Source: Xanthostigma xanthostigma
Lineage: Eukaryota > Arthropoda > Insecta > Raphidioptera > Raphidiidae
DNA length: 64,000 bases
Assembly: GCA_963575645.1 (NCBI GenBank)
Contig: OY754470.1
Coordinates: 46,841,201-46,905,200 of the forward strand
Reading direction: 5' to 3'
Notes under the pieces: generated by a model
Databases searched by the model: none
The model's input: the letters and a program-made list of their open reading frames with translations, nothing else
Told to the model about the DNA's origin: nothing
Part shown: positions 1-64,000 of the stretch, in pieces
Position numbering within the stretch: position 1 is the first letter of the stretch
Layout of the letters: each line of letters begins with the position of its first letter
Program-made: the position numbers and the translations under genes

Positions 1-203
1 GGCAGTGAAGACGGTTTTGTAGACTTATTTCCGGTACATAAAAGCCCTGATGATCAGTCGATCGTTCTACCATGGTAACTCCTTCAGACGTTTCTACCAC
101 AGCGTCCACAGCAGTACGTATAACTTATCAAATCGGAGTTCGAATTCTTGAAAATTCGCTTCCACACCGTTAGGTTCCTTGCTAGATTTCTAGCGCTGCT
201 TTT

Positions 204-651
204 CTTAAGGTCGCTGCACACGAGGCTAGAAACGCTGCTAGATTTGCCTATACTAGTTTTCTAGCGCTGGTTTTCTTGATTGCTGTTATGTGCTCGCTTC
301 ACACGAGACTACTTTTCAAGCTTGTTTTGTGGATAGATCTGGTGCGCGCGCAGTGACAGTTCGAATATAAACACAGAGCAAAACGTGTCTGTTGTCTGAC
401 TCTAAGCAGAATGACGCCATGTTAATTTGTGAGCGTTTGTTCAAGTCGCCCACGTGACAAGATACTGCTTCCTGATTGGTTCTTGCTCATACTTAAAAGC
501 GGACCTAACAAGACAAATAGCCCCTGTTTTAATTTTAAAAAATATCTTGTGAGCTAGTAGGTGAGCCCGCGGTGACGTTATTTTCAGCTTCGTACCCAGC
601 CTACCGGCCAGAAGAAGTCCAAGCAGTGTTTCTAGCCTCATGTGCAGTGGC
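204..651. mobile_element. TIR element, CTTAAGG-type
   Basis: A block bounded by imperfect inverted ends. The left end reads CTTAAGGTCGCTGCACACGA and continues GGCTAGAAAC. The right end is the reverse complement of a closely similar string ending near 651. The same end sequence bounds a 65-bp miniature at 48492-48556, so the two are relatives. The inside has no transposase reading frame and contains two diverged copies of a CTAGATTT...TTCTAGCGCT segment near 170-200 and 233-270. No clear target duplication was seen and the superfamily is not assigned. Confidence 0.5.
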
Positions 652-719
652 TATAATATTATAAATAGGAAAATTTGGATGTAATCTCCGAAACTATTCA
701 TCCGATTTCAAATTTTTTT

Positions 720-1142
720 TGTGCAGGGAGGCGGAGTTACAAATTTTTCGATGCGAGCGTTTGTGGTGAGCACTAGGGGAAACTTCAAGCTCAAATTTTC
801 CGTTTGTCAGTGAGCAAATAGTTATAATTTTATAAAGTTTTTTAATCACAAAGAAAACATAGGAAAACTAAGAGATCTGGAAATGCTTGTTGTGCTCCGG
901 GCTGTTGCGCTGATGGCGATTTAAGTAAAATAAAGACTATTGGCGCCCTAATTTGACGTTCCGCTGTCAGTGTAAACAAATTAACATCAGTTTTCCTTAT
1001 TACATTTTTTTTGACACATCATTACCAACTAAAGTTTTTGACTTAGCACCTTAGAAACACTCGCGATTTCCATAAAAAGTGAGTTCAATAATTCTCTATT
1101 ACCCACTAGCGGCGCTAGTAGGCTTCGTGCACACAGCCTGTA
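720..1142 (+). repeat. Interspersed repeat, inverted partner at 60283-60730
   Basis: About 420 bp that recurs in reverse orientation at 60283-60730. Shared landmarks in order are GGAGGCGGAGTTAC, GAGCACTAGGGGAAAC, GATCTGGAAATGCTTGTTG, CTGATGGCGATTTA and AGCGGCGCTAGTAGGC. Both copies are noncoding and diverged by scattered substitutions and small indels. The family is not recognised. Confidence 0.6.
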
Positions 1143-1626
1143 GAAACGATCGTGTTCAAGAATAGAAGGCCTGGTAATGTATAAGTTGCGGAAGACAGGC
1201 ATCAAGGGTGCGATGACTGAAACCGAGTGCGAGAGGGAAAGTTGACAACTGACTGGCGTTAGAGCGAGAGAGATCGAAATATTATGTACATACATAGACA
1301 TTACGTAATGTTTGGGTGGCCAACGATCCGTCTAATTGTGATCGTTCAATGAAGACAAACGAGCGTTGTGATTGGCCGAGACGTAAACATCAACATCCGC
1401 TCATTCACTTGTTCGTTTTAAGTTGAACTTTATACAAGATAAGAGAACTTTTTTAATCAGTGAATATGTTAGTTTCTTTTTCAAGTACTTAATGTCATTT
1501 CTCTATGTAACCTGAACTAAATACAATGATTTATTCTATATTTATTATATTCAAATTCAAGATATAGTACCTATAAGAGCACACTACAAGGCAATGGCGA
1601 CGATTTAATTTCAGGACGTTATTCCA
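1143..1626. other. No feature recognised
   Basis: AT-rich intergenic or intronic sequence. Short ORFs have no recognisable similarity. Confidence 0.4.
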
Positions 1627-1745
1627 AACTAAAAGTCCGTCCCGGTTTCACCCGGGTGCAAAAAAACGACTGGAGATGAATGCTGTCTCCAAATTTCGTG
1701 ATGATCGGAGTTACCGTTTAAAAGTTTTTGTCGAACGAAACGAAC
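1627..1745 (-). mobile_element. Helitron-like 3' end fragment
   Basis: Minus-strand copy of the terminal segment shared with 12617-13306, 25100-25143 and 43956-44313. It has a GTGCACCCGGG...CCGGGACGG hairpin region followed by a degraded CTAGT (here TTTAGT). The truncated element adjoins unrelated AT-rich DNA after about 1745. Confidence 0.45.
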
Positions 1746-2034
1746 AAATTTTAAGTTTTCTATTATATATATATTTTTTACACCTTGGGTTACATTATTG
1801 GAGTTTTCGTAGGGATTCCTAATTTATTTCGATTAACAATATAGCCTATGTTACTCAGTGATAATGTAGAATTCTATTAGTGAAAGAATTCTCAAAATTG
1901 GTTCAGTAGTTTTTGAGGTTATTCGTTACAAACAAAAATACAAATCTTTTCTCTTTATAATATATACTAAATCCAATAGATAGCCCACAAATAATACTGT
2001 ATTACGGTGGAAGGCTTCACGACTGTCCTATAAA

Positions 2035-2455
2035 TAGTATATTACACTACAAGGACCGAAAGTGTGGTATCTTGCCCTGTGCGCGAAGGGCAAGGTATCA
2101 CACATTCGCCCAGTGTGGTGTATACTATTTTTTTTCATACCTCATGCTTATTAAATAATTTAATTACTTAATTACTTATTAATAACATAAAAACACAAAT
2201 AAATTCCAAGCAGGAAGCTTTGAAGTTATACGTAAAAACACGAATGACTGCTGGTCGCGACTATTAGCTAAAATGCAATAGGGTTGCTATGGAAACGACA
2301 TCTAAACAACAGTTGATTGGTTGTTTTTGCTTTACTACCGCCCGAACGTACGAACTTTTCGCATTGATGTGTGTAATCCCACCAAGGAGTACATGTTAGA
2401 CTTTCTGCCTTACAATTGGTGCCGAAAGTATGCACTTTCGATCGAGGTATGAAAA
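2035..2455 (+). repeat. Repeat family A copy, about 420 bp
   Basis: Begins around GGACCGAAAGTGTGGTATC, passes through an ACATAAAAACACAAATAAAT block, a CTATGGAAACGACATCTAAA block and ACCGCCCGAACGTACG, and ends at GCACTTTCGATCGAGGTATG. Related copies lie at 15695-16095 (minus), 62430-62770 plus 63255-63420 (plus), with fragments at 7095-7260 and 32690-32765. The ends share inverted motifs (CCGAAAGT/ACTTTCGG), suggesting a nonautonomous DNA element. No coding capacity. Confidence 0.6.
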
Positions 2456-2826
2456 AAACATTATATCATCTCAATCACATGGTGGAGCCGTGGGTAGCGG
2501 CTAGTAAAAAATAAAAAATAGCCCGGAAATATGGATTGGTACTTGACTCAGATAACTGGTATTTGGTGATCTTAATAAAAGAGAAAAACCACAATCAGAA
2601 AAAGATTGTTAAATGTGAAAATGTTTGGCAGAAATTGACGTTTTTTTATGGGAACGCGAATCTTGCTAACAACTCTATCAATTGAAACAGATTTCCCCAC
2701 CTTGCACAATAAAATAAAACGGCGTGATATTGCATTGCATGACGCGTGGCCCTCGCATAAACATTACGTTTTCACCCGGAGAAAATCAAAGTACACAAAT
2801 GCGTAAGTGAACACATATAATACAGA
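2456..2826. other. No feature recognised
   Basis: Nothing recognised on either strand. Confidence 0.35.
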
Positions 2827-3315
2827 ATGATTTTTAAGTTCATTCTTCTTTTTTAACAGCGTGTAGAAATCAAATAGACGAACAAATATGTTAAGTAACT
2901 TTTCTATTAAAAAATTAGAGAGAAACAGACTTTAACTTTTATTTAATTAATTCAGAAGCCCGGTTAACACACGTGAAGAAATGATGGCACGAATCGAAAA
3001 TGCATCCCAAATAATTCACGGAAGGCCCTTATTGCTACTGCAAGCATGTACAGAAGCATGGCTACGACGCACGCATCTTGGTGTCCAACGAAACGGGGAC
3101 AACTTCAAACAATTACTGTGAATACTTGATAATGACATAACATTTCCATAGTGACAAAACATAACGCCAGGACCGACCTCAAAATTTGATAAATAAACTT
3201 TGAAAGCCCGTTCCTCTATCATTTTTTAGTTTTGATAAAAAAGTTACTTGAAATATTTGTTCGTCTATTTGATTTCTACACGCTGTTAAAAAAAAAGAAT
3301 CAACTTAAAAATCAT
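2827..3315. mobile_element. Tc1/mariner-like deletion derivative
   Basis: A 489-bp element with long terminal inverted repeats of about 90 bp. Both ends begin ATGATTTTTAAGTT and continue through AACAGCGTGTAGAAATCAAA and GACGAACAAATAT. Between them only the last 50-odd codons of a transposase remain (2951-3121), so most of the transposase has been lost by internal deletion. A flanking TA duplication could not be set with certainty. Confidence 0.65.
2951..3121 (+). pseudogene. Transposase C-terminal remnant (Tc1/mariner-like)
   Basis: An open stretch of 56 codons ending in TGA at 3119-3121. It reads RSPVNTREEMMARI near the start and ends GVQRNGDNFKQLL. This matches the usual tail of Tc1/mariner-type transposases: a basic helix after the third catalytic residue, ending in a G-x-x-F-x-x-LL block. 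No start codon, DNA-binding domain or DDE residues remain. It sits between inverted repeats at 2827-2925 and 3225-3315. Assignment rests on the tail only. Confidence 0.5.
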
Positions 3316-4070
3316 AGGGTGCTCCCGAAGTTAAAAAGACCACTTTTAAAAAATTACATTGTTACATTCCTGAATTTAAGAGTAAGTGTTTTTCTAGAAA
3401 AATGCTTTCTAAGAAAGCGCATCGAGTTAAAAAACATAGAATGTTAAATATTTGGTAATAAAATAGGGAATCATAAATCTCGAGATACCATTTTCAAATT
3501 GAATAAAAATTAAATGCCGTACCTATTTATGTATATTTTTTTCATATAGATAAGGTTAATTTTTTTAAATATGATATCGGTTATAATTTTGAAATCCAGC
3601 CTGTACCCAGTCAACGGATCCCGCGCAGTATCATCTCCATTTTAGCAGCTAGCGCGGCTGCCAGCCCAAATACCAGCAGCGTATGCGGCTATTTACTGAA
3701 CGTCACAACTACAGTTAAAGCGAGCACCCTGTATGTGTACAGGGGTGTCTGGTAATAATTAGATTAGCCACGGTGCAAACATTCACACGAATTTCTGAAC
3801 CCTCGGAATAAAAGAGCGGTCAATAGACGCTTGTAACATTGAACTCAATGTCCTGTAGTTTAATCTTATATAAATTAAGGCATTTATATTACTGTTTAAT
3901 GTCCAGTCATCTCCCCTTACCGCTTATTCTGGCAAAATGACAACTACAACACAGGTTTCCATTACATATAACTAATATAATGGAATTGTACTATCAAGCA
4001 CGTAATTCAGAATTTTGTTATAATTTATATCTTCAGCATAAAGTTGTGATGATCCAATAGAATGTTACGA
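3316..4070. other. No gene recognised
   Basis: AT-rich sequence. A small ORF reading out of the mariner derivative has no similarity I recognise. A GC-richer patch near 3610-3690 contains no convincing exon. Confidence 0.35.
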
Positions 4071-4129
4071 TTAAGGAAGGTTTTGGTTGAGGATCATAAA
4101 TAAGCTTTACCAATGTTGCGATAGCGGCC

Positions 4130-4160
4130 AACGTTTCGAAAAATTTATTTTCATCTTCAG
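4130..4160 (-). ncRNA. Minimal hammerhead-ribozyme-like motif
   Basis: Read on the minus strand: CTGAAGA, one extra T, GAAAA paired with TTTTC (helix II), then GAAAC, then GTT. This fits C3-A9, G12-A14, A15.1-C15.2, G16.2-U16.1 and H17. Helix III would be only the palindrome ACGU, so an active fold would need two molecules. The extra base between A9 and helix II departs from the canonical form. Not shown to cleave. Confidence 0.5.
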
Positions 4161-4183
4161 GGCCTTTTGACCAGCTTGAGGCC

Positions 4184-4214
4184 CTGACGATGAAAATACA
4201 TTTTTCGAAACGTT
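4184..4214 (+). ncRNA. Minimal hammerhead-ribozyme-like motif
   Basis: Plus-strand partner in the right arm: CTGACGA (4184-4190), one extra T, a GAAAA/TTTTC helix II, GAAAC (4207-4211) and GTT (4212-4214). All core positions match the hammerhead consensus apart from the extra base before helix II. Helix III is the self-complementary ACGU. Confidence 0.5.
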
Positions 4215-4274
4215 GGCCACTAGCGTAACATTGGTAAAGCTTATTTATGGTACTCAACCAACACCTTCCTTCAT

Positions 4275-4555
4275 CGTATAATTTATATTATCCTCCAACA
4301 GTTAGGTTATACTCAGAGTAGCCAACTTAGGAGTTTTCCCCCTAAATTTGGGGGACGAAATGTAGAATGGAATTTTTTTAGAGCCCTAATATTTTCAGAT
4401 TCAATTTTAGGGACACAAAAAAAACTTTATCAGACATTAGATGAATTACAAAACCGACTCATTGTTAAATGTCTGTTTACTAAGTATAGTAACTTAAGTC
4501 CTAATAATGTAGTATTGTAGTACAATCATGTGGAGCTCGGTCTCCTTCAATAGCA
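4275..4555. other. No feature recognised
   Basis: Nothing recognised. Confidence 0.3.
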
Positions 4556-4691
4556 GAATACCGCCGTCAAAGCGGCAAACTTTATTGAACATGAGTTAAC
4601 AAAGAATTCACATTGTTGTAACTGTAGAACAATAATTTTTTTTATTGTTAACTTATCTTCAACAAAGTTTGCCGCTTTGACTACGGTATTC
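4556..4691. mobile_element. Short MITE-like inverted repeat
   Basis: Ends of about 32 bp are inverted copies: AATACCGCCGTCAAAGCGG plus CAAACTTT on the left, and the complement of AATACCG(TA)GTCAAAGCGG on the right. The total is about 135 bp and noncoding. No certain target duplication. Confidence 0.55.
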
Positions 4692-5166
4692 ATTAATTGA
4701 TTTTAACGAAATTTGGACCACATGTTGAAATTCATCACCGCACGAAGCCTATTTAAAATGGGCCCAATCGGGCCACTTTAAGGGTAGTTTTTAGGGGTTG
4801 AAAAATGTTTTTTGGGCCAAAAATACCGAAAAATTTCTCGGAATCGTTTCAAAATTGAAATTTAACCCTTTAATATTGATTAAAATATCCAACCAAAATT
4901 TTAATAAAATCGGCCTGACAGAACCGGACTTACAAATTTTATGAAAACACAAGTTTGCGAATAGGGATTCACTGAAAGGTGTATTTAATTAGATGCAGAT
5001 GCTGGATTGAAATTAAGTAAATAAATATTATTTTAAGGGATGTATTAAGAGGTTAAATTTTTTATTTTGTCCAAAAAGAAAGTTTAAGTTTACAGTATAA
5101 AGCCACACTATACCTATATTAGCTAATATACTATATATTGTCGGCAGGGTTTCGCACTGCGACCCG
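4692..5166 (-). repeat. Repeat family C copy
   Basis: Reverse-orientation copy of a noncoding repeat also found at 44755-45475 and 47643-48490. It begins (minus strand) ACTCGGGTCGCAGTGCGAAA then CCCTGCCGACAATAT, includes GTCCGGTTCTGTCAGGCCGA and the CAACCCCTAAAAACTACCC block, and ends near CCACATGTTGAAATTCATCA. Superfamily not recognised. Confidence 0.65.
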
Positions 5167-5219
5167 AGTTTTATTATTATTATAAACAAGTTCTGACTTA
5201 GAAGAAACGTAACTCTTTA

Positions 5220-5961
5220 GATCTACCCGGGTGAATTCTGGTTAAAAATCGAGTATAGTTTAATATACTATGAAAAAACAACTTGCGTACAATATCACAA
5301 ACGAAAAGTTATACCTAATCTTAGGATCAGCCTCAATGGCGCTTTACTCACTATTGCAACATATTGTAAGTTTTTAGGCTTAATGTTAGATCAACAACTA
5401 TCTTTCGAACTTCATGTAGATCACGTATGTAAAAAGTTAAATAGTGCATATTATATCCTAAAAAATGTTAAGAGAATTTTAACGATTAAACAACTAATTA
5501 ACATATACTATGCATTAGTTTATTCTAACATAAGCTATGATATTGTTTTATGGGGTCGTTCTCGTCATTCCCATAGAGTTTTAATTTTGCAAAAACGAAT
5601 TATTAGACTAATTTTTAATATGGATTACAGACAGACCTGTAAAAATAGTTTTATAGAAAATAAGATTTTAACTGTACCATGTTTATATTTGTATAAATTA
5701 CTGGTAGGTGTTAAAAAGAATAGCCACAGATACACTGTGAACTCAGATGTTCATAATTATAATACGAGAGATGGCTCGATGCTCCGTATTGAAAAATATA
5801 AATCAACTTTTTTTACATCTTCTCCTCAGTGTTCTGGGACTATTTTTTTTAACAGGCTGCCAGTAATGTTAAGACAAGAGAGAAATTTTAAAATTTTCTG
5901 CAAAAATTTGAAAGAATTTTTAATTACTAAATGTTTTTATAGTGTAAACGATTTTGTGTAA
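5220..5961 (+). pseudogene. Reverse transcriptase C-terminal region (LINE, Jockey-like)
   Basis: The frame is open from just after a TAG at about 5217 and ends in TAA. The first ATG is at 5383, but the frame runs on upstream without one, so this is a 5'-truncated ORF rather than a small gene. Landmarks are CKFLGLMLDQQLSF, YYALVYSNISYDIVLWG, the LQKRIIRLI block, VHNYNTRDGSM, and a closing TKCFYSVNDFV. These match the post-catalytic 'thumb' and C-terminus of insect Jockey-type LINE reverse transcriptases. The catalytic YADD region is missing, so it cannot be active. Confidence 0.75.
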
Positions 5962-6070
5962 CTATATTAATTAATAGAATTGTAAATCTTTCTTGTATTT
6001 TATTGTACTGACAATTCTTATCTGTAAAATATGTACAGCTTCTAAGATGAAAATATACTATACTATACTA
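5220..6070 (+). mobile_element. 5'-truncated non-LTR retrotransposon
   Basis: Consists of the last part of a reverse-transcriptase ORF (open to 5961), a short 3' UTR and a simple tail of ATACT repeats at about 6050-6070. 5' truncation and a simple-sequence tail are typical of LINE insertions. The tail abuts a SINE at 6073. Confidence 0.7.
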
Positions 6071-6072
6071 TA

Positions 6073-6490
6073 GTAATAATAAAAATGCGTTTAACGTCCG
6101 TTTCTCCACTTTATGTCATAACAGATGCCATTACTATTTTCCATCTATCACACTTCCCGCTATTTTCTACCTTTTTTTTTTAACTTCCACTTAATAGCAC
6201 TGGGCGAATGAAGGAATTTTAGGACATTAGGATAAGGTAAGCAAATTTGAGCATAGGAGTTCGACAGGTAATCGGCCATCGCCTTAAATAAGGAACCATC
6301 TCGATATTTATCTGGAATTATTGAGGGAAACCATGGAAAACCTCGACAAGTTGGCCAGTACAGGAATTACCGTTTCTCGGCGAGAGGCAGCAGGAAAAAG
6401 TCCCAACCACATCTGCCTCCGTCAGGATTCGAACCCAGTACCTCCCGAATGCGAGTCTAGTGCTCTCACCGCTACGCCACCCCGCTCGGT
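6073..6490 (-). mobile_element. tRNA-derived SINE
   Basis: About 418 bp on the minus strand. It starts ACCGAGCGGGGTGGCGTAGC, with a pol III A box (GTGGCGTAGCGGTGAGAG, complement at 6463-6480) and an intact B box (GGTTCGAATCC, complement at 6425-6435). It then has a SINE-specific body ending in CGGACGTTAAACGC and an ATT-type tail. A second copy is at 53852-54270. It lies directly after the LINE tail; a short TATAGT on both sides may be the target duplication. Confidence 0.8.
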
Positions 6491-7094
6491 GTATAGTTTA
6501 ATATTTCCATAATAATAACGCATGCGTTTGTAAATAAATTAACTTAAAATTCGTGTGTAAATGAGACAGTTATTTGCTCGTGCAATGATTAATGTTTAAC
6601 AGCGGTCTCGACTGACTTGTAATATAAAGTAACACAAGTCAGCGGACGTTAAATGTGTGAAGCGAGCAATCATACACGCGCCTCTTATTAAATGGTTACC
6701 CGGAGGAGGGCGGGTTCCCGTCCATTCATTCTCGTGACACCACGCCGACTGCACTGCCACGTTCTGTTTGTATGCTCATTTAAACTACCTCCCGCTGACC
6801 GAAACAATAAATTCAAGTCGAATTCTCTTCGTTGACGAGCGACGCGAGAACAGATATTGGTTTCGGAGTTTCAAAGGGCAGTTGTCAAGCTCAGTTGATA
6901 ATAAAAGGAATGGAGGAAGTTGGATATTATTAAATAAACAGCAAGAAAGTCAATCAAACTACGCCCTATGCTGCGCGTTTTATAAAACACCTCTCTCTGC
7001 TTTCACTGCCTGTTCAGTATCAAAATTAATAAAGATATTGTTTGAGGTGTCTGCGTTTGCTAGTTTTTCTTTCGGTTTCGACCTAGTTTCGGCA
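6491..7094. other. No gene recognised
   Basis: Unique-looking sequence with a somewhat GC-richer stretch at 6640-6860. A 142-codon ORF (6768-7196) runs into a repeat and shows no protein similarity I recognise. Confidence 0.35.
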
Positions 7095-7260
7095 AAAGCG
7101 AAGCAGAGCCTCAGAGGGCATCATGCACTCAGTGCAATGATATCATACTTTCGGCCAGTGTTGTGTATACTATTTTTCCTTATGCTTCCGTCGTAAGTAC
7201 GCTTATTAAATACATTAATTAATTACATAAAAACACAGATGAATTCCAAGCAAGCAGTGT
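7095..7260 (+). repeat. Repeat family A fragment
   Basis: Contains CATACTTTCGGCCAGTGTTG, a GTATACTATTTTTCC block, and the ACATAAAAACACAGATGAAT segment shared with 2035-2455 and 62430-62770. Confidence 0.5.
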
Positions 7261-7624
7261 GCCCTGATTGCCTACCTTGTGAATATATCTTCTGCCGTTC
7301 GGGTGCTATAGTAGCACAAAAACGATACCTTTCGCAGTGGGATAAAAATTTTATTGTATTCTAAGGAATATGGTAGGCCATCAATCGCGCTGTACATAGT
7401 CGCAATTCAAAACATTTTAACAGTTATTATGTAACATCAATAATGTCATGTCGGCCTGTTTCTAGACAAATAATAATTTACCTGGGATATGTACTGCACA
7501 CATGACGTAACTATGTACATAAAGTTGCCAGTTTGTCTTATTTTCTCACCAACTTATGTTGCCTTGCTAACGCGTTATTGCATTATTCCATTTCCCCCTC
7601 ACAATGTGCCAGCATAAACGAAAT

Positions 7625-7900
7625 AAAAAAAACCCTTTGCACTCCGGGAATGCCGGCGGAAGTGAAAACTTGAATATTAACGTCTTACAAATTTTCGATC
7701 AAAATGGTTTGTATCATAGATTGCATTTTTATGTACGATATTTCAACGCTAGATGTCTAACGTTGTATAAACAATTACTATAACTTAGAGAGTTTTCTCA
7801 CTCACCCAGCTCTTACTTTTCCTGACGCGAGTTTAACATTTTTAACCCATTACAAAGAAAGTGTACAACGCCGCTAAAGAAGTTTTCACTTCAAAAAAAA
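7625..7900 (-). repeat. Repeat family R1 copy
   Basis: On the minus strand the outer end carries TTGAAGTGAAAACTTC (complement near 7880) and TTTAGCGGCGTTGTACAC. The other end has AAGTTTTCACTTCCGCCGGC then a palindrome of the form GCACTCCC/GGGAGTGC near 7645. The same layout occurs at 22510-22755 and 63797-64000. Noncoding. The hairpin at one end suggests a nonautonomous element, class not settled. Confidence 0.5.
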
Positions 7901-8089
7901 AAAATAATAAATTGCTGTACCGATTGTTGGCAACTTCAAAATCGGTTTTGATATCTTTTTTGTTTATAATCGGTTCACCTATTTTAGAGAGAGGCGACTA
8001 CAAACAGAAAAAAATCTGGTTATTCTCTACAGGCATCATATAAAAATATCCAAAAATATAAAACCATTTGAAGACAAAAAGGTTAACTG

Positions 8090-8830
8090 CTTGTATCGGG
8101 TCTTCCAATAACTACTTCCGAACTTTGACAGTTGATAGCGGCCATCTTTTTAAAGGTACATCAGTCGAATTGACTGTCATTTATTCAGTCTGTTTTGCCA
8201 AATCACCATGGACGGATATAGTGTTCAACAACACGTGCAAATGATAAAATTGTTTTATCAAATTGGGTGTTCTGTTCGGGCAACGTTCATCGAAAAATCA
8301 TCTTCAGCGATGAGGCCCATTTCTGGATGAATGGATACGTGAACAAACAAAATTTTCGAATTTGGAACGACAGCAATCCACATGAGATCTAAGAGCGTCT
8401 AATGCATCCCGAAAAAATGACTGTTTGGTGTGAATTTTGGGCTGGCGGCGTCATCGATCCATATTTCTTGAGAACGACTTTGGCCAGACCATCAATGTCA
8501 GCGGCGAGCGCTATATGTCGATGATTACCAACTTCTTTTGGCCTGAATTGGATGATATGGACACCAACGACATGTAGTTTCAACAGGACGATTTGACCCC
8601 CTTAGACTTTTTCTTGTCGGGTTTTCTTAAATCGCAGATCTATGCGAATAAGCTACAAACCACAGCAGCCCTCAAAGCCAGCATAACCCATGCCTCGGTC
8701 AAATTCAGCCTGATTTATGCGCCAGAGTCATGGAAAATTGGACATTTCGGATGCGCGCCACTCAGAGAAGCCGCGGCGGACATTTGAACGATTCCACACA
8801 CAATGGCATCGATAGACCTTTCAAAAGAGT
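8090..8830 (+). mobile_element. Degenerate mariner-like element
   Basis: Carries a broken transposase (8209-8810) with flanking noncoding DNA. Ends were not defined. Internal deletions and stops show it is an old nonfunctional copy. Confidence 0.6.
8209..8810 (+). pseudogene. Tc1/mariner-like transposase pseudogene
   Basis: Starts MDGYSVQQHVQMIKLFYQIG (helix-turn-helix region), then loses most of the DNA-binding domain. It resumes at the first catalytic aspartate (IIFSDEAHFWMNGYVN, about 8297-8344). After a stop and a frameshift come a GERYMSMITNFFWPELDDMD block and a truncated FQQD, joined by deletion to LTPLDFFLSGFLKSQIYANK. A second frameshift leads to ENWTFRMRATQRSRGGHLND. Several stops, at least two frameshifts and a deletion between FQQD and the third catalytic block make it inactive. 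Confidence 0.75.
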
Positions 8831-9029
8831 AAAAAAGTTCGATGATATCTTACACACACTTTTAAATTTAGGAAGATGGAAAAACCCTTATGAAAAAGTC
8901 GAAGGTATTTCTTTATTCGCAATTAAGGAAGTTAAGCCGTTTTACAAAGCTAATGAAAAAAATCTGAAACAACATTTTTTTAATAGATTTTTTTATGAAA
9001 AAATTTTCTGTAAGAAATCCAAAATCATT

Positions 9030-9352
9030 AGGAGATTTTTTTTTATTGGTTGAAAGTCTCCTAATTAAATTGAAATAAATATTAAAATATGCGTAAGACA
9101 TCGATGCTTTACATAGTTAGTTTTCGGAACTGCTGACATTATTTGGTTATTTGCAAAAAATTAAAATGTACCGTTTGTATATAATATAATATAATATGTC
9201 AACCTAGCATGCAAACGGTACATTTTAATTTTTTGCAAATAACCAAATAATGTCAGCAGTTCCGAAAACTAACTATGTAAAGCATCGATGTCTTACGCAT
9301 ATTTTAATATTTTTTTTTCAATTTAATTAGGAGACTTTCAACCAATAAAAAA
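9030..9352. mobile_element. Near-perfect palindrome (fold-back element)
   Basis: Two arms of about 143 bp (9035-9178 and 9211-9352) are almost identical inverted copies around a roughly 32-bp TATAA-rich centre. Landmarks are GGTTGAAAGTCTCCTAATTA, AAGACATCGATGCTTTAC and CAGTTCCGAAAAC. Only a few indels separate the arms, so the inversion is recent or maintained by conversion. Noncoding. Confidence 0.75.
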
Positions 9353-9765
9353 AAAATATTAAACCTTAGCACTTTTCGATTATGAACTTTTATTCTTGAC
9401 AATTTTAACAATTTTAACTGAATTTTCAACTTTTTAATGATTTAATTATAATTTTTATTACTTCTAATTTCTTTTTTTAATTATTTACTGCAAAAAATAT
9501 GTAAAATACAGATATTTACATAAGTTTATTTTTCCTAACCTACTTTGTACAAAAAATTCAAAAGTTAGTCCATTAAATGAAATACTAAAATAATTAATTA
9601 ATAATAAAAAAAATGATTTATTGATGCCTTTATGACAATAATTTATTGATATCATCGACTTATAACCTTTTGTACAAATTTATTATGGAAAAGTTCCCAT
9701 TTAGAATTTGACTTACTTTTGATTGGGACTGTAACGCATCAACTTCCTTAAATATGTACTTTTTC
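9353..9765. other. No feature recognised
   Basis: Very AT-rich sequence with homopolymer runs. Confidence 0.4.
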
Positions 9766-9769
9766 TCAA

Positions 9770-10100
9770 GTTTTTCTATGGGGAAACGCAGAAACAACAC
9801 AACATCAGTTACAGTGAACGACGGCTTATACATCGGTCGTGTGGATGCGACCACCGCGTGCGGTAAATGCCTGGCGGTGCTTCCGAGCTTTACGAATGAA
9901 CACACGCACACACAGACACAGAGAGAGGAGAGATACTACCAACCACTACGGGGTACAGTGCAAGTGTGGCAAGGCGCCTATACGGAAATCCGCACAGATC
10001 CGGGGCCTACGCTAACGGCATTCGGCCTCTTCACCAGAATTTATTTTTAATGAAGTGTGCTGTGCTCGCCGCCTGTGCCAAGCACAAGTATAGAACGATG
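9770..10100. other. GC-richer block of unknown function
   Basis: Stands out from the AT-rich surroundings and is open in one plus frame (a 98-codon ORF, 9754-10050), but the ORF runs across a CACACA/GAGAGA simple repeat and resembles no protein I know. It has no obvious splice sites or repeat partner in the window. It could be a regulatory element, an unrecognised exon or an old insertion. Confidence 0.3.
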
Positions 10101-10384
10101 TTGCTTTCATACTCTCGCGTCTTTATACAAGTCACCGTCGCAACTTTAACAACAAACATTTTTCTTTTACATCTCGAGGTATCGTGACCAACTGAAAATT
10201 AACATTTTGACTTTTCGCAATTATTCATTATTAATAAATTAGAAGATTTTACATGATATTGAAAACATTTAACAATGTGATTAAACGGAATAACTTCTTG
10301 GAAATCAATTTCCAATATTTCGATGATTATCACTAAAAAGCTCATCTATTTTATTTCGAGTTCCCACGCTAATGGTGGAATTAC

Positions 10385-10495
10385 CATGCAAACCTGAGTA
10401 AAGGACTCCGCACAAACCTTATGGGATTCGATTCTCGGTTAAATTGATCGAAAATGGTTTTATTTTATAGTTTAAATGTCACCATAAAAAAAAAA
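10385..10495. repeat. Fold-back family F, left part
   Basis: Shares ACTCCGCACAAACCTTATGG, CTCGGTTAAATTGATCGAAA and TTTATAGTTTAAA with the palindromic copies at 30285-30808 and 40215-40700. Interrupted at about 10495; related sequence resumes near 11062. Confidence 0.55.
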
Positions 10496-10498
10496 TAA

Positions 10499-10880
10499 AA
10501 ATGTGTTACGAGAACGCATTACAGAAGTGAAACTTCTCTGTGGACAAGTGGAAAAAAAAGAGAAGCAAAACGGACAAGTGGAAAAAAGATAAGGAGTCCA
10601 ATGGATAAGTAGAAAAAAGAAAAGAAGTTCAATGAACGAGTGGAGAAAAAGTAAGAATAAGAAGAAAAGATTCATAATTAATTTTTAACATTTAACTGAT
10701 AGTTTCACGTTCAGATATTTCGTCTGTACAAGTTAATCTGAACGTGAAACTATGAGTTAAATGATAAAAATTAATTATGAATCTTTTCTTCCTACTCTTA
10801 CTTTTTTTTCCACTTGTCCATTGGCCTTCTTATCTTTTTTCTACTTGTCCATTTTGCTTCTCTTAAATAAAAATTAATTA
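10499..10880. repeat. Palindrome built of short GGACAAGTGGAAAA repeats
   Basis: The left arm holds four or five diverged repeats of GGACAAGTGGAAAAAAG, then AAGAATAAGAAGAAAAGATT and CATAATTAATTTTTA. The right arm repeats these inverted (CCACTTGTCCATT units). The centre is a tight inverted pair, AGTTTCACGTTCAGAT / ATCTGAACGTGAAACT. It appears inserted into the family F copy at 10385-11290. Confidence 0.6.
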
Positions 10881-10913
10881 TGGATCTTTTCTTCTTACTC
10901 TTATTTTTTTTTT

Positions 10914-10948
10914 GGTAGGCCAGCATTCTACCACTGAACTACCGAAGA
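10914..10948 (-). pseudogene. 5' half of a tRNA-Gly-like sequence joined to an A-rich tail
   Basis: On the minus strand: CTTCGGTAGTTCAGTGGTAG then AATGCTGGCCTACC. This closely follows the 5' half of eukaryotic tRNA-Gly (D arm and anticodon 5' stem, including the A-box TAGTTCAGTGG). It stops at about the anticodon position and continues straight into a run of ten A. No T arm or B box follows. It looks like a retroposed 5' tRNA half or the head of a very short SINE. Confidence 0.5.
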
Positions 10949-11061
10949 ATTATTGTTTATATAGGGTTACTAATAGTACACTTATCTCTTTTCTCCTTCG
11001 TGACAAATTTCGTTACTTAGGGGAACGGGGTTACCCTCGTTTTTAAAGAAGTTTTCACTTC

Positions 11062-11290
11062 AAAAAGTGTCCATGGCGCATAGCCTAAAGGCCAACAGAG
11101 GTGTTTAGCGAGATTTTAGATATCTAGATCTAGTTCTAAGATGTAAAAAGTAGGTATCCAAGAGTTAAGATACAAGATATTCCTCATCTCTGAATATGGA
11201 AGATGCAGTATTTAGTACGAAAGGTACATATGAAGAACGGTTTCACTACATAATTTTTGTAAAACGGTGAGCTCAAAGGTTCAGGAATAT
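11062..11290. repeat. Fold-back family F, middle part
   Basis: Contains AAGTGTCCATGGCGCATAGC, GTGTTTAGCGAGATTTTAGA and TATCTAGAT, matching the inner part of the arms at 30285-30808 and 40215-40700. Confidence 0.45.
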
Positions 11291-12214
11291 GCCAAAGAAA
11301 AGAGCTTTATGAAATTTTGTGAACTTCGTGAATTATTTCCGCTATTTGACTGGACCTGTTCATGAAGTATGTGGAACGTTAAGGCACTAGCTAGGCGTTC
11401 CAACATCCTCTTTGTATACCGTTTTCAGTGTCCGCAGCGTTTGTGTGTGTGTCTGTATATATATATGAAGCCTGTGTATAGTTGCTGCAGCAGGTATTGA
11501 TCCCGCGACCTCGTACTCCTTCTGTTTCCCGCCCGCTTGTGGCACAGAGAGAGAAGGGACTAACCAAAAAGACAGAGAGAACATAACGCAGAGAACAACC
11601 ATACAGTACAGAATCTCTCAGAACAACTGACAGACGCGCTAACAAAGAAACATCTATACGAAGAAGTTTATTCCGAGGAGATCACATTACGAAATATGGT
11701 AAATTATCAGATTGGAGAGAGTTGCCAATACATGATATTTTTTTAAACAGCACGCAAGACATGTTGCTTAAAATATATAGTACAAAGAATTTCGAAAAAT
11801 AAACGGTAATAATTAAAAATATTTGCTGTAATTATTCTTTTATTTTTTAGTACAGATAGTGATGCATGTTTCAGTGGATGTTGCATTTTAAGTGAAACGA
11901 TTTTCTTAATGTTTACCGTAACTAAAAGGTAAACTCGTGTGTGTTGCGTTTTAAGTGAAATTCACTGCAACATTTAAAATACAAGACATTTTTTTTCGAG
12001 AAGTGTCCGTTTGGTCGATTTTGATAGATAATCTTCAGAGTTCCATATCAAAATAATAAAAAACAGAACCCTCACGGCAAATTTTCATCCGCAATGTGGC
12101 CCGACGATCAAAAGATTTGTCCACCCCTGCTATAGAGGCCCTTGGGTACTTGAGCGTGTGAGGCCCCTTGCAAAGAAATTTTTTTCAGGATATTTTCTTT
12201 GAATAATAAAAATT
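11291..12214. other. No gene recognised
   Basis: Includes a GT-rich simple stretch near 11440-11470 and a weak tRNA B-box-like string near 11495-11515, but no supported gene. Confidence 0.35.
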
Positions 12215-12420
12215 GGTTGTCTGTAAAGTCGGTTTACGGACGATAGTTTTACGTGATAACGTATTCCGCTCGAATAATACATAACCTAAATTTTAGTAGC
12301 TGTCAAACTTGGGCTGATCGTGCGCGGAACGTGACACATTTCGGAACGTGACACTTTTTCGTGCATGCAGCCGGTGTTTCATCAATTTATTTCATCAATT
12401 TATAAGACGTTATCACGTCA
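12215..12420 (+). mobile_element. MITE, ACGTGATAACG ends
   Basis: Inverted ends TACGTGATAACGTATTCC and the complement of TGACGTGATAACGTC bracket GAACGTGACACTTTTTCGTG and a CATGCAGCCGG block. An inverted copy lies at 32385-32645, and the similarity extends outward through CTGTAAAGTCGGTTTACGGA. Noncoding. Confidence 0.55.
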
Positions 12421-12616
12421 AAAATTTAAAATGACAAAGATTTTATTTGTTGTTTTATAATTAATTTGTTGATAAATAGTTACATACATTTTCGTCTCAT
12501 CTTTTTTGAAACGAATTCATCTATGATCTATTCACTTACAGAAAAATAGTATTAACGTATAAGTTTCATTTTATTATGTGCTTATGGGAGTTTATTGTTT
12601 ATTTTTTATAAATAAA

Positions 12617-13306
12617 CTAGCGATCCCGCCCGGTTTCGCCCGGGTGCAAAAGAACAAATGGGGAAGGGAGGGACATGAGTACGTACATTCATCTTAGTTT
12701 ACCGAGATGAATGTTTTTTGTCGTTAAAAAGCAGTAATTATACTTTTTAGTATAGCTTTTAAATCAATAATATTACTGGAATTAATAAAATATAATAAAT
12801 ATTTAATTGAAAACACTGTAGGAAAATTATTTTTATATAGGTCCCTATAGTTATAACAGTTTTCAAATGAGTTACTAATTAGATTTATTTAATTTTAATT
12901 AGTCGTAAATAAAATTAAAATAAATTTAAATGTAAGAAAGTAATGTAGAAAATTAAAAAAAAAATAAAAATCTATTCGCCCAACATGGGGCTCGAACCCA
13001 CGACCCTGATATCAGAAGTCACATACTCTACCGACTGAGCTATTCGGGGTTCTGATGCGCTAGGCTAATATTGGTATATTTAGTTACGGCATTTCACTTA
13101 TAAATAGAAGCTCATTTTTGAGATACATTTTGCAACATTTTTCATTTATGCTCCGCTCGTATTGGTCGTAGCGTGATATTATATAGCCTATAGCCTTCCT
13201 CGATAAATGGACTATCCAACAAAAAAAAATCAATTTGAACCAGTAGTTCATGAGATTTGCGTTCAAACAAACAAACAAACTCTTCAGCTTTATATATTAG
13301 TATAGA
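12617..13306 (-). mobile_element. Helitron-like nonautonomous element with insert
   Basis: On the minus strand it begins A|TCTATACTAATATATAAAGC and ends with a CCCGGGCGAAACCGGG hairpin about 8 nt before CTAG|T. This meets the Helitron rules: 5' TC, 3' hairpin then CTRR, insertion between A and T, no target duplication. Compared with the relative at 43956-44313, about 390 bp of extra DNA replaces the middle and contains a tRNA-Lys-like sequence. No Rep/helicase coding. Confidence 0.55.
12978..13049 (-). pseudogene. tRNA-Lys-like sequence
   Basis: On the minus strand: CCCCGAATAGCTCAGTCGGT, then AGAGTATGTGACTTCTGATA, TCAGGGTCGTGGGTTCGAG and CCCCATGTTGGGC. The A box (TAGCTCAGTCGGTAGAG) and B box (GGTTCGAGCCC) are intact and the T arm is perfect. 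The anticodon stem has two mismatches and the triplet at the anticodon position is TCT, so it is a decayed tRNA-Lys-type gene or SINE head. T runs follow downstream. Confidence 0.6.
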
Positions 13307-13985
13307 TAACAATGCTATCACCCGAGTTATGTGCGATTGCCTGCTTATGGTTTAAACACCCCGAGTTATGTGGGTTAATTTGTATGAGGTCCCTCTAGAA
13401 GCTCGAGGCCACTGGCCCAGGCCCATCATAATATAGAACACGAAAACTTGCCAAGTGAAAACTTGGCACCCTTTTAGATCTCAATTCTTTTTGTATTGCA
13501 TCTTGAACTTGGCTCCCCGTTCCACATTTATGTTTTTGATGCGATATAATACAGAAACACGTGTAAACAGATGTGTTTATGACAATACGTTAGTTGATGT
13601 TATCATCGTGATATTTACATGTGTTTAAACACGAAAGTAAAAAGTACCGACGCACCGCCTGCGTTTGATAACGAGCCTTGCTTTGCGGTCTCAGTTTACT
13701 CCAAACACACAAACTGACTGTAAACCAGTCACTTTTATACGAAATATTAGACGGGGCATAAATATATCATGGCGAGATGCCTTGATTGACTTGTATTTAC
13801 ATAAAGATAGATGTAACAATGATTGATTTGTGCAAGAAACGTGACGGCCATAATATAAGAAAGACCGTTTCATTTTTTAAGTCTTAGGTGTTGATTCGTG
13901 GCACTTACAGACTGTTTTTTATCGGTTGCAAATAAGTTAATAACCCGACGTTAGATACTTTGTGGGAGCACTAAAGATAACGTAA
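13307..13985. other. No feature recognised
   Basis: Holds a small hairpin (GCCAAGTGAAAACTTGGC near 13450), nothing else recognised. Confidence 0.35.
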
Positions 13986-14004
13986 GTATAGATGAGGAAT
14001 AAAT

Positions 14005-14215
14005 AACTTCACGGTGAAAAAATCACTGTGACCCGCTTCCTAAAATGATCACTGTGATCTGACAAGAGGTAACTACGTTCTAAAGTAACGTATGTTGTTC
14101 CATGTCACCGCAATCACGACGGCCGCTCCAACCGAGTATCCGACGTAACGTCCGACGGAGTATTTGCTCGGTCGGGATCGACGTGACAAAGTCACATTGA
14201 TTTTTCACTGTGATT
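14005..14215. repeat. Inverted repeat with CACTGTGA motifs
   Basis: AAAAAATCACTGTGAC at the left recurs inverted as TTTTTCACTGTGATTTTT near 14195-14215. Additional ATCACTGTGATC sits at 14050. Probably a small MITE; ends not fixed. Confidence 0.35.
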
Positions 14216-14299
14216 TTTGTGTAACTGGACTAACAGTCACTATGGTCACCTAGTAACAACTTTTCCCATGTCTAAACGTAAGTTGCTCTGCTAAGGAAT

Positions 14300-14620
14300 C
14301 GTCAATATTATCCATACTAATGTTATAAATACGAAAGTAACTGAGTCTATCTGTCTGCTGTGCTTTCACGGCCAAACTGCTGATCCGATTGTAATGAAAT
14401 TTAATATGGAGATAGTTTGAAACCTGAGGAAATTGAACCCCTACAAGGATGAAGTAGGGGTTGTAATATTGTATGAAGTTAAGCGTTAACGGCCAGATCG
14501 GGAGGTGGATTGTGATGCAATTTAATATGAGATAGCTTAAACTCTGAAGAAGGACATAAACTATTTTTTTTTTCAAAAATGAAGCCCTAAACGAGCACAC
14601 TCATAAATTAAGGTGAAAAG
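14300..14620 (+). repeat. Degenerate interspersed repeat
   Basis: Begins TCCATACTAATGTTATAAAT, a 5' end style shared with the Helitron-like elements, and contains two diverged copies of a GTAATGAAATTTAATATGGA segment (14390 and 14515). 3' end unclear. Confidence 0.35.
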
Positions 14621-14637
14621 TGGGTGTTCCAGTACTT

Positions 14638-14885
14638 TTAATGCGAAATCTTGATGATAATTGCATGATCTACAACTTTTCTCTGACCTATTTTTAGATA
14701 ACATTTATCGTTTACGAGAAAAGGTGCAAAAAAGCGATACTTCTGACCTTTGACCTTGAATAAATTTTGAAACAGATGTAGAATCATTGAAGACTTTTGA
14801 TATTTTATTTGTACTAGTGTACTTAAGACCTGTATCAATTTTCAGCGAATTACAGTAAATTGAAATGTTTATTTTGGCTTGACTC
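14638..14885 (+). repeat. Repeat family D, single arm
   Basis: Shares GATCTACAACTTTTCTCTG, ACCTTTGACCTTGAATAAA and AGTGTACTTAAGACCTGTA with the fold-back at 60922-62092. It shows the uninterrupted sequence at the place where the hAT element 61409-61963 is inserted in that copy. Confidence 0.6.
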
Positions 14886-15420
14886 AAAAAGTTAAGCCCG
14901 CCAACTCATTCTAAATTCCGAAAGGTAACATGTTATATCATCCCATATCGGAAGATCACGCTACAATATTGGCACGGTATAAAAACGATAGCACTTGTTT
15001 TTTAAAATGATTCGCGATTGTTCGTCATAGTCTGGGAGTACGCACGTGTGTGTATAAGCGAGAGGTTGTCTGTGTGAGAGTGCGAGAGGAAGAGAATGGC
15101 GGCAAAGCGAAGCCCAGGATTTGTTTAATTACACTTCCAGCCTTACTAAGCCCCGTGCAAACCGCTGATAAATAATTCTAGTTTAATATAATCAGCAACG
15201 TCCATCTATGTCAGCAACATGACCTGCCGCTAGGCCGGCACTAATCGCACAGTGTTAATATTACGTCAGCGGGCGCACACACTCACGCACATAAACACAA
15301 ATAAATACGTACAATATACGTATTTATGTGTAAGTACCTACATATTATGTATGCACGTATTACATAATATTACGATGTGTCAGGTATGCAATGGACTTTA
15401 TCTTCATATCTCGAACGAAA
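14886..15420. other. No gene recognised
   Basis: GT/GAGA-rich patch at 15045-15100 and cytosine-rich simple sequence near 15275. A 70-codon ORF is not convincing. Confidence 0.35.
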
Positions 15421-15442
15421 GTACTTATACTTTCGGCATCAA
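15421..15442 (-). repeat. Repeat family A, split terminal piece
   Basis: The ACTTTCGGC end of the family A copy at 15695-16095, separated from it by the 15455-15682 element. Confidence 0.45.
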
Positions 15443-15454
15443 TTGTAGGGCAGC

Positions 15455-15682
15455 AAATAAATAAAATTGTCGACCGATTTTTCTCAGACCAATAGGTATA
15501 TTGACGAATTTATGAAAAATTAATTTTTATATTTCTGAAGAAGATCCAAATCCGGATCGAAACGTCATCTTGTGTTATATTGATTTGTAATTTTATTATT
15601 TTTTGTCAATATATTGGTCTGAGAAAAATTGCTCGACAATTTTATTTATTTGAAGAGTTCTATTCAGACGTTAATCAAAGAT
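15455..15682 (+). mobile_element. Hammerhead-bearing palindromic element with target duplication
   Basis: A 228-bp insertion splitting a family A repeat. TTGTAGGGCAGC lies on both sides (15443-15454 and 15683-15694); with microhomology the true duplication is 8-12 bp. It opens AAATAAATAAAATTGTCGAC. Inverted arms end ATATTGAC...GTCAATATATTGG, with a single-copy tail GAAGAGTTCTATTCAGACGT at the right. A hammerhead-like core sits between the arms. Relatives are 56292-56636 and the truncated 28304-28570. The arrangement resembles nonautonomous Penelope-like retroelements; no protein is encoded. Confidence 0.65.
15535..15566 (+). ncRNA. Minimal hammerhead-ribozyme-like motif
   Basis: CTGAAGA (15535-15541), one extra A, helix II GATCC/GGATC with an AAATCC loop, GAAAC (15559-15563), then GTC (15564-15566). 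Every conserved core base is present. H17 is C, the commonest cleavage-site base. Helix III is the self-complementary ACGU, implying a dimeric fold. Confidence 0.55.
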
Positions 15683-15694
15683 TTGTAGGGCAGC

Positions 15695-16095
15695 GAGTCT
15701 AACATTTACACATTGGTGGGATTACACGCACTGGTGCGGGAAGTACGTACGTTCGGGCGGCAGTAAAGAAAAAATCGCCCGAGAACTGTCGGTCAGATAT
15801 CGTTTCCATAGCGACCCTATTACATTTTAGTCGAGAACACCTGTCGTTCGTGTTTTTACGTATAACCCTTGGAATTTGCCTGTTTTTATGTAATAAATAA
15901 GTAAGTAATTAATTAATGTATTTAATAAGCGTACTTACGACCGAGGGATGAAGAAAATAGTAAACACCAGGCAGGCCGAAAGTTTGATACCTTGCCCTTC
16001 GCGTCATGACGCCTGAGACGGCCGAGGGCATCATGGCGCGCAGGGCAAGATTATCACACTTTCGGCCCTTGTAGTGTAATATACTATTAATATAC
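15695..16095 (-). repeat. Repeat family A copy
   Basis: Reverse orientation relative to 2035-2455. It shows the GCCGAAAGT ends, a CATAGCGACCCTATTACATT block and a GAGGGCATCATGGCGCGCAG variable centre. Confidence 0.6.
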
Positions 16096-16129
16096 CTCGT
16101 TTTTAAAACGAACTAGAAAGTATGAAATA

Positions 16130-17165
16130 TTTTTTTAATGCTATGACGGTTTAAAATATAAAAAAAATTAAACAGTTTAAATTATCTCCGAAACTAAAAG
16201 AGATACAAGGTTGTGGATGCTTGGAATCGATTCAGAATGACTTTTCTATGAGTAGGTATGTTTAATATCAAGCGAATTTATTTTTGAAAAATTTCTCACT
16301 TTTCCCGTTTTTAAGAAAACTGATAAATCTATGAGATTCTGTTTACAAACGACTTATAACTCATAGAAAAAATCGCGCTGAATCGATTCCAACCACTCCC
16401 ACCTCTCTATCGTTCGTAGTTTAGAATTTAAAGCGTTTTTAAGTTTTTCTTAAATAATATAAACAAAAGCTCATATCTCTGAAAGTAAAGGTGATACAGT
16501 GTTGCGGATGATCGGAATCGATTCAGCTTGAATTTTTCTACAAGTTCGAGTAATATAAAGCGGGCCAAAAATCATTTAGTGTCTTATAAAGTTGCAGATT
16601 TGCAAAACGCATATGAAAACATGAAAAACTGCGATTTTTGGAAAAATATAAAAATATCTCAGATAATATGTTTAATATTAACGTGCCCTATAGAAAAAAG
16701 TACGCTGAATCGAATAGGCCTAAGCGCAAATTCGTATCTCGTTTAGTTTCGACGCTACGACGGTTTAAAAGGTATAAAAATTTAAACAGTTTAAATTTGC
16801 TATAGGTAGGTATATCTCCGAAACTAAAGGAGATACAAGGTTGCGGATGGTCGGAATCGATTCAGAATGACTTTTTCTATAAGAATGTTTAATATCAAGC
16901 GAATTTATTTTTGAAAAATTTCTCAATTTTGTAAGAAGGGTCCCCCCTTCTTACTTTTCCGTTTTTAAGAAAACTGAAAAATCCATGAGATTCTGTTTAC
17001 AAACGTTACAACTGAGGTTATTCTTATAGAAAAAATCGCGCTGAATCGATTCCGCAGTTTAAATTAAAAATTTAAAAAAAATGAGCTAACTTTTTTTTAA
17101 ATTTTCAATTTTGAAAGAAGGGTCCCCCATCTTACTTTTTCCGTTTTTTAAAAAACCGAGAAATC
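16130..17165. repeat. Diverged internally repeated block
   Basis: Three diverged copies of TATCTCCGAAACTAAAGGAG followed by ATACAAGGTTGCGGATGGTC and GGAATCGATTCAGAATGA (about 16185, 16465, 16805) alternate with three copies of AAAATCGCGCTGAATCGATT (about 16370, 16685, 17033). Two poly-C-containing GGGTCCCCC segments (16935, 17115) also repeat. Noncoding, old tandem or nested repeats. Confidence 0.55.
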
Positions 17166-18295
17166 TGAGATATTGTTTACTGAGACATTTATAGATATTT
17201 TTATTTTGACGTGGCTTATTACGCAATTAAATGCAGAAGCTAATATTCGTGTATGTTAAAAAAATTATACCTTTTACTAAATTGCGAAATATTTAGAACT
17301 GATCACATTTTAGTTGAATACACCTGAAGAGAAAGCCACCTTGTTAGATGCTATAAGATACAAACACACACACGCATGTGTATCTAGTAGACGGTGTGCG
17401 AGCAAATCCTCCAAATGGCCATCATCTCCGTAGCTCGTCCATGTCAATCCACTGTACTAAGCCACTTCGTTATACCACCTTCGTTCCTATACCCACTGCT
17501 ATAGGTATACCGTCAGCATATACTGTGCGATCGGCGAAAGAAGACCGGTGGGGAAAGGGCAAGAAGTCGTTGATGTGTTCCCAAATTATCGAAATTCATA
17601 GGCGGCGCATAGCAAGGCATGCAAACAATGTATAGCTTTAAATTTTAAGGCATTATTTTGAGCCTCTAACTCGCACATTTTAATTACATTCGCTATGACC
17701 TCCCTAGCGCCACTTCTAACTGTTTTTCCCTTTTTACTTTCCATTTTGATGATATTCAGACAACACCCCTCAACTTAGTCCGTGAACGCACACCTATGTA
17801 CTGTCAGGTGTATGATTTTTTTATACTGTTAGCAAGTGTCGCTGTGTAGTCGTACAGCTATGGCAATAGTACAATTATCGCGATACGACAATTGCGACAC
17901 GTTTGGTCGACTGGACTCCCTTATTGCATAGAAACGGTTCCAGGATCATTACCTTTTACCAATATAAAATACATGTGCGCTCTTCTGCAATAAGGTCATA
18001 GGACTACATTCCATAGACCGGTCTTCTTTTAAAAATCCAACAGTAGGCTTCCTACATATTGTAGTAGATGGTAGATATAGTCTTAAAAATACAGATTGAA
18101 CCAGCACTGCAGAGGACGTCGCGCCTATGTTACTAAGAGATTTGGTTCAATTCTGTACATTCTATTAAATTCTATTTCAATTTTTATGTTTCTGATGATG
18201 TTCTTCTCGAGGTTAGATTTTCATAGTTCAACCGCAAGCTGGGTTATAATTGATAGTTTTACTTACTTATTAACATCATTGATGAAGTTATTTCT
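17166..18295. other. No gene recognised
   Basis: A plus-strand ORF at 17378-17635 (85 codons) lies in mixed-composition sequence and ends in basic residues, but I recognise no domain. The rest is unremarkable. Confidence 0.35.
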
Positions 18296-18909
18296 CTAGT
18301 GGCCATATTCACCGAACGTAAGTATTTATTTTTCGTTTCGTTTATTTTTCAGGTAGTTATTCCTCGGAATAAATAGCGACAATTCAATTCACTAAACATA
18401 ATTATGTTTACTGCGGGTATACATATATTCTGTTTTACTTCAAGGGTATAAATATTTATTCGCCTGATAAAATAATAATGGCCGCCATATAGATTTAAAT
18501 ACCTAACCTATAAATAATCTACAATTGCTCTTGTGAATTTATTAACCTTTTGTGAAGTGTCTAGTTTATAAAACACTAAAGTTAGTGGAAGTTTTGTGTG
18601 CAATTGGATTAGGATAAAACATTTACTCTAACGCCATCGGTTGGATTTTTGGATTTTTAACGTCTAAATATTCAACAAAAAAAAAAGCAAGGAGTACAGT
18701 GCAGTGCATAATTTATTCTTTTGCTAACTTTTCTACCTGATATTTTGCGTGGTGAATTGAACGTAAATTTTATTCTAACGAATTAATTTGTAACTTCTAT
18801 CTTTAATAGAGTTCGGTGAATATGGACATTAGATAAACAATTTTGATTTAATATGGAAAGTTGTTATTTATGACAAGATCTTTCCATTTATATTTACTCT
18901 AGGCAACAT

Positions 18910-19307
18910 TTAGACTAAAATCAAACAATTTCTTTTGGGAAAGAATACGCACACTTTACGCCTTACGGGATCCTTTCTCCTTATTCCCTCATAGTATAAA
19001 CCAATCATAATTTCTAACTGGCCATCACGGTCAAGGCGTATTGGATGGACTCTTTCAATACCTACGCAGAAAACTTGGCAAACGTTTTGAACCATTTTGT
19101 ATATATCTACAGTGGCCATAGACTTGTAGTGTTCACATAATAATCTATATGTCTATACAGAATACTCCGGCACACATAAATAACAAAACGTCTGTTTGAA
19201 TGTATGTGTGTTCTACTTTCTTCTCTACACTCATTCCTTTTAATTCGCGAACGGATAACGGACCGAATATTCCACAATTTATGTATTTGTACAGGGTTTT
19301 CAGACAT
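18910..19307 (-). CDS. Two overlapping short ORFs, unrecognised
   Basis: A 66-codon frame (19307-19107) opening MSENPVQIHKLWNIRSVIRS overlaps by a one-base shift a 69-codon frame (19119-18910) opening MATVDIYKMVQNVCQVFCVG. The second continues with a charged stretch, RIRLDRDGQ-like then RRKDPVRRK. The two could be one frameshifted protein of about 130 residues encoded inside the inverted-arm element. I recognise no domain. This may be chance. Confidence 0.25.
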
Positions 19308-19529
19308 TCACGTTTTTGCGGTGGGAGTGTCGGTCCTTATGGTGGAAGAACGGGTATTTACAACACTACGGTTAATTCTTTAGTAATTTTTGAATTATAA
19401 AAATGTATTTGTTGTGATTATTTTCAACAACAATTCAGTTCAATTATTTTGTTTCACGCGAAGTTCTTAAGTTTCATAGAGTCGACAGGTTTGTCTACAC
19501 AAAACTTTGTCAATGTAGGTACACCTTGT

Positions 19530-20275
19530 ACAGGTCTCTAAACATGAATTAGTGAAATTTTCACTAATTGCGTAAGTAAAACTGTATTTACTTTATAATC
19601 AGTGATTTTCGCAACAAATTTAGTGAACTTTCACTAATAAATTTACTCTCTAGAACTAAAATAGTAAAAATGTCACTATTTGAAATAGTGCCTTCTGATT
19701 CAATTCCGGAATAGTGAATTCAAGTAAAATTCACTGTCAGAATAGTGATTTTATCCGTGTCGGTTGTGACGCCTCCATACATTCTATATAGCAAGTTCCT
19801 TGTAAACCGATAAACAAACAAATAATATAATTTATCAGGTAAGTTAATTAAATTATTTAAATTATATTTTTATAGATTCAGAGTAAAACATTGCGTGTAT
19901 ACTATTGTTTTTTTAACCAATTTTATATTATAGTCAATGACATAGGATCATAAGTAACAATGAATTAAGGGTTATGTTTTTTTTGACGCGAATTCTCTAA
20001 TTCTTTATTTTGTATTCAATTTTTAATCGACTGGTAAAAATATAAAAGTTAATTATACTAGTAAAAGTAACGAATGAATAATTTAAAAAAAAATCTGTAA
20101 TCATAAAATTGTTAATGTCAGATGGCATTTAATGATCACTTATATAATTAGTGAACTTTTATATTCACTAATTCATATATTGTGAGTATTCACTAATAAT
20201 GCGTGGTATGATTTTAGCATTGACAAATAGTGAATATGCATTTGTAATAAGTGAAAAATCACTGATTCATCTTTT
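19530..20275. repeat. Cluster of AGTGAA/TTCACT motifs
   Basis: At least fourteen occurrences of AGTGA or TCACT, many as inverted pairs such as TTAGTGAAATTTTCACTAA (19549) and TTTAGTGAACTTTCACTAA (19618), fall in 19540-19760 and again in 20140-20270. The two clusters may be ends of one element whose middle is 19760-20140. Confidence 0.4.
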
Positions 20276-20648
20276 ATGGAGACATAACGAGCGCAGAAGA
20301 GGCGTTATTGTAAACGGAGCTTCACATACAGACAGACAGACACCTGGAGTGTTTTGTGATGTGAGCACAGTAAGGGATATCCAGTGTCGTATAGTGGCGA
20401 GCTTATACGGATCAGGGAAGGAGATGTATTGCTATACCAGCCAGACGAGCCACTTTATATTACCTACATACATATCTAAGGTTGCATAACAGAATGTCTT
20501 ATGGCTTACGACGGACAATGATGAGGACTAGTGATGTGCCGGATCGTTAAAAATGTATATCCGCGGATACGGATCTGAATACGGATATTTGGTTTCAAGA
20601 TCCGCGGATACGGATACGGATCTTAACTTTCTTAGAGTACGCGGCAGT

Positions 20649-20767
20649 AAATATTGCACATCGACCTTTGGAAAGAGACTATCTGTTATGAGAAAAAGTT
20701 ATTGACCTCTTTAAAAGTTAACTCTCATTATAGATTGTCTCTTTCCAAAGATCGATGTGCAATATCT
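20649..20767. repeat. Short inverted repeat
   Basis: ATATTGCACATCGACCTTTG followed by GAAAGAGACTATCT on the left recurs inverted on the right, around a 45-bp centre. Confidence 0.5.
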
Positions 20768-21590
20768 CATTATAAAGATAGTTTTTTAATACCTTTGAGT
20801 TATGTACTATTGGTATGGTACTCACTACGATTAATGTTTGCAATATAAAGGTGCCAAAAACGATTTTAAGAAATAAAAAATAATCTGAATGGAATTTAAC
20901 AGTTTTTCATTATTACCTAATCACCTCTATATACGGCCTTTGAATCAAACTGTCGTCGGTTCGATTCCCAAACTTCGTTCATGGAAGATTTGTGATGTCG
21001 TCTACTTTAACTTGATCTTACCCGAACACTATTAAAGATAGAAGTTACTAATCTTGGAATAAATGTATTCGTTAGAATAAAATTTACTTTCAATTCACCA
21101 ACCAAATTATCAGGTAAAATAGTTGAAGACTAAATACACACTGCACTATACTCCTTGCTCTTTTTGTTGAATATTTTGACGTTCACCCAAAAATCCGACC
21201 GATGGCGTTAGTGTAAACGTCAAAAAAAAGTTTCATTCAAATAATAATGCTTTATCCTAACCCAATTTCACACAAAACTTCCACTAACTTTAATGTTTTG
21301 CAACTGTACAGTTCACAAAAGGTTAATAAACAACACAAATAAATCAACAAGAGCAACTGTATAGATATAATACTCCCCGTTTATCGGTTATTATGATCTA
21401 TGTGGCGGCCATTACTATTTTCTCAGGCGAATAAATATTTATACCCGAGAATTTGGACAAAATAGATTTATACCTGTAGTAAACATAATTATGCTTGGTG
21501 AATTGAATTATCGCTATTTATTCGGAGGACTGAAACAAATGAACCGAATAAATAACTACTTACGTTCGGTGTATATGGCCATTAAACATT

Positions 21591-22504
21591 AATGTTCTAA
21601 GTTATCAAGCATCTGTATTCTAACATAAATACAGATAATCATAACTGAAAAATTTCCTTCATAATGGTGAATTCTAGTTATAAAGAACGATTATCGATTC
21701 TTATAAGAATTTTTCCTAATGTTGCTTTTAAAGAATTTTTTTGTTATAATAGGGGAAGGAAAAAAAGAGTGTGGTGTTAATTTGAGTGTGTTAATTCGCA
21801 CACATTGTGATGAAACATACATCGTTCTCTTGGTTGTAATGAAGGGAAGTGCACACTATATGTTTCATCACGATGTATGCGAATGAACACAGGAAATATC
21901 CATATAATAACTAAAGAATCTCAAATTTAAAAATTTCCCACCACTGGGCGACCGCTAGTATTTATAAATTTATAACATTATCTATTCTCTATTTCTGCAA
22001 TCGTCCCAAGTGTTTAATTTCTGCTAATAATAGTTTAACATTTATTTGTTTGCTTTAAAATTATAGCGTTATAATGTTATTATGTTGCCATCAATGTATC
22101 AGCATAATCAAATTGGAATAATTGTGGCTAGAGGTCAAATTAAAGGTACATATAATTTAGACGCGTTTATGTTTATAGATTGGTATCGAAAAGTATCAAC
22201 ATTGTTTACAAACAAATTAATGAATACAGTCAATTGTTTTCATATTGAAAATAAAAATAACAGTAAACCGCGCTTAAACTAAATTTCCTATAATCTGATT
22301 GGCTCAATAATACATTGTGTGTGTGTGAAAATGCACACACAGAATCCCTCTGTCGGCAAATTCGTGAAGTACACAACTACACACTCGAATCAACATTTTA
22401 TGCATCGGGTGTGATATAAGAATGCCCGAGTTTTGTTCATTGTACGAAGAGTTTTTTCGACGTGAATGTTGATAGTTTTACATCAGGCGTAACCAAAAAG
22501 GACA
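21591..22504. other. No gene recognised; one Helitron-like 3' end
   Basis: GGGCGACCGCTAGT at 21945-21958 looks like the 3' terminus of a Helitron-like element in plus orientation. GATGAAACATACATCGTTCT and an inverted partner near 21855-21875 form a loose fold-back. Nothing else is recognised. Confidence 0.35.
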
Positions 22505-22509
22505 AAATA

Positions 22510-22757
22510 TTTTTGAAGTGAAAACTTCTTTAGCGGCGTTGTACACTTTTTTTGTAATGGGTAAAAAATGTTAAATTCGCGTCAGGACACGTGACCTGAT
22601 CGAAATTTCGTAACACGGATGGAGAGTAGAGGTATGGGTAAAAAATGTTAAACTTGCGTCAGGACACGTAACCTGATCGAAAATTCGTAAGACGGATGGC
22701 GAGTAAAGGTAATATTCAAGTTTTCACTTCTGCCGGCACTCCCGGAGTGCAATTTTT
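22510..22757 (+). repeat. Repeat family R1 copy with 77-bp duplication
   Basis: Begins TTTGAAGTGAAAACTTCTTT, AGCGGCGTTGTACAC, and ends AGTTTTCACTTCTGCCGGCA with the palindrome GCACTCCCGGAGTGC. Inside, a unit starting ATGGGTAAAAAATGTTAAA and containing CGTCAGGACACGTGACCTG is present twice with a period of 77 bp (22557 and 22634). Confidence 0.6.
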
Positions 22758-22772
22758 TTTCATTTTGTAATA

Positions 22773-23460
22773 CAGTGTAAACTCTATATAGCGACACTCA
22801 AGGGACTGAGCACTTTGTGGCGTTTTTGAGAGTTGTCGTTAAACGGAGAGAAGAAATAATCCATTAATATTTGTTTACTATATTATGTATGTACTCATAA
22901 TATAAAAAATTTACAACTGACCAACAAAGCACCTCAGTTAAACAATAATTTAGTGACTCTAGCTATATTCTCCGTTACGTATAGTCTTTAATTTTATTAT
23001 TTGGAACTGTCGTTATTTTATTTCTGTTAAGTTAAAGAAGTACGCTTTCGTTTGTGCGTTTAACTGTTTTGTTAAACTTTTACTATTGTAAATAAATAAT
23101 TTCCACACGGACTAGAACAGTTTTGTAACAATTTATAAAATTTACAACTGACCAACAAACATTTATACTATCACAAATTACAACTGAGCTAAACATATGA
23201 AAGATAATCCTAACAAACAAAATAACGAATTTCTTAGAATCTTCAGTACGCATGATGCCGGCAACAAAGCGACAAAATAATAAAAAAGTACTGTTTATTG
23301 CTTGAGGATGACGTATTGTTGTCATTATTTTGAGTGAGTTTGTCGTTATTTAGAGTGTATCATTGTATGAACAACAAGGTAAACCAATTAGAGTTAAGTA
23401 ATTTCGGCGTTCTAAGGAGTTTGTCGTTACATCGAGTGACGTTAAATGGAGTTTACACTG
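22773..23460. mobile_element. pogo/Tigger-like MITE, TA target site
   Basis: A 688-bp element bounded by TA on each side (22771-22772 and 23461-23462). Ends are inverted: CAGTGTAAACTCTATATAGC at the left and the complement of CAGTGTAAACTCCATTTAAC at the right, followed by a CGACACTC/CGTCACTC block. Such CAGTG-TAAACTC ends with TA duplication are typical of pogo/Tigger-type Tc1-mariner elements. No transposase remains. Confidence 0.75.
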
Positions 23461-24287
23461 TATAAATAAATTACCAAGCCTATAATAGAGAAATAATGGC
23501 GCCGACTTCTACTTCAATGCAGGTAGAAGATGATTCCAAAACGTAGAAAACCATTTTTGGGCCTTTTTTAAGTCGATTCAATTGTCAAAAAAATTGATTT
23601 GACAATGACTAGATTGTGATCATATAATTATGTTACAGTTTCCATATATCAGGAGGAGTCTAATGTCGTATTCAAACTCCCTGTCATCTAGCTAGAACAT
23701 TAGATTGTACTCACACAAAAACAAATGATTGTTTTACATGGAAAAAGATCGTTTTCAGGTTAAGTTTTGATCATAATGCGTTGAAAAACGTTGTTTCGAA
23801 GTAGAACTAACCAAGCATACAATTATATACATTTACCAGATGTACATTTGCTTGTGGTAGCTATTTGCTTAAAACCGAGTTTCAGAATAACGCAGAAAAC
23901 GTTTAATCGCTCGTTAAGTAAAATGATAGTCGGTTTAATTTCCTTGCGTTATCAAATACCGTTAGATTTCGGGACTAATAATGCGCTAACAAAGGTTGAG
24001 CCCACAACAGGTCTTTAGCGCACGATTTGTTTTGTGACGTCATCGCACGAGTGTGGGCGCATGCGTGTGATAGCTATGTGTATTGTGTAAAGTTTAAAAT
24101 TAATGTAGCGTGGAAACGCGTTTAGCTATAGGATGTTGATTTTTAAAAATGTTATTTTACTGTTAATTTTATGTTATAAAAGATTTTTGACTATAAATTA
24201 ATAATTTTATTTACTTAAAAATTGTGTACCGAACATCTTTACCCATTTTATGCAGGCTTTAGGCAATGGGGCGGCATTTTTCACAGT
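23461..24287. other. No gene recognised
   Basis: Unremarkable AT-rich DNA. Confidence 0.35.
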
Positions 24288-24447
24288 GCCCCAGGCAGTG
24301 GCGTAACTATACCACCTGAGGCCCGTGGCAAATTCATCGGATGGGGCCCTCCCTTTATATAAAAAAGCTTCGCGTTGTAGTTTCATCTTTAAAAACTACG
24401 AAGTAAAGTAGATATTTGTATAATTCGTGTATGTTTTTGAGTTAATA

Positions 24448-24678
24448 CAATAGAAATATAAGTAACTAGAGTACGCTAGTTCGTATGCTTGCCATAAGTG
24501 AAAGTGTCCTCCGAAAAGTCAGAGAACGCTGCAGAAAACCCAGAAAATCAGATATTTGTTTACTCAAATCAGCATTGTTTTGTATCATTAGTTACCATAG
24601 AGATAATGAACTGTTCTTTCTCTGAATTGCAGACACTTTCACGGCTAACTCGAGTACTCTAGTCTAATATCTCTATGG
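24448..24678. mobile_element. 231-bp MITE, TTAATA duplication
   Basis: Flanked by TTAATA (24442-24447 and 24679-24684). The ends are inverted: CAATAGAAATATAAG... and the complement of CCATAGAGATATTAG. A copy of exactly the same length is at 51770-52000, flanked by TTAACA. The internal GAAAGTGTCC...GACACTTTC and a CTAGAGTACG inverted block are shared. A 6-bp TTAAYA target is unusual and the superfamily is unassigned. Confidence 0.7.
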
Positions 24679-24726
24679 TTAATACCTAACTTAAGTTGAA
24701 AAACATAATTAATATTTTTTATCAAA

Positions 24727-25143
24727 TCTATATACCTATTATATAAAATTCCCGCGTCACAATTTTGGCTGCGCTAATCTCCGAAATCATTGAACAGATT
24801 TGAATGAAATTTTGAAAATGTGTCTTGCTTGGTGCAACTTACGCTATAGGATACTTTTTATTAAATACTTTGTAAAAAATTACGGTATTTTCTCAAAAAA
24901 CCTCTTTAAGTAACATTTAACGACATCTGATAGAATTTACTAAAAGCTATTAGTTCAGAATCAAGCAAAAAATTGTTTTAGTAGCAAGTAGCGACATCTG
25001 TTAGAATTTGATTAAAGCTATTAGTTCAGAAGCGAATCTGGTAGAATTTTCTCAAAGCTATTAAGTTCAGACGGCGCGCAAACGAAATACATTTTACAGA
25101 ATTATATCTATCGCACCCGGGTGAAACCAGGACGGACCGCTAG
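24727..25143 (+). mobile_element. Helitron-like nonautonomous element
   Basis: Starts A|TCTATATACCTATTATATAA and ends with the CACCCGGGTGAAACCAGG hairpin region, then GACGGACCGCTAG|T. TC start, CTAG end, insertion between A and T and lack of target duplication fit Helitrons. Inside, a CGACATCTG(A/T)TAGAATTT unit is repeated three times (24930-25050). No protein. Confidence 0.6.
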
Positions 25144-25394
25144 TATAAATATATAAAACAAAGTCCCTCCGTCGTAATAAATGTTAGGTTTCTCATGTCT
25201 TAACGCCCTCTCGGGCCGGGGGCCCATGGCATTTTGCCCGTTCTGCCACCCTATTGTTACGCCACTGGCCCCAGGGCACACCTAATATGAAAATCGAACA
25301 CACTGTATATACTATTATGTACATATCTGTGTGCATGTACATTGGTATGTATATAGGCAACTAAATTGGTATTTTAATTTATTGGGGAATAAAA

Positions 25395-25535
25395 TTGTCA
25401 GCCATGATTGGTTTTGCACGTCGGTAGCCGTGTTTGGGCTGGGATTAGACCGGATAACGGCACTGCATTCGGCGCTGGACGATGCGGTGCAGGATCTCTG
25501 GCTGTCGCCACTCGCGGACCATTTACTATAGTCAT
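25395..25535. other. GC-rich coding-like island, strand uncertain
   Basis: A sharply GC-richer stretch open in a plus frame (VAVFGLGLDRITALHSALDD, then AVQDLWLSPLADHLL and a stop) and in a minus frame rich in serine (ASSSAECSAVIRSNPSPNTA). A plausible acceptor AATTGTCAG lies at the plus-strand left edge. No repeat partner in the window. Could be an exon of an unidentified gene or a conserved regulatory block. Confidence 0.3.
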
Positions 25536-25737
25536 ATATGGTGACACCACGCTACCGCTCTATGCATAATGTGATACGTATTTTATATTATGTACGTTTC
25601 AGATCAACGAACAAGTATGACGAGAATAATTATTATAATATCGAATAATTATAATAAACCGCCAGCTTTTGTCCGCGAGTTCGGTCCCGGAAACGTTAAT
25701 TTTGCTCACAAATTCGCTTTGACGGAAAATCACTTAA

Positions 25738-26025
25738 CACTTTGACGGACACTTAAAAATTCAGTTTTGTTCCAATTTTCACACTATAATTTTTTTCATA
25801 TGTTTGAGATTGAAATACTTTTATAAGTTATGTTGTGACAATATTGCCTTAGTAGATATTTGAACGGTGATACAAAGCACACAGGGTATGTATTCTACAC
25901 TGGAAAATAGACTGCTACACCCGTCTGGCTATAAAACGTTCCGTAGTATACGACGGCTTCAGCCGTCGTGTCAAACTTTTGAGGTTTTGTTTATGACGGT
26001 CTAAGCCGGTTTGTCCGTCAAAGTG
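25738..26025. mobile_element. piggyBac-like MITE
   Basis: 288 bp flanked by TTAA (25734-25737 and 26026-26029). Perfect 13-bp inverted ends CACTTTGACGGAC. A subterminal hairpin CGACGGCTTCAGCCGTCG lies at about 25950. TTAA duplication and C-starting inverted ends are the piggyBac signature. No transposase. Confidence 0.75.
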
Positions 26026-26174
26026 TTAACAATACACTGTGCTTTCAAGTTTAGGTATTTAGGTAATTTTTCGAAATCTACTGGGAATATTTATGGATTA
26101 GGTCGAAGTAAGTATAAATTTCGATCTTTTGAGTGCGGAAGCACCCTTTTCTCCTATTCTCAGTATCTATATGT

Positions 26175-26272
26175 TACGGTCAATGTCCGAAATCCGGGCA
26201 ATGTCGACACTGACCGGTCAATGTCGACAATGCCCGAGCCACATCGGGCAATGTCCGAAATCGGACAAGGTT
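26175..26272. repeat. Cluster of CAATGTC(C/G)GA decamers
   Basis: Five or six copies of CAATGTCCGAAAT / CAATGTCGACA, some inverted (CATCGGGCAATGTCCG), in under 100 bp of otherwise AT-rich DNA. Contains GTCGAC twice and CCGGTC. Origin unknown. Confidence 0.55.
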
Positions 26273-26302
26273 CAAAAAATAGATTTTTTATAAACATGAA
26301 AT

Positions 26303-26688
26303 AGCTTTCTATTACAATTATTGATGATTGAAACCACGTATAATTTATTTCCGACTATTACGAGAATTCTAAAAAGAATGACAGCGCTAGAACTTACCAA
26401 CGTCTTATAAAGCCGAATTTTGTAATAAATGGAAGGTTTTTGTATTTGAGTAATAAGAAGATTATGGGTAGATCAGCTTATGAGAGCAATAAATATATTT
26501 TCATATATTAAAATAAATAAAATGTGTGGAAATAAATTATCCGTAGTTTTGATTTTTATTTTTATTGCTGGAATAAATGTGAGTTCTGAAATTTAAAGCA
26601 TTGAGATATATTGTTTATTGCTCATATCATATAAATAATAAATAAATTATACGTGTTTTCAATCATCAATAATTGTAATAGAAAGCTG
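26303..26688. mobile_element. Fold-back element
   Basis: Arms of about 48 bp (26303-26352, 26640-26688): AGCTTTCTATTACAATTATT, GATGATTGAAAC, CACGTATAATTTATT, inverted at the right. The centre is AT-rich and noncoding. Confidence 0.65.
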
Positions 26689-26956
26689 AATACTTCTTGT
26701 GAAGCGTTATAAAAAAGAAAGACCAAAATCAACAGTTTTTTTAAACATGCTTATTGGAAATTGGACTCATGGCAAAGAGCTCGAATATGTAAAATAGTGA
26801 ATATACCTAATCTTTTATACAACACGAAAAAAATTATATAGTGTTTATAAATTATATCAAGGCATATATTATAATATATACAATATTATTAAAAATATTT
26901 GTTAGTTTTGAATATTAGTGATAATTGTTAGTAGAAGTTTTGTTCCAAAATATGTA

Positions 26957-27156
26957 TTGAAGGAGATTTATTTGGTTGAGGAACAATTGAAAATAAGCTT
27001 TACCAGTGTATCGCTTGTGGCCAACGTTTCGAAAAATATATTTTCCCTGATTGAGGCCCTGATGATGAAAATATATTTTTCGAAACGTTGGCCACAAGCG
27101 ATACACTGGTAAAGCTTATTTTCAATTGTTCCTCAACCAAATAAATCTCCTTCAAT
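26957..27156. mobile_element. Palindromic element with hammerhead-like core
   Basis: Nearly perfect 85-bp arms (ATTGAAGGAGATTTATTTGG, TTGAGGAACAATTG, AAAATAAGCTTTACC) around a GAGGCCCTGATGATG centre. Same family as 4071-4274. The right arm keeps a complete core (27059-27089); the left arm has lost the CUGANGA box, leaving TCAGGGAAAATATA before GAAAC. Confidence 0.7.
27059..27089 (+). ncRNA. Minimal hammerhead-ribozyme-like motif
   Basis: CTGATGA (27059-27065), the most canonical form of the box, one extra T, helix II GAAAA/TTTTC, GAAAC (27082-27086) and GTT. Helix III is ACGU only. Confidence 0.5.
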
Positions 27157-27525
27157 TAGTGATAATATCTCACTTCAGTATTTTTATTAATTTAGTTTAA
27201 CATTTGGTGAATAAGTGACTAAAAAAATGTCGCCTAAGGAGTAGAAGACAAATAAATGTTCTTTCATTTTTATTTTTATTATTTCGTCGCTATTAGATAT
27301 TTTGATATAATTTATAAATCAAACATTAAATTATTTTTAATATAAAATCTAAAATTTCGGTAATCCAATTTTTTTGAAAATTCCGACTATTTTCATTTTA
27401 TATATTATATACAAGAGTTTTGATACGGTAGCTATGGAAATAATTAATCATTACAGAAAATCGTTCCACATAAAACGCAACAAAGGGGGTTCGTGTGCAT
27501 TTTCGTAGAACGATTTACTCTATTG

Positions 27526-27840
27526 CAGTGATGTCAAAGACACGGCCTGTGGGCCGCATTCGGCCTTCAAGCCATTTCAATACGGCCCGCGACCTGAATC
27601 TATCCAGTGAGGATATTAGACTCCTTGGAGCTTATTAAAATCAAGAGACCTCGGGTGTCTAGATCTTCAAGCTCAAGATAATTTATCCTTTTTATTATAC
27701 CTTTATTTGAAAATTAATTTAAACTAAAAATTAAAGACTTTAATTAAGTATGTGTTTTAGTTTTTAATTTAGAGTCTGGTCCGCTAACACACCCTAAATT
27801 TTAAAAATGATTCTTTAGAAAAATCAGTCTGACACGCCTG
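27526..27840. mobile_element. hAT-type MITE
   Basis: Left end CAGTGATGTCAAAGACACGG, right end the complement of CAGGCGTGTCAGACTG. Flanking octamers CTCTATTG and GTTTAATG agree at five of eight positions, a decayed duplication. Same family as 46872-47103, which has a perfect one. The inside includes GGCCCGCGACCTGAATCT and GTGAGGATATTAGAC. Confidence 0.6.
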
Positions 27841-28095
27841 GTTTAATGCATTAATGATTTCCATAGCTACCATATCAACAAAACTATTCACTGTATAATA
27901 TTATCACGTATATGAAAATTTAAACGCTGCCGTAAGAACTTTGTATTACAACTTTTAAAATTTATAGTTTCGCTGACAAAATAAATTCGAACACCACTCA
28001 ACTGCAGCAGTACAGGTACCTAATATTCAATTTTCAGTTATGCAAGAACGGACACCTATTTATATGCACAGAAACACTGAATAAAACGTCACCTA
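27841..28095. other. No feature recognised
   Basis: Nothing recognised. Confidence 0.3.
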
Positions 28096-28099
28096 AACG

Positions 28100-28200
28100 G
28101 CTGAAACAAATGAAAGAGGCAGCGCACCGTGGCGAGCCGACGGCGGCGACGCTAAGCGACGGCTAAACGAGCGCGGCCAGCTGTGACGTCATAAATATCT
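28100..28200. promoter_or_regulatory. CpG-rich block with CRE-like palindrome
   Basis: A GC- and CpG-rich stretch (GCGAGCCGACGGCGGCGACG) in AT-rich intron, ending with CAGCTG and TGACGTCA (a CREB/ATF-type site) at about 28178-28191, followed by ATAAATA. It lies about 1.5 kb downstream of the homeobox exon. It may be an intronic enhancer or an alternative promoter. Only composition and motif support this. Confidence 0.3.
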
Positions 28201-28303
28201 CTGTCACATCAAGATGCGGTATTACACCTTATGTACCACGTTTGTGTGTAATAGTGATCTTGAAACAGTTTTTTTGTATAGCAAACTTTTAACGAAAATA
28301 AAC

Positions 28304-28570
28304 AAATCTTAGATTAACGTCTGAATAGAAATCTTCTAATAAATAAAATTATCAACCAATTTTTTCAGACTGTATATTGACAAAAAATTATAATTCAATA
28401 TCTCAATAAATGACGTTTTGGTCCGAATTTGGACTTCTTCAGAAATATGTAAATAAAATTAAGACTGATTTTTTTATATAAAAAAAAATCAGTCTTAATT
28501 CTATTGTAAAATAAGTACATACCTACTTTATTCATTTTTATATTTTTTAGATTACATATTTCTGAAGATA
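28304..28570 (-). mobile_element. Truncated hammerhead-family element
   Basis: On the minus strand its end is a GAATAGAAATCTTC complement then ACGTTAATCTAAGATTTG, matching the tails of 15455-15682 and 56292-56636. The hammerhead slot at 28412-28442 has CTGAAGA and a perfect helix II GTCC/GGAC, but GAAAC has become CAAAAC, so it should be dead. A secondary AGACTGATTTTTTT palindrome lies at 28462-28498. The opposite arm is missing. Confidence 0.5.
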
Positions 28571-28798
28571 TCGCCCACAAACAAACCGGCTGATGTTGGT
28601 CAACCCCGCTCACACGTGCAACTCGCCGACCACAGACTGAACAGACGTACAAATAATCGAAAGTACTTTTTCTCATTCGAAAATAATTTAAAAAAATCAT
28701 ATTTTATGTTGTTATCGTTCCTCTTATGTGAATTTGGTAATAAATAATAACGGGAAATGGAACTTTATTCTGTACAATATATTTTTATTTTTATTGCC

Positions 28799-28828
28799 AA
28801 CGTTTCGTCTTAATTAAGACTTCCTCAG
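28799..28828 (-). ncRNA. Minimal hammerhead-ribozyme-like motif
   Basis: Minus strand: CTGAGGA, extra A, helix II GTCTT/AAGAC with AATT loop, GAAAC, GTT. All core positions fit. Helix III is ACGU. Confidence 0.5.
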
Positions 28829-29196
28829 GGCTCTATAATTGACAGATAAAATACATGTTTAAAATTAATAACATGATATTAAAAATCTGTATAATGTTTA
28901 CTTAATGAACATGACATTATTTCGACATTTTTAAAAAATTTTAAACGTTTTTTGACATTTTAAATTTTCAGACGTTTTTTAATATTTTAAAAATTTTAAA
29001 ATTGTTTTGTGAGAAAAAAAAATAAAAAAACCATGGATTTTCTAAAAATAAATAATAGTGACTGGTTACAGAGAAAGACGAATGTGTAATAATCTACAAT
29101 TTTGGTAATATACAGATTTTTAATATCATGTTATTAATTTTAAATTTTAATTCCTTATTATATCAATCATGTATTTTATCTGTCAATTATAGAGCC

Positions 29197-29227
29197 CTGA
29201 GGAAGTCTTAAGTTTAGACGAAACGTT
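29197..29227 (+). ncRNA. Minimal hammerhead-ribozyme-like motif
   Basis: Plus strand: CTGAGGA (29197-29203), extra A, helix II GTCT/AGAC with a TAAGTTT loop, GAAAC (29220-29224), GTT. Pairs as an inverted partner with 28799-28828. The loop differs while the stem is intact. Confidence 0.5.
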
Positions 29228-29294
29228 GGCAATAAAAATAAAAATATATTGTACAGAATAAAGTTCCATTTCCCGTTATTATTTATTATCAAAT

Positions 29295-30250
<956 letters not shown>

Positions 30251-30284
30251 TCAAATGTAAGTTCACGCGTTGTACGTGTCATTT

Positions 30285-30808
30285 TGAAAAGAACTCCGCA
30301 CAAACCTTGTGGGATTTGGTTCTCGGTTAAATTGATCGAAAATGGTTTTGTTTTATAGTTTAAAGGTCACTAAGAAAAAGGCGCTTGGCCTAGAAACCAA
30401 TAGATTTTTAGCTACAGATATGTTTAGCGTGATTTTAGATATAGAGATATCCATTGAATTCAAAAACATGTTCCATGTTCAACTTTTGTGCTTTTTTTTA
30501 GAAATAGACAAATAGTCGAAAACTAGATAATGTTCGAAGGTGTCACCCTGCATAAAATAATGTCATAATCGGATTCAGCGCACTCGAAAACATATTTCTA
30601 GAGCTCAGGATTCTTTAAGATTGTGAATTCAATGGATATTCCTGTATCTAAATTCCGCTAAACATATCTGTAGCCAAAAATCTATTGGTTTTTCGGCTAT
30701 GCTCCCATGAACACTTTCCCTTAGTGACCTTTAAACTATAAAATAAAACCATTTTCGATCAATTTAACCGAGAACCAAATCCCATAAGATTTGTGCGGGG
30801 TTCTTTCT
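30285..30808. mobile_element. Fold-back family F, full palindrome
   Basis: Arms of about 230 bp: AACTCCGCACAAACCTTGTG, CTCGGTTAAATTGATCGAAA, a TAGTTTAAAGGTCACTAAG block, CCAATAGATTTTTAGCTACA, inverted at the right, around a CACCCTGCATAAAATAATG centre. Copies are at 40215-40700 and, broken, at 10385-11290. Confidence 0.7.
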
Positions 30809-31404
30809 ATTTTATTTAGAAGTGTCAAACAACTGATTCACCTGAAGATATAGAGAACAAAAAGTTTTTACTCAAATAAATTAGATTTTATTAATTTAAC
30901 TCTGATATTATTTCTTTTCGTTCTTCCGAAAAAATATTGTAAAAAATACAAAAATGTGACATAAGCAGTTTTGTTTTTTTTTTATTGTATGGCGAAATTT
31001 TAACATTCAAAGCACCGGCATTTTTGAAAATGCCTAATCTTTTTCCATTACGCCTGTGATAATTCTACATACACTAATTTCGCCAGCAAATAATGATTAT
31101 AATGTACATTATGTTAAAACACAGTGTCCATATACATTAAAGTGTCAATAATTAAACTGTGCAATTGTAATTGGTTCGATATTTGACAGGTGACGTGAAT
31201 GGCGGCTTTGACAATAATCGTATAGAGAAGTGTCAGATATCCAGAATGATTGATGTGTTCGGCTATACATAAAGAAACTTCGATATACCGTACGTAAATT
31301 GTACCTACATATAAATATGTGATCGCGTCAGTGTTTCTCAACATGTTATTATGAATTTTCCGCGATCGACAACATGTGGTTTCTATTTTTAGTCACTGTT
31401 TGTT
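30809..31404. other. No feature recognised
   Basis: AT-rich intron sequence. Confidence 0.35.
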
Positions 31405-32225
31405 GCTAGAACCAAATACATGGGAAAATGGATCTCGGTATTTTTTTTCAAACTGGGGGGAATGATGCTGTAAAAAGTTTCCAATACAACTTGGGTCTGA
31501 AAATCCCGGTGTCCAAAGCTGCAACCTTATCAAAAACGGCTGTTTTGTGGCAATTAACAAACAACGTGCAATATGTAGATACACATGGAGATATCTATAT
31601 ATATAAAAATGAATCCCTATAATCCTTGGTCACGCCATCACGCGTGAACGGCTGGACCGATTTCAATATTTTTTTTTTGTTGTGTTTGTTATTGTCAGGA
31701 GAAGGTTCTTATGACAGAAAAAATTTAAAAAATTGCGCGGAAAAAGAGAAAATTTAAGAATCCTTATTTAAGAAAACTTAACAACCATATATCTAGATTG
31801 AGGATGTAAAAAAACTGAATATCGTTTAAAACAAATGCTTTTTTTTTCGAGCACGACGGCGCAGCCGGAGTGAACCCTCGAAATAGAGCAAGTGTTTTAA
31901 AGACCAGTTATCCACGAATACTTTACGCTATTCTTTTTCGAGCACGACGGCGCAGCCGGAGTGCTCGACATACACACATATACGCCCATGTATATTTTAA
32001 AATAGCTAGCAATTAATAAAATAGATAGATAGATGTTCCAATAAAATTGTTTTATTATTTCACTTTATACGTAGCGAAGCACGTACAGGGCCGCTAGTAA
32101 TATGTATATAATGGACTTTTTGGCCCAAGTTTTGTATTGGAAACTTTTCTCAGCATCAAATGACTGATTCATTCCCCCCAATTAGGAAGAATTTCACCGA
32201 GATTCATTTTCCCATGTATGTGGTG
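31405..32225. mobile_element. Fold-back element split by a Helitron-like insertion
   Basis: The left arm (31405-31500: ATACATGGGAAAATGGATCT, CTGGGGGGAATGATG, AAGTTTCCAATACAA) is inverted at 32120-32225. The Helitron-like element 31594-32097 lies between. Noncoding. Confidence 0.6.
31594..32097 (+). mobile_element. Helitron-like nonautonomous element
   Basis: Starts A|TCTATATATATAAAAATGAA and ends ACGTACAGGGCCGCTAG|T. Contains GAACGGCTGGACCGATTT early on. A 31-bp unit, TTTTCGAGCACGACGGCGCA then GCCGGAGTG, occurs twice 93 bp apart (about 31841 and 31934). Confidence 0.5.
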
Positions 32226-32384
32226 CGGGCTCCTTTTAGACAAGGTAGTAGGAATTTTAAGTATAGGGCGAAAATTTAGAAAAGGCGGAATATTTCTGTA
32301 TGTTTACTATTTTTGTTATCAAACGGTTTTATTTAGCTTGACCTCGTATATTTGTTTGTTACTATCTTTTGTTTAAAATCTTTT

Positions 32385-32645
32385 TTGACGTGATAACGTT
32401 TTATAAATTGATAAAACACCGGGTGCATGCACGAAAAAGTGTAACGTTCCGAAAAGTGTCACGTTCCGCCTGACCCTGTGCGTGCAAGCGAGAGCGCAGT
32501 ATAAGCGATAGAGAGTCGGTAAAAATATAGTTTGACAGCTACTAAAATTTAGGTTATGTATTATTAAATATGATATTCGAGCGGAATACGTTATCACGTA
32601 AACTATCGTCCGTAAACCGACTTTACAGACAACCAATTTTTTTCC
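32385..32645 (-). mobile_element. MITE, ACGTGATAACG ends
   Basis: Inverse copy of 12215-12420. TGACGTGATAACGTTTTATA at the left, ACGTTATCACGTAAACTATC at the right. The middle is longer (GTGCGTGCAAGCGAGAGCG). Confidence 0.55.
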
Positions 32646-32689
32646 ACTACTTCCCGTTATCCGATTGAATTGAAATTTTTGATATCCTT

Positions 32690-32765
32690 GCAGCTTCGCC
32701 TCGGGTATCATGGCGCGCAGTGCAGGAATATCAAACTTTCGGCCCTTGTGGTGTAATATACTTGG
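32690..32765 (-). repeat. Repeat family A fragment
   Basis: Contains GGTATCATGGCGCGCAG and ATCAAACTTTCGGCCCTTGT, as in 15970-16090. Confidence 0.5.
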
Positions 32766-33263
32766 CGAACTACTAAAATAAGATTAAGTCTAACATTTTT
32801 CAAGTTTTATAATAATTTTTAAAATTTTATAAATATTGTTTGGAGTTTTAAAAAAAAATATTTAACATCAATCGAATAATAATTATATTGATTTCTTATC
32901 ATCTTCAAGCTGTCTACACTTATCAACTACTGTAAAAAATAAAAATAAGTGTGCGTCCATGTTTTCTTGCGAGCTTAAAAATAATTATCAACTATAAGTA
33001 CCAACTCTTTAATTGATACAAAATTACCTTTTCCATTGTTGATAATCTATAATTATTGCGTGTAATAATTTTGCACCCGTTTGTTGTTCATAAATATAAA
33101 TGCTTCAGAGCCTAATTATGCGCAATTAGGTCCCGAAGAAGGAACAATTCGTTTTGAAACTTCGACTATTAAGAGTACCAAATATCCCCGGCATTCTTCA
33201 TCTAAAATCTTTCCCGTCGCATAATATCTCTATTTACCACTTTTATTTCATGTGGATTACTCT
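32766..33263. other. No gene; one weak hammerhead-like string
   Basis: AT-rich. CCGAAGA...GTTTTGAAAC at 33133-33160 resembles a decayed hammerhead core but lacks U4 and the GUH. Confidence 0.3.
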
Positions 33264-33307
33264 TTAAATCGGAAGTTTGTAAACAAAAAGCATTAAATTC
33301 ACCTTAC

Positions 33308-33542
33308 TTGAAGGTTCTGTTTCAGTTGAATTTTTGCCTAATTTTATGATATGGCCGGCATTCAATATACGTTCCCCTTCAAGGAAATTTCTTTTTCGGT
33401 GATTTGTATCAGCCCAATTACATATTGTGCTGATACTTATCATTTTATTGCACTTAAAAAAATTCACAAATGCACTGTATAAGTATATAGTAACTATGGG
33501 AAATGATACCTCATCGTCGCATGTTTTTAAAGCTCCACCCAT
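33308..33542 (-). CDS. First-exon-like ORF, possibly a SWIM/YqaJ-associated insect protein
   Basis: Starts ATG at 33542, reads MGGALKTCDDEVSFPIVTIY, YSAFVNFFKCNKMISI, then CNWADTNHRKRNFLEGERIL and NAGHIIKLGKNS. It reaches a good donor, CTTCAA|GTAAGG, at 33308/33307. The EGERILNAGHII block and the overall start recall a multi-copy family of insect proteins with a SWIM zinc finger and a YqaJ-type nuclease domain, but neither domain is in this piece. It lies within the Pitx intron on the same strand, so it could be a nested gene, a pseudogene or part of a mobile gene. Similarity is from memory of family style; treat as tentative. Confidence 0.35.
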
Positions 33543-34130
33543 TTGAAGGAACCCAATTAAAAAATTATAAATTGGAAATACGAATTGGTGTTAGGTAGAC
33601 CCAAATAATTCCAGCTGTTGGTGATGTTACGTGATGCTTAATTGACCGCCTGATTAATTTGAATTATATGACTGACTTGGCAAATAATTTCAAACAATTA
33701 AAACACTAGTTAAAAAAAACACTAAATATTTTTTCTCGAATTACCGACGATATGTAAAATGTGTCAGGTTTGCCTTAATAAAAGTAGCACTTATCACTTG
33801 AAATGATTTATTATTTCCTCTATAAATTCTTACAGGACCGTAACCAGAGGGGTGACATAGGGCCAGCGTTTTATCCAGACCCGTCTCGAGTCGTCTATGC
33901 GCCCGCAGTTTATTTTTAATCTATAGAAATTTAATTTGAAAGTAATTTAAAAAAAATTATTAATGTATCAGAATTCAGAAGAAGAAAAAAACTGTTTGGG
34001 AAAATTCTGTTTTACGAAATCTGTTTAAAATTTTCTCCTCTTTCGTTTAAGACAGATCTTACGACAATTGAGCGAATTATAAGCAAAAAACGTTTTCTTC
34101 TTAGTTTGCTCTCCTTTGGGGGGAGGGGTG
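33543..34130. other. No feature recognised
   Basis: Nothing recognised. Confidence 0.35.
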
Positions 34131-34134
34131 TTCA

Positions 34135-34295
34135 TTATTTGTTGTTATATAGCGGCAATAGAAATACACACTCTGAAAAAATTTCAACTCTCTACCTACT
34201 ACGATTCATGAGATACAGAGATGGACGGACGGACAGCGGAGGCTTTAAGTAATGCGGTCCCGTTGGACACCCTTCGGGTCCGGAATCCTGAAAAC
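34135..34295 (+). repeat. Interspersed repeat with GGACGGACAG motif
   Basis: CATGAGATACAGAGATGGAC, a GGACGGACAGCGGAGGC block, GTCCCGTTGGACACCCTTCG and GGTCCGGAATCCTGAAAA form a string frequent in lepidopteran introns, usually the 3' portion of a nonautonomous retroelement. Confidence 0.45.
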
Positions 34296-34313
34296 ACTGA
34301 AAGCTAATCTGAA

Positions 34314-34536
34314 CTTCTATAATTCTATTACATTTAAAAAGCTGACATTTTCTATAAAATGTCTGTCTTTTTGTTTCGGCTAATCTTCGAAACGACTAAA
34401 TCGATTTTGATGAGACTTTTACTACCAGATAGTTGATGTTATATAAGAACTAAGACTATTTTTATTTTAGAAAAAGAATTGGGGTTCCGTACAAAAAAAT
34501 AAATTCCACGCGGATGAAGTCGCGGGATACAGCTAG
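34314..34536 (+). mobile_element. Helitron-like short element
   Basis: Ends in the hairpin CGCGGATGAAGTCGCG, then GGATACAGCTAG|T. The start is placed at TCTATAATTCTATTACATTT with less certainty. Noncoding. Confidence 0.5.
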
Positions 34537-35620
34537 TTATAAATAAATGACTCGTGTGTGAAAACTTCGCTCGCATTTAGATCTCACTTCTTTTTTCGGC
34601 GAAGCTGTTTTTTCTATAATAGGTACGGAAATTGACCCCGTTTTTACATTTATGTTTGTTGACGGGATTTTATTCTAGATACGCCTCTGCATTCTTATCA
34701 CATAATGTGTGCTCAACGTATGTCTGAAAAGCAATACCTAATATTTAAAATGTTTTATTATCAATACTTTTATTGGGAGATGAATATATATAAATGATAA
34801 AATGCGTATTATAGAATTGAAATGCAGTTATTGGACAGTTAAAAAATATATCCGAGAAAGGCATTATAAATCACTCAGCACAGTCGAGTCTTGCAAAGAA
34901 CGATAATATAACAACGGTATTACTGTTTTTAGTAAAGATTCTATAAAAATGGTGATTGTATATTTAAATAGTTATACCTGCACAATAAACACTGACCCTA
35001 CAGTTCATTTATTTATTTATCTTAGCAGTTACCTCAGCACTGTTCACTGACTGTTAATTTATGTCGATTCTTCACAATGTGTCACTGTTCCCGTATGACT
35101 GTCGTATGATGACTGTCCCGATCGTGAGCTATCTCGTGGTTTACATAAGGACTGGATCGTTCTATCCTTTGTTGCTCCCATTGTTGTCTGGAATTTGGCA
35201 ACAAAGCCCTTTTTACCTACGCCTATTGTTGGAACAACAATCAAGCCGATTGTTGTCTCCCACAACAATTCGTGCGTCTTTGTTAGAATGACAAGTCGAA
35301 CTTCTTTGTTGTCTCAACGGGGAGTTTGTAACAGTACTGAATAAATAATTTTAAGGTGTGTTATTAATTTTGAAATAACGGAATTAGACAAAGACTTAGC
35401 ATTATTGGTACACATTATACAGTGGCAATTGCTGGCAGACAGTCGGATAGTAAATCTTTTAAATGTTTACAGAATAACAAGCGAGCAACGCTCTAGTCTA
35501 GAATAAACAAAAATAAGACGTTATAGAGAAACCTGTGATCACAAGACAAAGTAGTTTACGTTAATGTTTTTAACCGGCTTAAAAAAGGAGATTATCAATT
35601 CGAAGCGTATATTTATAAAT
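34537..35620. other. No gene recognised
   Basis: 35059-35290 has repeated TTGTTG(T/C) blocks, some inverted (GGAACAACAATC, CACAACAATTC), and small ORFs on both strands. Nothing recognisable. Confidence 0.3.
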
Positions 35621-35623
35621 ATA

Positions 35624-35675
35624 CTAGCTGCTACCCGCGGCTCCTCACGCGATTGAGATGAAACAGCGACAACGG
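35624..35675 (-). mobile_element. Helitron-like 3' end
   Basis: On the minus strand: hairpin CGCGTGAGGAGCCGCGG, then GTAGCAGCTAG|T. The remainder is replaced by the palindrome starting about 35680. Confidence 0.45.
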
Positions 35676-35679
35676 CTAC

Positions 35680-36070
35680 ACCGTATTTATTAAATTATTT
35701 ATTTAATATAAGCGCTTTCGACATTCAAACAGTCATCTTCAAATATTATTTTATAATAGTTAATTAAAATTATTATTCAGTGAAAATATTATAACTCAAC
35801 AATGAATTTTTGAATTATCTACTAGGGTTACTTACATGAATTACACAAATCATAATTAAGCAACAATTATTTATTCAAATATCAATTTTTTCTTTTTTTT
35901 TTTATTTATGTAATTCATATAAGTAACCCTAATAATTCAAAAATTTATTTTTTAGTTTTTTATATTTTCATTGAATTATAATTATAAATTAACTATTATA
36001 AAATAATATTTGAAGATGACTGTTTGAATGTCGAAAGCGCTTAGGTATATTAAATAAATAATTTGCAATA
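35680..36070. mobile_element. Palindromic element with AGCGCT-type hammerhead-like cores
   Basis: Arms of about 170 bp: AAGCGCTTTCGACATTCAAA, CAGTCATCTTCAAATATTAT, a CTAGGGTTACTTACATGAAT block, inverted at the right. Each arm carries TTGAAGA, helix II GAC/GTC, GAAA and AGCGCTT (35710-35742 minus, 36010-36042 plus). Helix III is the palindrome AGCGCU and H17 is U. C3 is replaced by U in both arms, so activity is doubtful. Confidence 0.6.
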
Positions 36071-36149
36071 CCTAGTTTTTCTGTAAGAATTTATAATTTA
36101 AATTACAAATGAATCCAAATTTCGTCAATACTTAATTCGTTAATTAGTA

Positions 36150-36500
36150 GATTAGTACTTTCTGCGTTTACGAAACCGTCTTCCAAGATGCGAAATCCAT
36201 AAAATACGGGATAGAAGTCTATAAACGTGATAATAACTTGAAATAACTTCAAAATAACACACAGCACAACATAAACGTAGGTAGCTTACAGACGAAGTGA
36301 CGTCACACTGGAATCCAACATGGCGAACAGCGTTTAAGACTTTTAAAGGATAGATTGAAAAATACAATTCTTAAAATTCAATTATAAAATTTATAGTGCA
36401 TTATTATGAATAGAAATCAACATTTCTCGTTTGCTTTTTAAAAATCCATCCAGATTATGTATTATTAGATTTTTTCTTACATGATGCAAAATACCCTATT
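36150..36500. repeat. Direct repeat, partner at 46201-46535
   Basis: TTAGTACTTTCTGCGTTTAC, AAACGTGATAATAACTTGAA, ACAGACGAAGTGACGTCACA and TTATTAGATTTTTTCTTACA are shared in the same orientation and order. Noncoding. Confidence 0.7.
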
Positions 36501-36511
36501 GGCTGGAATTT

Positions 36512-36769
36512 TTAGATATCATTAAATAGAATTCTATTATCTGAAGATAGAAGACAATTAGCAAAAATCCAACATAAGCTATTTTGTTCCGCAGCGACAG
36601 AAACATCAACTGTGGGCCGCGGTGAACGCGTAGCATTGCAGAGGAAGAGAACAGAGAACTTCGGAAAGACGTCGCGCATTCGAGACGACGTCGACGTCAC
36701 ACCTGCTGTACGTTTTCCAATCTCTTTTACTCGGTCTATCACTTCGCTAGATTCATGGCAAAGGCTCAA
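36512..36769 (-). other. Unrecognised 85-codon ORF
   Basis: GC-richer than its surroundings, with a MSLCHESSEVIDRVKEIGKR start and STSSRMRDVFPKFSVLF in the middle. No splice sites or domains that I trust. Confidence 0.2.
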
Positions 36770-36799
36770 AGAGACTTGGTGACTAAATCTCGGCCAAAG

Positions 36800-37190
36800 C
36801 TGACGAAATCCATGTGGGATTAATGCGACTTTTTTTTGTTGGTTACTTGTAATACTCGGCTATAAATCACAAACTAAAAAATAAGAATAATTTTATTACA
36901 TTAACGCGCTTGCCACTTTGACATAGGTACAATTGTTGTCGACAAACATTAAAAGACTTTAATCATGTCAACTTCAACAAACAGAATTTCTACTTTTTCA
37001 AATCATTTTTACAGCTGGGACCGAGAGATCGTGTAATGGATACAGACATAAGTAGGTTAAATTACGTATATCAGTTGCAATGTAAACTGCAACGGTAGTA
37101 TTGAACTATAACACTTACTTAATTGTTCTAGTTAAATACGCATGGGTTTGCATTTCAAATTGATATAAATATATGGGTATTTATGTTAAG
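36800..37190. other. No feature recognised
   Basis: Nothing recognised. Confidence 0.35.
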
Positions 37191-37198
37191 GGGAGTTA

Positions 37199-37361
37199 TG
37201 TAGTGGACAAGCCGTCACTATACCAGCGTGAGCGTGTTTGTAAATAAATATAATTAAATCAAATTAAAAAGTATTACTAACTCAAAAAGAACCTGAACAA
37301 CCACCAACAATACATGGCGATCCTGCCAGTTCAAACCAATAATACATGGCGATCCTGCCAG
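37199..37361 (+). mobile_element. Possible solo LTR fragment with duplicated primer-binding site
   Basis: A 116-bp stretch begins TGTAGTGGACAAGCCGTCAC, includes AATAAATA, and ends CAACAATACA. It is followed at once by TGGCGATCCTGCCAG, which looks like the TGG-start primer-binding site of an insect gypsy-like retrotransposon. That site plus 17 nt is repeated in tandem with a 32-bp period (37315 and 37347). No gag or pol follows. Confidence 0.4.
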
Positions 37362-38854
37362 CTCAAGCCAACAATATACCTACAATCGGTGTACAAAACT
37401 GTTTAATAGATGTATCTTTTTGATGTGAAACATTTAATGGCATGTTCGGCACAATTGGCGCAACAATTTTATGGGGCGACGTTTTAGGGGAGGGCGTTAC
37501 GTTTGTGTGCCTTTAGTTAAAGGCGACATCTAGATAACAGGGCGAAATTGAGATACTAGTTTAGATACTAGTATTTCGTTAAATGACAGCACGTGACGCT
37601 TGCTTTGTGTATGTGTTGGATTATAATTTGACTTTTGTTAAAGGCGACAACTAGACGCCTGAGCAAAATTTACTTTAGCGCGTTTAAAAAAAGTTTTACT
37701 TCAAAAACTGTAATAACTTTGATATTTAGAAGTATATTATTAGTTGTACCATTTTCCACTTGGTTAGTTGGAATAGTAAAAAAAACGAGTGTGCTTTACA
37801 CGACTCTTCTTGCCATAATTTGTTATTATTCACCCGAAAATTCACAAAATATGAGCTTTAAAATGAATTTACAATTTTATTCACTTTAAACGTACAATAT
37901 TTAATGTATTGAATAAAATATTAATTTATAAAATTGTTCAAGAACGAAATGAACAATCTAATGTAAGAAGAAAGAAATATAAACATAATGATAATGAAAA
38001 CAAGAGTAATACATTGCAATTACTTAGCTTTCGTTGGATTTTAAGCGTAAATCTTTATAAAATATTATTTAGCTCTGCAAGATAAGTAGGTTTACAAAAC
38101 TTGTTTCTGTCACCCGATAGCGCCACTTGCAAGTAAAGTATGTGTCATTGATGGCGTCACTATCCAGTGAAGCATTTGTTTCGGCCACCTGATGGCACCA
38201 CTAGCCAGTGAAGTATTTGTCATCCCTCTATCTTCACAAACTTATATCTCCCTCTCAACTTCCGTTCGCCTCGCCCGATCATACTTCCGTAAATATCTCG
38301 TCACGCATTCACCAGCTTACTCCCCAAGTCAAGCGTACGTAAAGAAGTTTTACTTCAAAAATTCATCGGAACACAAAAAAAATCGACATAATATGTCTTT
38401 CTATATGGTCATAGATATAACGTGAACCCAGTTTGTATGGAGGTATGCGTATATAAAATGTATGTATTTGAAATCCATTTGTGAGAACAAACAGTATTTT
38501 CAATCTTGCAAAGAGATCAGCCTCGTATCTTCCTTGTACAGATATGGAGAAAACGTACTGATACCGCTGTAGCAAGATACACAGCTAAAATAATGTATTT
38601 AAGCAAAACAAGGTACTAGTCCAGAGATTCTCAACAAATACAAAACAAAATCTTATAACCTGTTTTAGTTTTCGAGATTAAACTTCCGTAAGCGCGGTAG
38701 GGCCTGGGCCCAAGGGCGTAGATATTTTTTTTCCTGGGGGGAGTAAAGCAAAAAATTCAATATTTATTTTATGAACATCACACAAGAATACTCACAATAT
38801 TAATTTCTAAACCAATTTTACAAAATTGTTTTCAAGAAGTATTTCTAAATTTTT
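37362..38854. other. No gene recognised
   Basis: Two AAAGTTTTACTTCAAAAA strings (37687 and 38345) mark ends of R1-like repeats. TAAAGGCGACATCTAGA occurs twice (37518, 37638). CACCTGATGGCACCACTAGC and a diverged copy (38110, 38180) form a short tandem pair. Confidence 0.35.
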
Positions 38855-39115
38855 ACGGAAATTATATTAAGAGTAGTAAAATCAATTGGTGAGGCGTTAC
38901 GCTCCACCGCTTCAAGTGTGGCGTTACGCTCGTCCGCTTAAAAAGAGACAAACATATATATCTGTAGGATTTAACGTGCGAAAGAATGAGATGGAATTCG
39001 AAAGAGACAAACATATATCTATAGAATTTAACGTGCGAAAGAATGAGATGGAATACATTACACAGCGTATCTAAGGAGCAAACTCCAGTCGTGCGTCGGA
39101 GCTGACACACACACA
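38855..39115 (-). repeat. Repeat family E copy with tandem duplication
   Basis: Matches 30045-30250. Here a 56-bp unit (AAAGAGACAAACATATATCT, a GTGCGAAAGAATGAGATGGA block) is duplicated in tandem. Confidence 0.65.
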
Positions 39116-40214
39116 CTTTTTTATTTTTCATTCTTTATTTTAACCTATATAACAAGTTGGACACGATCAGCGTTCATGGGGCCATGAAAATACTTTCAGA
39201 GTTTAAGAGCCACTGGTTTGTCTCCCGTACCTTTGCGTTTACAGGAGTTAAGGGAACGAAAAAAATCTTAAATGAAAAAAAAGCTTGCCGTTGTGTGTGT
39301 ATGTTGGAGATAGAGACTATCCTGAATAAACAAAGGCGCTCGTGAAAATAATTGCTATGTCTCCTATTCGTTCCATTCCGTATCGTTGCAGGATCCTTCC
39401 CCGATACCACTTAACGGAGCTTAAACCGGTTCTAGATTTTTAATCAACTTCTCAAACACGCCGCGATTCCACATCTGCTTATGAACAGAGTCCAGCTTAA
39501 GCGCAGACAAAACAGATCCGCAACATCTATTTCGATTAACGGCTCCTGAAATATTGTTGTAAGACTACCAACAGTCAAGATTATTCCTTGCAATTAATGT
39601 AAGCCACTGTTTACTGAATTACGTATTATGACTGTCTTTAACTTGTACCTATATCTTCAACATATTGTGTTACTTCAAAGTAAATATTGATAATAATTTA
39701 TCAACCGGTGCCGATCATCATGACTATTATACCAGAAGCAAAAATGAAGTTCTTGTGACCGCTTAAAAATTTGTCAGCAAAGCCCAGACTTCATGGGACA
39801 TAAACTTTTTACCTTTTTACCGGAGAAAATAAAAGAACTTTCTTTTAAATATTTCAAAAAAATCACTAAGCAATTTTTGATCTTAGAACCATTTTCCAGT
39901 TTTGACGAATATTATACGTGAAATATATGACACAAAGTTTTTAAAAAATACATCCAAATTTACTGTAATTCTACATCATATCTATATTTCTATATCACTT
40001 TTTCATTGACAATGTCTGTACAATTTTAATTGTGTTTTTGACTAATAAAGTTTGAATTGAATATATTAACACTCTAGCGGCTCGAATTTGTAGATTTCTA
40101 CCGTTTTTCGCCGACTCACGTTGCAAAATTGGTCTCCACGACAAGCGTTTTTATTTTAACATAATAATATATAGCGTATGTCCATCTTGAAGGTTCATTC
40201 TAAATATTGGTGAC
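39116..40214. other. No feature recognised
   Basis: Nothing recognised on either strand. Confidence 0.35.
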
Positions 40215-40700
40215 AAAAGAACTCCGCACAAACCTTATGGGATATGGTTTTCGGTTAAATTGATCGAAAATGGTTTTATTTTATAGTTCAAGGGTCACTA
40301 AGAAAAAGTGTCCATGGGCGCATAGCCTAAAAACTAATAGATTTTTAGCTACAGATATTAGCGAAATTTTCGATATAGGGATATCCGTTGAATTCACAAT
40401 CTTAAAAAATCCTAAGCTCTAAAAATATGTTTTCGAGTGCACTGAATCCAAATATCACATTATTATTTTATACAAGGGGTGACACCTTCCAAGATTACCT
40501 AGTGTTCGACTATTTTTCTATTTCTAAAAAAAAGCACAAAATTTTAGCATGGAACATGTTTGTGAATTCAATGGATATATCTAAAATCTCGCTAAACTAT
40601 TGGTTTTTAGGCTATGCGCTCATGAACACTTTTTCTTAGTGACCTTTAAAACTATAAAATAAAACCATTTTCGATCAATATAATCGAGGGGTCCTTTTTG
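40215..40700. mobile_element. Fold-back family F copy
   Basis: AAAAGAACTCCGCACAAACC and its inverted counterpart, with CATGGGCGCATAGCCTAAAA inside the arms. The right end is decayed. Confidence 0.65.
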
Positions 40701-41220
40701 AAATCGAATGAGTAGTTTCGATGATTACTAAATTACTAATATTACAAAGAGGTAATGTTTGTAAGTTTGGATGTACGAGGTACCTCGTACATCCAAACTT
40801 ACTTTTTATAAGCAATTCGAGTTTATAAGATTAGTATTTGTGTTGATGTTTCAATCAAAATTTACTCGATGGACAAGAAGGAAAGAAAATCCAATCAGGA
40901 AATTTTATCTAAAAATTCCAAATACGTTCCTTCATCTAAACTTTACTTATGGATAATAAAGTATCAGCTGTATTATGTTATGAATTATGTACACAAAATG
41001 AAAGAATCTGATTATTACGTCATGGAAAGATACATATGTGTAATTATAGGAAAGATCATTGCTTGAAGGATGATGGATTAATTTATGCTATATTCTATAT
41101 TTTCACAGAATCGTCCAGAAGGAAGTATTTCCGTTACACATGGTTTCATAAAACTTTAAAAAAAATTGAATGTAGGTACATAAATAGTTTCAGAAGAAAC
41201 AATACAATTTTATAAAAATT
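40701..41220. other. Short exact palindrome only
   Basis: GTAAGTTTGGATGTACGAGG paired with CCTCGTACATCCAAACTTAC at 40760-40801 forms a 20-bp inverted repeat. No gene recognised. Confidence 0.5.
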
Positions 41221-41223
41221 CGC

Positions 41224-41375
41224 TTACCGTATTTTTCGGATTATAAGATGCACCTTTTTACATAAATAATAGATTCAAATTTTGGGTGCGTCTTATGAAC
41301 CGAAAGTAACATTAAAATATATTTTTCTAAAAATCATTTCATAAATATGAGGTGCGTCTTATAGTCCAAAAATAT
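41224..41375. mobile_element. MITE with TATAAGACGCACC ends
   Basis: TACCGTATTTTTCGGATTAT then AAGATGCACC at the left, inverted at the right as GGTGCGTCTTATAGTCC then AAAAATATTA. An internal GGGTGCGTCTTATGAACC adds a third copy. Typical of small Tc1/mariner-type MITEs. Confidence 0.6.
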
Positions 41376-41743
41376 TAGGAAATAATTTATATCTATAATT
41401 AGATAATCTTCAATCCAATATCCATCATTTAAAATTGTTATAGTGGAATAAAATAATAATACATTATGTAGGTACAATTTTCTCCTGCATCCAAAAACTG
41501 TTTTGATAATTTTTTTATAAATTATTTTATACGACGACTATACCGTCACTATTCCAAAAAATGTTTTAATAGAATTACGCTCATATTCATATTCCTGATT
41601 ATTTTTTTTCGAGTTTTTTTTTGCGTTTTGACGAAATCACATATAATTTTGATTTGAACATTTCCATCATAGTTAAACTATACATTAACACAGAAATAGA
41701 TTCATTTATAAACGATTATAGATAGAATGACTTGTAATAATAC

Positions 41744-41869
41744 CTTTTCGATCGCGCGTTCGACTCCTGGCCGCGACGGCCGCAAACGGCAACTGGGGAT
41801 GATCCATGGCGCCGGCCGTCGTGGACATGGAGTGCGCGCTGTCCCGGAAGTCTCCCGTCTCCGCCCACA
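41744..41869 (-). CDS. Ptx1: Inferred upstream exon of the Pitx-type gene
   Basis: A 126-nt GC-rich block in AT-rich DNA, bounded on the minus strand by TTTTACAG| and AAAAG|GTATTA. In the frame that joins to the homeobox exon it encodes (x)WAETGDFRDSAHSMSTT, AGAMDHPQLPFAAATARS and RTRDRK. Its last codon is split after one base, which matches the phase-1 start of 29723-29976; the join gives [15 protein letters not shown]. Either of two in-frame ATGs (in HSM and GAM) could be the start if upstream sequence is untranslated. All three minus frames are open here because of composition, so the frame choice rests on the phase match. N-terminal regions of Pitx proteins vary, so homology is not proof. 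Confidence 0.6.
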
Positions 41870-42397
41870 CTGTAAAACCATTTCATATCCACATTGCTCA
41901 CTGTATCCATTATTTGCACAACATTTACATAACAATAATACTAACACGCTTATGATCTCCGTTGTTGAGCGTCTATATAGTCTACAATATCTAACAATTA
42001 TAAACCGTGTCGGAATTTGACGAACTGAGAATATTTCTTAGAAATAAAAAAAATAATTGTAATTTTTTATTATTGTGATAACTGTTCTGTGATTGTGATA
42101 GTTTCTCGTAATAAAAAAAGTTATTTCGTTAAACACAAAACATATATTTGGGTCCAGTACGATAACTCGATGCGCCCAAATTTTTAAAATTTTTTTAAGT
42201 CATAGAAAACCCTAAATTTTGACGTTTCAAAAAAAAACTTTGCCAATTATTCACAAATTTCCTCAAAAATACGTAAACACTTTTCGTCTTTGACTGTGAT
42301 TTTTTCAATCTAACCAATCAGAAATCACATATACACATCATAGCAACTGGTATAGAATCACTGTGTTACTATCTCAATTTATGTACATGACCCTTTA
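41870..42397. other. No feature recognised
   Basis: AT-rich sequence upstream of the inferred exon. Confidence 0.35.
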
Positions 42398-42620
42398 ATT
42401 GTTTTTTAAAGAGCTCCCCCCAAACGCCCTTTCCTTTTCACTGCGCAAAAAAAACGCCATCGCATCGACACGATCCCGTACTTGTTTTTAAAAAGCTCCC
42501 CCACACGCCTTCCCCTTTTCACTGCGCAAAAAAACGTTATCGCACTGACACGACCCCGTAATTGTTTTTTAAAGAACTGCTCCCAAACGCCTTCCCCTTT
42601 TCACTGCGCAAAAAAAAATC
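42398..42620. repeat. Tandem repeat, about 82-bp unit, 2.7 copies
   Basis: Units start near 42398, 42481 and 42561. Each has TTGTTTTTTAAAGAGCTCCC, CCTTCCCCTTTTCACTGCGC and, in the first two, a CGCACTGACACGACCCCGTA segment. Confidence 0.8.
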
Positions 42621-43950
42621 AATTTCCGCCCTTAAAACATCTAATATCACTTATATATTATATATCATAATATTATGTGTATTTCCAATGGATATTTTGC
42701 ACATCGAGTTGTCGTACTCTAGCTCATAAATTTTTTAACAAATTGCAATTATTGTACAATATGAAGTCTTTTTGTTTATCTGGAAACATCTAATCATGGA
42801 ATGACGATAAAATTCAATAAATCAATAAGCATTCTACGTTTAACGTAACTGATAGTTACATAATACATAATTAACAGAGGTTAACCGAATTATGTTTTAA
42901 ATATATGCTACAATTTATTATCAAGAAACAATAGACAGCTTATAAAAGAATCAAAGAATAAAATTATTGTTTTAGAGAAAAAGATAATATGTTGAACGGT
43001 TTCTACAAAATAATCCAGTGTTAATATAAAAATTGAGATCAATATGATTTTTAAGAAAATAAAAGTATAAAATACGACCATCGGCCATTTTAACTGAAAC
43101 ACCGAATGACGTCACGCCTATGTAAATCAAAGAGAATATAAACACTTGAAGAAAATAATCACCGTGTCTCTTGAATTTTTGTTGCGATCATTTAATTAAT
43201 TGATTTGTTGTTTATTCGTGGTTTTCTGATATTTTATAACAATTATATTATGCCATAGGTTATTTTTAAGGTTAGTTAACTTGCAACTAAAGAAAACCAT
43301 ACTATTTTTACTACTAAGTACCTACTTTTAAGAAAATTAATAATAGGTATGTGTCAAGCAGCCAGAGAACGCGCAGTAGCTAAAACGAAACTGATCCAAA
43401 TCCAAATCAGAAAGTCATTGGATTATTAATTAATTTTGAAATTTTTAATATATTATCTAAAAATTAGTCGCAAATTGTATTTATTAAAATGTATAAAATT
43501 ATGACGATTAGAGCATAGTAAATTTTTTTTAACCAAACTGTAGATTAAACGTAAATAATGATATCGCAAAAATAACGTTTATCATTAATTGCTCAATGTA
43601 ATTAATGATTTACGAGATGTATGATAAATTGTGGTGATAAAAAGTAGGCATACATGCGTATCTCCTTTTTCAGAGCAAATAAAAGATAAAACAGAGTTCC
43701 CATTGCCACTCATTTCAATGTGTTTAGAACTAAAATCGAATATCAATTTCTATCAAAGCATAAAAATTAAACTCCGCTGTCGAGCGTCTGTTACTTATTG
43801 TAATAATTGTTAGAAGCTAAAATTGCAATAAAAACAGATATTAGTGAAAACGCAAACTTCGAAGCAATTGAAAATTATTTATTAATTAAAATTACCTATT
43901 AGTTATTCCTATAATACTACATTACAGTGTAAAACTGTAAAACTTTAGGA
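42621..43950. other. No gene recognised
   Basis: AT-rich. Several short ORFs of no recognisable kind. Confidence 0.35.
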
Positions 43951-43955
43951 CACCC

Positions 43956-44313
43956 ATAGCGTTTCCGCCCGGTTTTACCCGGGTGCAAAAGAACGAATAG
44001 GGGGGCGGCACATAACTAGGTACGTACTTTCATTTTTGTTTATCGAGATGAATGTTGTGTAAAAATTTCATGATGATCGGAGTTACCGTGCAAAAGTTTT
44101 TGTCGGACGGACAAATTTTGAGTTACATTTTGCAACATTTTTCATTGATGCTCCGCTCCTATTAGTCGTATCGTGATATTATATAGTCTATAGCCTTCCT
44201 CGATAAATGAACTATCCAACAAAAAATGCTTTTTTTAATTCGAATCAGTAGTTTCTGAGATTAGCGCGTTCAATCAAACAAACAAACTCTTCAGCTTTAT
44301 ACATTAGTATAGA
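43956..44313 (-). mobile_element. Helitron-like nonautonomous element
   Basis: Minus strand: starts TCTATACTAATGTATAAAGC, contains a GGATAGTTCATTTATCGAGG block, and ends CCCGGGTAAAACCGGGCGGA with a degraded CTAG. It is the uninterrupted relative of 12617-13306. Confidence 0.55.
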
Positions 44314-44554
44314 TAGAAGATAGGTACAAAAAATATAATCAGAAAACAGTGATGAAAACTGAAAATTCGCTGTAGGAATTTTGAAAACTGTTCTATTATA
44401 GACTAAAATACGATTTTATTTATTTGATTTAATTGAGCTAACGTCTGTATAATTCATTAAAAAAACAACTCTCACTGTATGTGGATTTTGTAATCCTTAT
44501 ACCTATATATAAAGACACCAGACAACTATATTAAATTATATGTAAAATATTTTA

Positions 44555-44697
44555 TAACAAAATGTTGCAAAATGTAACTCAAAATTTGTCTGTCCGACAA
44601 AAACTTTTGAACGGCGACTGCGATCATCATGAAATTTGGACACAACATTCATCTCGGTAAACTAAGATAAACGTGCATATTCATGCGGGACCGCTAG
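44555..44697 (+). mobile_element. Helitron-like 3' fragment
   Basis: TGCAAAATGTAACTCAAAAT to GCGGGACCGCTAG|T. The 5' part is missing. Confidence 0.5.
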
Positions 44698-44754
44698 TAT
44701 ACCTATAGATAAATCCACAGCACAGTGCATAAAATTGAACTCTTAATAATATCA

Positions 44755-45270
44755 AAAAAAACTCGGGTCGCAGTGCGAAACCCTGCCGACAATATAGTGT
44801 ATTTGCTTTTATAAGCAGTGTGTCTCTATTGTACGAACTTAACTTTGTTTTTGGACAAAATTAAAAAATTACCCTCTAATACACCCCTTAAAACAACATT
44901 TTTTTACTTAATTTCAATACTACATACCAATTCAACATTTGTACCAAATTATATACACCCTTCAGTATGTAAATCCATATCAGTAAACTTGCGTTTTCAT
45001 AAAATTTGTAAGTCCGGTCCTGTCGGGCCGATTTTATTTAAATTTTAGCAGCACATTTCAATAATTACTAAAGGGTTAAATTTCAAATTTGAAGTGATTC
45101 TGAGATTTTTTTCCGTATTTTTGGGCCCAAAAACATTTTTCAACCCCTAAAAACCCCCCTTAAAATGGCCCGATCGGGCCCATTTTAAATAGACTTCTTG
45201 CGATGATGGATTCCAACATGTGGACCAAATTTCGTTTAAATCGATTAAGTCTGTCGAGAGTTATCGTGGT

Positions 45271-45329
<59 letters not shown>

Positions 45330-45475
45330 TTATATAAACATTTCCAAAAATGGTGCCAAACTTCTTAGAAACTTATGAAACGTCGAGAAATTTTGGTCCG
45401 ACCCCTAGGTCCCGCCATCCGACCGACGCCAATAGTGTAAGTGCCTTATGGCAAATACACTAATAAACTACGATA
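44755..45475 (+). repeat. Repeat family C copy
   Basis: Starts ACTCGGGTCGCAGTGCGAAA and ends near TTATGGCAAATACACTAATA. It includes the TA repeat at 45271-45323. At 45454-45461 it shows the uninterrupted GGCAAATA that is split by a hAT element in the 47643 copy. Confidence 0.7.
45271..45323. repeat. (TA)n microsatellite
   Basis: About 26 uninterrupted TA units inside the family C copy. Confidence 0.95.
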
Positions 45476-45928
45476 GTAGATAGCTATAGATACTTCTGAG
45501 TGTATAAGATACGTGTGAAGATCAAATAATAATAATATATATCTTTCATAGACGATGTAAAAGAAGTTGTAAAACAAATGAGCTGTATAATAAGATGACA
45601 GGAACGTTTAGCGCTCATTAACTGCCGGTAAATATATGATCATCCGACCGTTTGAACGCCGTAAGTTGTGAGTCCCGCCCGCCTACGGACTGTCAAGAAT
45701 GCGCGGAATCTTTATAACACTAAACCCTATATATACTCTACTACTAGGGGTGTTCCGGTCAAACATATGTGGCCATAGGACACAATATGCGTAGCTTATG
45801 TCTCTAATAGGTTATTACACCTTTTTTTGAAAAGTGTTTTAAATGAATATTTTATAACCTTTTAATTTATTATTATGAATTTTCCCGCGAAAACGACTCG
45901 TGACGTTACTATGATTGTAAATAATATA
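45476..45928. other. No feature recognised
   Basis: Nothing recognised. Confidence 0.35.
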
Positions 45929-46085
45929 TATTAGATATCGTGTCCATCGAGATAATTATTAATACAAATAAAAATCGCAGGATTGTGGACAAAAAGTTAT
46001 TTATTAATTAGTGTACGACGTTTCGTCTATAAATTTAGACTTTTTCAAGTACAAATGTGAAAATTTAAATAAATTTAAATAACGA
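45929..46085 (-). mobile_element. Hammerhead-family element fragment (U3/A8 variant)
   Basis: Shares GATATCGTGTCCATCGAGAT and GATTGTGGACAAAA with 54935-55160. The core at 46017-46048 (minus) reads TTGAAAA, extra A, helix II GTCTA/TAGAC, GAAAC, GTC. C3 and G8 are both changed, to U and A, which keeps that core pair. Confidence 0.5.
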
Positions 46086-46200
46086 TAGGGCACAGTTACC
46101 ATAGTAACACTGTACAATTAAAATATTTAAGATTGCTGTGATTATTGCATTATCAGTGTAAGTAAGTATACAAGTTAGTATAAAACTTTATTTGTTTACA

Positions 46201-46535
46201 TTAGTACTTTCTGCTTTTACCAAACCGTCTTCCATGATACGAAATCAATAAAATACAAACGTGATAATAACTTGAAATAACTTAAAAATAACACACAGCA
46301 CAACATAAACGTAGGTAGTTTACAGACGAAGTGACGTCACGCCGGAATCCAAAATGGCGAACAGCGTTTTAGATTTTTGAAGAACAGATTAAAAATACAA
46401 TTCTTATTATACAATTTATATAGTGCATTATTATGAATAGAAATCAACATTTCGTTTATTTTTACAAAATTTATCAAGAATATGTATTATTAGATTTTTT
46501 CTTACATGGTGCAAGATACCGTCGCTGCATTGGAT
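46201..46535. repeat. Direct repeat, partner at 36150-36500
   Basis: Same order of blocks as 36150-36500, with small deletions. Confidence 0.7.
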
Positions 46536-46863
46536 GATGTGTTCTATTATCGTTTTGGGCGTCAGAGCTGAGTTTCGTTAAAACAGTAATTAATATTTAG
46601 GTTTATTTCGTACGAAATTCACTCAAATTGCAGCTTTTTGAAAAGGGGAGATTCTGTTCTATAAATCAAAATCATTTTTAGATTGATTCTAATTTTATTT
46701 ACTCCAAAAGTAATTAAAAATCGCGTACAGCAGTTGTCCGTTAGTTTGTACGTACGTACGTTCGAGCTCTACAGATCGCAATTTTTCACGAATCGCCTTG
46801 GTTTATATTTTATTCACTTTGTTTATTGTCATGATTGAATTGCTATTAAATATAAAAAAAAAC
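46536..46863. other. No feature recognised
   Basis: Nothing recognised. Confidence 0.35.
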
Positions 46864-46871
46864 ATCTACAT

Positions 46872-47103
46872 CAGCGGTGTCAGACAGATTTTTTTGAAGG
46901 GCTAAAATAAAAACTAAAACATATAGGTACTAAATTAAAATCTTTATTTAGTTTTAATTAATTTTTATACGAAGGTAATAAAAAGGGTAAATTATGTTGA
47001 GCTTGAGGTTCCAGCAATTTCAAAAAGACGTAGTGGCATCGAATATCGTCTAAAATCCTCACTGAACAGACTCTGGTCGCGGGCCGTATCTTTGACATAA
47101 CTG
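46872..47103. mobile_element. hAT-type MITE with exact 8-bp duplication
   Basis: 232 bp flanked by ATCTACAT (46864-46871 and 47104-47111). Ends CAGCGGTGTCAGACAG and the complement of CAGTTATGTCAAAGATACGG. Same family as 27526-27840. Noncoding. Confidence 0.8.
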
Positions 47104-47111
47104 ATCTACAT

Positions 47112-47494
47112 GCAAAGTTTTTGTAGTCCTTTCTCGATTTCGAAACTAGTTCCGGAATCTCGGAACTGAGAACCAAATATCGAAACCAAGTTCCGGAACT
47201 TAATTTATCACCCCGCGCTACGATTCACTTTTCATACGTGAATACCCTCGTAAGACGTGGTAATGCAATGTCGTATTTCACATGTGCGACTGACAGATGC
47301 ACGAAATAGTCGACATAGAGAGGCTGTGATGCATGGCCGCGCTTCCAAAAACCGACCGATGTGTCACACACAGAATATTGTGTCGTTGGTTACGATCCCT
47401 TTTCAAAAACTTGCATTCCGTCGCTTGCTGCTAATATTATAATTTATTATATGTACTAAAAGACGCATTTTGTATTTACTGCGTTCTAATCTAG
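47112..47494. other. No feature recognised
   Basis: A 61-codon ORF at 47257 is not convincing. Confidence 0.35.
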
Positions 47495-47635
47495 CTATAC
47501 TAATATATAAAGCTGAAGAGTTTGTTTGTTTGATTGGTTGAACGCGCTAGTCTCAGGAGCTACAGGTTCGAATGGAAAAAAACATTTTTTGTTGGATAGC
47601 CCATTTAACGAGGAAGGCTATAAGCTATATAATAT
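47495..47635 (+). mobile_element. Helitron-like 5' fragment
   Basis: CTATACTAATATATAAAGCT, then GAAGAGTTTGTTTGTTTG and GGATAGCCCATTTAACGAGG. Cut off where the family C repeat begins. Confidence 0.5.
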
Positions 47636-47642
47636 CAATAAT

Positions 47643-48490
47643 AAAAAAACTCGGGTCGCAGTGCGAAACTCTGCCGACAATATTTGCTAACAGAGGCAGT
47701 GTGGTTTTATTATGTGAACTTAGCTCTTTTGTTTTCGAACAAAATAAAAAATTTTACCCCTTAATACAACCCTTAAAATCATATTTTTTTCCTTATTTTC
47801 AATATTACTATCAATTTACTAAATTAAATTCACCCTTCACTAAATAAATCCATATTTACAAACAAACGTTTTCATAAAATTTTTAAGTCCGGTCTTGTTG
47901 GGCCGATTTCAATAAAATTTTGGCGGCACATTTTTATCTTTACTAATGGGTTAAATTTTAATTTTGAAACGATTCGGAGAATTTTTTCGGTATTTTTGGG
48001 CCGAAAAATATTTTTCAACCCCTAAAAGCCACCCTTAAAGTGACCCGATTGGGCCCATTTTAAATAGGCTTCGTGCGGTGATGGATTTCAATATGTGGTT
48101 CAAATTTCGTTAAAATCAATTCACTCCTTCGAAAGTTATAGCTCGTACACTTAGGACGCCTAGGTCCATCCAACCGACGCCAATAGTGTAAGTGCCTTAT
48201 GGCAAATACAGCCCCGGATCTAGGATTTTTTCGAACCGGGGCAGAAACTTGATAATGGCGCTCCCCTCTCCATCGTTTTAGATAAATTACTTAAAAAACC
48301 CCACAAATATATACTAGTGAACGGGAAACCGTCAAAAACAAGCAGATTGAGTAAATCGGAAAAAGAATAGATTGGGTGTGATTTTCAACCATATTTCTAT
48401 CATGATTTTGGCGCCCCCTGAAACTGCCGCCCGGGGCGGGTGCCCCGGTTTGCCCCCCCTTAGATCCGGGGCTGGGCAAATACACTAATA
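47643..48490 (+). repeat. Repeat family C copy interrupted by hAT
   Basis: Parallel to 44755-45475 but lacking the long TA run and carrying a 266-bp insertion in its GGCAAATA motif. Confidence 0.7.
48209..48474. mobile_element. hAT-type MITE, exact duplication and empty site
   Basis: Ends CAGCCCCGGATCTAGGA and the complement of CAGCCCCGGATCTAAGG; duplication GGCAAATA (48201-48208 and 48475-48482). The paralogous repeat at 45454 has one GGCAAATA and no insert, proving the boundaries. GC-rich subterminal regions, no protein. Confidence 0.85.
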
Positions 48491-48491
48491 A

Positions 48492-48556
48492 ACTTAAAGG
48501 ACGTTGCACACGAGGCTCCCGGCAGTGTTTCCAGCCTCGTGTGCAGCGGCCTTAAG
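48492..48556. mobile_element. 65-bp miniature, CTTAAGG-type ends
   Basis: Two 24-bp inverted ends (CTTAAAGGACGTTGCACACG then AGGCT, inverted at the right) almost meet, leaving about 15 bp in the middle. Related to 204-651. Confidence 0.6.
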
Positions 48557-49252
48557 TTGTCGATTAGAGAACACGAGGTTCTATTAAACAGTTATAGACA
48601 CTGACGACCTCAGCTGTTCAAAGCGCATATACTCTACAATCTCTCTCTATTAAACAGTCATTAATAGAAATAATGTCTGTACATAACTATCCAAATCTTA
48701 CTAGAATATTATTATTACAGCAGTCACACTAATACATCGACGCGTTTGAATGTGTGAGTAGTGTCCAAGTAAGATCATAAGACCTCAGGCGTGATAAATG
48801 ATTTATAAATGGGCTGTAAGTTTAAGCCAAAGCAATCATTAGCAAATCGCTTGTTAATCTTTTTAAAGCTCAACGAATCTAAACGTAAACAAACAGAGAT
48901 TTTCTTATATGTATAGTCAGATATCGTCCTACACCTAAGTAAATCACAGATATCGAGAATAAATATTAAACAATTATATATATTATAAAATATATATTGC
49001 TTTTGCACAGAAGCGGAAATACGTAGTGCAATAATTGTGGTTTAAGTGGCGTAATCATATACCTACTTTTATTCTTTAATGAGTATAGGAATAAAACCGC
49101 AATCGAACCATTAAAGTGCAACGATATATTTCTGTCTTTTTTTATGTCGTAAGAGCTCGTTGGCTCTGATTGGCTTAACGTCATAGAAAAAGACAAAGTT
49201 TTGATACTATTGACTGCTCTGTTTTGACCACGAAGTCTTTAATCAGGAGACC
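48557..49252. other. No gene recognised
   Basis: AT-rich. ORFs of 76-77 codons on the minus strand are unconvincing. Confidence 0.35.
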
Positions 49253-49945
49253 TAGCTTCCTATTAAATTTGGGGAGTATGGGAACTGTCCAAATAGTCTT
49301 ACTATACCAAATGTAGGTGAAATATCTTTCTCGAACTCAGTAAATTTTTTGGGTCTAACCATTGATAAACATTTAAATTGGAAAGATCAAATAGACAACA
49401 TAATTAAAAAAGCTAGTAAATATGTATATCTATTAAAATGTCTGGGAAAATTTATTCCAGAATCAGTTCTCGTCACTGTCTATACTGCCTTTGTTGAATC
49501 TATATTTTCATATGGGATTGTCTTCTGGGGCAACTCTGTAAATACTACTCAACTTTTTATTGTACAAAAGCGCTGCATCAGAGCAATATGTAAAGTTCCT
49601 CCGAGAACACACTGCCGCCCCCTTTTTAAAACTCTAAAGATCTTAACATTTCATGACCTTTATATACTAGAATGTGCAAGTTTTGTCAAATTTAATTTTA
49701 ATCTTTTCTCTAGAAATACTACTAGTCACACATACAGCACAAGAACACGAACAAACTTTAGACTAGACTACACGTCATTAACTACTGTGAACAAAGGTCC
49801 TGTTAATGCTATGTTGAAAATTTTCAATAAGTTGCCCCCTGAAATCAAAAATCTACCGGCTACAAAATTTAAACAAAAATTAAAATCTATTTTATTACAG
49901 ACAAATTTTTATTCTGTTGAGAAATTTTTTAATCATAAATTTTAA
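49253..49945 (+). pseudogene. Reverse transcriptase C-terminal region (LINE, Jockey-like)
   Basis: Frame open from after a TAG near 49250 to TAA at 49945 without a stop. An in-frame ATG is at 49349, but the upstream codons also fit the family (NFLGLTIDKHLNWKDQI). Then come VYTAFVESIFSYGIVFWGNS, LFIVQKRCIRAICKV, RTHCRPLFKTLKILTFHDLY, HTYSTRTRTNFRL and an end in NFYSVEKFFNHKF. It is the post-catalytic tail of an insect Jockey-type reverse transcriptase; the active site is missing. The intact frame suggests a fairly young insertion. Confidence 0.8.
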
Positions 49946-50007
49946 TTTTATATATGTAACTGACGCATTCTACACTGTTCTGACAGTATTAACAGAATAA
50001 AGTTTCT

Positions 50008-50019
50008 TATCTATCTAAG

Positions 50020-50058
<39 letters not shown>
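50008..50058. repeat. (TATC)n microsatellite
   Basis: About 12 units forming the LINE tail. Confidence 0.95.
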
Positions 50059-52063
50059 GCTTGCTGTGTTTCGAAATGGGCCGTTTTCTGGCGCACGCGA
50101 GATGGCGCTGGGAAAAGTCGGTTCTTTCCACCTGTTTTCACCATAGTTACCAAAGTTGTTTAACTTCACAGACACTACACACATTTAAGCCATGAACGTG
50201 TGTGCGTTACCCAGTAGCTGACGCCATATTGTTTCATGCGACAGATGTCAGTTCAAGCTGGTTCTCCTGGTTACGATTTCGTGGTTTTGACATAAAGATA
50301 TGTGTAATGGCTGCCGTGATTGAATGCAAGCTACATCAACCAATCCTATCATCGGAGAAATCAAGGAACTACATCGAAACAAGAGACGCAGATATATTTT
50401 CGATACGCTTTGTTGCCTTCACTCACCGCACATTGAGACAATGATTCATTAGATATATGAGCGTAATGGAGTTTGTTCTTCACAAGTAGAAACATTAGTT
50501 TTAAACGAGGATCAGCGAGTTTTAGCAGTCTCACGAGTGACAATATCATTACTCCCTGGATATATACTACATCTTTTGCACGTACGTTCTATAAACTAGT
50601 TGTTTTTCACTTCAGTTTCAAAATTTTTGACAGTTCATTTGTGATAATAGGTATGGCAGTGTCTAACCAGTAGGCTTTGTAAAGTTTAGATAGCCCACAG
50701 TGACGTCATTTCCATCCTTGTAGCCAGTGCGTCAGTCAGCACAAGTCCCAGCAACAACACCAGTCTCGTGTACGGTGATAGTTTTGAATTTATCGAGTTT
50801 TGAAGTAAAAATAGAATTTATAAACGCATCTACTCGTATATCCTAAACTGATTGAGATAAGGTACGATTTGATTCATGATTGTTTCTATAAATGTGGTTA
50901 TTTTCAAACATGTTTACAGAAAAGTCGAACATTTGCAAAAAAAAAGATGAAAACCTAAAGAGAATTGCGTATAATGTTCGAACGAAACAAGGTCGAATCC
51001 AAAACGGTAATTTGTAATCACTTATCTTTTTTTGTAAATATTATTTATATGTTTAAATAATGTTAAAAACATCTGGAATTTTTGAAAACTATTTTTATTT
51101 ACTTGTTGATTTTAACAAATTAGTAACTATTACGAAATTAATATAAGTACAATCTTAATCAGTCTTCATCGAAGGCTAAACAACGCAATTTTAGAGTTTC
51201 GATTGCAGTTTCGGTCAATTTTTGACCGAAATCGAAACTTTAGCCGAAACTGACCGACACCGAATTTTCAGTCGATAAGTTCAAAATGTAAAACTCCCGT
51301 TCGTTAGAAGTGAAACTTCTTAGATTCTAGCATTTGATGACGATTTTATTATTTCAGGATTAGGTATAATGGTTATGTGGAATTTGTTATCCTGGCTAGA
51401 ATATATACACAGTACGCATGCGCATACGTTTCGAGTGCGCATGACGCCGGCAAAGAATAGAAACGATTCTTCCACTCTTTCCTCTCAACTGCCGGTTGAA
51501 ATCGGAGAAGGGGAAGAAGGCCAATTTACCTTCGTAACGCGTCCAAAAAAAGTTTCACTTCTATAAGTATACCTAGCAAGCACAAAGTCATAACCAGGAG
51601 AACCAGCTCGAGCGTAGAGGTGGACCGATATCTGTCGCATGAACTAATATGGCGTCAGCTACTGGGTAACGCACGCACGTTCATGGTTTACATATGTGTA
51701 GTGTCTGTGAAGTTAACTTTGGTAACTATGGAAAAAATAGGTGGAAAGTTTTCTCAGGTAATGTTAACACCATAGAGTTATAAGTAACTAGAGTACGCTA
51801 CTTCGTATGCTTGTCATAAGTGAAAGTGTCCTCAGTTGAGAGAGAGAACGCTGCAGAAAGTCCAGAAAACCAAATATTTCTTTACTCAAATCAGCATTGT
51901 TTAGTATCATTAGTTACCATAAAGATAAGGAACTGTTCTCTGTCTGAATTGCAGACACTTTCACGGCTCACTCACGTACTCTAGTCTAATATCTCTATGG
52001 TTAACACCGCCATCTCGCGTGCGCCAGAAAACGGTCCATTTCGAAACACAGCAAGCATAGGAA
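50056..52063. mobile_element. 2-kb fold-back element
   Basis: Outer ends CTATGCTTGCTGTGTTTCGA, then AATGGGCCGTTTTCTGGCGC and ACGCGAGATGGCG, inverted at 52013-52063 with one mismatch in about 50 bp. Inverted similarity continues inward for over 200 bp (CAGTAGCTGACGCCATATTG, CAAGCTGGTTCTCCTGGTTA) to about 50285 and 51590. The right arm is split by the 231-bp MITE. The middle (50290-51585) is noncoding and includes R1-like GAAGTGAAACTTC strings (51309, 51555). No target duplication seen; the left end touches the LINE tail. Confidence 0.7.
51770..52000. mobile_element. 231-bp MITE, TTAACA duplication
   Basis: Ends CCATAGAG...CTCTATGG, flanked by TTAACA (51764-51769 and 52001-52006). Same length and family as 24448-24678. 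It sits in the right arm of the 2-kb fold-back; the left arm lacks it. Confidence 0.75.
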
Positions 52064-53294
52064 GCTAAGTCTCCTTTGCTTGCAAGTACTCTATTGCTAA
52101 GTTTGAACACACTTTGTTAGGCATAATATTATATTTAAGGGACTCTCGACTCTTGCCAACAGCAATATATTTAATTGTCTCATGTTTATCTCGTTGAACA
52201 AACAATTTGGAGCGTGCGTTTACCTAAACGATAATATTTACTTACATAAACAGTATCTTTACTTTACACCTAAATAAAATGAATTGTTTACTGTCTATGT
52301 TTTATGGCGAACGCATATATAATAATATCACCCACGTTTCTTAATTCTTGGAAAAACTTTATTTTCAAAAAGCAAAATTTTATGTTTTATATCTACAAAA
52401 GCATGTACCTTTGATGTTTTTCTATTTTAAATATTTATTCTTTTCTTAAATTACACTTACGTTAATATGTTAATTTGTGTGTAATTTAATAGAAGAAAAA
52501 TACTCTTTCATAAAGTACACAGGTACTCGAATTTTGAAGTAAATTAAAACCTTTTTACGCAGGGTTATGCAACATTGTTATCGTATGTTGTAAAAAATAA
52601 TTAAAGACAACTGTAGCTAGTCTTCGTCTACGAGTTTGTTGTCGGTTTTGACGGGAAATTATTTTTAGTCCGCGAGTAATGGAATAAAAATTACCCCGTA
52701 CTTTGGGCTTGCCGTCACTTTTCTTTTCCTGGACACTGTCTTCATTTTGAAGGTGTCCGCAGGGATTTTTCGAATGTATCCTTGGTAAATGTGTATGTAC
52801 GGAGTTTATGAAAATTATTATGTTCACGTTGATTATTTTAATGAATGTTTCTTTAATCTATTCGAAGTTTCGTAGGCGTCTGGGTCATACATTGCAATTA
52901 CACCGAAAGAATGCAATAAAAGGTCATTTATTTACAGTTCGGGACGCAAGTGGATTTTTGACCAATTAGTTCTAGTTTGTAAAATAATATTATTGACAAC
53001 CCTAACACCTCTTTTTTATTCATGTGTTCGTTTGTTTGATGTAGGAGACGAAGTTGATGATCTTGAGGCACTACCAAGCATTGAACAAGCTCTGCATGCA
53101 GCAAATTTATTAGACATTTTTTTGTAACGAAACGATCCTACTATATCCTAAGATTTGAATAAAATTCAACGAAAGATACAATTAAAATATTGGCATTGTA
53201 AAAACAACAAAGTTAATAAATAATAATAATTTTGATATATACATTTTTTTTCACATAATATGTTAATATTAAAACTACTTATTTGTAAAATTAT
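52064..53294. other. No gene recognised
   Basis: AT-rich. A 90-codon minus ORF at 52555-52827 shows no domain. Confidence 0.35.
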
Positions 53295-53826
53295 ACAGAT
53301 TGTATCAAATCAAAACGGTTCATAGAACATTCTGTGTGTAAGACAGAGACGATATTATATAAAGCACTAAAGCAGTAAGTAAGAATGAGATAAATGATCG
53401 CAAATAGTTACTGTGGTTATACAATCTGATAGTATCGTCTTTGCTTTCTACAGTAAAAATCACAATTTTATCAAATGTCAGTATTCATTAGTGAAATTAT
53501 TGATAAAATGGCTATTTATTATACTCGATTAGGATATTGTTTGGCAGAACGTGGAGGTTTTTTTGAACATTTAATAAATTAATTATTAAAAGTATTGTTA
53601 AAACTTTTGTACCAGATATAAATAATAATACGAATTAATATTACGGTTTAGTTGTTTTAATTGATAAACTGGTAAAAAGATTTACAGTGTACGTAATTAT
53701 TTATTTACGTAACCACAGTAACTATTAGCGATCATTTATCTCATTCTTACTTACTGCTTTATATATCGTCTCTGTCTCACACACAGAATGTTCTATGGAC
53801 CGTTTTGATTTGATACAATCTGTATA
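53295..53826. mobile_element. Fold-back element
   Basis: Arms of about 125 bp: ACAGATTGTATCAAATCAAA, ACATTCTGTGTGTAAGACAG, TAAGAATGAGATAAATGATC, ATAGTTACTGTGGTTA, inverted at 53695-53826. Confidence 0.7.
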
Positions 53827-53851
53827 CTGTTTTCCTTTATTCTCTGTTTAA

Positions 53852-54270
53852 AACCGAGTGAGGTGGCGTAGTGGTAAGAGCACTAGACTCGCATTCGGGA
53901 GGTTCCCGGCGGGGGCAGATGTGGCTGGGACTTTTTTCCAGCTGCATCTCGCCGGGAAACGGTAATTCCTGTACCGGCCATCTTGTTGAGGTTTTCCATG
54001 GTTTCCCTCAATAATTCCAGATAAATATCGAGATGGTTCTTTATTCAGAGCCATAGTCGCATGCTTAAAATTTGTCTACCTTATCCTAATGTCCTAAAAT
54101 TCCCTCATTCGCCCATTGCTACTAATTAGTTGAAATTGAAAAAAAGTTTAATAAAAATTGTAGAAAATAACGGGAAGTGTGATAGATGTAAAATAGTAAC
54201 GGTGCGAATGGCATCTGTTATGATATAAAGTCGAGAAAAGGACGTTAAACGCATTATTATTATTATTTAC
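53852..54270 (+). mobile_element. tRNA-derived SINE with 11-bp target duplication
   Basis: 419 bp flanked by TCTCTGTTTAA (53841-53851 and 54271-54281). A box AGGTGGCGTAGTGGTAAGAG near 53860. The B-box region is partly deleted (GGGAGGTTCCCGGCGG replaces about 23 bp found in the 6073-6490 copy). The body includes TTTTCCATGGTTTCCCTCAA and the tail is ATT repeats. The perfect duplication shows LINE-driven retroposition. Confidence 0.85.
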
Positions 54271-54281
54271 TCTCTGTTTAA

Positions 54282-54930
54282 CGAAAGCTCTTTATAATGC
54301 ATTAAAATACCTGACTTCTTCAATTTTGCTACACTGATTTCCATTTAGCTTTTAAGAATATTTTATTGGTGCTTGAGCGTACCTATATAATGTGGATCAG
54401 GCCTTACTATACTAAAGTGAGAATATGCCAGTATCAGATATTTGTTTATAATATTTAACATACGTAACATGTATGAACAATAAAATATACTCTGTACATG
54501 CTATGTATATTTAACAGTTATATTTCTTGACGTTTTTATTATTCACCATACATTAGAGTGCAATTATAATTATAATTTGGCGCCGTACATGGCGTCTAAT
54601 CTTCGCGATAATAATTTTATTAAATTTAATGTAGAGGACTGTTAGATTAATCTTAAACTTAACAAAAATTCTATTTCGAAACGACGCTTTCAAATTTTTT
54701 AAATGTCTTCTTCACATATTAATAACAAACATTTGAGAAGCGCATGGAATAAAATAATCTAGACTCTTTTTAATGATCGATTTAATGTCGCTTTTTAATT
54801 AGTTATTTTAATTAGTTATTATAATATTGTTGTCAATTATTTAAAACTATATTGTAATATTTTTGAATTTCGCTTCCTTTATGGCTACGCGAAGAAATAT
54901 ATCTATCTATCTATATCATTTGATGTTAAA
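54282..54930. other. No feature recognised
   Basis: AT-rich. Confidence 0.35.
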
Positions 54931-54934
54931 AACG

Positions 54935-55160
54935 ATCATTAAGAAAAATCGCACGATTATGGACAAAAAATCAGATTTTTTTAGTATATCACGTTTCATT
55001 TATAAATTTAGACTTTTTCAAAACAATAATTTTTTGTATGTACTTGAAAAAACCTAAATCTATAGACGAAATGTAATGTTTTGTCCACAATCCTGCGATT
55101 CTTCTTATTAATTATTATTATTATTATCTCGATGGACACGATATCTAATATATCGTCGTT
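54935..55160. mobile_element. Palindromic hammerhead-family element (U3/A8 variant)
   Basis: The left core at 54990-55021 (minus) reads TTGAAAA...GAAACGTG; the right core at 55044-55075 (plus) reads TTGAAAA...GAAATGTA. Both keep the U3/A8 pairing seen at 46017-46048, but the left has G at H17 and the right has lost the GAAAC. Ends share GATGGACACGATATCTAATA with 45929-46085. Confidence 0.5.
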
Positions 55161-56278
55161 GGTTCTGTAATACCTCTTATGTGCAAAAAGTAAAATTTGC
55201 AGGAAAGGCCAAAAAGTGGTTATTTCAGCAATGGATGGTAAGAACTAGCAATTTCAGAGGTATATTACTAATTCGTACTTATCTTCACTATACATGTTTA
55301 ATTAAGACGAAATATTTTCTTAAAAAATATTTAACGTTAATTTCGGATTTATTGGCACATGGGAGGAATTATTTGATACAACTTTTCACATAAGAGTTAC
55401 TTTCCCTTGTTGGTTACTGTAAAATTAATTTGGAGGTATTACTAGTGTATAGAGCTCCGTTTCCTGAATCTTTTCATCTAAAAAACGCAAAATCTGCCAA
55501 CTATCCACATAAGAGCTATTATAGAGCCAACGACGATATGCCAAAAACGACGTTTAGTTTTTTTTTTTCGATGTTCTTCCCTTTTTTTGGCATCGATTGT
55601 TAGTTGTGTGGGAAATCCACCTATTTCGAACCGCTGTATCTACATTTTGAAACTGACCTGGTGATGACATCAAATCTAATGAAGTACTATTACCCAATAT
55701 AATTTAAATTCGTAGCTATTTTTGTAAAAGGCTATCAAAACTTATTGAAATGTGAACGTGATCGGTTATTGTAATAAATATTGTAATTGTTTGATTTGAG
55801 AATTGTGTTTAATCATTTTACCTGATTTTGAAATTCCTACAGTTGCCATAATATATCAATCGATGTTAACATCGATATTTTTATTTCGATCCCTACCTTG
55901 TGGTAAAATTGAGCTATTTCAAACGAGTTCGTGTTTGTAGGAATAATTGAGTTTTCTCTCAATGTTTAATGGTATCTGTATTCTGTTAGCTGTCAACTCG
56001 TCATAATATAGCATATCACTTGTAGGTATATAAACACTAGGTTAAGTTCGTACTCTCTATATAGGCATGCATTGAAACCCTGGAACCCGGACCGGCAGGC
56101 GGTGCGTTTCCCATACAGAATTATGTACGCCCGAGATGATAATAATAAGGCGCCTCTCATACAGTTGACGTATCTCTATTATTCTACCCATTGCAACACA
56201 GGCAAGCGGAAATGCAGAAAATTTATATTAATATATGCGTCTAAGAACAGTGACGGCTTGTCAATTATTATTATTAAT
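55161..56278. other. No gene recognised
   Basis: A GC-richer patch at 56065-56160 and several 70-codon ORFs. GAGCCAACGACGATATGCC (55520) is an imperfect inverted partner of the string near 55152-55165, hinting at an old fold-back. Confidence 0.3.
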
Positions 56279-56291
56279 AATAAATATTATT

Positions 56292-56636
56292 CAAATAAAT
56301 AAAATTATCATTTTTCAGACTATATATTGACAAAAAAAATAGTAAAATTATAAAGCAATATTTCACTGGATGACGTTTCGATCCTGATTTGGATCTTCAG
56401 AAATAATCTAAAAATATAAAAATTAATTTTTATATCTATTAGATAATATAAATAGATATACTAATTAATTTTTATATTTTATAGATTATTTCTGAAGAAG
56501 ATCCAAATCCGGATCGAAACCTCATCTAGTGAAATATTGATTTACCTATAATTTTATTATTTGTTTGTCAATATATAGTCTGAAAAAAATTTATTTATAT
56601 TTGAAGATTTGTATTCAGACGTTCATCAAAGATTTG
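56292..56636 (+). mobile_element. Hammerhead-bearing element with 13-bp target duplication
   Basis: 345 bp flanked by AATAAATATTATT (56279-56291 and 56637-56649). Opens CAAATAAATAAAATTATC, closes GTTCATCAAAGATTTG. The plus core (56492-56523) has CTGAAGA, helix II GATCC/GGATC and GAAAC but CTC in place of GTC. The minus core (56372-56400) keeps GAAACGTC but has lost three bases before helix II. A longer relative of 15455-15682. Confidence 0.65.
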
Positions 56637-56649
56637 AATAAATATTATT

Positions 56650-56927
56650 AATAATAATAATAATAAAATTTGTTTATTGCGTTGACAAAAATGTGTGGAA
56701 TAAGTCATAAAATTACAAATTACAACGAGGTAGAAAAAAATTCCTGGATGGAATAGAATGTGTCCTTAATTAAGAGACGCTTGACGGTCCGTTTGAAACA
56801 AAATAGGCTATTAATAGATTTTACATTAGCCGGTTATTGATTGTACAGTTTTATAGGCATAGAATTGAGGCATCGATAGCTGGTAGAAATATTATTTTAT
56901 TTTAATTTTTGATATCATAGATTTAAA
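56650..56927. other. ATA repeat and unremarkable sequence
   Basis: AATAAT repeat at 56649-56668; otherwise nothing recognised. Confidence 0.4.
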
Positions 56928-57083
56928 TTTCCCACAAAAAAGGTCCTTAGTACTAAACCCGTGAATTCATTATTTTCAAAGATATATTCGTTTAAACATT
57001 CCCATAAAAATCGGATTTCGTGTAAACGAGCGTATCTTTGAAAATATTGGCGGGTTTAGTACTAAGGAACTTTTTCGTGGGAA
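56928..57083. repeat. Inverted repeat
   Basis: ATTTCCCACAAAAAAGGTCC, TTAGTACTAAACCC, TTTTCAAAGATA and a CGTTTAAAC block, inverted at 57015-57083. Arms about 68 bp. Confidence 0.65.
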
Positions 57084-57216
57084 ATTCAATTCTCTCCAAA
57101 TTGCTGCTGTCAAAAATTAAAAAAAAAAATGTTTTCTGCCAGCAATCCATGTTTGAGTAAAAACGTCGTTTTTCCCATGTTAATAAAATGGGAAACAAAC
57201 TCGGTTTGCGCCGTTC

Positions 57217-57262
57217 ACAGGTACAAACCGGGGGAAACAATTCCCCCCGGTATTGTACCTGT
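57217..57262. ncRNA. Strong 46-nt hairpin
   Basis: ACAGGTACAA, one unpaired A, CCGGGGG; loop region GAAACAATT; then CCCCCCGG, TAT and TGTACCTGT. About 18-19 pairs with a tiny loop, much GC-richer than the surroundings. Could be a transcribed hairpin, a MITE end or chance palindrome. Shorter than a typical pre-miRNA. Confidence 0.4.
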
Positions 57263-58270
57263 CGGCAACAGCAAGGAAATTATTAAAATTCCCTCAAAAA
57301 AATAATGATAAAACAATAACACGATAAATACTTTTTTAGTGGTACTTATCGTCAGATTAATTAAAAAAATAATGTATGCCTTTATGATTCTAATCTATTG
57401 TTTTACTTATTTTTATTCTTTTGTATTATTTTTCTGTCGTCTGTACTATTTTATTTTACCTGTTATTGGACTTCGGTCTGTTGGTATTTGAATAAATAAT
57501 AATAATAATAATAGCTCTAACAGCCGAAAAGAATAAATAAAAAAAAATATTATTTTAAACTTTTCTCATGTCAGATGCAAGCATCAGTTCATATTAATAC
57601 ACATCACGTACTGCAAAGGAACTGATCGCCATAAATTTTCAACAAAAATAACACAGACGTAAAATCCTCCGTTAAAAAAAAAACAGCAAAAAAAGAATAA
57701 TGTTTTGCGTACATCCCATATGATGATAATGTAACCCAATATCATCAGAGACACTAATCCTAATAACGTCACGTTCTACAAGTCAATTTAGTGCTCATAT
57801 TGGCGGGGTTGTTATTTCTCCGCCACCATCGCTCCTGTAGGTACGTACGTTATAGTTGGGACGCCGGATCGGGACAGGGACAATCCATAAGACAAGGAAC
57901 ACATTCTTTCGTCTCACACACACACATACAAACACACAAGTGAGGTGTATTGTGTGATGCAGAGATGCACCTGACGTGTGCGTCTCACACTCCCTCATCT
58001 CACTATACATAGTTTTTGCGGATGGGAAAACACGAGTCTCATCCAAGCAAACAGCTTTGAGGTTATACGTAAAAACACGAATGAGAGCTGTTCACGACTA
58101 TATCAGATATATTAATACGCTAAGGTTAAGAATGTTTGCCTCCTTTTTTAGAAAAAATCTCACAATTTCTCCAGATAAATTATATATCATTTTACAGATA
58201 ATTGCTTGCTCTACTGACATCGTCAACTAAAAAATGTATTATTGCTGTTGTTTTTGTAAATTAATTAAAA
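57263..58270. other. No gene recognised
   Basis: CA-rich simple sequence at 57918-57945, AATAAT repeat at 57493-57512, and a family-A-like AGGTTATACGTAAAAACACG at 58050. Confidence 0.35.
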
Positions 58271-58565
58271 TACAGCAACGCTGAACAACGTCTGCCATCT
58301 GACGGCTTTATTTTGAAACAACGTCAACACTTCGATCTGTCATCTGACCTTCATATTGTAATACAACAGACACAATACTGTATACTGCCATCTGACGGCT
58401 TTAATTTTGAAACAGCGAGCAACGCTGAACAACGTCACAGCAATGCTGCATGATGCCATCTGACGGCTTAGCTCAACGATTTTGCTACTTGCGTCTCTAT
58501 ATGACAATTTTAGTAAAATATTTCTTCGATCTGTCATCTGAGCTTCATATTGTACCTAATACAAC
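58271..58565. repeat. Imperfect tandem repeats with GCCATCTGACGGCTT
   Basis: GCCATCTGACGGCTT occurs three times (about 58293, 58387, 58453). CAACGCTGAACAACGTC occurs twice and CTTCGATCTGTCATCTGA twice. Units of mixed order and length. Confidence 0.7.
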
Positions 58566-58779
58566 AAAAAGAAAAACGTTATAAGCAGTGTGCAAAATTA
58601 GAAATGAATTGAATACCTGCAATCATATTTAAAAAAATAATTTTGTAAAGTGATAATTATTATACTTATTTAGTGCGAATAATTCGTACAGGTCACACTA
58701 GTTAGCTAAAATGTAATATATAGATATGACATCTAAACAACAGTTGAAAGGTGATTTTTTCAAGTACCTTGCACGAAAT

Positions 58780-59380
58780 GGTGCAAAAGAACGACCGAAA
58801 GACTAGATTTTTCGCTATAAAAAAACGGCCAAATGCGAGTCAAACTCGCGAACCGAGTGTTCCGTGCAAACTTGTAGAGTTCGTCCATCACGGGAATCGA
58901 GTCGCGAAGATTTTTCCCGCTTAGCCGTTGGAAAACTGTTGTACCCATACATCGACAGATCTCGCGGTCAGTTTTCCAACTTAGCGTGTAATTGCAATGA
59001 GTTCAGATGAACTACTGAACTGTATTTACCTCGTGGCTATATCTGACAGCTTAGTTGTCGTACCGCGATGTATGCGAAAGTTCTCATATTGTGCTATATA
59101 AAACGCACAGGTAACGGACGCTTGTTTTGTATTAGAACGGGTACTGTGTACGTGCGTAGCATGTTGTTGCGGTTTAAAAACATTTTTTTTGTGTAACTTC
59201 AAATTTGCGCTTTTTGGATTTTTTCCTTTGCTTGTGCTTTAAGACATTGCTTCTTGTCAAATTTCATGATTCTAGGTCAACGGGATTTGATTCCCAAGAG
59301 GCTTGACAGACAGACGGACAACAATGTGATCCTATAAGGGTTTCTTTTTTCCTTTTGAGGTACGGTACCCTAATTAGTGT
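58780..59380 (+). repeat. Interspersed lepidopteran-type repeat
   Basis: Contains ACGGCCAAATGCGAGTCAAA then CTCGCG at the start and GACAGACAGACGGACAACAA, a TCCTATAAGGGTTTC block, and GGTACGGTACCCTAA at the end. This combination is common in moth and butterfly introns. No coding. Confidence 0.5.
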
Positions 59381-59443
59381 CAAAATTTCAAAGCAATCGG
59401 TGAAGATCTTTCGGAGATTTAAGAACATTTTTATTTAATAATA

Positions 59444-59736
59444 AAATTATACGGGATACAAGGCTAAAATATTAAAACAATTTTTATTTACTAGAACATT
59501 ATTTATTGGTCAACGTTTCGGCAGTATTTCTTGCCTGCTTCAGGACCATAAAAATCTTGAGTAAAAAGTCACAAAATTAAAAACATAAATTAATAATTTA
59601 AATGTTTTTAATTTTGTAACTTTTCACTAAAGATTTTTATGGTCCTGAAGAAGCCAAGAAATACTGCCGAAACTTTGACCAATAAATAATGTTTTAATAT
59701 TTTAGCTTTGTATCTCGTATAATTTTACAATGTGTC
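59444..59736. mobile_element. Palindromic element with two decayed hammerhead-like cores
   Basis: Arms of about 110 bp: GATACAAGGCTAAAATATTA, ATTATTTATTGGTCAACGTT, TCGGCAGTATTTCTTG, inverted at the right. The minus core (59512-59543) has CTGAAGC instead of CTGANGA, with GAAACGTT intact. The plus core (59645-59676) has CTGAAGA intact but GAAACTTT. Each has lost a different essential base. Confidence 0.65.
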
Positions 59737-60282
59737 TTATTTTATTTTTATTTAAGTAATTTTGTATTTTGTACTTGTAGCAGGCTATATATACAGTATA
59801 CACCAAAGCAAAATAAGCGGGTGTCCCGTCGTTGTATTTTTTGTACATTTCTACCAGCCCTGGCCCGTGAACTGTATGGAGGCAATAAGGAGGCTCACGG
59901 GCACGTCTCTCTAAGCCCTCCTTAAGCCGGCCTTCCTTTCCGATTTTAGGAAGTAATATATCAGCTCGTAGATTGCCAAGAAATGTGTATGTTGTGTTTA
60001 ACGATTTATATACCAGGTGTTATTCCCATAAAACAATTCAAATGTGCAGTCTTCTTTTACAAATGTCTTATTTCACTTTCTATAATAATATGTGTGGATG
60101 TCTTACAGAGCTAAATGTCTTCTCATTACAAGTATTTATGGGAACATTGTCGCTAATCCTCCAGTCAGTGTTGCCAGGTCTAGAGAAATTTCCCTAGATC
60201 TAAGAGCATTTTCGATTCATTTACAGAAAAGAGGAATATAAAATTACTGCTTTTCATGCCTAGATAGCGGTCGTAAAATGAT
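59737..60282. other. No gene; hAT-end fragment
   Basis: CAGTGTTGCCAGGTCTAGAG at about 60166 resembles the end of the hAT element 61409-61963. The rest is unrecognised. Confidence 0.35.
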
Positions 60283-60730
60283 TATATAGGCTGTGGGCAC
60301 AAAGCCTACTAGCGCCGCTAGTGGATAATAGAGAATCATTGAACTCACTTTTTATGGACATCGCGACATGTTTCTAATATGATAATTCAAAAACCTTAGT
60401 TGGCAATGATGTGTCAAAAAAAAAATGTAATAAGGAAAACTGATGTTAATTTGTTTACACTAATAGCGGAACGTCAAATTGGGGTGCCAATGGTATTTAT
60501 TTTTATAAATCGCCATCAGCGCAACAGCCCAGAACACAACAAGCATTTCCAGATCGCTTAGTTTTCCTATGTTTTTTTTTTGTAATTAAAGAACTTCATA
60601 AAATTATAACTATTTTCATTTTTAATAAACATCGCTCACTGACATACGGAAAATTTGAGCTTGAAGTTTCCCCTAGTGCTCACCACAAACGCTTGCATTG
60701 AAAAATTTGTAACTGCGCCTTCCTGCATCG
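60283..60730 (-). repeat. Inverted partner of 720-1142
   Basis: See the 720-1142 entry; the order of landmarks is reversed. Confidence 0.6.
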
Positions 60731-60921
60731 AATATCTGCGATAATTAAATTTAAACCACAAACGTTGCATATTACTGCCCAGCACATTATTTAAAATCAT
60801 CTACAGAAAACCGCATCTGAATCGACTGAACCGTTTTCGAGTGCACACACAAACAAACAATCTCTCACCCTAAACGTATATACCTTCTCCGTTCCGTCGT
60901 GGGTAAAAATAGCATGTAATC

Positions 60922-62092
60922 CAGTCAAAATAAACATAATTCGCATAGAGCTGAAAATTGGTACAGGTCTTAAGTACACTATTACACATAAAATATCAAA
61001 AGTTCCCAGCGATCCTATATCAAAGTTTATTCAAGGTCAAATGTCAAAAGTATCGTTGTCTTACACTTTTTACGTAAACGGTAATTGTTATCTACAAATA
61101 GGTCAGACAAAAGTTGTAGATCGTGCAATTGTCTACAATAACTGTTCTTATATTTTTTTTTCCTATACGAATCACTATTCCTGAGATATAGAATTTAAAT
61201 GTCTATCAAAAATAACGTTAAATATTAATATGCATGTTATTGTTTTCGATGTATGAAATCACAATTTCAAAAGAATGGTATTTCGTAGGAAAAAAAGTAC
61301 AAGAACAATTCTTGTAGACAATTGCATGATCTACAACTTTTGTCTGACCTATTTTTAGATAACATTTACCGCTTACGAGAAAAGTGCAAAAAACTCGATA
61401 CTTGTAACCAGCGTTGCCAGACGTCCCGATTTTGGCGGGACGTCCCGATTTTTAAATCAAAATTAAATGTCCCGCGCGGGACAGGCTCAGTCCCGCTTTT
61501 CGGGGATAACTCGGGGATAACTTTAATAGAAGTTAAATCTTATTCTTCACAGAAATATGAATAATTAATTATTCTCTTATTGTATAAGTTGCAATTTGTA
61601 ACACTCACTCCACAGACTATTGTTTGAAACGCCATATTTTTCTAATGAATAAAACTTTTGATTTTGATTTCTGTTTTTTTTTTATTTATTCTGAAGACGA
61701 ATAAGACTCAACTATTTAACAATAGGGTAAATCTGATTTAAAATATTATATTTTTGTTAAAATACATTTACTATGGCTATTTTTGCTATCTATTGTCACG
61801 TAAACGTAATTTTAATTCAAATAAAAAGATAAATGGGTATTTGAAAACTTCTGATTATATACGTTTTTTTACTATGTCCCGCTTTCGACGAAAGAATCCC
61901 GCTGTTTTCACTCAAAGAGTTCCAAAATCCCGACTTGACAAAAAAAAAAATCTGGCAACACTGCTTGTAACCTTTGACCTTGAATATTTTTTTCAGCAGA
62001 TGTGGGGACTTTTGATATTTTATTTGTAATAGTGTACAGAAGACCTGTACCAATTCTCAGTTCTATACAAATTTTTGTCTATTTTGACCGGA
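60922..62092. mobile_element. Repeat family D fold-back, split by hAT
   Basis: Left arm 60922-61150 (GAGCTGAAAATTGGTACAGG, TAAGTACACTATTACACAT, TCAGACAAAAGTTGTAGATC), inverted at 61310-61408 plus 61972-62092. The right arm is interrupted by the 555-bp element. A lone arm lies at 14638-14885. Confidence 0.7.
61409..61963. mobile_element. hAT element, exact 8-bp duplication
   Basis: 555 bp flanked by CTTGTAAC (61401-61408 and 61964-61971). Ends CAGCGTTGCCAGA and the complement of CAGTGTTGCCAGA. GTCCCG motifs cluster near both ends (GACGTCCCGATTTTGGCGGG; TATGTCCCGCTTTCGAC). No transposase. The unsplit arms at 14738 and 61040 show the insertion is extra. Confidence 0.85.
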
Positions 62093-62429
62093 CTAATGTA
62101 ACAAATATAGAAAGACAAATAATGTTTCATTTCGAACGATCAAGTGAAACAAGAAATTCGATACGCTGCTTTGGTTTGAAAACTGAGAATGCAAAAGCGA
62201 CGGCAGACCTGGATGTCCACGTGTGGGTGTGCGTGTTTGTGCGGTCAAGTGACAAGTGACAGGCGATATGCATCATGTGGAGCGTAAAGTAAACACCCTG
62301 CACCCTCCACAATGACCCCTGACCTGTGGCCACTTTGATGTTTCACATATGTTTACAATTTGGTCAACATCTCAGAAACATTCGTGCCATGACATATCTA
62401 CTATTAACGTCGTCAATTTATTAAAAAAA
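62093..62429. other. No feature recognised
   Basis: Mixed-composition sequence with a GTGTGGGTGTGCGTGTTTGT stretch. Confidence 0.35.
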
Positions 62430-63420
62430 TAGTATATTGCACAACAAGGGCCGAAAGTGTGATATCTTGCCCTGCGCACCACATGAAGCGCAGCGCAAAG
62501 TTATCACACCTTCGGCCAGTGTGGTGTATACTATTTTTCTTCATACCTCGGTCGTATGCACGTTTAAATTAAATACATTATTGAATTAATTACATAAAAA
62601 CACAGATAAATTCCAAGCAAGCTTCGAATTTATACGTAAGTACACAAATGACAGCTGTTCGCGACTATTAGCTAAAATGCAATAGGGCTGCTATGGAAAC
62701 GACATCTAAACAACAGTTGATTGGGTGTTTTTGCTTTACGACCGCCCGAACGTACAAACTTTAAGAGTAATATATAGATAACCGGTAATTGCTCGTATTC
62801 CTCTCGGGAGAAGAAACTATGACTAATTTGGAATTATTTAACCTTATACCATTTGGAGGTCGGAAATGAGTCATTTTTTTATGATAATGATACTTTTGTG
62901 AGTAATTTTTATCTTATTTTTTTTTACTTATTGGAAATTTTAACACACAACATAAAATCTATCAGTAAATTTCGTGGTTTTTAGCTTAGGAATGTTGGCC
63001 AATTAGTAAGCTATCAGATCATGGAAAAATTCAGGCCAAAAAGTAAGAATATACATTTTTTTTTTAATTTTTACCTCCCAAAACTCGGATTTTTGTGAAA
63101 AAAAAACCGAAGTAGATTTTATCGAAATCATTCCAAATTAGTCATAGTTTCTTCTCTCAAGAGGAATACGAGCAATTACCCTGTATATGCATACCTACCT
63201 CTAAAAGCGTCATTTTTTCGCAATTTTAACTGTACGCGTTTAATTTAATAATTTAATAAGGAAATGACATCTAAACAATAGTTGATAGGTGATTTTTTCT
63301 TTACTGCCGCCCGAACGTACGTACTTCCCGCATTAATGCGTGTAATCCCACCAATTTGTAAATGTGAGACTTTCTGCCGAAAGTATGTACTTTCGATCGA
63401 GCTATGAAGAAAAGAAAATT
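62430..63420 (+). repeat. Repeat family A copy split by a fold-back
   Basis: The first part 62430-62770 and last part 63255-63420 together match 2035-2455. Inserted between them is a fold-back with 60-bp arms, listed next. Confidence 0.55.
62774..63190. mobile_element. Fold-back element
   Basis: ACCGGTAATTGCTCGTATTC, CTCTCGGGAGAAGAAACTAT, GACTAATTTGGAAT, inverted at 63131-63190. Noncoding centre. Confidence 0.65.
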
Positions 63421-63796
63421 TCCCAGTTATAATTATGTGACCTATAAATATTCATAGCTATTTACGAAAGTCAATTATAGATTAGACGAATGCAGTCAGT
63501 ATATAAATACGTGGTCAGCTGCAGTGATTGACCGTTACCAATTTGCTACCAATAACCCTGCACATGTTTCTGCTAAATGTATACAGATGGTGCATTCACC
63601 ATCAACAACCGACAGCCTTAATGAAGATTGAATACAAAGGGTTGACCATACTGTGCCATCTTGAATGGAACGAACGACAATTCATCATTTTCTGTATATA
63701 TTAATCCGGTAACAAAAAGTCAAAAAAATCTGTATATTTAAAGTTTCCATTCGACAGTACGCCAGCGGTTTCTACTCAACCGATTTATAATTTTTT
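63421..63796. other. No feature recognised
   Basis: Nothing recognised. Confidence 0.35.
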
Positions 63797-64000
63797 GAAG
63801 TGGAACTTCTTATCAGTTCAGGCCAGTTTGCCAGTCAACAACCAATACAACCGACGGAACTTTTTTTGTTTTTGATTATCTAGGGACCAACGAACCTAGA
63901 AAAATTAATTAAAAAAAAACCCTTTGCACTCGGGGAGTGCCGGCAGAAGTAAAAACTTAAATATTAACGTCTTACAAATTTTCGATCAAAATGGTTTGTA
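63797..64000 (-). repeat. Repeat family R1 copy, cut by window edge
   Basis: TTTTTTGAAGTGGAACTTCT at 63796, then CCTTTGCACTCGGGGAGTGC and CGTCTTACAAATTTTCGATC, as at 7625-7720. Confidence 0.5.

What the first reader, a model, noticed from the sequence alone, without database searches (positions are those of the whole stretch)
4071..59736. A window-wide set of palindromic elements each carrying hammerhead-ribozyme-like cores
At least seven fold-backs or fragments (4071-4274, 15455-15682, 26957-27156, 28731-29294, 35680-36070, 56292-56636, 59444-59736) contain CUGANGA, a perfect short helix II, GAAAC and GUH, often once per strand in opposite arms. Apart from the two pairs of sisters, the arms of different elements are unrelated, yet the core is retained and helix II sequences covary (GAAAA/UUUUC, GAUCC/GGAUC, GUCUU/AAGAC). 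That argues for selection on an RNA fold rather than common descent of the DNA. Minimal hammerheads with palindromic helix III are known in Penelope-like retroelements. What looks unusual is the inverted-pair arrangement in short noncoding fold-backs, and a consistent extra base between A9 and helix II.
Basis: partly seen in the sequence, partly recalled or inferred. Interest (0 to 1): 0.78.

Follow-up and report, generated by a model that had tools for sequence, protein, structure and literature searches.

The report
Penelope-element ends carrying hammerhead ribozymes
The fold-backs are short, gene-less copies of Penelope-type jumping genes whose ends carry a motif of a known kind of small self-cutting RNA; the motif occurs thousands of times in this animal genome, and the copies record in unusual detail how such elements insert.

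Summary
Five of the seven elements carry at least one intact hammerhead-like core; two (35.7 kb, 59.5 kb) are degenerate. In 11 of 12 window copies one extra base follows A9; the 12th is unreadable. In the window's own genome (623 Mb) the extra-base pattern occurs 10,264 times (reversed control: 1), the canonical spacing 124 times. Helix II co-varies; helix III is a palindrome in each family seen.

The elements are insertions of Penelope-like retroelement (PLE) ends: two pseudo-LTRs joined head-to-head, with 12-13-bp target duplications (5 of 7) and a one-sided tail. GIY-YIG loci in the same genome carry such cores (22 of 30 fetched); one 803-aa RT/GIY-YIG ORF lies between two sense cores. Hammerheads in PLE ends and inverted pseudo-LTRs with a tail are in print: the kind is known.

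Newer is what a young family shows: the tail is on exactly one side in 16 of 16 two-armed copies, and 0 of 32 arms start at the predicted cleavage site. In a sister family the two arms of 3 of 5 copies carry different shared variants. This favours two templates primed from the two ends of one cut over single-template snap-back. Ribozyme activity is untested.

The parts
4019..4288 (.). Element E4: head-to-head pseudo-LTR pair with 12-bp target duplication TATAATTTATAT (4019-4030, 4277-4288) and 30-nt tail on the left (4031-4060)
4184..4218 (+). E4 hammerhead-like core, plus strand: CTGACGA-T-helix II 5 bp-GAAACGTT, stem I GGCC/GGCC
4126..4160 (-). E4 hammerhead-like core, minus strand
15443..15694 (.). 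Element E15: left arm 5'-truncated; 12-bp target duplication TTGTAGGGCAGC (15443-15454, 15683-15694); tail on the right (15653-15682)
15535..15566 (+). E15 core, helix II GATCC/GGATC, H17 = C
26914..27166 (.). Element E27: head-to-head pair, 90-bp arms 100% complementary; 12-bp target duplication ATTAGTGATAAT (26914-26925, 27155-27166); tail on the left (26926-26955)
   Evidence: L217 is this copy
27059..27093 (+). E27 core; the left arm starts inside helix II and lacks the 5' half
28731..29295 (.). Element E28: head-to-head pair with partly unpaired centre; no target duplication or tail found
29197..29227 (+). E28 core, plus strand, helix II GTCT/AGAC
28799..28828 (-). E28 core, minus strand, helix II GTCTT/AAGAC
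35688..36070 (.). Element E35: head-to-head pair, no target duplication found; degenerate cores (C3 to U) in both arms at 36010+ and 35742-, helix III AGCGCT
56279..56649 (.). Element E56 (sister of E15): 13-bp target duplication AATAAATATTATT (56279-56291, 56637-56649) chosen over a 15-bp match in the same AT-rich repeat, so less certain; tail on the right (about 56606-56636)
56492..56523 (+). E56 core, plus strand (CCT for CGT in helix III); the minus-strand copy at 56400 has a 3-nt deletion
59427..59755 (.). Element E59: head-to-head pair, 12-bp target duplication ATTTTTATTTAA (59427-59438, 59744-59755), short right extension (about 16 nt)
59512..59543 (-). E59 core, minus strand, A9 to C; the plus-strand copy at 59645 has a broken helix II and CTT for CGT

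Best explanation
The elements are small, ORF-less insertions of the ends (pseudo-LTRs) of several Penelope-like retroelement families. Each source pseudo-LTR carries a minimal hammerhead-type motif: core, short helix II, a loopless palindromic helix III that can close only between two RNAs or two copies, and one extra base after A9. Shown by sequence: the motif, its covariation, the palindromes, head-to-head orientation, target duplications, one-sided tails, and the same kind of core in RT/GIY-YIG elements of the genome. Inferred (about 0.6): the GIY-YIG enzyme cuts both strands about 12 bp apart; each DNA end primes reverse transcription of a separate RNA, one at the inner start site and one at the outer (leaving the tail); the two 5'-truncated cDNAs are joined 5' to 5'. 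The hammerhead belongs to the source RNA and does not define the inserted ends. Cleavage itself is inferred from the literature, not shown.
For: PLE link: the PF01541 search of the own genome gives 37 matches; 22 of 30 fetched loci hold a core, each in the one-extra-base register (L184/L186 and L201/L202 show the same cores, and most of the 22 are one family). L205 has an 803-aa ORF with RVT_1 (3.1e-11) and GIY-YIG (1.2e-5) between two cores of its own sense (5451-, 2732-), plus a head-to-head partial copy. Motif: 10,264 genomic hits against 1 for the reversed pattern; canonical spacing 124, control 1. Of the first 100 listed, 84 have helix II of at least 4 bp (the first pair is fixed by the pattern), against 6 of 165 matches to the same kind of pattern in prokaryote and viral collections. 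Helix III AGCGCT 525 hits, one-base-off AGGGCT 4; ATGTACAT and ACTAGT in GIY-YIG loci. Architecture: direct repeat of at least 12 bp around 5 of 7 core-bearing and 0 of 24 other inverted repeats, Fisher p = 1.2e-4; 21 of 23 neighbouring hit pairs within 1.5 kb head-to-head. Insertion: E27 family, tail match of 22-32 nt on one side and 1-7 nt on the other in 16 of 16 two-armed copies. Of its 16 junctions, 8 have 0-3 nt overlap, 5 an insert of 1-5 nt, 3 one of 12-19 nt. Arms of E4, L247 and L248 carry different loop-II variants, both present in other copies. PAc protein cleaves and extends both strands and starts RT at two sites bounding the tail (PMC11167929, passages).
Against: Rfam's models give no hammerhead hit in the window or on two short stretches. 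The window elements are too short to hold a PLE ORF, and no complete autonomous partner was found for their exact families; two searches aimed at that did not complete. The nearest is E28, 79% identical over 58 bp to sequence near GIY-YIG loci L176 and L177. 8 of 30 GIY-YIG loci showed no core. E28 and E35 show no target duplication. Of 15 further two-core elements, 6 show a duplication of at least 11 bp with a one-sided tail, 3 a weaker one, 6 neither. Stem I is absent in the E15/E56 family. Three of 19 E27-family loci are one-armed, and 5 of 16 two-armed ones lack a 12-13-bp duplication at the ends. Shared variants between arms could in part be parallel mutation or gene conversion; only 5 copies were read and 2 show no loop-II difference. 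PMC3846280 prefers self-priming on an antisense template. No RNA data were available.
Confidence: 0.85

Rival explanations
1. Same elements, but the inverted pair forms by self-priming: one cDNA folds back on itself and copies its own strand (the model favoured for A. vaga Penelope).
For: Inverted repeats with palindromic junctions are read this way in PMC3846280 (sections 6 and 11 read). E27 itself has 100% complementary 90-nt arms, and 2 of 5 E4-family copies show no loop-II difference between arms.
Against: A simple fold-back copy should repeat the tail on both ends, yet 16 of 16 two-armed E27-family copies have it on one end only. Arms within E4, L247 and L248 carry different shared variants, and their core spacings differ (24, 32, 29 nt), so they are not copies of one two-armed parent. 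8 of 16 junctions have only 0-3 nt overlap, as in end joining.
Confidence: 0.2
2. MITE-like or fold-back DNA transposons whose inverted repeats happen to contain the motif.
For: Short, non-coding, long inverted repeats with target duplications; other inverted repeats without the core exist in the window.
Against: One-sided tail, 5'-truncated inner ends of varying position, one-armed copies, and the same kind of core in RT/GIY-YIG elements. In the window, direct repeats of at least 12 bp flank only core-bearing repeats.
Confidence: 0.04
3. Retrozyme-like elements that spread as hammerhead-processed circular RNAs, with a ribozyme on each strand.
For: Cores on both strands of E4 and E28, and damaged second cores in E35, E56 and E59; metazoan retrozymes coexist with PLEs (PMC7229834, PMC7761336, passages).
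Against: Metazoan retrozymes are described as tandem repeats; here 21 of 23 neighbouring pairs are head-to-head. No arm begins at the predicted cut (0 of 32). In predicted fold-back transcripts GAAAC is paired in 10 of the 11 strands that hold one.
Confidence: 0.05
4. The motif is kept as part of the RNA or DNA recognised by the PLE protein, not as a ribozyme; catalysis is lost in this lineage (the extra base would mark that).
For: Extra base in nearly all genomic copies; mutating the PAc hammerhead did not affect insertion in vitro (PMC11167929, passage).
Against: Helix II pairing, palindromic helix III and, in four families, stem I are kept with changing sequence, as a hammerhead needs. The PAc motif cleaves when its protein is present (PMC11167929, passage).
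Confidence: 0.2

Closest known systems
Minimal hammerheads of Penelope-like elements that cleave as dimers (Cervera and De la Pena 2014; Lunse, Weinberg and Breaker 2017; both known to me only through papers citing them)
   Same: Type I core in PLE pseudo-LTRs, no stable helix III, palindromic helix III (passages in PMC7761336, PMC6466107, PMC6155905)
   Different: Here an extra base between A9 and helix II is near-universal; whether those papers show it could not be checked
Poseidon/PAc hammerhead of Anolis carolinensis (PMC11167929, passages)
   Same: Core in a PLE; ORF described as starting at the start of stem II, with the cut 26 nt downstream. In E4/E27 an ATG made of A9, the extra T and G10.1 lies 25 nt before the predicted cut
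   Different: In E27 that ATG reads only 15 codons to a stop; cleavage not tested; A replaces T as the extra base in the E15/E56, E28 and E59 families
Adineta vaga Penelope families with inverted pseudo-LTRs (PMC3846280, sections 6 and 11 read)
   Same: Head-to-head inverted pseudo-LTRs, target duplications of 8-10 bp, a 31-bp tail on one of them
   Different: Here the window elements are ORF-less minimal pairs, with 12-13-bp duplications in 5 of 7 and very many copies
Metazoan non-LTR retrozymes (PMC7229834, passages)
   Same: Short non-coding elements with type I hammerheads
   Different: Tandem and circRNA-based there; head-to-head here, ends not set by the ribozyme
Natural hammerheads with core insertions (PMC3088659, passages)
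   Same: Extra core bases occur in natural hammerheads
   Different: There after A6, in GAAA or near C3; none after A9 in the passages seen

Membership tests
Penelope-like elements | RT plus GIY-YIG ORF | tested here: met
   Met for relatives in the same genome that carry the same kind of core (L205, L207, L210); the window elements are too short to hold one (non-autonomous)
Penelope-like elements | Pseudo-LTRs in direct and/or inverted arrangement | tested here: met
   L205: cores in direct orientation around the ORF plus an inverted copy; window elements inverted
Penelope-like elements | Optional 30-40-nt tail on one copy | tested here: met
   30-31 nt in E4, E15, E27, E56; 16 nt in E59; none found in E28/E35; one side only in 16 of 16 two-armed E27-family copies
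Penelope-like elements | Target duplications of variable length | tested here: met
   12-13 bp in 5 of 7 window elements; 12-13 bp in 11 of 16 two-armed E27-family copies, 8-9 or 15-16 in the rest, L227 not placed at its ends
Hammerhead ribozyme (type I, minimal) | Conserved core C3-A9, G12-A14, A15.1-U16.1, H17 | tested here: met
   Intact in 7 copies of 5 elements; E35, E59 and E56 minus are degenerate; plus one extra base after A9
Hammerhead ribozyme (type I, minimal) | Helices I, II, III | tested here: inconclusive
   II met and covarying; III palindromic, needs a second strand; I met in four families (in E35 in one arm only), not in E15/E56
Hammerhead ribozyme (Rfam models) | Covariance-model score | tested here: not met
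   No hammerhead family reported at E up to 10 in the window or in two short stretches
Hammerhead ribozyme (type I, minimal) | Self-cleavage | not testable with these tools
   No experiment or RNA data
Retrozyme | Tandem repeats delimited by hammerhead cut sites | tested here: not met
   21 of 23 close pairs head-to-head; 0 of 32 arms start at the predicted cut
MITE / TIR DNA transposon | Symmetric terminal inverted repeats at both ends | tested here: not met
   One-sided tail in 16 of 16 and in the 5 window elements with a duplication

The most novel reading that the evidence does not exclude
PLE insertion is bidirectional: the two ends of one staggered GIY-YIG cut each prime reverse transcription of a different RNA, obligatorily one from the inner and one from the outer start site (for instance by the two subunits of a dimer), and the two cDNAs are end-joined. 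This would explain inverted pseudo-LTRs, the one-tail rule and ~12-bp duplications at once, without self-priming.
Probability: 0.55. Interest if true: 0.72.

Novelty: new member of a known kind. Interest (0 to 1): 0.5.

Why it matters
How PLEs replicate, and why their copies so often sit as inverted pairs with a tail on one end only, is left open in the papers read. A genome with over ten thousand matches to the motif, and with 42 arms of one end family that are 100% identical over 105-106 bp at 39 places, makes that question directly testable by counting. The extra base after A9, if cleavage-competent, is a structural variant of a textbook ribozyme with a very large natural sample.

Tried and rejected
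Rfam: weak miRNA-type hits on the fold-backs (MIR172 on E59, mir-186 on E4) and on another inverted repeat (MIR2118 at 10628) are far below gathering scores and probably follow from the hairpins. Pfam on 7 window ORFs gave only a homeodomain. MAFFT alignment A1 misplaces helix II partners by one column, so pairs were counted by script. Homology of the E4 and E27 tails: not significant (58 of 1000 shuffles as good). An inexact target duplication for E28 (TTGTTATCGTTC/TTGTCATCGTAC, 10 of 12 bases) was not accepted, since the arms are nearly identical. In one search, columns 108 and beyond are flank and columns 0-10 lie near the junction; neither was used. The arm ends came from a crude walk that left up to 73 nt unexplained in some copies; one search repeated them with a gapped alignment and gave the same 0 of 32. 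The E27-family loci are 20 of the 57 matches from 40 scored of 1647 candidates and are biased to full-length ends. The register count is partly forced, since the pattern fixes G-C as the first pair of the one-extra-base register. The 31 inverted repeats include two overlapping entries at 10.6 kb and one AT run counted twice. The 15 elements were chosen by me from the 21 head-to-head pairs.
Full report
1. The observation. All seven places are inverted repeats. A mechanical descriptor finds seven complete hammerhead-like cores in five of them, each with exactly one base between A9 and helix II; simulations of the window give 0.09 on average and at most 1 in 300 runs. The 35.7-kb and 59.5-kb elements carry recognisable but damaged cores (C3 to U in both arms; A9 to C in one arm, and a broken helix II with CTT for CGT in the other). 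In the 56.3-kb element one copy has a 3-nt deletion and the other CCT for CGT.

2. The window's genome. The search tool placed the window in a 623-Mb, 28-contig genome. It is probably an arthropod: a Pfam homeodomain exon in the window is a tool result, the rest is recalled resemblance. The pattern CTGANGANG...CGAAACGTT occurs 10,264 times there, its reversed control once. The version without the extra base occurs 124 times (control 1), and many of those listed read as G for the extra base. Among the first 100 listed hits, 84 have a helix II of at least 4 bp (72 with Watson-Crick pairs only) in the one-extra-base register, in 15 different 4-bp combinations, and none in the other two registers. 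The pattern fixes the first pair of that register, so the zero elsewhere is partly forced; the unforced tests are the window scan (7 against 0 and 0). As a baseline, 6 of 165 matches to this kind of pattern in prokaryote and viral collections have such a helix. Helix III is not simply ACGT: AGCGCT gives 525 hits, a one-letter non-palindrome 4, and GIY-YIG loci show ATGTACAT and ACTAGT. Self-complementarity without a loop means that helix III can only form between two strands. This is the dimer arrangement reported for PLE hammerheads (review passages in PMC7761336, PMC6466107, PMC6155905; the primary papers are not held).

3. Link to Penelope-like elements. A GIY-YIG search of the genome gave 37 matches (150 of 521 candidates scored). 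Of 30 fetched loci, 22 contain a core, each in the one-extra-base register, and 8 do not. L184/L186 and L201/L202 show the same cores, and most of the 22 belong to one family. In L205 an 803-aa ORF with RVT_1 and GIY-YIG is bracketed by two cores in its own sense, and a second, head-to-head partial copy lies beside it. That is the pseudo-LTR-ORF-pseudo-LTR plan. The window elements are too short for such an ORF and no complete partner of their families was found (two searches for one did not complete). E28 is 79% identical over 58 bp to sequence near two GIY-YIG loci, in the same sense about 540 nt downstream in L177 and in the opposite sense in L176.

4. Architecture. Of 31 inverted repeats spanning under 900 bp in the window, 7 hold a CTGANGA...GAAA string (one, at 44 kb, without a helix; E35 counts as lacking it). 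5 of these 7 have a flanking exact direct repeat of at least 12 bp, against 0 of 24 others (Fisher p = 1.2e-4). For single pairs of flanks a chance repeat of 12 bp or more has a frequency of 0.0015-0.0115. The extension between arm and duplication is on one side only: 30, 30, 30 and about 31 nt in E4, E15, E27 and E56, about 16 nt in E59. The E15 and E56 tails are homologous to each other, so the tail belongs to the element. This is the plan described for A. vaga Penelope: head-to-head inverted pseudo-LTRs, duplications of 8-10 bp, a 31-bp tail on one (PMC3846280, sections 6 and 11 read, other passages seen).

5. A young family as a natural experiment. The E27 end has 42 matches identical over 105-106 bp, at 39 places. 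Nineteen distinct loci were read: 16 two-armed and 3 one-armed. The tail is on exactly one side in 16 of 16 two-armed copies: a match of 22-32 nt on one side, 1-7 nt on the other. Duplications are 12-13 bp in 11 of 16; the others are 8, 9, 15 and 16 bp, and L227 has none placed at its ends (the stricter count has 8 of 16 at 12-13). None of 32 arms begins within 3 nt of the predicted cut (repeating with a gapped alignment). Of 16 junctions 8 have 0-3 nt overlap, 5 an insert of 1-5 nt and 3 one of 12-19 nt. In the sister family the loop-II letter differs between the two arms in E4, L247 and L248 (3 of 5 two-armed copies read), each state being present in other copies, and in E4 and L247 a second site differs in the same phase. 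The two cores are 24, 32 and 29 nt apart in these three, so they are not copies of one two-armed parent. Of 15 two-core elements from several families, chosen from 21 listed pairs, 6 show a duplication of at least 11 bp with a one-sided tail, 3 a weaker one of 8-9 bp, and 6 neither.

6. Mechanism. The purified PAc protein cleaves and extends both DNA strands and starts reverse transcription at two sites that bound the tail; hammerhead mutants did not change insertion (PMC11167929, passages). Put together with section 5, the simplest account is two-ended priming with two RNAs and one tail, then end joining. Single-template snap-back does not explain the one-tail rule or the shared variants. This step is inference, about 0.6. 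The hammerhead's own role, if any, lies in the source RNA: in predicted folds of fold-back transcripts (6 elements, both strands) GAAAC is paired in 10 of the 11 strands that hold one.

7. The extra base. In E4, E27 and E35 the extra T makes an ATG with A9 and G10.1; in E4/E27 the predicted cut is 25 nt on. [quoted passage not shown] In the E15/E56, E28 and E59 families the extra base is A, so it is not simply a start codon.

8. Standing. Hammerheads in PLE ends, dimeric helix III, inverted pseudo-LTRs and tails are in print. The two-ended reading was not found in the listings returned by searches of an open-licence library, nor in the passages read; that is weak evidence of absence.

Noticed in passing
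L001 11740-11775 (+): Phage-like metagenome contig with a hammerhead-like core, 7-bp helix II and GAAACGTTG, also with one base after A9; overlaps a reading frame, 1 of 165 pattern hits, may be chance.
   Followed up: partly
window 29654-30250 (-): Homeodomain exon (PF00046, E 1.2e-15), about 360 bp from element E28.
   Followed up: no
window 9036-9355, 30288-30806, 40251-40687, 44021-44679, 53287-53831, 61048-61403: Other long inverted repeats without a paired core and without long flanking direct repeats; parts of the 30.3-kb and 40.3-kb ones look alike by eye.
   Followed up: no
L229, sense strand upstream of the pseudo-LTR: An E27-family copy lies next to sequence resembling by eye the E15/E56 tail, which looks like a nested insertion.
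   Followed up: no
G000:C1:2021489-2021529 and similar: A subfamily with G as the extra base and a longer hairpin II (CTGAAGAGGGCCATGGCTTGAGCCGAGATGGCCGAAACGTT).
   Followed up: no
window 12977-13049 (-): tRNA-like match above Rfam's gathering score (34.3 bits against 29).
   Followed up: no
window 5221-5961 (+), 49256-49945 (+): Open frames that look by eye like the C-terminal part of LINE reverse transcriptases; no Pfam match.
   Followed up: no
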